Below, piece after piece: positions 1 through 32,902 of a stretch of DNA of 32,902 nt. The DNA lies in IMG/VR virus record IMGVR_UViG_3300010430_000306, positions 1-32,902 of that record. One strand, 5' to 3'. The notes beneath the pieces were generated by a model that made no database searches, was not told where the DNA came from, and worked only from the letters and a program-made list of their open reading frames with translations. Each line of letters opens with the position of its first letter. The first letter of the stretch is position 1. This DNA comes from a virus. Made by a program: the position numbers and the translations under genes.

Positions 1-162
1 GAGCGTGTTATCAATGATGTGATTTTCCTCTACTGCTTACATGTGTTTGGGGTTCCGCGCTGGAAAGCTGACATCATGTATAAGGCCGTACGGGTCGGAG
101 GTCACGTCTACTACGCCAGCCATACAAGCAAGTTCTGGCGCAAGATTAAGGGGCTGTTATGA
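1..162 (+). CDS. DUF1353-like phage protein, 3' part
   Basis: The frame is open from the left edge to TGA at 160-162 (53 codons visible), so the start lies outside the window. The visible sequence has the pattern GVPRWKADIMYKAVRVGG followed by an aromatic tail, which resembles the C-terminal part of DUF1353 proteins of phages. Their function is unknown to me. Its stop overlaps the next start as ATGA, so the two genes are probably translated together. Identification is from memory of the family and is moderate. Confidence 0.6.
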   Translation, partial: ERVINDVIFLYCLHVFGVPRWKADIMYKAVRVGGHVYYASHTSKFWRKIKGLL

Positions 163-365
163 GCTTTGAGGCATGGAAGCCTGACGTTCTCGTCTTTGTT
201 CCGAACAATGATGTAGAGACTTGTGATTATCAGGTTGTGTTCGAGTACAAATCACACCCCGAAGTATGGCCGGATATGGATACTGTTTTCAGGAATGAGA
301 TTGTAGACCTTGCAATATCGCAGTCAGTAGCCAACCGAGCAATACGCGACATGATTGGCGCGTAG
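159..365 (+). CDS. Hypothetical protein, 68 aa
   Basis: The start is set by AAGGGG five bases upstream and by the ATGA overlap with the DUF1353-like gene. The protein is short, acidic and soluble, with no recognised motif. The stop codon (363-365) lies inside the 18-bp promoter element at 355-372, so the gene abuts the control region of the next unit. Function unknown. Confidence 0.6.
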   Translation: MSFEAWKPDVLVFVPNNDVETCDYQVVFEYKSHPEVWPDMDTVFRNEIVDLAISQSVANRAIRDMIGA

Positions 366-399
366 TGTCCTATCTGGCTGCGTTTGTGGCTGGTAGGAT
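355..399 (+). promoter_or_regulatory. Phage-specific promoter, site 1
   Basis: Element TTGGCGCGTAGTGTCCTA (355-372), exactly 21 bases, then -10 hexamer TAGGAT (394-399); predicted start near 406. The 18-mer is identical to that of the site at 23803-23847. It would drive the plus-strand genes at 478-1439, including two probable DNA-binding or regulatory proteins. There is no normal -35 box, which suggests an activator. Confidence 0.75.
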
Positions 400-477
400 T
401 TAAAGATAACTCGGCGCTTAATTTTGAGCGCTACCGAATAAACTTACAGCGCATTGTTATGCGCAAGGGGTCTGTAA
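400..477 (+). other. Hairpin-rich 5' leader
   Basis: The transcript from site 1 would begin with two hairpins: GCGCT/AGCGC (about 413-432) and the perfect GCGCAT/ATGCGC stem with loop TGTT (about 449-464). The Shine-Dalgarno AAGGGG of the 54-aa gene follows the second one directly. The structure could affect translation; this is inferred only from base complementarity. Confidence 0.4.
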
Positions 478-642
478 ATGCTAAGAGCGTTATTTTTGAT
501 ATTGATGCTGGGGCTGGGAAGTTGGGGGTATCAAACATGGATTGCTGATCAACCTGACTATATTCAGACGCTCCAAACGCTTTACTACGGTGTAGTATCT
601 GCAACTGTGTTCTGGGGCGCTGGTTTATTCAAAAGCTCATAA
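478..642 (+). CDS. Small membrane protein, 54 aa
   Basis: The ATG follows AAGGGG with a seven-base gap, a strong ribosome site. The peptide starts MLRALFLILMLGLGSWGY and has a second hydrophobic stretch near residues 36-50 (YYGVVSATVFWGAGLF), so it should have two membrane segments, or a signal anchor plus one segment. Size and topology would fit a small holin or membrane modulator, but no family was recognised. It is the first gene after promoter site 1. Its stop overlaps the 45-bp repeat. Confidence 0.6.
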   Translation: MLRALFLILMLGLGSWGYQTWIADQPDYIQTLQTLYYGVVSATVFWGAGLFKSS

Positions 643-683
643 CAAAGAGTTAGCGAGCCTACGGTCTCGCTCAATGAGGTGTT
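639..683 (+). repeat. 45-bp leader repeat, copy 1
   Basis: Matches 22733-22777 (minus strand) at 41 of 45 positions without gaps. It begins ATAACAAAGAGTTAGCGAGC and ends CTCAATGAGGTGTT. This copy can form the hairpin AGCGAG/CTCGCT. In both places it is oriented with the direction of transcription and lies between genes. It overlaps the TAA of the upstream 54-aa gene. Confidence 0.8.
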
Positions 684-778
684 ATCTCAACGGAGGTTAC
701 TGGCTAAAGCGGATATAAGCCACCGCAGACCGAAGCCGTAGGGATATGTTATAGGGCACTACAATAATAGAGGGGATT
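643..778 (+). other. Intergenic leader of the HTH gene
   Basis: After the repeat this stretch holds no good gene. It contains a possible 14-codon reading frame beginning at the ATG in the repeat (675), an inverted repeat GGCT/AGCC near 702-720, and TACAAT near 760, which could be a -10 box but has no clear -35. The Shine-Dalgarno GAGGGG for the next gene is at its end. Confidence 0.35.
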
Positions 779-1177
779 ATGATTCTAACAGAATACGACA
801 AAGCTCAGTGTGGGCTGGCAGAAGTACCAGTAAACCGATTCTCAAGCGGTGAACATCAGATGAAGATAGAGAAGCTTAGCAAAGAGACCGGGCTATCCTA
901 TTCGACAATCAAGAACTACTTAAAGAAGATGACGGAAGAAGAAGTCCTGAAGAAAGGAAGAAACAAGAGCAACCGGCAGAGCTACGGAAGTGTGGTCTAT
1001 AAAGGTGAGGTCCATACATATCGCTCCCTGTCTGAGTTGACTGGTATCAGCAAAACTAGGCTAGGCAATCTACTAAGGAGTGGTATGTCGCCAGAGCAGG
1101 CTGTCAGGGACGCGCATAAGTACAAGATGAATGGAAGTAAGATTGTCGGGTTAAAGAAGGAGTACCGCGATGCTTAG
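779..1177 (+). CDS. Helix-turn-helix DNA-binding protein
   Basis: Two helix-turn-helix-like stretches are visible: IEKLSKETGLSYSTIKNYLK (about residues 30-49) and YRSLSELTGISKTRLGNLLR (about 81-100). The second is followed by GMSPEQAV, a form common in phage and homing-endonuclease-associated DNA-binding modules. It is basic and probably regulatory. A second in-frame start, ATG at 860 with GGTGA seven bases before it, begins right before the first helix unit and is a real alternative. It is read from promoter site 1, so it is a candidate for the activator of that promoter family (inference). Confidence 0.6.
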   Translation: MILTEYDKAQCGLAEVPVNRFSSGEHQMKIEKLSKETGLSYSTIKNYLKKMTEEEVLKKGRNKSNRQSYGSVVYKGEVHTYRSLSELTGISKTRLGNLLRSGMSPEQAVRDAHKYKMNGSKIVGLKKEYRDA

Positions 1178-1439
1178 GCTTACGACCACTATGCTGAAAG
1201 ACTTCTCTAAGATGACCGTATCCTCGTTTTGCGATAAATACGACCTAACTTCGTCACAAGTTAGAGACATTGCAAACCGTCACCCAGTAACGGTTGACGA
1301 AAGTGACCAAGAAGAGAAAAACCAAATTGCATACATTCAAGGGTCAGTAAGTAAGACCGGAGAATGCCCATACGGAATCAGGCAGGAGCGTTCATGGTGG
1401 TTTGCTGGATATTACGAGAACAACGATATTAAGGATTGA
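1170..1439 (+). CDS. HTH plus RMF-like small protein, 89 aa
   Basis: The start follows AAGGAG with a seven-base gap and overlaps the upstream gene by 8 bp. Residues 11-34 resemble a helix-turn-helix (TVSSFCDKYDLTSSQVRDIA). The C-terminal part has CPYGIRQERSWWFAGYYE, which resembles the short CPY...W..G motif of ribosome-modulation-factor-like phage proteins. The combination is unusual. It ends convergently, overlapping the end of the M15 peptidase gene by 11 bp. Confidence 0.55.
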   Translation: MLRLTTTMLKDFSKMTVSSFCDKYDLTSSQVRDIANRHPVTVDESDQEEKNQIAYIQGSVSKTGECPYGIRQERSWWFAGYYENNDIKD

Positions 1440-1854
1440 AAAAGTAAAGCTCACTCTGACCAGTTGGCTTCGTGTCGATATGAAGCCAGCTGACTTGATT
1501 CTCTACTCGTGTGAAGTACGGTATTTTATTACCCTGAAACTGGTATTCTGCTAAGTCATCCCTGATTTGCTGAGCGGTTTTATTCCTAAACTTAAGGTCT
1601 AGCGCACAGCCTTTCGAGTGCTGAGATGTGGGAGAGTAGTACTTACTCTCTGGCGTTCTCAATCCAGACTGACTGAATTCCCCGCCCCACTTCCAATCAT
1701 TGATAGTAGCAGGCCCGTAACGCTCTCTAAGCCAGTCAGCAGCTTTTAGAACGTCAGGGTCGAACATGCGCCACAATGCCTCCTCGTGCACCTCCTTGTG
1801 CATTGCAGGGCTTACGAGTTCCTCTATTGAGAAGTACTTACAGCGGTAGCTCAT
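1429..1854 (-). CDS. M15-family peptidase, endolysin candidate
   Basis: Residues SQHSKGCALD (His79, Asp86) and WLHID (His125) form the zinc-binding set of the M15 peptidases (D-Ala-D-Ala carboxypeptidase type), which cut the peptide part of peptidoglycan. The N-terminus CKYFSIEELVSPA is typical of phage M15 proteins. The ATG at 1854 is preceded by AGGAGG with a seven-base gap, so the longer open frame running into the upstream gene is not used. It is the last gene of the structural operon. A role in host lysis or in local wall opening at entry is possible; no signal peptide is seen. Confidence 0.8.
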   Translation of the reverse strand: MSYRCKYFSIEELVSPAMHKEVHEEALWRMFDPDVLKAADWLRERYGPATINDWKWGGEFSQSGLRTPESKYYSPTSQHSKGCALDLKFRNKTAQQIRDDLAEYQFQGNKIPYFTRVENQVSWLHIDTKPTGQSELYFFNP

Positions 1855-1927
1855 TTGTGACCCTCCTGACAGCGTGATAACCGAAACGCTATCACGCTGT
1901 AGATTGAGACTGTTAGGGCGTCCAGCA

Positions 1928-3373
1928 TTAGATGTCAATTCTGAATGACGACAGTTCACCCACAACAATATGGGCAATTCTTTTTGCTCCAGAGTCATTA
2001 TACTGATCGCTAGTGTTATCGTCTGTGTCATCTGGATGAAGGTTCCCGCCATCATCAATCATATAATCATCAATATTGACCTTATTTATTCCAGCCTTCG
2101 CTGCAACATCAATGACGTAATAACCCCACCTCTCGGCAGCGCGGCGCACACACTCAGCATAATCATGGGTTGTGTGCCCGTTATTGTTTGTTGCCCCGTC
2201 AGCCCATCCCGGTCTACCTGTCAGGTCTATCAACTCACCATAAGGTGTTGTGTTTGCGAAAATATGAGCAAAAGGAAATCTAGTTGCCAGTTTCTCAAAA
2301 ACAGTATTTAGAGCACCGTAAAACGTAGCAGTCGGGTCTGTGTCGGAAACAGAACCAAGCGTTACGGATTGCGCCCAATCATTGGTTCCGCCGGTGAATA
2401 TCACTACATCACTGTCAATATCAATGTCATTTATTCTGGCATCCTGCCACATTGCGTCAGACGACGAACCTGAAACCAGTGTTCCTCCAATCCCCTTGTT
2501 TGAGTGCTCAGAAAATCCAATTGTTGAAATAACATAGGGCTGCCACCTATTCTGTTGGGTTATAGAGTCCCCAAACGTTGATAGCTTTTTGCCAGATAAA
2601 CCGCTAACAACTTTCAGTCCGCTAACTCCGAATGGAACAAACTCAGTTGGAGAAACCCCCTCTTCGAGCTGATACGAATCAATAGATGAGTTGAACACAG
2701 AAACCCTGACATACTCAGTATCTGCGGTTGTCGTAAACACCGTTACAGAAGAGTTTGAGCCGCCCGATATAAAGTTTTTGTCAGAATCATAGAACGCGTG
2801 AAAGCGTGTCGGGTCAGTTTCCGATGACCCGGAGTACGTGGTGTTTGGCTTGACCTTTATGTATTCCGATGTTGAGTAGGTGGCGCTTGACGATATTGCC
2901 CCAGAAGTTCCAGAAACAAAAACATTCACATCGACGGCATCTTTATTGAAAAGATTTTTTGGGTCGGCGATAAAATCTACATCAGAGAAGCCAACAGAAT
3001 CAGAGATACTGTTTCCAATCTCCTCCGGCGTCATGCCGCCAGTAATATCCGTAAGATCAAAAGGCTCTTGCTCTACGCCGTACTCAGTGTCTTCCAGCTC
3101 AATAGTTCCACCGCTTGCACCAACTACCGTGAATCGGTAATCAGAAACCTTTCCAGAGAATGAATAAACTGGAATCTCAGGATTCTTAAAGTCGTATTTG
3201 GCGGCGAAAACCCAATCAATAGAGGCTTCCGGCTTATATTCGACCGTAAGGAATCCGCGATTAGGCTGCGCGCCTACGTTTAAAACGTGATTGTTTGTAT
3301 CGTTAGCACTGCCCGAAGTTACAACATCGGACACGCGGTAAACGCCATTCACTAGAGGGATTGAATATTTCAT
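1928..3373 (-). CDS. Tail protein with C-terminal SGNH hydrolase
   Basis: 481 aa. The C-terminal half has the SGNH/GDSL blocks: FGDSIT (nucleophile Ser270), Gly near 297, GTND (329-332) and DGGNLH (catalytic Asp and His near 440-445). Residues about 140-250 look like a small beta-rich carbohydrate-binding module ending in QLEEGVSPTEFVPF. The N-terminus would attach to the virion. Such proteins are usually tail fibres or tailspikes that remove acetyl or acyl groups from host surface sugars. It sits where P22 has its tailspike gene 9. AAGGAG lies eight bases before the start. Confidence 0.8.
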   Translation of the reverse strand: MKYSIPLVNGVYRVSDVVTSGSANDTNNHVLNVGAQPNRGFLTVEYKPEASIDWVFAAKYDFKNPEIPVYSFSGKVSDYRFTVVGASGGTIELEDTEYGVEQEPFDLTDITGGMTPEEIGNSISDSVGFSDVDFIADPKNLFNKDAVDVNVFVSGTSGAISSSATYSTSEYIKVKPNTTYSGSSETDPTRFHAFYDSDKNFISGGSNSSVTVFTTTADTEYVRVSVFNSSIDSYQLEEGVSPTEFVPFGVSGLKVVSGLSGKKLSTFGDSITQQNRWQPYVISTIGFSEHSNKGIGGTLVSGSSSDAMWQDARINDIDIDSDVVIFTGGTNDWAQSVTLGSVSDTDPTATFYGALNTVFEKLATRFPFAHIFANTTPYGELIDLTGRPGWADGATNNNGHTTHDYAECVRRAAERWGYYVIDVAAKAGINKVNIDDYMIDDGGNLHPDDTDDNTSDQYNDSGAKRIAHIVVGELSSFRIDI

Positions 3374-3385
3374 TGTTCTGACTCC

Positions 3386-3862
3386 TTACGCTCTAAATCG
3401 TCTGATTTGTTTTACTTCCGCGCCGTTTATAGACAAGAAGTTACCTGCATCTTTAGATACCTCTACCGTATCGGTAAAGGTACGGACTACGTTAAAACAA
3501 CGCTCCCCATCAATAAAGTGCATCATCGCGGTAAAGTCACCCAACTCAGCCGGAAGCTTTAAGGTCAATACATAGAGGCCGTCTCCGGGATAACCGCCCG
3601 GAATAGATGGTAAATTTAACTGGTCAGTGAGTGTACCTGACCAAACCTCCGTTAATAATGTGCCAGCGATAAGCTTGACAGGTGCGCCTGTGGAATCTTC
3701 GCCATAAAGGACATCAGTGCCAGTCTCTTCTCTGGCTGTTGCCGTAGGGTTGTAAGGTGCCATATAAGCCCGGATGACATTGCCAGCAGAATCAAAGGCA
3801 ACGGCGTTGTCATTCTCGGCAGAAGCGCGAGGGGTTTTGCTTTGTAGTTCGATCTCACTCAT
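3386..3862 (-). CDS. Hypothetical virion-associated protein, 158 aa
   Basis: The start overlaps the stop of the ejection-protein gene (ATGA), so it belongs to the same operon. The protein is beta-rich, with LYGEDSTGAPVKLIAGT and no signal or membrane part. Its position between the ejection proteins and the SGNH tail protein suggests a tail or head-fibre adaptor. No family recognised. Confidence 0.6.
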   Translation of the reverse strand: MSEIELQSKTPRASAENDNAVAFDSAGNVIRAYMAPYNPTATAREETGTDVLYGEDSTGAPVKLIAGTLLTEVWSGTLTDQLNLPSIPGGYPGDGLYVLTLKLPAELGDFTAMMHFIDGERCFNVVRTFTDTVEVSKDAGNFLSINGAEVKQIRRFRA

Positions 3863-5871
3863 TGTCTTGTTCCTGTGTTAGGCAATGTTTGTATTGTATC
3901 TGATTCTTCCCGCTCGGGCTGCATTCCACCAACGGTCAAACCTAGCCCGGTTGCGAGTCTAGGGTATTGCGTTTCAATGAGAACTTTGGTCTCTGGACGG
4001 ATATTAAAACCCTCTACAGCACGGCCAGCCATCGCTGTGGCTTTAGCCGATTTAGACAGCTCTTGTATCTGATTCGCTACCACAGGCCCGGCAACAGGTA
4101 TCTTGTTCAACAGGGTGAATACGCCAAGGTTTGCCGCCGCATCAATAAAGAAACCGGCTGAGCCTTTAGGAATTGCGCCAGATGGCGGAATCATTTCTTC
4201 AGCCTGTTTGCGCATTGCTTCTAGTCGTTTCAGCTCATTCTCATTGAATAAGCGTTTAATCTTTGGCTCAAGCATGTCATAACGCTTGGAGAAGGCATTG
4301 CCGCTAAACACCTTTTCACCTTGAATAGTCCGACTGGCTGCGTTGTAGCTAGAATCAAGAAGGTCAAGGATAACCTCTGCCTTCATGCTGTCTTTGGCCA
4401 GCTTCCCGCGACTACCCGCACGGTCAAGGGAGTTAACGACTGAATTGAACTTCTCTATAGGAGTAGACCTAGCCATTAGCTTGCTGTAAACCTGACTCTC
4501 TTCAATCTTTGGTATTCTACTTCCGCCGGACTTACTCGCTATCAGGTCGTTAACTAAGCCTTTCTCGTCAAACTCAGTCTTTAGCGCAACGTGTGACTGT
4601 CTGGCAGCCTTTGCAGCCATTGCCACATCTGGAGCACCATTCACCTCAATAGCCTTTGAAGCAAGCTCGAACTCATTATCTAGAGCCTCACGTATTGGAC
4701 CTACAATGCGCGATGTTTGGCCGGTAATATCCGACTGTTCTATGTCCCCTAAGCGCTTACGGAATCGCTCTTGATTAGCAATACTTAGCCTCTCAAATGG
4801 GCCTGAGTCGCTATCAAGTATTCCAAACTCTTCAAACAATCCTTTCAGAGCGTTGTATTGAGCTGTGTTTGTTGCGGAAAAGTCTCTCATTTCCCCGGCA
4901 TCTGGCATTGCTTTCTTTATCGGCGCATCAGATAGACCAACATCAATCTGTTCTGTCAGGTTCGCAAGTCTTCCATAGGCTTCCGCTCTCTTATATCGCG
5001 CCGAATTGTCACGCATACGCAGTGCATCTTTAACAGCTGCGCCAACCTCTACTGACTTCTCAGGAGACAGTGATTCGAGATAATTCTTAACCTCTCGGCT
5101 CTGTTCCAGTTTAAACAGTCGCATAGCATCACCAGCCTCACCAGACTGCTCAAGAAGAAACTGCTCTTGCTTTAATTCATCAAAGCCTTTCTGTGTGGAT
5201 CGTAGCGTCTCGCCACGAGTTAGCCTTACACCAGTATCCTGAGACCTAGTTACGCTATCTCTGACTGGTTCAGTGGCGTTTGAGCGCCTTACGGTAGCTT
5301 GAACAGGAGCAGACTTGGCACCTTGACTAATAGCCGCCATTTGACCACCAAGGCCAGCCAAGGGGGCGGCGGCTTGACCTACCTCTCCAATAGTCTCTAC
5401 ATACTCTTGACCGGCTTTAGTGCGCGGAGAATAAGTGAACTCAGAAGCCATCTTTGCGGCAAAGTTTTCAATTCTGTCAGCTGCATCCTGAGTACCAAAC
5501 TCGCCAGAACGTATCTCTTCCGCAAGACCCCTTAATGTTCCGCCAAGCATCCCAAGCGTTCCGCCTGTAGCTCCCGTAACAGTGGTTAAAGCAGCCTCAC
5601 CAGCACCGATAGCCTTCTCTCTAAAAGAAGCATCCTCTGGCGGTACGTCTGGCGCCATATAGCCTTCAATATCGGGAGCATCACCAAACCGCTCGGCATA
5701 CTGTTCCGGCGTCATAGAACCCTTAGCCGGCTCATTTACTTCGGAGTCACCTGCGCCGAAATCAGCCTCAGTTGCCAAACCAGCGGCAATAGCCTTAGCC
5801 TTTACCTGCTCCTTGGTTGTGCCTTCCGGCACATTCTCAATAACTGTTCCGTTCGGCAAGGTTACATTCAT
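3859..5871 (-). CDS. Putative DNA ejection protein, gp16-like position
   Basis: 670 aa. It begins with VTLPNGTVIENVPEGTTKEQ, a short N-terminal motif often found in phage pilot or internal virion proteins. The middle is helical and charged; near residues 575-605 there is a hydrophobic stretch (AANLGVFTLLNKIPVAGPVV) that could insert in a membrane. It is the third of three coupled genes placed like P22 genes 7-20-16, whose products leave the capsid before the DNA. Assigned mainly by position and composition. Confidence 0.6.
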   Translation of the reverse strand: MNVTLPNGTVIENVPEGTTKEQVKAKAIAAGLATEADFGAGDSEVNEPAKGSMTPEQYAERFGDAPDIEGYMAPDVPPEDASFREKAIGAGEAALTTVTGATGGTLGMLGGTLRGLAEEIRSGEFGTQDAADRIENFAAKMASEFTYSPRTKAGQEYVETIGEVGQAAAPLAGLGGQMAAISQGAKSAPVQATVRRSNATEPVRDSVTRSQDTGVRLTRGETLRSTQKGFDELKQEQFLLEQSGEAGDAMRLFKLEQSREVKNYLESLSPEKSVEVGAAVKDALRMRDNSARYKRAEAYGRLANLTEQIDVGLSDAPIKKAMPDAGEMRDFSATNTAQYNALKGLFEEFGILDSDSGPFERLSIANQERFRKRLGDIEQSDITGQTSRIVGPIREALDNEFELASKAIEVNGAPDVAMAAKAARQSHVALKTEFDEKGLVNDLIASKSGGSRIPKIEESQVYSKLMARSTPIEKFNSVVNSLDRAGSRGKLAKDSMKAEVILDLLDSSYNAASRTIQGEKVFSGNAFSKRYDMLEPKIKRLFNENELKRLEAMRKQAEEMIPPSGAIPKGSAGFFIDAAANLGVFTLLNKIPVAGPVVANQIQELSKSAKATAMAGRAVEGFNIRPETKVLIETQYPRLATGLGLTVGGMQPEREESDTIQTLPNTGTRQ

Positions 5872-6758
5872 TACATATCATCCCAGCTAACAGTGTTTTG
5901 CGAGCGGTTACTTTCGCTGTTGTATGTGCCCGGTTTGGTATTCTTAGCTCTCTGGAATGTTGACTTGATTCGCTCAAGTTCAGCTAGGAACTCATCTTCA
6001 GGCATGCCCAAATCAAGAGAAGCCGCAGCAGCTGCCAATTTTTCACCCTCGGCATTCGATAGCTGACCAAGCCCTTTCATATTTTGAACAGCATCAAGGA
6101 ACTGACGACCTTTGAGAGTGTCGAGCATTGCTCGGAATCCACGCGCACGAGTTCCCGGAATGCTAGCAGCAACAGATGTGGAGCCGGTTGCCATCTCTCG
6201 ACCCGGGTGTTCAATCATTCTGTCAATAAGGTTGATGGTGCTATCAATCTCAGCAGATGCCTGTTCTTTAGCAACTTCTCTGTCTTCCGCTTCAGTTGCT
6301 ACCTCCTGCTGGGTTTTCTCTACCTTGGCTTTTTGCAATGCAATATCTTGCTCAAGCTTTTCACGGCGCAAAGAGTTGTCCTCTTGCTTCAAGTCAGCCT
6401 CAAGCTCTCTAAGCCTCAATGACTCGCGCTGATACTCAGTCATTGGTTTAGCACCACCAGCAGTAGACGCTTCCGCCTGCATCTTTCTGGCCTGAAGGAT
6501 TGACGTGACAAACTCCGGCTCTTCTTTCATGGCCATTAGGAAAGCTTTCTCAGATTGCGCAGGGTCTGAACCGGCAAGCTCTGAGGCTTTCGTAAGGTAC
6601 GCGAGCGCACGAACCTGTTTCTGTTCAGCCCGTTCCAGCTCTTGCTGCTTTTGAGCTTGTTGTGCGTACAGGTTGATACCTTGCCCAATGGCATTAGATA
6701 AACCCTGTTGCTTAACACCGAAACCAGCAAACATATTCCCACCAAGACCGTTAGCCAT
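5871..6758 (-). CDS. Putative DNA ejection protein, gp20-like position
   Basis: 295 aa. The N-terminal 20 residues are glycine-rich, followed by a long Gln/Glu/Lys coiled coil (about 30-65 and 105-180). Residues about 215-265 (MKGLGQLSNAEGEKLAAAAA, then DEFLAELERI) form a block I associate with phage internal virion proteins. Stop and start overlap as TAATG with both neighbours, which indicates fixed production ratios. Family assignment is by synteny with P22. Confidence 0.6.
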   Translation of the reverse strand: MANGLGGNMFAGFGVKQQGLSNAIGQGINLYAQQAQKQQELERAEQKQVRALAYLTKASELAGSDPAQSEKAFLMAMKEEPEFVTSILQARKMQAEASTAGGAKPMTEYQRESLRLRELEADLKQEDNSLRREKLEQDIALQKAKVEKTQQEVATEAEDREVAKEQASAEIDSTINLIDRMIEHPGREMATGSTSVAASIPGTRARGFRAMLDTLKGRQFLDAVQNMKGLGQLSNAEGEKLAAAAASLDLGMPEDEFLAELERIKSTFQRAKNTKPGTYNSESNRSQNTVSWDDM

Positions 6759-7549
6759 TAGACGTTACTCCCGATGTTGTAACCAATTCCAACACCAGCA
6801 GGCCCGCCAACCAAGAAGCCAGCGCCAGCGCCAAGCAAGCCACCTAGCATATTAGGTTGGGCCGCTATCTGATTTGCTGCCTGAAGGTTGATATTGGCGA
6901 TATTGCCCAATGCACCAGCCTGACCAGCAGTAGACGACTGGAGGGCACTCAGAGAGCCGCCAAGGGTGCCAAGACCAATGTTCACACCTTGCCCTAACTG
7001 ATTCAGTCGGTCATTGTATGCACCGCTGGCATATTGTGTGGCCAAGTTTCCGGTAGCCCCGAGAACATCTTCCTGAATCCCAGACGATAGGCGATTACCT
7101 AAGGCAGCAGACTGAGAAATCATCTGATCTGTTGCCGCTCCAGCAATGTTTTGGAACTCTTGAGACTGCAAGGCATTGGCCATGAACTCTTCACGGCCAG
7201 AGGTTGAGAGGAGATTTTGAAATTCAGGAAGGAATGACTCTCCAGCCTCTTGATACGGGGCAACCATCTCTTTAAAAGCATCAAGTTGATTTTGATAGAC
7301 TTGCGCAATTTCAGCTTGAGCAGTGGCTGCCTCTTCGGCTGCATCCTCAATGGCATCCTCTTGCTCTTGGCCTGATAATGAGTATTGGGGGTCAGTGAGA
7401 CCACCGGCAATTCCGCCAATACCAAGATTAGCCAAACCCTCCTCGGTAGTTGGGTCGATATTGCTCAGCCTGTCAAGAAAACCCTGATTCCCGCCAAGCG
7501 CCCCAGCGGCAAGGCCTAAGCCTAATCCACTACTAATATCAAAAGCCAT
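6758..7549 (-). CDS. DNA transfer protein, P22 gp7-like
   Basis: 263 aa, rich in Ala, Gly and Gln. The middle has the pattern seen in P22 gp7-type transfer proteins: a Glu/Ala coiled stretch (65-105), EFQNLLSTSGREEF, then QYASGAYNDRLNQLGQGVN. The C-terminus is a glycine-rich hydrophobic tail (GGLLGAGAGFLVGGPAGVGI) that could enter membranes. In P22 this protein is ejected first and helps build the channel through the periplasm. It is first in a tightly coupled three-gene set. Confidence 0.7.
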   Translation of the reverse strand: MAFDISSGLGLGLAAGALGGNQGFLDRLSNIDPTTEEGLANLGIGGIAGGLTDPQYSLSGQEQEDAIEDAAEEAATAQAEIAQVYQNQLDAFKEMVAPYQEAGESFLPEFQNLLSTSGREEFMANALQSQEFQNIAGAATDQMISQSAALGNRLSSGIQEDVLGATGNLATQYASGAYNDRLNQLGQGVNIGLGTLGGSLSALQSSTAGQAGALGNIANINLQAANQIAAQPNMLGGLLGAGAGFLVGGPAGVGIGYNIGSNV

Positions 7550-7608
7550 AATTTAAACCCCACCGAATCTTTATTTGAATAATACCACGCACTGGACATG
7601 ATGCGCCA

Positions 7609-8127
7609 TTAAGAAACCCTCACCATCTCAGATGCCTCTAGGTTGCTGAATTTAGCGAAGGAGCGCCAAGTTCCTGATACGGAACCGCCGGGCGTAGATG
7701 TTGGGCCAGCGCCAGTAATGACGGCTATTCTTAAGCCGCCAGAGTAATCGACACCAGTATTAATCACGCCACCCGTATTGTTATGGATCAGTCGTACAGA
7801 ACCAACCGGGTGAGTGAATGGGTCTGGCTCAACAGGCGGAGTATAGGTAGTAGGTATAGCAACGCCATAAGCGTAGGTATCACCTTCGCGCAACCCGACC
7901 CAGTTACCATTGTCCGTATCGTTCGTATACAGGTCTACAGGCCCAATAAGAAGAAAATAACCCTCACCAATAGGGAAGTTACCATCTTCAAGGTCGTCAT
8001 ATCTGGCTACACTAGGAAGGCTAACAAGCTGCTCCTGAGCCAGCATTAGCCAGAAACTAAAATCTCCGGATGACTTACTGGCGACCTCAAGCTGTTCGCG
8101 TGAAAGCTCTATTTGACCTCTAATCAT
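7609..8127 (-). CDS. Hypothetical tail protein, 172 aa
   Basis: Coupled by ATGA to the upstream gp10-like gene. It starts MIRGQIELSREQLEVASKSS and has beta-rich, Gly/Pro-rich later parts, with no membrane segment. It takes the place of P22 gene 26/14 between gp10 and gp7, so a tail-tip or stopper role is possible. No sequence motif supports this. Confidence 0.55.
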   Translation of the reverse strand: MIRGQIELSREQLEVASKSSGDFSFWLMLAQEQLVSLPSVARYDDLEDGNFPIGEGYFLLIGPVDLYTNDTDNGNWVGLREGDTYAYGVAIPTTYTPPVEPDPFTHPVGSVRLIHNNTGGVINTGVDYSGGLRIAVITGAGPTSTPGGSVSGTWRSFAKFSNLEASEMVRVS

Positions 8128-9644
8128 CGAACTCCACCATTTATTACGGCCAGCAGTCTAACAATCGACTGCCTCAGAGAGCTTTCCAGTCTAAGCTTTA
8201 ACACAACCGCCTTTCTGAATATGCCCGGATTGATGAACCTTACTCGCTGGCTTTCACTTGTTACTGATATGGTTCTTTCTGTTCCGTAAGTCTCGCCGTA
8301 GTCCTGAGAGAGACTTAAGTGAACATCACCAGCCCCTGACGTTTCCGGCTCCACTTGAGATAATCTCATGGTCATGTTGTTTGAATTGAATGGCGCACTA
8401 ACCATAAACCGGCTAACGTCTTCACCCCACTCCTGACCTGTATCCTGTTTTGGGTTGCTGATCTGGAATGTAATATCAGAGCCATCGACGACAATTTGAT
8501 TGCCAATGAAGAACTCGTTGTTGAATGCCTCACCAAATCCAATAACAGACCAACGACCGTCATCTGTAGACATTTCAAACCAGCGCCCATCGGTGATGTT
8601 GTAGCAGAAAGTTACACCAGCAACACTAACACTAAGAATATCCCGGCCAGCATCACGATAGCCGAACAGCTTACACTCCTTAAGAGCGCTTAGGTAATCA
8701 AGGCTGGCTATCTGCTCTGTCAATTCATACTCAACAGCAGGCGTTGAAATCTTACCAGCCCCAACACGGAATACACCGTACCCGCCGCCTTCAACCTTAC
8801 CCAGAGTATAAAGAATCCCGCCTATTTCGCACTTCGCATGAGGCCCAACACATCCAATACCTTGAGTCGCAGAACGCTGCCAGCTGAATGGTGTGGTGGT
8901 GCTTGTGGTGATAGTGAACAGATAGGCGTTGTTCTCGTCAAAGACCCATACAGAGCCGTTTAGGTTATGAATACCTGTCAGTCTACTAACCGCTGCGTCA
9001 GGGCTGAAAAACTGGGTGGCCTTTGGTAATGAGTCGCCAATATCAGTGTAGTAGACTCTGAACCTGTCAGACCCTGTATCGTCGTAACTTACCCACAAAT
9101 ACCGACCACCCGCAAAAGTGACGTCATGGAACTTAGAGCCTAAAGGGAATTCAGAAGCCACGTTAATTGCCGACACAGAGGTTCCCGGGTATTGAACTTC
9201 AGCATACGAACCGCCGGCAACGCTATATGCTGGGGAGCAAATGATAATAGAGTCTTGCGACTCAGCTATCCGGGCATGGCCAAAACCATCAGCAAAGCTT
9301 AGGCGGGTAGGTTTTCCTGAATCATCCGTGACGAACATCAAATCATTATCGTAAGGAACCATTACGGCAGGGCCACCGGATGCTGTAGCTGTGGCATTTG
9401 GAGAAACTGATACAGGTGTTATTTGGCTTGTTATCTCACCACTAGCGGTAGAGGAATAGTTCTGCGTAGCTGTAGCACTTGCCGCTGCTACAGGCCCGAT
9501 ATTGGTCAATCCAGATGGACACTCAAGCATATTCTGAGAAAGGCTACCGGAAGGCTCGTTAATCGGTATCAGGTTTACGCAGCGCCGACGGCTGTTCTTT
9601 GGTGTCGTTGACTCATAAAAACCGTTGAGCGGTAAATCCTGCAT
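8124..9644 (-). CDS. Tail hub protein, P22 gp10-like
   Basis: 506 aa, almost entirely beta structure, with a start MQDLPLNGFYES followed by CVNLIPINEP and CPSGLT. That N-terminal pattern is characteristic of the 'packaged DNA stabilization' family of P22 gp10, which forms the tail hub below gp4 and holds the DNA in the head. Length agrees with the family (about 470-500 aa). It lies downstream of gp4 and upstream of gp7, as in P22, though several small genes are inserted before it. Confidence 0.75.
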   Translation of the reverse strand: MQDLPLNGFYESTTPKNSRRRCVNLIPINEPSGSLSQNMLECPSGLTNIGPVAAASATATQNYSSTASGEITSQITPVSVSPNATATASGGPAVMVPYDNDLMFVTDDSGKPTRLSFADGFGHARIAESQDSIIICSPAYSVAGGSYAEVQYPGTSVSAINVASEFPLGSKFHDVTFAGGRYLWVSYDDTGSDRFRVYYTDIGDSLPKATQFFSPDAAVSRLTGIHNLNGSVWVFDENNAYLFTITTSTTTPFSWQRSATQGIGCVGPHAKCEIGGILYTLGKVEGGGYGVFRVGAGKISTPAVEYELTEQIASLDYLSALKECKLFGYRDAGRDILSVSVAGVTFCYNITDGRWFEMSTDDGRWSVIGFGEAFNNEFFIGNQIVVDGSDITFQISNPKQDTGQEWGEDVSRFMVSAPFNSNNMTMRLSQVEPETSGAGDVHLSLSQDYGETYGTERTISVTSESQRVRFINPGIFRKAVVLKLRLESSLRQSIVRLLAVINGGVR

Positions 9645-9645
9645 T

Positions 9646-9879
9646 TCAGTTTCTCTCCAATTGCGACTGGCATATCTTCAGCTGCTCTTGATACATGGCG
9701 ACTTGTTCAGTAAACCGCTTCTCTTGCTTCTCTAAACGCTCGTCGTACATCTCACGCTCCCGGCTAAGCTGCCCTTTTACTTGGAGCACAATAGTGGCTG
9801 TAGCGAACGACCATCCAGCTGCACAACCCGCCCCGAGAGCTAACAGCACGTCACTGTTTGCCGTTGCTATGTCTATCAT
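9646..9879 (-). CDS. Membrane-anchored coiled-coil protein, 77 aa
   Basis: One membrane segment (about residues 11-33, LLALGAGCAAGWSFATATIVL) is followed by a charged coiled coil to the end (QLSREREMYDERLEKQEKRF). The layout resembles a short inner-membrane spanin (Rz) or a membrane anchor, but no Rz1 partner was seen. It overlaps the three-segment membrane protein upstream by 29 bp, so the pair probably works together. Confidence 0.6.
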   Translation of the reverse strand: MIDIATANSDVLLALGAGCAAGWSFATATIVLQVKGQLSREREMYDERLEKQEKRFTEQVAMYQEQLKICQSQLERN

Positions 9880-10141
9880 TGTTTATGCCGTCCATAGTTA
9901 CTCTGGCCTGATTTGTTATTACAAAAACCAACATGCACCCGATTATCACCCAGTCTACAACTATGTGAGCAATTTCGGGAACATCAATAATCATTCCCAC
10001 AATCACATCTATTCCGAACAATCCGAAAATCACGGCTTTAAGCCCGAATGCAATCATGGTTCGACCATCCGCCGAAAAACACGCTATCAGAAACTGAAAC
10101 CCGGCTATAACGCACAATGTCGCGGTGATAATTTCAATCAT
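9851..10141 (-). CDS. Three-segment membrane protein, holin-like
   Basis: 96 aa with hydrophobic stretches near 4-21, 30-52 and 58-78 and a charged C-terminus (NNDRHSNGKQ). Size and three-segment topology fit a class I holin. It sits inside the tail gene cluster rather than a lysis cassette, next to a spanin-like coiled-coil protein. A second holin candidate is at 19652-19888, so its role is open. Confidence 0.55.
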   Translation of the reverse strand: MIEIITATLCVIAGFQFLIACFSADGRTMIAFGLKAVIFGLFGIDVIVGMIIDVPEIAHIVVDWVIIGCMLVFVITNQARVTMDGINNDRHSNGKQ

Positions 10142-10491
10142 AAGTACCTCATCAGTAAGCGCACCTCAATCCCTGCGCCAGCGGCAATAATAGGGCTAAA
10201 CAGAACCCCTAATATCGGAACGGAAAAATTAAACAGCGACGCTCTAACCGAAACACTGGCAAGCGTTTCTGACATCACATCGCATCGAATCACTTCACTC
10301 AAGGTAGTGGCGGTATGATTAATCACAGAAGCCGAAGTTGATACAATCTCCTCCGGGTCAATGTTTGATAAATCAAAAACCACTTCACCGTCAGAGTCTG
10401 TCACACCGTCAAGGATAGCGATTCTGACCCCGGATTTCACTCCGTCATCAGTATCAACACTCCCTGTCACCTCGCTAACCCATACGCTCAT
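10138..10491 (-). CDS. Hypothetical virion protein, 117 aa
   Basis: Starts MSVWVSEVTGSVDTDDGVKS with a beta-rich first half; the C-terminal 35 residues are hydrophobic (FSVPILGVLFSPIIAAGAGI), possibly one membrane segment. ATGA overlaps link it to the genes on both sides. Unknown function; a decoration or tail-cluster accessory is possible from position only. Confidence 0.5.
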   Translation of the reverse strand: MSVWVSEVTGSVDTDDGVKSGVRIAILDGVTDSDGEVVFDLSNIDPEEIVSTSASVINHTATTLSEVIRCDVMSETLASVSVRASLFNFSVPILGVLFSPIIAAGAGIEVRLLMRYL

Positions 10492-10811
10492 TTTGAGACG
10501 ACCTCCAGCGTTATCTCGTTACCATTTTCTGATACAGCCCTAACCGCTGTAACAACCGATAAAATACCGTCGTGTGTGTTTTTCCTCACACGACCCTTTG
10601 GCCATCGTTGCCACTCCGCATTGCCAGAGTTTATGTCAGATTTGCCAGATACTGTGTATTCAACGTAAGCCCTACTATCACAATAAATCGCCACGGTTGT
10701 GCTAATAGATTCAGGCCGCAAAAAAATTACGTCAGATGTCCCAGTGGTCGTTGTAGACGCTCGAAAATAGCCAAACTCATCTTGGTTTTCTTGACGCTCT
10801 AACTTAATCAT
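10488..10811 (-). CDS. Hypothetical virion protein, 107 aa
   Basis: Starts MIKLERQENQDEFGYFRAST; predicted to be mostly beta strands with no membrane part. It overlaps its upstream neighbour by 8 bp and its downstream one by 4 bp. Small beta proteins at this place in podoviruses are often head-decoration or tail-fibre-attachment proteins. No family recognised. Confidence 0.55.
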   Translation of the reverse strand: MIKLERQENQDEFGYFRASTTTTGTSDVIFLRPESISTTVAIYCDSRAYVEYTVSGKSDINSGNAEWQRWPKGRVRKNTHDGILSVVTAVRAVSENGNEITLEVVSK

Positions 10812-11409
10812 TGAAACGCTCCTCCCATTTCAGAATGTATTGACCACGCACGTCGTTCGCGCCGCCCAGCGGATTCATTACGATATAGAACGACACCCCG
10901 CCGCCAACACCTACCCTATCCTCGTCCGCTTGATACGCCGATGCCGCCTGATTGATATTTCCCTGCGACACCACCAGTCCTAACGCCGTTGGGAGAACCG
11001 TCGCATCTGGGGTGAAAATACCAACGCCCGTAGCGCGCTGAATCGTGACGCCGGTTGTTGGCACAGGATCAACGTCAGGATTGGGTATTGTGGATACCGG
11101 GCCGATTAAACCAGAGTCTTCCAGCGTCCCGCTAAAAGTGTGCGTCCCCGTGTCTGGGTAAGCTAAATACTCTCTACCGCCGGTAAACAAATTTAATTCA
11201 CGCTTGAATAGCACGAGAGGGTTAGTCAGCGTTATGTAGTAGACGATTTGCTGGTTTGATGGAATATCAATGAGTCGGTCTAGGTACTGGAACTGCTCTA
11301 ACGCTTCAAAGCTAGTCTGTTGAGAGTCCACGGCGATACGGCGAACTCCTTCCGTGCCGCTAGTGAAAAGGTCGCTCGGCAGTCCGTTTTGTGAAATAAA
11401 ACCGCTCAT
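10804..11409 (-). CDS. Hypothetical structural protein, 201 aa
   Basis: Begins MSGFISQNGLPSDLFTSGTE and contains ALEQFQYLDRLIDIPSNQQI and GTHTFSGTL. Composition (Ser, Thr, Gly, Val) suggests a beta-sandwich virion protein. Overlap by 4 bp with the upstream gene. It lies between the gp4-like and gp10-like genes, where extra head or tail decoration genes are common. Function not recognised. Confidence 0.55.
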   Translation of the reverse strand: MSGFISQNGLPSDLFTSGTEGVRRIAVDSQQTSFEALEQFQYLDRLIDIPSNQQIVYYITLTNPLVLFKRELNLFTGGREYLAYPDTGTHTFSGTLEDSGLIGPVSTIPNPDVDPVPTTGVTIQRATGVGIFTPDATVLPTALGLVVSQGNINQAASAYQADEDRVGVGGGVSFYIVMNPLGGANDVRGQYILKWEERFND

Positions 11410-11780
11410 GACTTATCCCTCTGCACTACCCAAGCTCTTGCATACAATCCAGAATCAACGCCGTCGAAAACGATTGTAGCGCCTTCTACAGACTGCTTAC
11501 TGATTGGGGTAGGCCTGCTTGAGTCATTGACAGATCCAGCATTGAAAGAGCCATTACCAACAGAACCTACGTTGTCACCGTTACTCGTCGTGATGGTTAT
11601 AGTTCCGGTAGTAGGGTCTGTCTTGGTCTGAACGTCAGCGCCATCATACACAACGACATAAAACTCGCTCGTTCCGTAGTCGTAATCCAATCCCTCAGCG
11701 GTGAATGAATCCACTCCGCCCGTCAAAGGAAGCACAGAAGAGCCGTTGCCGTTAATCTTGAATCTTGTCTTAGCTGCCAT
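11406..11780 (-). CDS. Ig-like virion decoration protein candidate
   Basis: 124 aa, starting MAAKTRFKINGNGSSVLPLT. The short Thr/Gly/Asp-rich strands (TGTITITTSNGDNVG) resemble immunoglobulin-like or head-fibre decoration proteins of phages. Its ATG follows the TAA of the gp4-like gene directly. No catalytic motif. Assignment is by composition and position. Confidence 0.5.
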   Translation of the reverse strand: MAAKTRFKINGNGSSVLPLTGGVDSFTAEGLDYDYGTSEFYVVVYDGADVQTKTDPTTGTITITTSNGDNVGSVGNGSFNAGSVNDSSRPTPISKQSVEGATIVFDGVDSGLYARAWVVQRDKS

Positions 11781-12272
11781 TTAATCCACCAAATAAGAGC
11801 CGTTATAAACCAAGTAAGCGCCATCATAAACCAGTGCGCCGTCAATCACCCTTACAACCCGGTCGCCATTATAGTAACGGTCACGGTCATAATGGTTCCG
11901 TTTAGTGTTCCCAGAACCACGAGGCATACGCTTAGGCTTAACCCAGTTCATAGGAATGTTGGTGTACTTGGTCAGGGTCTGCATACCTGCGCTTGCGTGC
12001 TTCGCTAGGATAGGAGTTACAGGTATTGCAATACTCTCAGCCTGACGCATTGCAAAAAGAGCTATGACGGCCTCTGATAGGTTTCTAGGGAGACCAGAGT
12101 CGTCATCAAGCGTTGAATCGTCATGATAACCAAGCGGGCCGATATTCTCTTCAAAGCCCCAGACCATGTTTTGAAAATCAATTAGCGCATCATCAAGAAC
12201 CGTAGACTCTACATCAGTGCCGTAGCCAATCTTGCGAAATGCAGCGGTTATCAGTTCTCGATTAGTAGCCAT
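11781..12272 (-). CDS. Tail accessory factor, P22 gp4-like
   Basis: 163 aa. The start NRELITAAFRKIGYG and the later LSEAVIALFAMRQAESI are the helical core of the P22 gp4 family, which binds under the portal and is the first protein of the tail machine. Length matches P22 gp4 (166 aa). The last 20 residues repeat a small unit, (A)LVYDGAYLVYNGSYLVD, a low-complexity end not expected in the family. TAATG coupling with the upstream EF-hand gene. Confidence 0.75.
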   Translation of the reverse strand: MATNRELITAAFRKIGYGTDVESTVLDDALIDFQNMVWGFEENIGPLGYHDDSTLDDDSGLPRNLSEAVIALFAMRQAESIAIPVTPILAKHASAGMQTLTKYTNIPMNWVKPKRMPRGSGNTKRNHYDRDRYYNGDRVVRVIDGALVYDGAYLVYNGSYLVD

Positions 12273-12544
12273 TAGTTAATTCCCAATTCAGCCTTCAGCG
12301 TCTTAATACGCTTCTTTTCCCATCCGTCAATGCCTGCATCTTTAGCGGCCTGACGAATTTCATCTGTAGATAGTTTACCAGATTCATTAGTGTCTGCTTC
12401 ATCAATCTTATCGGCTTTCAGGATGTCCCAAGGATTACCCCAGCCGTCCGCCTTGTAAGCTTCGACCTCATCATCAGGGACATTGATAGCATCAACCATG
12501 ATGCCTTGAAATTTATGCTGAGTGCCTTTTCGATAGAGCTTCAT
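12272..12544 (-). CDS. Small head protein with EF-hand-like loop
   Basis: 90 aa, first gene after the coat protein. Residues 51-62 (DTNESGKLSTDE) fit the 12-residue calcium-binding EF-hand loop: Asp at 1, Asn at 3, Ser at 5, Gly at 6, hydrophobic at 8 and Glu at 12. The flanking sequence is helical. The C-terminus (WEKKRIKTLKAELGI) looks like a short SAP/HeH-type helix pair. Possibly a head-completion or capsid-stabilising protein; this is inferred from place and motif only. Confidence 0.6.
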   Translation of the reverse strand: MKLYRKGTQHKFQGIMVDAINVPDDEVEAYKADGWGNPWDILKADKIDEADTNESGKLSTDEIRQAAKDAGIDGWEKKRIKTLKAELGIN

Positions 12545-12561
12545 AGTTACTCCAAAAGAAC

Positions 12562-12577
12562 GGGGGCCGAAGCCCCC
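12562..12577 (-). terminator. UUCG hairpin after coat gene
   Basis: On the minus strand the transcript forms GGGGGC-TTCG-GCCCCC seven bases after the coat stop. Only a weak T run follows (GTTCTTTT), so it may be a partial terminator or an RNA-stabilising hairpin that lets coat protein be made in excess over the downstream genes. Confidence 0.65.
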
Positions 12578-12583
12578 TTATTG

Positions 12584-13864
12584 TCACGAGATGGTGAACA
12601 TACCGTTGCGGCTTGGGTCGCGGTTGGTCAGGCCATACCAAGTGAACAGACGCACCTTCAGAGAAAGCGTGTCAATATCACCGTCATAGGCCATAACAAC
12701 GCGAGTACCAGAAGACAGTGTTGCTGTCTCGTACTTCATGCCGCCAAGGTCGCCCCACGAGCTTACGCCAGAATCTGCATTCAGGATTTCGACAGAGTCA
12801 TTAACCCAGAAAGCATTACCGCGCTTGCTTGCGTCGATGTTCTTACGAACAATCGCTGTACCACTGGTGATCTGAGTATCAATGTTTGCATACGCCAGCT
12901 CAGCAGCATCCAGAGCGCCATCATCCAGAGCGATAGGCTTGGGATAAACCTTAATGTTGTTGCTGGTAATCTCAACAATCTTAAAGGTCATCGGTTCGCC
13001 TGTCGGGTTCTTGTCGGCAAGGCCCAGAGCATTTACACCAGTAAATTCAACCCAATCGCCTTCTTCAAAGCCAGAAGCGTCAACAAGGGCGATGTCGTCA
13101 GAGATACGGTAGTCAACCGGAACCACTTCACCAGCAACCGTCTTATTGGCTACAGGAGCCTGAGACACATCAGCAGCAACAGTGGTTGACGGAGACGCCG
13201 CACCAGTAATCGCCGGAATGAACGAACACTCATACAGGTTAGAACCTGCGGTGTTGTATGCAATCATGCCGTTCTTGTAAACGGTTTCAGGCATACCATT
13301 CATGTTTGAGCGATTGGCAATGTCGGAGCTGATCAGCTGAGCGTCACGGTCATTCAGGAAGATTGAAATACCCGCTTCAGTTGCCAGCTGGCGTTCGTTG
13401 AAGATGGTGTCAACGGTCTTGATGGCATCATAGCCAGTGTTGCCCGCAGTACCATCAACGGTAGCGTCAAAGAAAACAGAGCCGGTGTTCTTAACCAGAT
13501 TCGCAATCTGACTGTTTTGCTTAGACATCAGGCGCTTCAGTGCGGTCTGTGTCCAGTCATTCAGATAACGCTGGTCGCGAAGGTCATCCGCTCGTGGATT
13601 GGTGCCGGAGTTCTGAGGAGTGCCCAGACGCGCCGGGTAGGTCAGGTCGATAATGTCGGCATAGTTGCCAGTAGCATCCCAGCCTTCAAACGTGTTTGCT
13701 TGCTGCTCTACGCGACGCCAAATCTGGTTAGAGGCGTTTTGCAGGTCTGCACCTGAAACATCCTCCTTGCGCGCAAGAACACCCATGAGCATCTGCTCTT
13801 CGATTTGGTCAATAGCATTATTCAATGCCACTTTGACCGCTTTTGCTGTACTTACTGAACTCAT
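12584..13864 (-). CDS. Major capsid (coat) protein, P22 gp5-like
   Basis: 426 aa, very close to the 430 aa of P22 coat protein. The N-terminal third has the order of features of that family: helical N-arm, WRRVEQQANTFEGWD, a TYPARLGTPQNSGTN region and RADDLRDQRYLNDW. The HK97-type fold with an inserted domain is expected. It follows scaffold with only 16 bases between, as in P22, and a stable hairpin follows its stop. Confident from pattern and place. Confidence 0.9.
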   Translation of the reverse strand: MSSVSTAKAVKVALNNAIDQIEEQMLMGVLARKEDVSGADLQNASNQIWRRVEQQANTFEGWDATGNYADIIDLTYPARLGTPQNSGTNPRADDLRDQRYLNDWTQTALKRLMSKQNSQIANLVKNTGSVFFDATVDGTAGNTGYDAIKTVDTIFNERQLATEAGISIFLNDRDAQLISSDIANRSNMNGMPETVYKNGMIAYNTAGSNLYECSFIPAITGAASPSTTVAADVSQAPVANKTVAGEVVPVDYRISDDIALVDASGFEEGDWVEFTGVNALGLADKNPTGEPMTFKIVEITSNNIKVYPKPIALDDGALDAAELAYANIDTQITSGTAIVRKNIDASKRGNAFWVNDSVEILNADSGVSSWGDLGGMKYETATLSSGTRVVMAYDGDIDTLSLKVRLFTWYGLTNRDPSRNGMFTIS

Positions 13865-13880
13865 AATGAGTACCTCTTAA

Positions 13881-14861
13881 TCAGGAATATTCGCTGACGC
13901 TAATTTTCCGCCCTAGACTTCGTTCAAGTTCAGCTTTCTTCTGCCTGAACTCAGTTGTAGACATCGTTTCAAACGCCTTTTTTAGTTGAGCGATACCAGT
14001 ATTGGTACTTCCCACAGGTGAGCCACCTTCAAGGGCTGTATCCGCTTCTGGCTTTGCTTTCTGCTTCTTGCGAATCTGAAGCTTTCGATAACCGAGTGAG
14101 TACACCTCACGCTGCGCCTGCTCAGGTGGTAGCGATTGGATACGCTTTGCCTCATCTGGATTCTTGCCCAGATAATTAACCACTGCCGCCGCTTCACGCG
14201 AATCGTCGCCAAACATACCAGCGACAATAACGGAGCCATTCGGGATGACAGCATTCAAAGCATCTTCAGCAGAGTCAAAGTCTTTAATTCCAATCTCAGC
14301 CGCCGACTTAACGACCGCTTTAACTGCCTTTACTCTGGCCTGCTCAGCTTCAATGAATTGCTGACGCCGCTTGACCTCGTTGGTCTGCGATACAGTTCTG
14401 GCATTCTGCGCGTCATACAGCCACTTTTGCTGTGCTGCCATGAAGGCCGCTTGTGCCTTGGTTGTATCGTATCCGTACTTTTCCAAAGCCTTGTCAGAGA
14501 AAAAATCCTCATAACTTGGCTGCTCTGGAAGTTCTGGCTCTACACTTAGCTGCTCTTTAAGTTCTTCGGGGATTTCTCCACGCTGAACCGCTTCAAGTCT
14601 GCGCTCTAATTCATCTGCTTTGCGCTTGGCTTCTCTAGCCTCAATGCGCTGCTTCGCAAATGCCTTATTGCGCTTCGCATCCGGTGACGGTTCCGGTTCT
14701 TGCTCGACAATCTCATACTCAGAATCGTCATCCTCAGCTTCTTCAGATTCAGCCGCCACAGCTTCCTCTGGTTCCACTTCATCCGCTTCGGTTGTGGCTT
14801 CCTCAACGGCTTCAAACTCTTCTTCAATGGTTTCGTCTTGCATCACGTCTTTATCGCTCAT
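13881..14861 (-). CDS. Scaffold protein
   Basis: 326 aa from the ATG at 14861, which has AGGAG five bases upstream; an upstream TTG in the same frame (14933) lacks a ribosome site. The N-terminal 70 residues are very acidic (runs of Glu and Asp), the middle is a charged coiled coil (AKRNKAFAKQRIEAREAKRK), and the C-terminus is short and basic (ELERSLGRKISVSEYS). Acidic, helical and ending in a basic coat-binding tip is the plan of P22-type scaffolds, which guide coat assembly and then leave. It lies between portal and coat. Confidence 0.8.
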   Translation of the reverse strand: MSDKDVMQDETIEEEFEAVEEATTEADEVEPEEAVAAESEEAEDDDSEYEIVEQEPEPSPDAKRNKAFAKQRIEAREAKRKADELERRLEAVQRGEIPEELKEQLSVEPELPEQPSYEDFFSDKALEKYGYDTTKAQAAFMAAQQKWLYDAQNARTVSQTNEVKRRQQFIEAEQARVKAVKAVVKSAAEIGIKDFDSAEDALNAVIPNGSVIVAGMFGDDSREAAAVVNYLGKNPDEAKRIQSLPPEQAQREVYSLGYRKLQIRKKQKAKPEADTALEGGSPVGSTNTGIAQLKKAFETMSTTEFRQKKAELERSLGRKISVSEYS

Positions 14862-14921
14862 GCTAACTCCTGCATGGTAGGGAAAGGTACTCGGCATATA
14901 CCCGCCGGGAGGTTGTAGGTA

Positions 14922-14950
14922 ATTATGCGCCAATGTTACTTGATACGCAA
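14922..14950 (-). promoter_or_regulatory. Possible promoter for scaffold and coat
   Basis: On the minus strand TTGCGT (14945-14950), 17 bases, then CATAAT (14922-14927), followed by the scaffold gene. The -10 is good and the -35 weak. It would be back-to-back with the plus-strand moron promoter, giving the capsid genes their own start behind the inserted gene. Prediction by eye. Confidence 0.35.
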
Positions 14951-14971
14951 CAAATCGCTTGACACGTTATT

Positions 14972-15016
14972 TTGGCGCAAATTGTCGATGATTATTCCAG
15001 AGGTAAAAGGTAGCCT
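14972..15016 (+). promoter_or_regulatory. Phage-specific promoter, divergent copy (moron)
   Basis: TTGGCGCAAATTGTCGAT (14972-14989), 21 bases, then TAGCCT (15011-15016). It keeps TTGGCGC and TGTC at the same spacing as the other copies but differs in the last three bases and has a poor -10. The next gene on this strand starts at 15086. The match in both parts and in the 21-base gap makes chance less likely, but this is the weakest listed copy. Confidence 0.5.
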
Positions 15017-15085
15017 AACAGATAAGTTCAGTTTTAGAGATTGTGTTATGTGCAGCGATTACGAAAAATCAACAAGGGTTCCAAA

Positions 15086-15376
15086 ATGTACACAATAGCG
15101 GCGAATTACATAGGAAGTCACAAAAGAATAAGACACGGTTGCAAGGTTTACCTAGTCGGCGGCAGCAATGGCGATGGATGGGTGAGCAGGAAATTCCTAG
15201 TACGATTCAGGGATGGTAGTACTAATGTCATGTGGATTGACACATCAAAAGTAGACAACTTACGTCCAGCATTTGCTCCCAATCATGTACATAAAATGTT
15301 TGATGAGGGTTTTGGCTTGTCAAAGGAAGAAGCTACAGAGCTTTGCAATACTATTAATAAAAACGTAAGCGGCTAG
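15086..15376 (+). CDS. Plus-strand moron-like gene, 96 aa
   Basis: A lone plus-strand gene between portal and scaffold, where P22 has none. ATG 15086 is preceded by AAGGG with a seven-base gap, better than the in-frame TTG at 15041. The protein (MYTIAANYIGSHKRIRHGCK, then FLVRFRDGSTNVMWID) is small and basic, with no membrane part or family recognised. It has its own promoter-like element upstream, and its stop overlaps the portal stop in a hairpin. Layout is that of a moron: an added gene with its own signals, often affecting the host. Confidence 0.7.
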   Translation: MYTIAANYIGSHKRIRHGCKVYLVGGSNGDGWVSRKFLVRFRDGSTNVMWIDTSKVDNLRPAFAPNHVHKMFDEGFGLSKEEATELCNTINKNVSG

Positions 15377-15386
15377 TTCAGCCGCT
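15368..15386 (-). terminator. Hairpin at convergent gene ends
   Basis: AGCGGCT (15368-15374) pairs with AGCCGCT (15380-15386). Both the moron stop and the portal stop lie in this hairpin. On the minus strand it is followed by TACGTTTTTATT, so termination behind portal, or partial termination, is possible; on the plus strand no T run follows. Confidence 0.5.
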
Positions 15387-17460
15387 GCACCCCTAGCCCC
15401 ATTTTTTGAAGCTCTTTGGTTTCCATGTCCGATGTGCGCTCAACAATATCGAGCAAGTCCTTGACTCGTTCAATATCGACACGCTGTAACTTAGCTAGAA
15501 TCTCAGCAGTTTCAGCTTCCTTCTTCTGCGTCTCAGCAATTGACTTAACAGAATCAAACTGACTTGTCTGCGCTCGCGTCTGGGCTGTAATCATGTCGGC
15601 TTGAGCCTTGTACATCTCAGCCTGACCGATCATCTGTTCAGCACTTGGCGGTTGGTTAGCTTGATGTTGTTGCAGCTGTTGAATCAGAAGTTTCTCTTCA
15701 TCCGTTGAAGGTGTCTTCAGTCCTGAAATCAAAGCCTGTCTATCGAAGTAGTCCTCGAAGTCTTTAGCTCCCGGTAGGTCAATCATGCTTAGCAGCATCA
15801 TGTACGCAGCCTGACCCATTGGAGTTTGTGGCCCCATAGCGCCCGCAATACTCTCTAACTTAGCCGCTGCCTCCTGCCTTGCGTCCTGATAGCGCGGGCC
15901 AATATCAGTATAAACTTCAAACTCAATGTCTGATATTTGATTCTCAACATAAGGCTCGCCACGCTCATCATAAGCAGGTCGGTTGATAATGATGTTTTCA
16001 GTTGTGTCGTCTTCATTCATGCCGACCATTTCAACTTCGTCAGTGTATATATCAGCCGCAATTGACTGGTATATCTCACCATCGCGGCGCATTGCCGTTG
16101 CTAGATTGTCCTGATAGATAAATGTCTGCATCTGGTTTTGAGCATTGGCCAGACGCAGCTGGCCTTCTGTCACACCGTCAGATACTGCATTCTCGCCAAC
16201 CGACGGGGTCACAGTGACATCCTGAACCGCTTTCTCTGTCATCTGTAGGAACGCTGTTTCAGTGGCGTTTACCGTTGGGCCTTCCATGTACCCCAACGGC
16301 TGCAATGGCAGAGGATTGCCGTCAGCGTCTTTCAGGTTAAGCATATAGTAGGGGAAGTCTGCATCCTGCGTATACATGTGCTCCCAGCCTGAAATCTGAT
16401 CCGGGGCAAAGAAAGGCTTTCGTCTCGGGCTTCGTCCTACTTGGTCAGCAATGAACGAGAACGCCATATTGTGTAAGCGTTGCGGGTCTTTAGCGCGACG
16501 CACCATGCCCTCCCAGTACTCCTGACCTTCAATGTATCGCCATTCACCGAACACAGGGACGATAGGGATATGTTTCCCGGCGACGAGTGTAGGGCCGTCA
16601 ATCAGTCCCTCGCCATCAATAATACTTTTGTATACTTCCCGTTTTTCGATAACCTTGCGGTCTGTTACCTCGTAACCCTGCTCTTCTAAGAACTTGGCCT
16701 CTTCTCCACGATTACGCATCACGGTAACGGTATCAATACCGTTAGACATGATCATAATCTTTTTCTTCTTGCGCTTTACTTCGTAGTGCTCAGCTACATA
16801 GATAAGCTCGCCACCCGAGAAAGGGAATACACCACTATTGGCCGGGGAGTGAGCATTAGAACCCGAACGCCCTTCGCAGTCGTATTCTTCACAAAGCCTT
16901 TCGTATGATTCGCGAGTGTAAGCAGTCAGAACCCCACCATAGAGAGCATCTGACTTGTCTTTTCGGCGTGCGGACGGGTCAAAGTAAACGACGTTATTGG
17001 CTTCATGGATAGGAACGCGGCGGATAGTTTGTGACGTGTCTGTATTGTCGCCCTTGTTCTCGTACTCGGTAGTTATGCGCCATGCCCCGAAGCCGGTAGA
17101 CACTTGAGAGTCGATAGCAACGTCTACAGCCTCTTTTGCCGCGTTAGTACGCATACTGGCACGGTAAATCTTTTGCAGCGTCTCAGCGGCTTCCTTGGAT
17201 GGCTTCTCACCATCCACAGCCCGATACTTAACACTGATAGGATTGGCCAGCATTTCACCCTTAACGGTTCGTAGCTGGCGGGTGATGATGTCAAATTGCC
17301 CACGGTACTCGTTATCTGAGTATTCTTCTAACTGCTCATCCCAGTGGTTGAAGTGGGCGAACATCCAATCGTCAGCGGCTCTATCTCGTGGGTCTTGCGT
17401 ATACTCAAACGCACGCTGAATCTGTTGCTTTGCTTTGTCGTGAGCGTCTATGTTGTCCAT
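15373..17460 (-). CDS. Portal protein, P22 gp1-like
   Basis: 695 aa (P22 gp1 is 725 aa). The N-terminus AFEYTQDPRDRAADDWMFAH and the block YRGQFDIITRQLRTVKGEML belong to the P22 portal family; later blocks such as AKDPQRLHNMAFSFIADQVG support it. The portal forms the 12-subunit ring for packaging and exit of DNA. The C-terminal part (Gln-rich, coiled, about 600-690) corresponds to the barrel region. It starts by ATGA overlap with the large terminase and ends with TAG, so TAG is a normal stop in this genome. Confidence 0.9.
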   Translation of the reverse strand: MDNIDAHDKAKQQIQRAFEYTQDPRDRAADDWMFAHFNHWDEQLEEYSDNEYRGQFDIITRQLRTVKGEMLANPISVKYRAVDGEKPSKEAAETLQKIYRASMRTNAAKEAVDVAIDSQVSTGFGAWRITTEYENKGDNTDTSQTIRRVPIHEANNVVYFDPSARRKDKSDALYGGVLTAYTRESYERLCEEYDCEGRSGSNAHSPANSGVFPFSGGELIYVAEHYEVKRKKKKIMIMSNGIDTVTVMRNRGEEAKFLEEQGYEVTDRKVIEKREVYKSIIDGEGLIDGPTLVAGKHIPIVPVFGEWRYIEGQEYWEGMVRRAKDPQRLHNMAFSFIADQVGRSPRRKPFFAPDQISGWEHMYTQDADFPYYMLNLKDADGNPLPLQPLGYMEGPTVNATETAFLQMTEKAVQDVTVTPSVGENAVSDGVTEGQLRLANAQNQMQTFIYQDNLATAMRRDGEIYQSIAADIYTDEVEMVGMNEDDTTENIIINRPAYDERGEPYVENQISDIEFEVYTDIGPRYQDARQEAAAKLESIAGAMGPQTPMGQAAYMMLLSMIDLPGAKDFEDYFDRQALISGLKTPSTDEEKLLIQQLQQHQANQPPSAEQMIGQAEMYKAQADMITAQTRAQTSQFDSVKSIAETQKKEAETAEILAKLQRVDIERVKDLLDIVERTSDMETKELQKMGLGVQRLN

Positions 17461-18650
17461 CAGCGCATCCTATAGCGTTTAATTGGCGGTGGCATAACCG
17501 CCTTAGGTGTTTTACTGATTATACTTGACTTGTCAAATGATACCACTATAGCGTCAAACAGGTTCGGTGATGGAATCTTCATTGTGCCGTTACTGGTCTT
17601 AACCCCACGGCGCATCTCTTCCTTGGTGTAGAAGGTAATCTTGTCAGAAGGCTTCAGCGGTATGCGGCAAGCCTCCGCCCTAAGCTTGGCTATCATTTCA
17701 GGTGAAATAGATGAGCTATCAATGGATATTAGTTCGTCAGGGTCGTGGTACTCGCCTTTAACGACAGCCTCATACGTCTTTCGGAATCGCTCGGCAACCG
17801 CTGTTATGTTCTGCGCCTTCTTGTTCTTGAATACGTCCTTGTTCTTCTTCTGCCCCTTCATATTGTAGTTTTCAGACGCTTTGAATATGGCTTCCGGGTC
17901 GTGACAAGCTTCAGAGCCTTTATACATGTAGCTCTTGATATGTTTGCCCTTGAAAGCCTTGTCCGCCTGATCCCGAAGAACTGCACCTAGCCCGTCGCAG
18001 TCCCAACCGAACGAATCACAATCAAACCCAATTGCTTCACGACAAGCGATGTCGAACGCCCTGTTAGCGTTCTCAGCATCAATCTCCTTAAGCTCCTTAA
18101 TCACCACACCATGACGGCCAGCAAATCCCTTAGCATCGTTTCCAGTGTCAGCCGGGTCATGCCCCACCACCTTAGCCCCGGTTGGCTCAAACCCTAGCTT
18201 CTTATGAGCATCAATAGCAGCATCAAACCAGTCAGCAATAATAATAGAGTCGTCGATGTCGTCGGAAAACGCACCTTTCCAGATATGATTAAAGCGGCTT
18301 TGACTCATCCGGCCATCCTCAACTTTCTCTTGGTCTTTAGCGAACTCGGTAGATAGAGACTCGTCGTGCTCAAACCAAGGGTTATCTTCATATCCGACCT
18401 TTATGATTAGATGGTATTCATCTTCATAGTATCCGTACTTATCCAAGTCGGCTTGATACGGAACGATGAACTCAGTACTCATGGCATCCGTTGAGCTTTC
18501 CGGGTTCCAGACAAACCACAACTCAGCACCCGGAACACCCCTTAATGTTGGGCCTAAAGTATCAAGTGTTTGCTGGCTTGTGCGTGCGGCTTCCTCAGAC
18601 AGAAAGAACTTATAGTTAACCGTCCCTTTCATGTCGATGATATTTTGCAT
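17460..18650 (-). CDS. Terminase large subunit, part after internal amber
   Basis: C-terminal 396 aa as an open frame from the first ATG after the amber. The ATPase Walker B (NYKFFLSEEAA) and coupling motif (WNPES) come first. The RuvC-like nuclease domain follows: GHDPADTG with the first Asp, DCDGLGAVLRDQ with the second acidic site, and NLFDAIVVSFD with the last. The frame in fact continues upstream without a break to the amber codon at 18690 (KSRGKFQFGG just before the ATG), so this ATG is internal to the protein. No good ribosome site precedes it. A separate product would lack Walker A. Confidence 0.8.
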   Translation of the reverse strand: MQNIIDMKGTVNYKFFLSEEAARTSQQTLDTLGPTLRGVPGAELWFVWNPESSTDAMSTEFIVPYQADLDKYGYYEDEYHLIIKVGYEDNPWFEHDESLSTEFAKDQEKVEDGRMSQSRFNHIWKGAFSDDIDDSIIIADWFDAAIDAHKKLGFEPTGAKVVGHDPADTGNDAKGFAGRHGVVIKELKEIDAENANRAFDIACREAIGFDCDSFGWDCDGLGAVLRDQADKAFKGKHIKSYMYKGSEACHDPEAIFKASENYNMKGQKKNKDVFKNKKAQNITAVAERFRKTYEAVVKGEYHDPDELISIDSSSISPEMIAKLRAEACRIPLKPSDKITFYTKEEMRRGVKTSNGTMKIPSPNLFDAIVVSFDKSSIISKTPKAVMPPPIKRYRMR

Positions 18651-18689
18651 ACCACCAAACTGGAACTTGCCTCGGCTCTTATGTCGTAT

Positions 18690-18692
18690 CTA
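18690..18692 (-). other. In-frame amber codon inside terminase gene
   Basis: TAG in the same frame as both terminase parts; context is TGG TAG ATA. With any amino acid at this codon, 19136 to 17460 is a single 558-residue terminase. Possible causes: point mutation, error in the assembly, readthrough, or a suppressing host. Confidence 0.9.
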
Positions 18693-19136
18693 CCAGCGTG
18701 AAGGAACCGGAGTAAAGCCGCCCGTGGCCTGAACTTCTATCCTGTGCCTGATACCCTCATAGATTGATTCCCGAAGGCTAGTCATGCGTTCACGCAAACA
18801 AAACACTTTAGAGCCGTTGCTATTGACCTCACCAACCATAGTGTCGAAAGCCATGATTGATTTGGTACCAGCCCGCCCACCAAACAAGCATTTGTACTTC
18901 TTGTGCTTGAGTAGGAGCGGTTCTAGCTTCTCAATGACATAGATGGTCGGCTCTTCGTCCGTAGGTTTCATATTGCCTATGGTGCCCTTCCAGCGACGTA
19001 CGAAGTTAGGAACCAGCCTTCCGTCGATATTATCTACACGGTCAACCACGCCATATACAGAAGGCTCAAGTTTGCCCGCACCAGCCTGAGCGATGACTTC
19101 AAGATTGCGGGCCTTTTTAAGAAGCGGGCTAGTCAT
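18690..19136 (-). CDS. Terminase large subunit, part before amber
   Basis: 148 codons from an ATG that overlaps the small terminase stop (ATGACTAG). Contains the Walker A region CLFGGRAGTKS (residues 86-93; the usual Gly before Lys is Thr here) and the following VFCLRERMTSLRESIYEGI, typical of large terminases between Walker A and Walker B. Ends at TAG in the middle of the ATPase domain. On its own this fragment would not be an active motor. Together with the downstream frame it has normal terminase length. Confidence 0.8.
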   Translation of the reverse strand: MTSPLLKKARNLEVIAQAGAGKLEPSVYGVVDRVDNIDGRLVPNFVRRWKGTIGNMKPTDEEPTIYVIEKLEPLLLKHKKYKCLFGGRAGTKSIMAFDTMVGEVNSNGSKVFCLRERMTSLRESIYEGIRHRIEVQATGGFTPVPSRW

Positions 19137-19602
19137 CAGCTAAACCAAGGTGCTCCTGAATGCGGCGTATAGATTCCTTAAGCTCCGTAACCTCTTCAAT
19201 CTTGAGCATAGAAGCCATCATACCTATGTACATTTGAGCGACGTCAGGGGTTATCTGGCCTTGGCTTGCTGCTTTGAGTATCTGCTTGGCTTGCTCGCTA
19301 CTGTCGGAATTGGGGTCGAAGTCAAACTCAGATGTAGCCATAGTTGGCTTTAGGCTTGCCCACCCTTTATCCCCCAACCACTTAAGAAGCATACCTGAGT
19401 CTTTATCCGCCTCCCCAGACATGGCGCGACGGATAACGTGCTTAAAGAGAGCAATCGTTGACTCTTCATTGGTTGCGTCTTCTTTCAGACCATCAAAAGC
19501 CTCTGCACGCAAAGCCTCAAGAATTAGAGACTTATTAGACCGACCACGACCCGGCAGTCGGTCTCTATTCTCTTTGGTTATCGTTGTGTCATTTCTAGCC
19601 AT
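19129..19602 (-). CDS. Terminase small subunit
   Basis: 157 aa from ATG 19602; a GTG six codons earlier (19620) is also possible and neither has a strong ribosome site. The protein starts MARNDTTITKENRDRLPGRG, and the helical body includes ALFKHVIRRAMSGEADKDSG and KWLGDKGWASLKP, a pattern I associate with phage small terminases, which recognise the packaging site. The C-terminal helix (EEVTELKESIRRIQEHLGL) suits ring assembly or contact with the large subunit. The next gene starts inside its last codons. Confidence 0.7.
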   Translation of the reverse strand: MARNDTTITKENRDRLPGRGRSNKSLILEALRAEAFDGLKEDATNEESTIALFKHVIRRAMSGEADKDSGMLLKWLGDKGWASLKPTMATSEFDFDPNSDSSEQAKQILKAASQGQITPDVAQMYIGMMASMLKIEEVTELKESIRRIQEHLGLADD

Positions 19603-19644
19603 TCGCCACAAACCGCCCACAAGTTTTAATCATTGGACAAATAA

Positions 19645-19658
19645 AAAGGGCTTAGCCC
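19645..19658 (-). terminator. Rho-independent terminator before small terminase
   Basis: On the minus strand GGGCTAAGCCC with a three-base loop is followed by TTTTTATTTG (19638-19646). It includes the stop of the holin-like gene. It would end the membrane-protein operon and separate it from the packaging genes. Confidence 0.7.
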
Positions 19659-19888
19659 TCTCCATCTTCAAGCTTTTTTGCGGTCAACAGAAGCACCCGC
19701 ATGTTGGCTTTATGTTCTTCACGCTTCTGCCTACGCTCTTCTGTAAACCTCAATACCATTATTGCACAGCCAATAATTGCAACGCACATGGTCACAAACT
19801 CAGAAGGGTTATCAATTATCCATGTCCCCATCACGCCTAGAGCGGAAAGCGCGCCGCCGGTTGCGTACTTGTCGTCTATGGTATTCAA
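19652..19888 (-). CDS. Putative holin, class II type
   Basis: 78 aa with two membrane segments (about 10-26 and 31-48) and a charged, basic C-terminus (FTEERRQKREEHKANMR). This is the plan of class II holins, which open the inner membrane at lysis. The start is TTG at 19888, sharing TTGA with the upstream stop and with GGGGG placed six bases before it, so an inefficient start codon is paired with a strong ribosome site. A terminator follows. Function inferred from topology. Confidence 0.6.
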   Translation of the reverse strand: MNTIDDKYATGGALSALGVMGTWIIDNPSEFVTMCVAIIGCAIMVLRFTEERRQKREEHKANMRVLLLTAKKLEDGEG

Positions 19889-20328
19889 CCCTTACCCCCA
19901 TGATTACGGCTGAAGTGAGGACGCCAACGCAAAAGAGAGCCAGCACTACTTCGGAGAACGTCACCGACATTTCTGCACCCGTCCATAGTAGCTAAGAGAA
20001 TCAATTCCATGATAGTGATGCCAATCATGATGTTTGTCTGTATTTCAGTGATAACCCACAAGTACGAGGCAACGACAGCCAGAGTGATTGAGTAAAGCCA
20101 CATGAGTGACCTAGATAGAGGGGTGCCGTGATGCTTGTACTCCAATGCGGCAAGAGTACACATAGCTAGATTGATTACCGCCAGACTTATAATTGTTCGC
20201 TCAAAGCTGAAGCCAGAGACTTCAATGCCGTAGGCTATGAACAGACCTATTGACGCCATGATTGCCATACCCTTACCAGTGGCAAGGAATATGACGAACG
20301 CTATAGCGGCAAACATCAGGATAATCAT
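19885..20328 (-). CDS. Polytopic membrane protein, 147 aa
   Basis: Four to five hydrophobic segments (about 2-17, 22-38, 44-61, 74-93, 97-113) followed by a basic, soluble tail rich in Arg (RSSAGSLLRWRPHFSRNHGG). Coupled by ATGA to a 37-aa basic peptide and by TTGA to the holin-like gene. A helper of lysis or a membrane modifier of the host is possible; no family recognised. Confidence 0.6.
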   Translation of the reverse strand: MIILMFAAIAFVIFLATGKGMAIMASIGLFIAYGIEVSGFSFERTIISLAVINLAMCTLAALEYKHHGTPLSRSLMWLYSITLAVVASYLWVITEIQTNIMIGITIMELILLATMDGCRNVGDVLRSSAGSLLRWRPHFSRNHGGKG

Positions 20329-20438
20329 GCGTTCTTCTTGCGGTCTTTCATGTTAGTTACAAAACCTACAGCTACCTTCTTCTGCTTCTTAGCCTTCGGT
20401 TTTGCTTTGGATGGTACTTTGCCTGCTTGCTTGGCCAT
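20325..20438 (-). CDS. Very basic small protein, 37 aa
   Basis: A gene of 38 codons including stop: MAKQAGKVPSKAKPKAKKQK then KVAVGFVTNMKDRKKNA. About 14 Lys/Arg in 37 residues and no acidic residue except one Asp. Its start shares TAATG with the upstream gene and its stop shares ATGA with the downstream gene, so it is fixed in the operon. It probably binds nucleic acid or an acidic partner. The double overlap is the main reason to accept it. Confidence 0.65.
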   Translation of the reverse strand: MAKQAGKVPSKAKPKAKKQKKVAVGFVTNMKDRKKNA

Positions 20439-20653
20439 TATATACGCCCCTTAAACGCTGCTATGAAGTCGTCACGGTCTGACTTGAGCATTGATACAGC
20501 GTTGTCGTCTAGTTGTGTGTCAGTGCGCTTAGATAGCTTCTCAGCCTGTTCTATAACGTAGTCAAACAACAACTCAGCTGCATGACGCTTGATATATCCG
20601 ATTATCACGAACTTTGCCGCAATGCCTAATGGTCTGATTAACTGAGATAACAT
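20438..20653 (-). CDS. Hypothetical protein, 71 aa
   Basis: ATG 20653 is preceded by GGAGGG with a six-base gap, so the longer upstream frame (to 20704) is not used. The N-terminus MLSQLIRPLGIAAKFVIIGY is hydrophobic and could lie on or in the membrane; the rest is helical and charged (EQAEKLSKRTDTQ). Second gene of the membrane-protein block. Function unknown. Confidence 0.6.
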   Translation of the reverse strand: MLSQLIRPLGIAAKFVIIGYIKRHAAELLFDYVIEQAEKLSKRTDTQLDDNAVSMLKSDRDDFIAAFKGRI

Positions 20654-20665
20654 ACTAAGCCCTCC

Positions 20666-20711
20666 AGTGTTTACCCATTGTAGCATTGGCTGTGTTTTAG
20701 GCAATAGGCAC
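20666..20711 (-). promoter_or_regulatory. Possible weak copy of phage promoter
   Basis: Minus strand: AGTGCCTA, 22 bases, then TACAAT near 20670, in front of the 71-aa gene. GGGC stands about ten bases before AGTG, but it is also part of the terminator. It differs from the family by one missing T and one extra spacer base; recorded as uncertain. Confidence 0.25.
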
Positions 20712-20734
20712 TAAAAAGCCCTCCGTAGAGGGCT
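20712..20734 (-). terminator. Rho-independent terminator
   Basis: Minus strand: AGCCCTC-TACG-GAGGGCT followed by TTTTTAGTG, a few bases after the stop of the 167-aa membrane protein. Seven-pair stem with a four-base loop; a strong, typical terminator for that gene. Confidence 0.8.
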
Positions 20735-20738
20735 GTAA

Positions 20739-21242
20739 TCACTTAACTAAATTGGCCGCGTACTCGACAAGCCACACTTTTGGAGCTATCCATATCTGCA
20801 CCCATGACATAGACGGAAGGATACAAATAGCGGATATAACTGCGGAAGAAGAAAATACACCTCCTAAAATCGCTTGAGCCTCGTCGCTATATCCACCATT
20901 CTTAGCCTTTCTGACTTCTCTGTCGTACTCGATAGATGTAACCATCCCAAACCCACGAAACTTAGTCCAAGTCTCCCCAGATTCTCGCTGACTGCTAAGT
21001 TCATCAAGTCTCTCCTTATCCTCAGTGCGCTCTTTGAATATGACATTATAAATCATGTACAACGAGCCAATCAGTACGAAAAGGCACACAAAGGAAAGGA
21101 ATGCGCCCTTCACCATATACCAGTTCATAAGCTGCTCTACGTACTCAGGAATTTCAGCCTCAAGAAACCCAGTAGCCGAATCAATCCCATCAAGTGATTT
21201 TGTAATCAGTCGCTCAAGTGCTTGCTGTAAGTTTTCGTTCAT
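20739..21242 (-). CDS. Membrane protein, 167 aa
   Basis: An N-terminal amphipathic part (ENLQQALERLITKSLDGID) is followed by a strong membrane segment at 45-69, a charged cytosolic middle (70-120), a second segment at 126-143 and a Trp-rich end (SWVQIWIAPKVW). Single-gene unit: promoter site at 21288-21332 upstream, terminator immediately downstream. Could be lysis-related or act on the host envelope; no family recognised. Confidence 0.65.
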   Translation of the reverse strand: MNENLQQALERLITKSLDGIDSATGFLEAEIPEYVEQLMNWYMVKGAFLSFVCLFVLIGSLYMIYNVIFKERTEDKERLDELSSQRESGETWTKFRGFGMVTSIEYDREVRKAKNGGYSDEAQAILGGVFSSSAVISAICILPSMSWVQIWIAPKVWLVEYAANLVK

Positions 21243-21287
21243 TTCCTATCTCCGTTGTCTGGCTGCGTTGTGCTAGCCAGTGATTAC

Positions 21288-21332
21288 ATATTAGCTAACC
21301 ATGATTGCCAGTGGTAGGACACAATAGGCCAA
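21288..21332 (-). promoter_or_regulatory. Phage-specific promoter, site 2
   Basis: Minus strand: TTGGCCTATTGTGTCCTA (21315-21332), 21 bases, TAATAT (21288-21293). The 5' leader of about 40 bases leads to the 167-aa membrane protein. Element and spacing match the other copies. Confidence 0.75.
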
Positions 21333-21364
21333 GTTTCAAAAAGCAATAGTGGTCATTAGATGGG

Positions 21365-21805
21365 TCAAAGCCAGTCTTTAGGCTCTACAATCCCGATGCG
21401 CTCATTGAGCAGACGGTCAACTTCATGCCTCAACCTGTCCCTCTCAAATTCAAGCTGTTGAACCCTATCCTTAAGTCCAGTGATACACTCTTTGCCACTG
21501 ACGTTTTTGTACTTCTTGAAAGTCCCTTTTCTGTGATTCCATATGCCTACAGCCTTCTTGAGGTCTAATCGCTTTGGTGAGAACCATTCCCCATAGTATT
21601 CAAAACCGCCAACAGATGAGTGAAGATAATTTTCAAAATCAAGAGCCTCCCGCTTAGTATCAAACGGTATCACCCCCTTTAGGCTGATTAAGTGAGGATT
21701 CCCAGTCTGTAGGTCTGAAAGCCTTCTTTCTGGGTTTTGAGACATGCCAATCTTAATTGGTGCGTTTCTCTTTTCACCGGATTGCATGATGTAGACATAA
21801 AACAT
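21365..21805 (-). CDS. GIY-YIG / T5orf172-type protein
   Basis: 146 aa from ATG 21805 (GAGGTG five bases upstream; an in-frame GTG two codons earlier is less likely). The N-terminal 85 residues have the motifs of the T5orf172/MUG113 branch of the GIY-YIG fold: FYVYIMQ, IKIGMS, Arg in NPERRLSDLQTG, Glu in LDFENYLH and GEWF. The C-terminal 45 residues form a coiled coil (VQQLEFERDRLRHEVDRLL). It may be a nuclease or a DNA-binding protein. Another member of the fold is at 28803-29456. Confidence 0.7.
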   Translation of the reverse strand: MFYVYIMQSGEKRNAPIKIGMSQNPERRLSDLQTGNPHLISLKGVIPFDTKREALDFENYLHSSVGGFEYYGEWFSPKRLDLKKAVGIWNHRKGTFKKYKNVSGKECITGLKDRVQQLEFERDRLRHEVDRLLNERIGIVEPKDWL

Positions 21806-21863
21806 AGACACACCTCTGACAGGTTACTTATATTCAAACAAACACCCGCCACAGTGCATGGAT

Positions 21864-21892
21864 ATTGTCGCAAATCGTCTAATGATGGTCAA
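21864..21892 (-). promoter_or_regulatory. Sigma-70-like promoter
   Basis: Minus strand: TTGACC (21887-21892), 17 bases, GACAAT (21864-21869), about 55 bases before the GIY-YIG gene. Here the -35 box is close to consensus and the 18-bp phage element is absent, so this gene may be switched on by host polymerase alone. Confidence 0.45.
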
Positions 21893-22089
21893 TCGTTGAA
21901 CAGGTCTAGGTTCATTGCGTGAATCCTTGCCCTCTCTCTTCTCTCCAACTCTTCAGACCGAATTCCAGATTCAATCTCATCAATAATGGCCTCTATAGCT
22001 TCATCAGACGGCCTATTAAAGTCTTTTGGCCTGCTATCTAGCCATTCATTGACGCATCGAATAGCCTTGGCTCTTTGAATATCTGACAT
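21889..22089 (-). CDS. Hypothetical protein, 66 aa
   Basis: Small, acidic and helical (RPSDEAIEAIIDEIESGIRS, then EELERRERARIHAMN). It starts one base after the previous stop, with GGGGGACGG as ribosome site. Last gene of the operon that begins at promoter site 3. Function unknown. Confidence 0.55.
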   Translation of the reverse strand: MSDIQRAKAIRCVNEWLDSRPKDFNRPSDEAIEAIIDEIESGIRSEELERRERARIHAMNLDLFND

Positions 22090-22090
22090 A

Positions 22091-22312
22091 TTAACCGTCC
22101 CCCATCAGGCACTCATCAATATGGTGAACCCAGCCATCACCAGTAATAACATTGTTCCAGCTACAACAATCAGGGTCTCCGCAATCCTGAATACACGGCC
22201 CTTTCTCAAGATTTCCTTCAGGGTCTGTATCTGGGTTTAGATTGGCTATAACACCAGTAACCCCAATCACCTCTACACAATCACCTACCTTTCTGCGCTT
22301 ACTCATCATCAA
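22091..22312 (-). CDS. Cysteine-containing small protein, 73 aa
   Basis: Starts MMMSKRRKVGDCVEVIGVTG; any of the first three Met codons may be used, all inside the end of the upstream gene. Four Cys in CIQDCGDPDCCSW and a later HHIDEC could bind a metal. The N-terminal beta part resembles a small SH3-like barrel. Unknown function. Confidence 0.5.
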   Translation of the reverse strand: MMMSKRRKVGDCVEVIGVTGVIANLNPDTDPEGNLEKGPCIQDCGDPDCCSWNNVITGDGWVHHIDECLMGDG

Positions 22313-22535
22313 CCCCCGGCATAGGCCACCAGCCTAGCAACTCGTTATTGTTTTCGTACCGGGTTTCATAGTGCACTCCTGTTAATACCCCACATTCCTC
22401 ACTTGCTTGCTTAACCACACAGATAAACCCATGAAAAAAGTCACTCCACATGGTCACACAACTGAACTCTCCAAAATCCCCGATAAACTGACTACCATCT
22501 TTAGGTGCTGTATCTGGTGTGTTCATAAGAATCAT
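22299..22535 (-). CDS. DUF551-like small protein
   Basis: The ATG at 22535 overlaps the upstream stop as ATGA; a later ATG at 22526 is also possible. The sequence NTPDTAPKDGSQFIGDFGEF and the ending LLGWWPMPG resemble phage proteins of the DUF551 type (start 'TAP.DG', end 'HW.PLP'). These are common in accessory regions and have no known activity to my knowledge. The gene at 27617-27835 ends in a similar WWPLP motif. Confidence 0.5.
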   Translation of the reverse strand: MILMNTPDTAPKDGSQFIGDFGEFSCVTMWSDFFHGFICVVKQASEECGVLTGVHYETRYENNNELLGWWPMPGVDDE

Positions 22536-22720
22536 CCGTTGAACGGGGAAGTGACAGAGCACATAGCTAGCGCCATAGCGACCGAAACCTCAGCCTTTCT
22601 ATTTCTGACGCGCCTATACTTCTCCGGCTCCCTAATCCTATCCTCAGCGTACGCCTCGGACTCTATGCGTGCCATGTTGTGCCTTTCAGCTTCAAGCTTT
22701 CTTCTTTGTCTGCTGTTCAT
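22532..22720 (-). CDS. Small basic helical protein, 62 aa
   Basis: Starts MNSRQRRKLEAERHNMARIE, with GGGAGGGAG before the ATG, a very strong ribosome site. The first 45 residues are a charged helix rich in Arg and Glu. It is the first gene after the structured stretch and the 45-bp repeat, whose end is only about 13 bases upstream. Unknown function. Confidence 0.6.
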   Translation of the reverse strand: MNSRQRRKLEAERHNMARIESEAYAEDRIREPEKYRRVRNRKAEVSVAMALAMCSVTSPFNG

Positions 22721-22732
22721 ACTCCCTCCCGC

Positions 22733-22777
22733 AACACCTCATTGAGCCAGACCTGCGGCTCGCTAACTCTTTGTTAT
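22733..22777 (-). repeat. 45-bp leader repeat, copy 2
   Basis: Minus-strand copy of the sequence at 639-683; 41 of 45 bases equal, no gaps. The four differences fall in or next to the hairpin: here GAGCC pairs with GGCTC, whereas copy 1 pairs AGCGAG with CTCGCT, so a stem is kept though bases differ. It ends close to the ribosome site of the 62-aa gene. Confidence 0.8.
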
Positions 22778-23002
22778 ACCTATTCGACTGGTGACTACCC
22801 GTAGTGGCCAACCCTACCGTACGCTTCAGGTGACTAGCCACCATGCGAATAAGCCCTGCTTTTGACCGGAGCAGGAACCGGACACGCGGGATATGTATGA
22901 GATAAGTAAAAAACCTACATGGCCCGTCGTACGTGTTCTTGCTGGCTACCGGGTTACGCTGCCAGCTTAGCGCAAGGAGACCGCCCGGCTCGGCTGGAAT
23001 CC
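22778..23002 (-). ncRNA. Structured non-coding RNA candidate
   Basis: No gene fits in this stretch. On the minus strand many pairings are possible: GCTGGC/GCCAGC, CCGGG/CCCGG (which compete), CCTGC/GCAGG, and a long stem where TATTCG pairs with CGAATA and GGTGGCTA with TAGTCACC, closing an inner GTAG/CTAC hairpin. A TTTTTT tract lies in the middle (about 22906-22911). It could be a structured leader, a phage small RNA, or an antisense RNA like those in P1-type immunity. Which one is not determined. Confidence 0.45.
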
Positions 23003-23206
23003 TTAGACTCCGCGAGTATTTCTTCGTACCAGCTCGTTAAAGACTGCTTCATTTCCATCAAGTCCAATCTCTGGCATTAAAGCCTGAACCTTGTTAGCTG
23101 CGTCAATAATGTCCTGAACTGAAATTCTTTTACCGCTTATCGCCTTCTTCAGCGAAAGTATTGAACCACCAAGTGAAAAAGCGCGATTTGTAGTTACTGT
23201 ATTCAT
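23003..23206 (-). CDS. Hypothetical protein, 67 aa
   Basis: ATG 23206 has GAGGAG seven bases upstream. Mostly helical, with SLGGSILSLKKAISGKRISV and a later AANKVQALMPEIGLD; possibly a compact nucleic-acid or protein-binding domain. First gene after promoter site 3, followed by the structured non-coding stretch. Unknown function. Confidence 0.6.
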   Translation of the reverse strand: MNTVTTNRAFSLGGSILSLKKAISGKRISVQDIIDAANKVQALMPEIGLDGNEAVFNELVRRNTRGV

Positions 23207-23262
23207 TTCCAATCTCCTCAGATGTTTACCGCCTTGGCTTCATTGCCTCAGTCAGTAAGTTC

Positions 23263-23307
23263 ATATTAGCGCCTGTGTTCTGGTGTGTATAGGACACTAT
23301 GAGCCAG
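23263..23307 (-). promoter_or_regulatory. Phage-specific promoter, site 3
   Basis: Minus strand: CTGGCTCATAGTGTCCTA (23290-23307), 21 bases, TAATAT (23263-23268). The TAG stop of the zinc-finger-like gene upstream lies inside the element, as at site 1. Leads the operon 23206 to 21889. Confidence 0.75.
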
Positions 23308-23530
23308 ATTCGACTTTTAATTGAAAAGCACTCTTAACCCAATAATATTCCAAAAGTTCATATCTATCGGGAGTTACCCACCTATATCCAGACAACCCCC
23401 TCCAGAACTCCACGCACATAACCTCAATCAACTCTCCATTCCTGACATGAGTCCTAACATGAGAGAAATTGGCCAAATTACTAGGCCCGGAATATTCTTT
23501 TCCGCAAAAACAACACGAGCTAGGGATCAT
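23297..23530 (-). CDS. C2H2 zinc-finger-like protein, 77 aa
   Basis: ATG 23530 is preceded by GGGTGG with a five-base gap; the longer frame overlapping the upstream gene is unlikely. Near the start, CCFCGKEYSGPSNLANFSHV with the following RTH fits C-x2-C-x14-H-x3-H, a classical zinc finger, in a form found in some phage and bacterial proteins. The rest (YRWVTPDRYELLEYYWV) is aromatic-rich. Probably binds DNA or RNA; targets unknown. Confidence 0.55.
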   Translation of the reverse strand: MIPSSCCFCGKEYSGPSNLANFSHVRTHVRNGELIEVMCVEFWRGLSGYRWVTPDRYELLEYYWVKSAFQLKVESGS

Positions 23531-23541
23531 AAGAACCACCC

Positions 23542-23775
23542 TTAGCGGGTGGCCTCCTTCGCCGCCTTGTACACTTCTTTCATTTCTGCGATTGTCCAGC
23601 AATCAACACCTACGGTCATCATGTCTTCCTCTTCAGTAATCCATTCAAATCCGTATTCTTCAACCAACCAGTTTCCGATTTTTTCTGCCTTAGCCTTGTC
23701 CGCTTCGTTACCTTCTTTGAATGTCAGGTTGATTACTGAGCCTTCGTTGCGGTCTGAGTTGAATGTTGCTTTCAT
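23542..23775 (-). CDS. Hypothetical acidic protein, 77 aa
   Basis: Starts MKATFNSDRNEGSVINLTFK, has an acidic patch EWITEEEDMM and a helical end (IAEMKEVYKAAKEA). Small alpha-beta protein, probably soluble. It is the first gene after promoter site 4, with AAGGAGAT in front of the start. Unknown function. Confidence 0.6.
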   Translation of the reverse strand: MKATFNSDRNEGSVINLTFKEGNEADKAKAEKIGNWLVEEYGFEWITEEEDMMTVGVDCWTIAEMKEVYKAAKEATR

Positions 23776-23802
23776 GTGTCTATCTCCTTAGTTGATGTAA
23801 AC

Positions 23803-23847
23803 ATTATATCTACTGGTTTCGGGATAGGGTAGGACACTACGCGCCAA
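23803..23847 (-). promoter_or_regulatory. Phage-specific promoter, site 4
   Basis: Minus strand: TTGGCGCGTAGTGTCCTA (23830-23847), 21 bases, TATAAT (23803-23808). Perfect -10, and the element is identical to site 1. It begins three bases after the helicase stop and drives the 77-aa and zinc-finger-like genes. Confidence 0.8.
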
Positions 23848-23850
23848 CAT

Positions 23851-25173
23851 TCAGTATGCGTTGAAAACCCTATCAGCAAACTTGTAATGCTTCATAATCG
23901 CCTGAACCTTTACGCATACGTTGTTAGGCCCGGTTCGGTTCTTACGGATTAGCAGCTCAGCAAGTCCTGCGTCAGGTGAGTCTTCGTAGTACATCTCATC
24001 ACGATAAACCATGATTGCGTGGTCTACGTCCTCTTCAATCTCACCAGAGTCCCGAAGGTCTGACAACTGTGGGCGTTTGTCTGGCCTGTTCTCTAGCCCC
24101 CTGTTTAGCTGGTGTAGTATTACAACCGGTATAGCCATTTCAATTGCTAACCCCTTAAGCATCTTCGTTATCATTCCGATAGCGTGCGTTCGGTTATCTC
24201 CGGGCATCTTCATTAGGCCTAGATAGTCAATGATGACCATCCCTAGCCCACCTTTAGTGTATCGTTCCTGACGACGCAGAAACGCCCGTGCACTGGCTCT
24301 GATATGCTCTGCGCTGGCTCGTGTTTTTTCGTCGATCAGTAGCGGGAACGATTTAATCATATTGGCCCCAGCTGCAACCTTGGCCATTTGATCATCATGC
24401 CGACCGAATCCATTAGGGTTTTGCATGAATGAGTTGTCTACGTTCCCACAATAGCAAATCAGGCGCGACGCGCATTCATCAGCAGGCATCTCCATTGTAA
24501 ATACGATTGTTGGTATGTCCGCCTTTCCATTAATGGCCATAATGCAGTTTGCTAGAGAAGATTTACCAGAACCCGGACGGCCCGCTACCAGCGTAACCCT
24601 GCCGCCTTCAATCCTTAGCACCTCATCCAGCTCGGTTAGGCCAGTCTTGTACTGAGTCACCTTGTCGTCAAACTTATCCTGTAAGTTCGCTAGCGTCTTT
24701 TTGACGGCCTCACTACCAGTAAACGCCGTCTTTGCCGACTTGCCCTCGCCTATCCGGGTTATCTCCGCGCTAGCGTAGTCAAGAATAGCTTCTAGTGGCT
24801 CGCCATCCTCTCGCATCGCATCAATGCCCGCAGCCATATTGGCCAAGTCACGCTTGCGGCTGTAATCGACGACAATCTCAGCGTAGGCAACGCAATTGTC
24901 CATCGACGGTATCACATCAACCATATACGATAGGTACTGCGCTCCACCAGCATCGGACAGCTTGTTGCGCTCATCCAGCCACTCAGCAACTGTAACAACA
25001 TCAAGAGGCTTTCCATCCTCTGCCAATGCAGTCATTGCTTTGAACGCTATCTGGTGACGCTCATTCACAAAATCAGTGGCTTTGATTCCGGTATCAATAA
25101 CCAGTGAATACGCAATATCCTCAAGCATCAGCGCACCCAGAACGCTCTGCTCTGCTTCTTTGCTGTAGTTCAT
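23851..25173 (-). CDS. dnaB: Replicative DNA helicase, DnaB family
   Basis: 440 aa, full length for the family. The N-terminal domain (YSKEAEQSVLGALML and following, residues 3-110) is the DnaB N-domain; the RecA-like motor has Walker A AGRPGSGKSS (197-206), Walker B MVIIDYLGLM (about 306-315), the DnaB motif IPVVILHQLNRGLENR (about 346-361) and SDLRDSGEIEEDVDHAIMVYR. It unwinds DNA 5' to 3' at the phage fork. The winged-helix protein at 27846-28784 is the likely loader or initiator. Named for family; in P22 the equivalent is gene 12. Confidence 0.92.
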   Translation of the reverse strand: MNYSKEAEQSVLGALMLEDIAYSLVIDTGIKATDFVNERHQIAFKAMTALAEDGKPLDVVTVAEWLDERNKLSDAGGAQYLSYMVDVIPSMDNCVAYAEIVVDYSRKRDLANMAAGIDAMREDGEPLEAILDYASAEITRIGEGKSAKTAFTGSEAVKKTLANLQDKFDDKVTQYKTGLTELDEVLRIEGGRVTLVAGRPGSGKSSLANCIMAINGKADIPTIVFTMEMPADECASRLICYCGNVDNSFMQNPNGFGRHDDQMAKVAAGANMIKSFPLLIDEKTRASAEHIRASARAFLRRQERYTKGGLGMVIIDYLGLMKMPGDNRTHAIGMITKMLKGLAIEMAIPVVILHQLNRGLENRPDKRPQLSDLRDSGEIEEDVDHAIMVYRDEMYYEDSPDAGLAELLIRKNRTGPNNVCVKVQAIMKHYKFADRVFNAY

Positions 25174-25226
25174 CCTATCTCCTCAATAACACACGCCAGC
25201 ACGAGACCTTCGGCTAGTGTGCTGCG

Positions 25227-25682
25227 TTATACAGCAACCCAAACCTCGGTTGTAACCGGCTTAATCTGCTTTGTTTCAGTTTTCCCACAATAGCGGCATG
25301 TGCGCGTGTCGATGCCATTACTCCAGTTGTGTGCGTAGTCGCCGTGAATCGCGCATACGCCAATTTCAAAATATCTTTCCCAAAACTGGTCGGTAATATC
25401 AACCCAATTTCGAGTGTCATGGCATGGTCCGTATGCCCAGCAATCTAAGTTCGATCCGTGCAAGCAAAGATTTCTAAGCTGTCTTGCGTGTATCCAGTCG
25501 CCATCACGCTCAAAACCGATGTATAAAACTGTCTTTTCTGCATCAATACCGCTAACGCAATTCCATGTGCCAGACCATATTTTCATGGCTTCCGGGCGTT
25601 TCTTGGCCCACCGATAAAGCTGCCAGCTAAAGAAATCGCTTTTACCTTTTTCTTTCGGTTTTATCTGATCTGCTGTAATCAC
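25227..25682 (-). CDS. Hypothetical protein with zinc-ribbon-like end
   Basis: I choose the GTG at 25682 (CAGGAG six bases upstream). The longer frame starts at ATG 25754, which would sit exactly at the predicted RNA start of promoter site 5 and have no leader. The 151-aa protein has many Trp and Cys; the C-terminal CAIHGDYAHNW ... CRYCGKTETK resembles a zinc ribbon found in phage accessory proteins. The helicase gene follows in the same unit. Function unknown. Confidence 0.55.
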   Translation of the reverse strand: MITADQIKPKEKGKSDFFSWQLYRWAKKRPEAMKIWSGTWNCVSGIDAEKTVLYIGFERDGDWIHARQLRNLCLHGSNLDCWAYGPCHDTRNWVDITDQFWERYFEIGVCAIHGDYAHNWSNGIDTRTCRYCGKTETKQIKPVTTEVWVAV

Positions 25683-25760
25683 ATCAATCTCCTGTTGCTG
25701 TATAACAACGCAAGGCAGTCGGACGCTTGCAGCGCCGCTGCTCGCAAGTTTCATCTATCA

Positions 25761-25805
25761 ATCCTACCGCCACCACTCCCGCAACGGTAGGACACTTAGC
25801 GCCAG
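25761..25805 (-). promoter_or_regulatory. Phage-specific promoter, site 5
   Basis: Minus strand: CTGGCGCTAAGTGTCCTA (25788-25805), 21 bases, TAGGAT (25761-25766). It starts one base after the end of the upstream gene and would drive the zinc-ribbon gene and the helicase. Confidence 0.75.
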
Positions 25806-25806
25806 T

Positions 25807-26016
25807 TTAACTCTGGCGTTGTTTAAACAACTTCCTTTCAGCATATCCAACGACCTCGCCGAAAACCATAAGCGATGCGAATGCAGAGACCGGGGCAACA
25901 ATCAAGCCAGCAGCACTCTGAAATGCATAACATCCGAGAAACGTACAAAACAAAGTCACAGCAACAACAAGCAAAAAATAAATGATCTTCAATACCAAAA
26001 GAATAATTTTACTCAT
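25807..26016 (-). CDS. Small membrane protein, 69 aa
   Basis: Starts MSKIILLVLKIIYFLLVVAV; two membrane segments (about 4-29 and 34-53) and a basic tail (ERKLFKQRQS). GGTGGG stands before the start. Last gene of the unit that begins at 27835. Unknown function; similar small proteins are common in phage early regions. Confidence 0.6.
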   Translation of the reverse strand: MSKIILLVLKIIYFLLVVAVTLFCTFLGCYAFQSAAGLIVAPVSAFASLMVFGEVVGYAERKLFKQRQS

Positions 26017-26027
26017 AACCCACCATT

Positions 26028-26381
26028 TCAGTAATTTAACTCTAACGTCAGGACTAGCGCGGAACCGCTCATAATCACTCTAAAAGGCTTTAGCCTGTAA
26101 TACGGTGCAACTATAGGGATTACGTCAGAATAGTCGTCACGGGACGTACAGCGCCTTGTAAGTACGCAATCGTAGTCATACCCTGTTGCTGCTCCGTATA
26201 TCACACCCCAGTCGCCGTAGTTGTCGTCATATCCAACGAACCAAGACCGAACGTTGTAGCTGTTGGTCATAGTCCCGGCTATGTAACGATTGTACTGTAC
26301 TGCTATCAGCTCATTGTCGTTGTTTATGTCCGACGTGTTGAGATGAGTAGTAATCAGTCCGGCTGCTAGGGTCAGGCTCAT
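26028..26381 (-). CDS. Hypothetical protein, 117 aa
   Basis: Starts MSLTLAAGLITTHLNTSDIN, coupled by ATGA to the upstream gene, with GGAG two bases before the start region. Tyr- and Asp-rich (GYDDNYGDWGVIYGAATGYD), beta-type. No family recognised. Confidence 0.5.
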   Translation of the reverse strand: MSLTLAAGLITTHLNTSDINNDNELIAVQYNRYIAGTMTNSYNVRSWFVGYDDNYGDWGVIYGAATGYDYDCVLTRRCTSRDDYSDVIPIVAPYYRLKPFRVIMSGSALVLTLELNY

Positions 26382-26989
26382 TTCTCCATCTCGTTCCGCT
26401 GCAATTCAAGCTGTAAGGCACGCTCCGCACTTGCGATTATGTCCTTCAGGTCTGTGATTGTGTCCTTGTGACCACGACTACCAGCCGCTAGCGCCTTCTT
26501 TGTCAGGTGCTGCAATGCCGGACACTCTACCTTAAACGCGTCAAGAACATCATATACGTCAACCCATACTCCGGGCTTAATCTGTCGCTGGTACTTGTTA
26601 GGGTAATGCTCTGCCGTGTTTCCGTTCTGATGTATCGCTTGATTACGCGGACTGTCATCGTCTGGCCACTGCTCTGACTTCCATTCGTCGTAGTAGTCGC
26701 GGAACTCATTGAGCGTTAATTGTTTTGTTCTAGGCCCGTAACGTTCAACTTTATCTCTAAACCTTGTCTCGAAAGAGCCATCGGAATCAACGCCAACAAA
26801 CCTCCACTGTGATGGCTTCATATTAAAACGAGCATGATTGTTGGTAAACTCAACACCATCGTGTAACACTGCCCCCATCTCCACTGACTTATCAATCACC
26901 TCAATAGCAATGGCGCGCTTCTCTTCGTCGCTACCCGTCAAAGGCACGCAGAAGTTGACTAGCTTTCCGTTTTCGTCGTGTAAGTTCAT
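26378..26989 (-). CDS. Hypothetical protein, 203 aa
   Basis: Starts MNLHDENGKLVNFCVPLTGS. A mixed alpha-beta first part is followed by a helical C-terminus (KALAAGSRGHKDTITDLKDI, then a Glu/Gln-rich coiled end). ATGA overlaps tie it to both neighbours. Its middle has FETRFRDKVERYGPRTKQLT. Probably an early accessory protein; function unknown. Confidence 0.55.
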   Translation of the reverse strand: MNLHDENGKLVNFCVPLTGSDEEKRAIAIEVIDKSVEMGAVLHDGVEFTNNHARFNMKPSQWRFVGVDSDGSFETRFRDKVERYGPRTKQLTLNEFRDYYDEWKSEQWPDDDSPRNQAIHQNGNTAEHYPNKYQRQIKPGVWVDVYDVLDAFKVECPALQHLTKKALAAGSRGHKDTITDLKDIIASAERALQLELQRNEMEK

Positions 26990-27207
26990 TCTGAGTCCCC
27001 TTTGATATCAATAACGACAAATCTGTCGCTAGCCTTGTTTTTAAATGCTGAAACGCCAACTTTCGGATTCCGGAATGTTGAGTAATAGCAATATTGAGCT
27101 TTATCGCCACTTCCTGACATGCGCCCCCAACTCACAACAGTGGAAACCACAGATAGGGCATCACAATCAGAAATAGAAGAGCGGTTTTCTATGATGATTT
27201 TACTCAT
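26986..27207 (-). CDS. Hypothetical protein, 73 aa
   Basis: Starts MSKIIIENRSSISDCDALSV; has a pattern of strands (YCYYSTFRNPKVGVSAFKNK, then FVVIDIKG). Overlaps by ATGA on both sides. Small conserved-looking alpha-beta fold of a kind frequent in phage early operons; not identified. Confidence 0.55.
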   Translation of the reverse strand: MSKIIIENRSSISDCDALSVVSTVVSWGRMSGSGDKAQYCYYSTFRNPKVGVSAFKNKASDRFVVIDIKGDSE

Positions 27208-27605
27208 GCCTCACCCTCCATAGGAACCCATTTACAAATACTGTACTGGTGCTTTCCGCGAGTGTTCTGCTGAGTACTGCAACCGTCGTTCTGGATTTCA
27301 TAGCCAGTCGGTAGGTCAGCTTGAACATATACACGCTTTTCGTCTTTGCTCAGCTTCCACCAGTTTTCATCAGTATCAATGGAACGATCCTCTACAATTT
27401 TTTTAAGTCCAATCTTTGCTGCATTCGACTCCGATACATGCCGGACTAGTTGCCCATTAACCTCTGAAAGGCCAGTTACCGCTAGAGCGTAGTCCTCAAG
27501 ACTCAATTCAACCTCTGAGATCAATACTCGTGATGTATCGCATGTTACTCGCAACATCACTTTGTCGTGCGAATTGCGAGAAATCGTCACACTTGCTTTA
27601 TTCAT
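27204..27605 (-). CDS. Hypothetical protein, 133 aa
   Basis: Starts MNKASVTISRNSHDKVMLRV, two beta-rich halves, the second with DLPTGYEIQNDGCSTQQNTR. GGGGATAGG precedes the start. No membrane segments. It might be a single-strand-binding or modulator protein from its position behind the initiator, but no motif shows that. Confidence 0.5.
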   Translation of the reverse strand: MNKASVTISRNSHDKVMLRVTCDTSRVLISEVELSLEDYALAVTGLSEVNGQLVRHVSESNAAKIGLKKIVEDRSIDTDENWWKLSKDEKRVYVQADLPTGYEIQNDGCSTQQNTRGKHQYSICKWVPMEGEA

Positions 27606-27616
27606 AACCTATCCCC

Positions 27617-27835
27617 TTAAACCTTGTTACCGGTGCCAATCTCTGGCAGTGGCCACCATTCTGTTACTACCCAAGACTGACCGTTAAACCCGTCAATCAC
27701 CCAAAACTCACTACCGTGATAGTAGCGACCAGTCTGAATACCACTGACACCCTCAACTTTCACGAGAACGTCAACGCTTGGCTTTGCTAACCTTTCAAGC
27801 TCTCCCATTTTTTCTTTAAGCTTTGGTAGTGACAT
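27617..27835 (-). CDS. Hypothetical protein, 72 aa, DUF551-like end
   Basis: Starts MSLPKLKEKMGELERLAKPS; a beta region (VKVEGVSGIQTGRYYHGSEF) ends in VTEWWPLPE, a motif like the end of DUF551 proteins. First gene after the intragenic promoter site 6 and directly behind the initiator gene. GGAGATAGG lies before the start. Confidence 0.55.
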   Translation of the reverse strand: MSLPKLKEKMGELERLAKPSVDVLVKVEGVSGIQTGRYYHGSEFWVIDGFNGQSWVVTEWWPLPEIGTGNKV

Positions 27836-27845
27836 ACCTATCTCC

Positions 27846-28784
27846 TCAATTAAAACCTTTCCTCAGCACGTCAATATGCTTACGGGCTTTCTCACGTTCC
27901 TCGGGACTGAGCTGCTCTTTGCTAGCTCTCATGCCCGGAATCGTTATCGGTGAGTCAACATTAGTGGATTGGCGGGCCGATGGGTAGGACGGATTGGGCC
28001 AACCTTGCTTCTGGTTATTTAGTCCTTTGACACTCCACTCCTCGGTGAAGTGCTCATCAGGGCCGAAGAACGTAGACATCTGCATGACATACACAGTATT
28101 AAGGTTGCCAGCAGCCCTGACGTACTCGATATACCGTTTCATGCCCTCTGCCATGTCTCGCCATGTGTAATCCTTCAGGCGGGCTTTGCATGCCTTGTAG
28201 GCGCTTCTCTTTGGATTGCTACCAGAGCGCGGGGGCTTGTTCTTCCATATCCACTCGAACTCTTCAGGATACTCAAACCCCTTTTTCGGTTTGTCAGGTG
28301 ATGGCTCTTTAGGCTGGTCATTAGAATGATTATTTCTGCAACTATCGTCAGATGGTTGATTATTACTCTCTGTTGTACTCTCTGTTGTACTCTCTGTATT
28401 AGTTTGGCGCTTTCCGCCATCACAGTTTGGCGCTTCTGTTTCATCCAGTTTTGCGCTTTCCGCCATACTGACAACATCTAATGCCTGCTTCAGAGCTTTT
28501 GCGTTTACACGATAGTTCACTTTTGCTGGAACGCCCCGCAAAACCTCTTCAAGAACACCTATATCCTTTAGCCTCTTCCTAGCGGTTTCTTGCTCTCTTC
28601 TTGTTAATCCAGTCTCCTCCTCCCATTCGTTAGCGGTTTTGTAGAAGAAACCATCTTTACTGGTAACTCTGTTCTGCCAGTAGCAGGCTTGAGAAAGAAG
28701 AAGTGCGCCAGTTATACCACAGCCAAGTGATACAAAAGGACGTTGAAACGCAACCGGACGGTCAAACATTTTTATTAAACTCAT
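27846..28784 (-). CDS. Replication initiator-like winged-helix protein
   Basis: 312 aa. The N-terminus FDRPVAFQRPFVSLGCGITG leads to a winged-helix domain (about 30-100) with KTANEWEEETGLTRREQETA and a following KRLKDIGVLEEVLRG, the pattern of phage replication and DnaD/O-type proteins. A Ser/Thr/Asn-rich linker (about 125-165) joins a C-terminal helical domain (FEWIWKNKPPRSGSNPKRSA onward). Such proteins bind the origin and load helicase. The linker DNA holds short tandem repeats (CTCTGTTGTA units) that could mark an origin, as in lambda O; this is inference. AAGGAT is seven bases before the start. Confidence 0.7.
   Translation of the reverse strand: MSLIKMFDRPVAFQRPFVSLGCGITGALLLSQACYWQNRVTSKDGFFYKTANEWEEETGLTRREQETARKRLKDIGVLEEVLRGVPAKVNYRVNAKALKQALDVVSMAESAKLDETEAPNCDGGKRQTNTESTTESTTESNNQPSDDSCRNNHSNDQPKEPSPDKPKKGFEYPEEFEWIWKNKPPRSGSNPKRSAYKACKARLKDYTWRDMAEGMKRYIEYVRAAGNLNTVYVMQMSTFFGPDEHFTEEWSVKGLNNQKQGWPNPSYPSARQSTNVDSPITIPGMRASKEQLSPEEREKARKHIDVLRKGFN
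27958..28002 (-). promoter_or_regulatory. Phage-specific promoter, site 6, intragenic
   Basis: Minus strand: TTGGCCCAATCCGTCCTA (27985-28002), 21 bases, TAATGT (27958-27963). It lies inside the end of the initiator gene, so coding pressure may explain its slight differences. It would drive the genes from 27835 downward separately from the initiator. Confidence 0.6.
28355..28402 (-). repeat. Short tandem repeats in initiator linker
   Basis: The plus strand shows CTCTCTGTTGTA twice in a row and then CTCTCTGTATTA, a 12-bp unit repeated about three times; the protein shows TTES repeated. Located in the linker part of the initiator gene, where lambdoid phages have their origin iterons. Confidence 0.65.
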
Positions 28785-28802
28785 AACATAAATCCTTTTA
28801 AA

Positions 28803-29456
28803 TCAATCGCTTATCAGTTTTTCATTCAATACTGACATCCATCTACGAAAGAACCAGCCGCCGGAAATGTAGCATTCAAAACCATCGTAGAAGTTCTTTA
28901 CGTACCCCGCTCGAGTAAGCATCATCGCCCCGATCATGAACAAGAAAAACTCTTGCCTTATAATGGCAATAAGTTCTACATTGCCGGATTCCATTGAATC
29001 TGACTGAATTATCATTATTTCTCGGTTTATAATGGATGCATCCCATCCAGCCTCATCAGCGTAAGCCAACTCTAAGGCACTTCCCGGATAGCATACTCGA
29101 GCTTCAAGCCACGACTGCCCGGCTTTTGTATCAAGGAGGTTCTCACAGACAATAAGGGCGTTAACACCAACATGAGCGATACACTGCTCATCAGAATCAA
29201 AACGGAAGAACTCCTTGCTATCAATTCTTCTTGAGGCCAATAGCTTATGGATTCCCTGCTCGAGCTTGAATGACTCAATGAACATGTGACAGTCTATTTT
29301 GTATATGACTTCAAAGTCGGTGGGTACGCTAGTTGATCTAGATAGCTGACTTACTCGCTCTTCTATTGATTTTGTTGTATGACCTATCTTGTACAGGCCG
29401 GGGATTGATTCGTTCTTCAGGACGTAGACTGTTCCAAGTCTGCTTATATGAGTCAT
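28803..29456 (-). CDS. GIY-YIG / T5orf172-type protein, 217 aa
   Basis: The first 95 residues carry the fold's motifs: GTVYVLKN (position of GIY), GLYKIGHT (YIG), Arg in IEERVSQLSRST, Glu in SFKLEQGIHKLL and EFFRF. The remainder (100-217) is unidentified, with a hydrophobic stretch near 165-185 (FFLFMIGAMMLTRAGY). GGTGA stands six bases before the ATG. It has a strong host-type promoter with a duplicated box and a long folded leader. It may be a nuclease or a DNA-binding regulator. Confidence 0.7.
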   Translation of the reverse strand: MTHISRLGTVYVLKNESIPGLYKIGHTTKSIEERVSQLSRSTSVPTDFEVIYKIDCHMFIESFKLEQGIHKLLASRRIDSKEFFRFDSDEQCIAHVGVNALIVCENLLDTKAGQSWLEARVCYPGSALELAYADEAGWDASIINREIMIIQSDSMESGNVELIAIIRQEFFLFMIGAMMLTRAGYVKNFYDGFECYISGGWFFRRWMSVLNEKLISD

Positions 29457-29584
29457 TCAGATTCACCATTGTTTTGGAGACCCTACTACGGGTGGAACAC
29501 AGCGGGCGATTCGCCGTACCGGTTCGGGCCATAACAATACCGCCAAGGTCTTACTTGCTAACTTGGGTTCCACGCCTCATCAGC
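29457..29584 (-). promoter_or_regulatory. Folded 5' leader of GIY-YIG gene
   Basis: On the minus strand GTGGAAC (29567-29573) pairs with GTTCCAC (29492-29498), enclosing CCAAG/CTTGG, CCG/CGG and GGCG/CGCC hairpins; another hairpin ACCC/GGGT follows, then the ribosome site. A closed multi-branch RNA of about 80 bases in front of a start suggests translational control. It lacks the conserved bases of a tRNA. Confidence 0.45.
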
Positions 29585-29590
29585 AAAATC

Positions 29591-29618
29591 ATTATACCAC
29601 CAAAGGTCTCCGTTTCAA
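29591..29618 (-). promoter_or_regulatory. Strong sigma-70 promoter
   Basis: Minus strand: TTGAAA (29613-29618), 16 bases, TATAAT (29591-29596). Near consensus in both boxes. Faces the GIY-YIG gene across a leader of about 130 bases. The -35 box lies inside one copy of the direct repeat, so a protein bound there would compete with polymerase. Confidence 0.65.
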
Positions 29619-29644
29619 TCGGAACCCTTCTCCGTTTCAAACGG
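29607..29644. repeat. Direct repeat TCTCCGTTTCAA, operator-like
   Basis: TCTCCGTTTCAA occurs at 29607-29618 and 29629-29640, 22 bp apart (two helix turns), and each copy is followed by a CGG at the same distance. One copy covers the -35 box. Probable tandem binding sites for a regulator of the GIY-YIG gene. Confidence 0.6.
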
Positions 29645-29674
29645 TATTGGGTAGCACCACAGAGGCGCTAGGCA

Positions 29675-29695
29675 TAAAAAAAGCCCCGAGGGGCT
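29675..29695 (-). terminator. Rho-independent terminator
   Basis: Minus strand: AGCCCC-TC-GGGGCT followed by TTTTTTTATG, just after the stop of the 184-aa membrane protein gene. Clear and typical. Confidence 0.8.
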
Positions 29696-29702
29696 TACTA
29701 GG

Positions 29703-30257
29703 CTATTTAGAGATACACCACCATACAAATAAGAACAAAACCAAAAAACCACCACCAAAATGCAAAAGCATATCAAAAGCGAAACGAAACCCAACCATAT
29801 AGGCCATATAAGCGAACCAAACAACCCACATTAACAATGTCACAGCTATCATTGAATACTTAAAACCATCGGTCGCTGCCTCAGTTTTAGTCTTCCGTTT
29901 CTCAAGGTTTGCTCCAGATAAGCACCACTTAGAGCTATCATCACGATACCAGCAGTATCTATAAACCTTTTGACCAACTGCTACAGCTGTTCGCACCTGA
30001 CCGTACCACATGTCTCCGTCCTTTGTTTTTGCTGTGATAGCGCAATTGTGAGTTGTTACAAGCAACCCATCGTTTGTTAAACATATACCATCGTCAACAA
30101 CAGTCAGCTCTATATTGTGATGTCCACTCTCTTTTGGTCTAAGATGGTCAGAGATAACACCAATAGACCACAGGATTATACAAAACACAGCAATAAAGGA
30201 ATGAACTCTTGCGTCTGATTTTCTCACGTCTTCTTTGTCTACTTCTTGGTTTTTCAT
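29703..30257 (-). CDS. Membrane protein with periplasmic domain, 184 aa
   Basis: TM1 at about 20-37, a soluble domain of about 90 residues with four Cys (HHNIELTVVDDGICLTNDGL; VYRYCWYRDDSSKWCL) that could form disulfides outside the cell, then TM2 (133-154) and TM3 (163-182) near the end. GAGGAGGTGG precedes the start. It forms its own unit: promoter site 7 upstream, terminator downstream. Could act on the host envelope, for instance in superinfection exclusion; no family recognised. Confidence 0.6.
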   Translation of the reverse strand: MKNQEVDKEDVRKSDARVHSFIAVFCIILWSIGVISDHLRPKESGHHNIELTVVDDGICLTNDGLLVTTHNCAITAKTKDGDMWYGQVRTAVAVGQKVYRYCWYRDDSSKWCLSGANLEKRKTKTEAATDGFKYSMIAVTLLMWVVWFAYMAYMVGFRFAFDMLLHFGGGFLVLFLFVWWCISK

Positions 30258-30284
30258 CTTTCCACCTCCTCAGTTTGTGAAACC

Positions 30285-30329
30285 ATTGTAGCGATACAGG
30301 GCGAGAGTGGGTAGGACAAGACGGGCCAT
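30285..30329 (-). promoter_or_regulatory. Phage-specific promoter, site 7
   Basis: Minus strand: ATGGCCCGTCTTGTCCTA (30312-30329), 21 bases, TACAAT (30285-30290). Twelve bases after the upstream terminator T run; drives the 184-aa membrane protein. Confidence 0.75.
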
Positions 30330-30340
30330 GTTTCAGGCAT

Positions 30341-30362
30341 AAAAAAGCCCACCGTAGTGGGC
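30341..30362 (-). terminator. Rho-independent terminator
   Basis: Minus strand: GCCCAC-TACG-GTGGGC followed by TTTTTTATG. Ends the IbrB-IbrA transcript or the hairpin-rich RNA in front of it. Confidence 0.85.
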
Positions 30363-30449
30363 GTCCCGCATAGTAAGACCGTGGCGCTTGGGAGTAACCA
30401 CGGAATCGGGCGCATAACACCCCAGCAATGGCCGGGAAGCCCCAGCCGG
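30347..30449 (-). ncRNA. Four-hairpin RNA at end of ibr operon
   Basis: About 100 bases after the 35-aa gene fold into four consecutive hairpins: GGCTGGG/CCCGGCC (loop GCTT), GGGTG/CGCCC, CCGTGG/CCACGG and the terminator. This is more structure than a terminator needs. It could be a small RNA cut from the 3' end of the operon or a 3' stabiliser. No family recognised. Confidence 0.45.
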
Positions 30450-30557
30450 TTAGAGTTTATCAGAATAGAAATTCTCTTCCCATACGGTGCTCACATACAC
30501 CCTGTTGCCATCTACTAACCTGTAGAACCTGCCTGTCTCTTCCTCAAAATTAAGCAT
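30450..30557 (-). CDS. Small protein, 35 aa, behind IbrA-like gene
   Basis: MLNFEEETGRFYRLVDGNRV then YVSTVWEENFYSDKL. The ATG overlaps the IbrA-like stop by 8 bp (ATGCTTAA), so it can be translated by coupling. Small beta-type and acidic. The overlap and regular composition support it, but it is short and unrecognised. Confidence 0.5.
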   Translation of the reverse strand: MLNFEEETGRFYRLVDGNRVYVSTVWEENFYSDKL

Positions 30558-31764
30558 CTTCAGCCTCGTTTATCTTTTTGATACGTTGAATGTCTTTGAA
30601 CTTACCGTAAGCCTCTGATTTTGGCTGAGTCTGTCCAAGCCCTTTACAGTAGTAGTCATTGCGAAGAATACAACGGCACATTCGCCGCCATGATGGTGCC
30701 CACTGCTTAACCTCAAGGTCGTGCGGCGCTGCATCAGGAATCTTGTCATAACCTCTCTTCTTCCATTGAGAGATAAACTTAGTAAAACGTTGACGATAGT
30801 TTTCTTGCATTGGCTTCGGAAGGCTGCGCAACAGAAAGTTTGTGTACTCCTGCCACGTATACTTGTCTGGCTTTGAAATCTTATTGCTTCCGTTTATGTT
30901 CCCGGTGTCTTGGCAGTATAAAGCCCCAGAGTTAACACCACTCACCCGATTGAGGAGCTTGTACCATGTCATTGGCTCAAGTATCTGGTATAGCCAAAGC
31001 CCTTTTTTCTGGTCGTCACCAAATGGTTGGCAGAGTCGCTGGTTGCTAAATTTAACCCCGGCTCGCGTCATAAGATCGTAAATCTTGTTATACCCCAGCT
31101 CTTGATTGCGAGCATGATAAAGCCAGATATCTTCCGTTCTCCAATCATAGATTGGGTAGACGTTGTAGACGTCCTTGGCAATTTTTGTAGTCCATTTCCT
31201 ATCATTCAACATCAAACCGTCTTTTCTTGAAACGATGGCTCTGTAACGGTGGAGGCTTTCGTCAGAACGAATGCCGATAAGAGCGCCGCACGTCTTACCT
31301 TGTGCATACCAAGAGCCAAAGATAACCATCAACTCCTCAAATTCCATTTTAGGAACGTAGAAGTCATATTGAGATAGGTCAGAAGCATGGCTTGGCTTAT
31401 CCCTAACCCATAGGTCTTTTTTCTCTTCATCCCAGCAAACCCACTTAGGCTCATAATCTGAAACCGCATTGCGTAGCAACAACTCACCACAGAACCAGTG
31501 CAGGTCGATGCAATCAGAGTATTCTGAAATCATTGACTCAATATGTTCAATAGTTGCTGAATATTGCGCCTCAAGATCAATGATAAGAACGCCTACCTTT
31601 CTATTTCTACGGCGCGCCTCTTGGCAAGCAAGGTGCATCATTACGGTTGAATCTTTACCACCAGAAAAGCTTATATATAGCCTTTCAAGGGAATCAAAGG
31701 CTTCGGATATTCTTTGCTTTGAAGCTTCAAGAACGCTAATCTCTTGATATACTTTTCTGCTCAT
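30550..31764 (-). CDS. IbrA/YbdN-like PAPS reductase family protein
   Basis: 404 aa. PP-loop SFSGGKDST at residues 32-40 binds ATP or PAPS; LIIDLEAQY follows at the next strand, and the long C-terminal part (YDWRTEDIWLYHARNQELGY; RLCQPFGDDQKKGLWLYQI) is typical of the IbrA/YbdN (DUF3440) branch. Family members adenylate or transfer sulfur; the exact reaction of IbrA is not known to me. TAATG coupling with the ParB-like gene shows that the two proteins act as a pair, as ibrBA and ybdMN in E. coli. DndC of DNA phosphorothioation is a distant relative by fold. Confidence 0.8.
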   Translation of the reverse strand: MSRKVYQEISVLEASKQRISEAFDSLERLYISFSGGKDSTVMMHLACQEARRRNRKVGVLIIDLEAQYSATIEHIESMISEYSDCIDLHWFCGELLLRNAVSDYEPKWVCWDEEKKDLWVRDKPSHASDLSQYDFYVPKMEFEELMVIFGSWYAQGKTCGALIGIRSDESLHRYRAIVSRKDGLMLNDRKWTTKIAKDVYNVYPIYDWRTEDIWLYHARNQELGYNKIYDLMTRAGVKFSNQRLCQPFGDDQKKGLWLYQILEPMTWYKLLNRVSGVNSGALYCQDTGNINGSNKISKPDKYTWQEYTNFLLRSLPKPMQENYRQRFTKFISQWKKRGYDKIPDAAPHDLEVKQWAPSWRRMCRCILRNDYYCKGLGQTQPKSEAYGKFKDIQRIKKINEAEDA

Positions 31765-32902
31765 TAGTACAGCTCCACTTGGTTTGGGTAGTTTAATGCC
31801 TGATTCATATCAACAGGCTCCCTTCCGTTCTGTAATAGCCAATCATTTAGAACATCTAGAGCCACGCTATTGGCTTCCTCTTTTTGCTCATCACTCAATA
31901 AATTGAATCCTGAGCAGAACTTAGATGGGATTCCAGTCTCATAGCACATTGCCGCTTGACCTATCCACGCAATACGATTCATTGCGAAGTTTGTAAGATA
32001 GTGCTCGCAAGAGTTAGTCCACTCAGATATAACAGAGTTGGCAGCAGCTCTAAACCTATCGGAATCAGCCAGAAAATCACGGTATGCAATTTTGCATTCC
32101 TCAGCCTTCATTCCGTCAACTTGCTGCTTGTAAAAACCGGCCTTCTCACACTCCCACTTATCGTAGGTATGGAATACCCTGCTCTTCGCATCTTGATGAG
32201 GTATTTTATGCTTTGCCACTTCCTCTTCATCAACTTCATCAGTTATGTCTTCCCAGTCAGTAGATGAATCGTCAGATTCCCATGCGCGGCTGAAATCCTT
32301 ATCGCTAAACAGGTGCTCCATTCCGGATATTTGACAAAGACGAAGAACCTCTTCCTCGTCCATGCCAAGCTCTTTTGCAATTCTAGCATTGCGCCAATTG
32401 CGGTTTTTAAGCTCAATGACGATCTCACTCATTGCATCCACTTGGTGCTTACCGCGGGCGCGGTTATGTCGGATGGTAGAGGCCATGCGATCATTCTTAG
32501 AGCTTTGCTCCGTTCGTATATCAACAACCGGCAAATAACCCTTTACGCGCTGACTGACAACCTTGCTTTCTTTGCCAACCCGGTGACGGTGAAATCCATC
32601 AATGACCTCAATCATTCCTTTTTCTTCGTTAGACCAAGAAACAATTGGCTGGGTGTATCCGTCATTAACAATAGAAAGCTCAAGCAGCTTCATTTCTGGC
32701 GGAGCGACTTTGTTTGGGTTGTAATCATTGTGAGTTACATTGTCATTCTTTACCCACTTAACAAAGTCAACAGGCTCATCCTTGAATGGGCTTATGGCAT
32801 GAAGCATTTCCCGTATCTCATTGATACGATCAACTTTTTCATCAAGATCAAGGGTTTCAATCTCAGATATTATTGATTCAATGCTTTTTTCGTTTTCTAA
32901 GA
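31764..32902 (-). CDS. IbrB/YbdM-like ParB-domain protein, 5' end cut
   Basis: The frame continues unbroken past the Met at 32807 to the right edge, and the upstream part (DLDEKVDRINEIREMLHAIS) is typical family sequence, so the start is outside the window. Visible about 378 aa. The ParB/sulfiredoxin-like domain has NDYNPNKVAPPEMKLLELSI, GYTQPIV and the DGFHR motif (about residues 101-105 of the visible part), then a helix-turn-helix (NARIAKELGMDEEEVLRLCQ). E. coli IbrB/YbdM proteins have the same order. It probably binds a nucleotide and DNA and acts together with the IbrA-like partner. Confidence 0.8.
   Translation of the reverse strand, partial: LENEKSIESIISEIETLDLDEKVDRINEIREMLHAISPFKDEPVDFVKWVKNDNVTHNDYNPNKVAPPEMKLLELSIVNDGYTQPIVSWSNEEKGMIEVIDGFHRHRVGKESKVVSQRVKGYLPVVDIRTEQSSKNDRMASTIRHNRARGKHQVDAMSEIVIELKNRNWRNARIAKELGMDEEEVLRLCQISGMEHLFSDKDFSRAWESDDSSTDWEDITDEVDEEEVAKHKIPHQDAKSRVFHTYDKWECEKAGFYKQQVDGMKAEECKIAYRDFLADSDRFRAAANSVISEWTNSCEHYLTNFAMNRIAWIGQAAMCYETGIPSKFCSGFNLLSDEQKEEANSVALDVLNDWLLQNGREPVDMNQALNYPNQVELY

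Follow-up and report, generated by a model that had tools for sequence, protein, structure and literature searches.

A repeated promoter-like element and a candidate two-HTH activator in a group of P22-like phages

Textbook lambdoid phages rely on antitermination. Among the phage activator sites that have been described, the repeats of lambda CII (TTGC-N6-TTGC) flank the -35, the MotA box of T4 is centred near -30, and the site of P2 Ogr and P4 Delta is centred near -55. In phage Mu the Pm promoter has a -10 but no -35, in whose stead stands a 16-bp element centred at -43.5 for Mor, a protein of 129 aa (PMC4390567). The Mu system is the nearest well-studied parallel to the element family described here, for in both a -10 is present, a -35 is absent and an activator element, putative in our case, replaces it. 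However, Mor binds an inverted repeat as a dimer and serves a single promoter, whereas here the site is asymmetric, is found seven to nine times in each of the longer records, and has a protein with two HTH domains as its candidate activator.

The window, that is, the whole stretch of DNA analysed, is an IMG/VR virus contig of 32,902 bases, in which the coat, scaffold and portal proteins match those of the P22 families; it also encodes a DnaB helicase. It is probably truncated, because base 1 falls inside a gene whose full-length homologue in two related records, G020 and G022, has 158 aa. No near relative was found among 50,697 phage records, and the window gave no Rfam match.

The other described systems resemble the element in part. 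Like the middle promoters of T4 under MotA (and AsiA), the sites are many per genome and combine a box in place of the -35 with a normal -10, but the box centre lies near -42 here and not near -30. Ogr and Delta likewise are small phage activators that serve several late promoters with the sigma70 polymerase, but their site near -55 has another sequence. As for lambda CII, to which the preliminary description had compared the element, the analogy proves to be weak: TGGC and TGTC do stand ten bases apart, as the TTGC repeats of CII stand one turn apart, but TGGC-N6-TGTC does not flank the -35 position but precedes it, the element stopping at the point where a -35 would start, and both dyad and direct-repeat matches in the consensus are poor. 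Moreover, none of the seven records searched contains a Mor domain (PF08765; control matched in B. subtilis), a CII domain (PF05269; control matched in E. coli and Caulobacter) or an Ogr_Delta zinc finger (PF04606; control matched in E. coli). A literature search of partial coverage found no described promoter of such a kind, and we regard the element system as a further instance of a strategy already known.

The seven sites of the window

From the sequence of the window, seven close copies and one divergent copy of an 18-bp element had been reported before TANNAT-type hexamers, and this observation is borne out in part. The seven sites lie as follows.

355-372 (+): element TTGGCGCGTAGTGTCCTA; -10 TAGGAT at 394-399 (+); predicted +1 A at 406; downstream is the rightward operon 478-1439, with a 54-aa ORF and two HTH proteins (779-1177 and 1170-1439)
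21315-21332 (-): element TTGGCCTATTGTGTCCTA; -10 TAATAT at 21288-21293 (-); predicted +1 A at 21281; upstream of 20739-21242, followed by lysis, terminase and structural genes
23290-23307 (-): element CTGGCTCATAGTGTCCTA; -10 TAATAT at 23263-23268 (-); predicted +1 A at 23256; precedes 23003-23206
23830-23847 (-): element TTGGCGCGTAGTGTCCTA; -10 TATAAT at 23803-23808 (-); predicted +1 A at 23796; immediately 3' of the DnaB gene, with a leader of 21 nt to 23542-23775
25788-25805 (-): element CTGGCGCTAAGTGTCCTA; -10 TAGGAT at 25761-25766 (-); predicted +1 A at 25754; precedes 25227-25754
27985-28002 (-): element TTGGCCCAATCCGTCCTA; -10 TAATGT at 27958-27963 (-); predicted +1 A at 27951; within the 3' end of the replication gene 27846-28784, next start at 27835
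30312-30329 (-): element ATGGCCCGTCTTGTCCTA; -10 TACAAT at 30285-30290 (-); predicted +1 A at 30278; directly after a terminator hairpin, with a leader of 21 nt to 29703-30257

These seven have the coordinates and strands that had been given for them, and each stands exactly 21 bp before a TANNNT hexamer. The pattern TGGC-N7-GTCCTA-N21-TANNNT occurs 7 times in the window against 0.00 expected from dinucleotide shuffles, among which not a single shuffle contained even one site. In a matrix built from the seven, their own scores range from 29 to 35 bits, while the next best position of the window reaches 12.7 and the maximum on five shuffled windows is 16. The supposed divergent copy at 14972-14989 (+) was rejected as a member of the family, since its score of 9.7 is at background and below that next best place; it lacks GTCCTA, and its hexamer reads TAGCCT.

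The former statement that the sites always face a gene start is nearly right. Leaders measure 21-116 nt. The 27985 site is located inside a gene, and the predicted +1 of the 25788 site coincides with the ATG of the listed ORF 25227-25754; a downstream GTG is therefore the likelier start of this ORF. Besides the letters already pointed out, the C at position 7, the CC after GTCCTA, the G at -14 and the A at the predicted +1 are conserved as well. It had also been claimed that no -35 box is present, and in fact the -35 position reads TACCnn, which is not TTGACA-like.

The element spans about -51 to -34 with the trailing CC extending to -32, and a centre at about -42 is the usual location of class II activators. 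As in class II-like promoters, a TANNNT is present at every site (demanded by the search in the relatives), most sites have an A at the predicted +1 about 7 nt further on, and no -35 hexamer stands at 16-18 bp.

A terminator-like hairpin is found at 30330-30362 (-) of the window, and also upstream of the early leftward element in G020, G022, G044 and G051. Its stem sequence varies among the phages, followed by a conserved TTTTTTATGCCTG[AC]AA and then directly by the element.

Related phages and restriction of the element

As the preliminary description had proposed, related phages were scanned, and the element recurs in five related IMG/VR records. A scan of the viral collection with the 21-bp spacing yielded two multi-site records, G020 and G022, and a second scan that allowed a gap of 20 bp added G044, G051 and G053, giving a total of 39 sites in six records together with the window. 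The gap to TANNNT is 21 bp in 24 sites and 20 bp in 15, so that the exact spacing formerly stated holds throughout the window but not throughout the relatives. The predicted +1 is an A in 34 of the 39 sites, among them all seven of the window. No variation is seen among the 39 in GGC, in GTCCTA or in those -10 positions that the search defined, which is partly built in because the search of the relatives admitted no more than one mismatch in the core and demanded a TANNNT; there is a preference for C7, C19 and C20 and for G at -14. Nothing in the search, in contrast, called for the A at +1, the C7, the CC behind the core or the shortness of the leaders. Most sites are 15-120 nt upstream of a start codon, with a few longer leaders of up to 271 nt.

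The sites also occupy orthologous places. For example, the 3' end of the replication gene and the early leftward promoter just after the terminator (30312 in the window) both carry a site in the window, G020, G022, G044 and G051, and the place after dnaB (23830 in the window) carries one in the window, G020, G044 and G051. The divergent rightward promoter, the place before erf and the end of the small terminase gene correspond as well. At several orthologous positions the flanks are unrelated and the element is kept. We also considered the element as a recombination hot spot, since 17 of 31 related pairs show a switch of homology there, but rejected the idea, as element-free gene starts match or exceed this frequency: switches occur at 43/62 of them, or 36/55 after stricter filtering, against 14/28 and 15/29 at the element.

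Outside of these six records the element is nearly absent. It was not found in G001, the closest capsid relative (coat 65% identical), nor did any gapped pair stand out as an alternative repeated element in that record. A stringent version of the pattern has two lone matches in 84,980 prokaryote species genomes (257 billion bases), and none of 79 other phage loci, found by means of the ParB-like protein of the window, contains the element. Therefore the element belongs to the phage group and not to the host. The 79 ParB-like relatives in other viral contigs are mostly 55-83% identical, and among these element-free loci one weak match to the two-HTH protein described below was seen, without sites; the ParB-like gene is a widely shared module.

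Candidate activator and competing readings

Clustering of predicted proteins identified a protein of 101-121 aa with two predicted HTH domains in G020, G022, G044, G051 and G053 but not in G001. In other words, each of the five relatives with sites has the gene, and G001 lacks both the gene and the sites, though the presence/absence contrast depends on this single element-free relative, and phages as closely related as these may share gene and element by co-inheritance alone. A search of the viral collection with the alignment of the protein returned only G020, G022, G044 and G051, all of them known site carriers, and tblastn in the 50,697 phage records gave no match. In G020 (L073:5770-6099, minus strand) and in G051 the gene directly follows a promoter of the family, and in G022 and G044 it is the third gene behind one. 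No clear homologue was found in the window; synteny would place the gene beyond 32,902, in a stretch of a few kb that seems to be missing before base 1.

The AlphaFold model of the protein has two three-helix domains (helices 13-21, 27-33 and 39-49; 66-77, 82-88 and 93-107), at a modest confidence with pLDDT 72 and pTM 0.41 from four sequences. Its fold matches are weak; in the PDB they include two-module DNA binders such as the Tc3 and SETMAR transposase domains and Myb, and small phage HTH proteins match as well; none of the Foldseek matches in the PDB reached E 0.001, and a profile of the protein against the sequences of solved structures gave nothing significant. At L091:830-1489 (+) of G044 the two-HTH unit is duplicated in tandem as one chain of 219 aa, for which four HTH domains are predicted.

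The sequences show the element family, its geometry, its confinement to one phage group and the co-occurrence of the two-HTH gene; from these we infer that the sites are promoters, that the two-HTH protein binds them and that it activates transcription there. The reading that we favour, with a probability somewhat better than even, is that they are sigma70-type phage promoters whose -35 is replaced by a site for a phage activator, likeliest the two-HTH protein. Specifically, a host sigma70-type RNA polymerase would read the promoters, and the phage activator, bound at its site (consensus TTGGCgCrwwgTGTCCTACC, centred at about -42 with the 21-bp gap or -41 with the 20-bp gap), would recruit polymerase to the -10, so that transcription would begin at the A seven bases past the hexamer. 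Each of the two three-helix domains may read a part of the asymmetric site. In four of the five relatives the early operon with the gene stands behind one of the family's own promoters, so that the activator would enhance its own synthesis by positive feedback; it would also turn on most early, replication and late-leading operons. Accordingly worded, the earlier interpretation is supported in part: a family of promoters throughout the phage, served by an activator that the phage encodes, has good support at the level of sequence from the six related records, the fixed -10, the +1 A and the missing -35, and further by the near-absence from prokaryote genomes and the co-occurring two-HTH protein, while its eighth site is not supported, the likeness to CII is weak and an altered polymerase finds no support. 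What counts against this best explanation, besides the lack of the gene in the window, the possible co-inheritance and the modest model, is that the first synthesis of the activator is left without account if all its promoters need the activator; sigma70-like matches near the two-HTH gene are weak in G022 and G051, and there are none in G020 and G044.

Among the alternatives, the one that survives best, though we think it unlikely, keeps the same promoter class and takes the two-HTH protein for a bystander early gene, some other unrecognised phage protein being the activator. Several of these phages do have further small proteins in common, the window has its own two HTH proteins behind the 355 promoter, and the two-HTH gene was not found in it. 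However, those HTH proteins of the window are without a match in G020 or G022, a shared 64-aa helix-turn-helix-like protein occurs in the element-free G001 too, and the two-HTH protein is thus the sole DNA-binding candidate that tracks the element.

Improbable to a further degree is that the element is the operator of a phage repressor silencing many promoters. Operators that recur at one set position over several promoters, whichever the strand, are in keeping with it, and an early autoregulated HTH gene would suit a repressor as well as an activator; yet neither a -35 nor a TGn extended -10 remains for basal activity, and the site of a repressor needs no fixed distance of 20 or 21 bp to the -10. 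Still less probable is that the element is read by a regulator of the host or by one of its alternative sigma factors: promoters that have to fire early require a factor already there at infection, but the -10 is an ordinary TANNNT, the element is limited to one phage group, and the stringent pattern has two lone matches in 257 billion prokaryote bases. A phage polymerase or sigma factor recognising the entire element, in line with the altered polymerase once suggested, would suit the strict sequence and spacing but is very improbable in view of the one-base variation in spacing, the sigma70-like -10 and the lack of a Sigma70_r2 match (PF04542) in all seven records (control matched in 10 genomes). 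The search for a single-subunit polymerase (RNA_pol PF00940) matched neither in the records nor in its control and speaks for neither side.

Returning to the two-HTH protein as activator, if the reading is true, a single small activator would govern nearly all transcription in a lineage of P22-like phages, unlike the antitermination of lambdoid phages. The reading also predicts dozens of exact start sites, names a candidate protein and lends itself to tests by single-base changes. It is possible, at slightly less than an even chance, that we see here an undescribed activator family, namely a two-HTH protein of about 110 aa with an asymmetric site that replaces the -35, serving most operons from the early to the late ones, its own included, and tolerating both 20 and 21 bp to the -10. 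Small two-HTH proteins without an assigned role are common in phages, and a proven case would suggest a role for some of them.

Further features of the window and its relatives

Besides the element, imperfect palindromes that are 45-70 nt long, follow the pattern xxATAAC...GTTATxx and resemble the attC of integrons are located at the ends of small genes and beside some promoters of the family. They are found at 407-460 (+) in the window, 19758-19813 and about 20165-20222 in G020, 20131-20195 and 20438-20493 in G001, 13734-13777 in G022, 11704-11750 in G044 and 5748-5808 in G051. Compared with shuffles their excess is modest and confined to some records, for example 2 against 0.4 in G020 and 4 against 0.3 in G001.

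Several genes of the window merit a mention. The large terminase lies in two frames at 17460-18650 and 18690-19136 (-), where G022 has a single ORF of 562 aa; the split is either a frameshift or an assembly error. The product of 1170-1439 (+) has an N-terminal HTH-like stretch with a weak match to a PHROG late transcriptional activator (E 0.02), and its C-terminal motif CPYxxRxxxxWWxxGY resembles that of ribosome modulation factor. At 30550-32807 (-), a gene judged by eye to be of the PAPS/sulfate-reductase type adjoins the ParB-like gene, and at 26028-26381 (-) a short protein matches a PagP-like outer-membrane protein in PHROG (E 6e-17).
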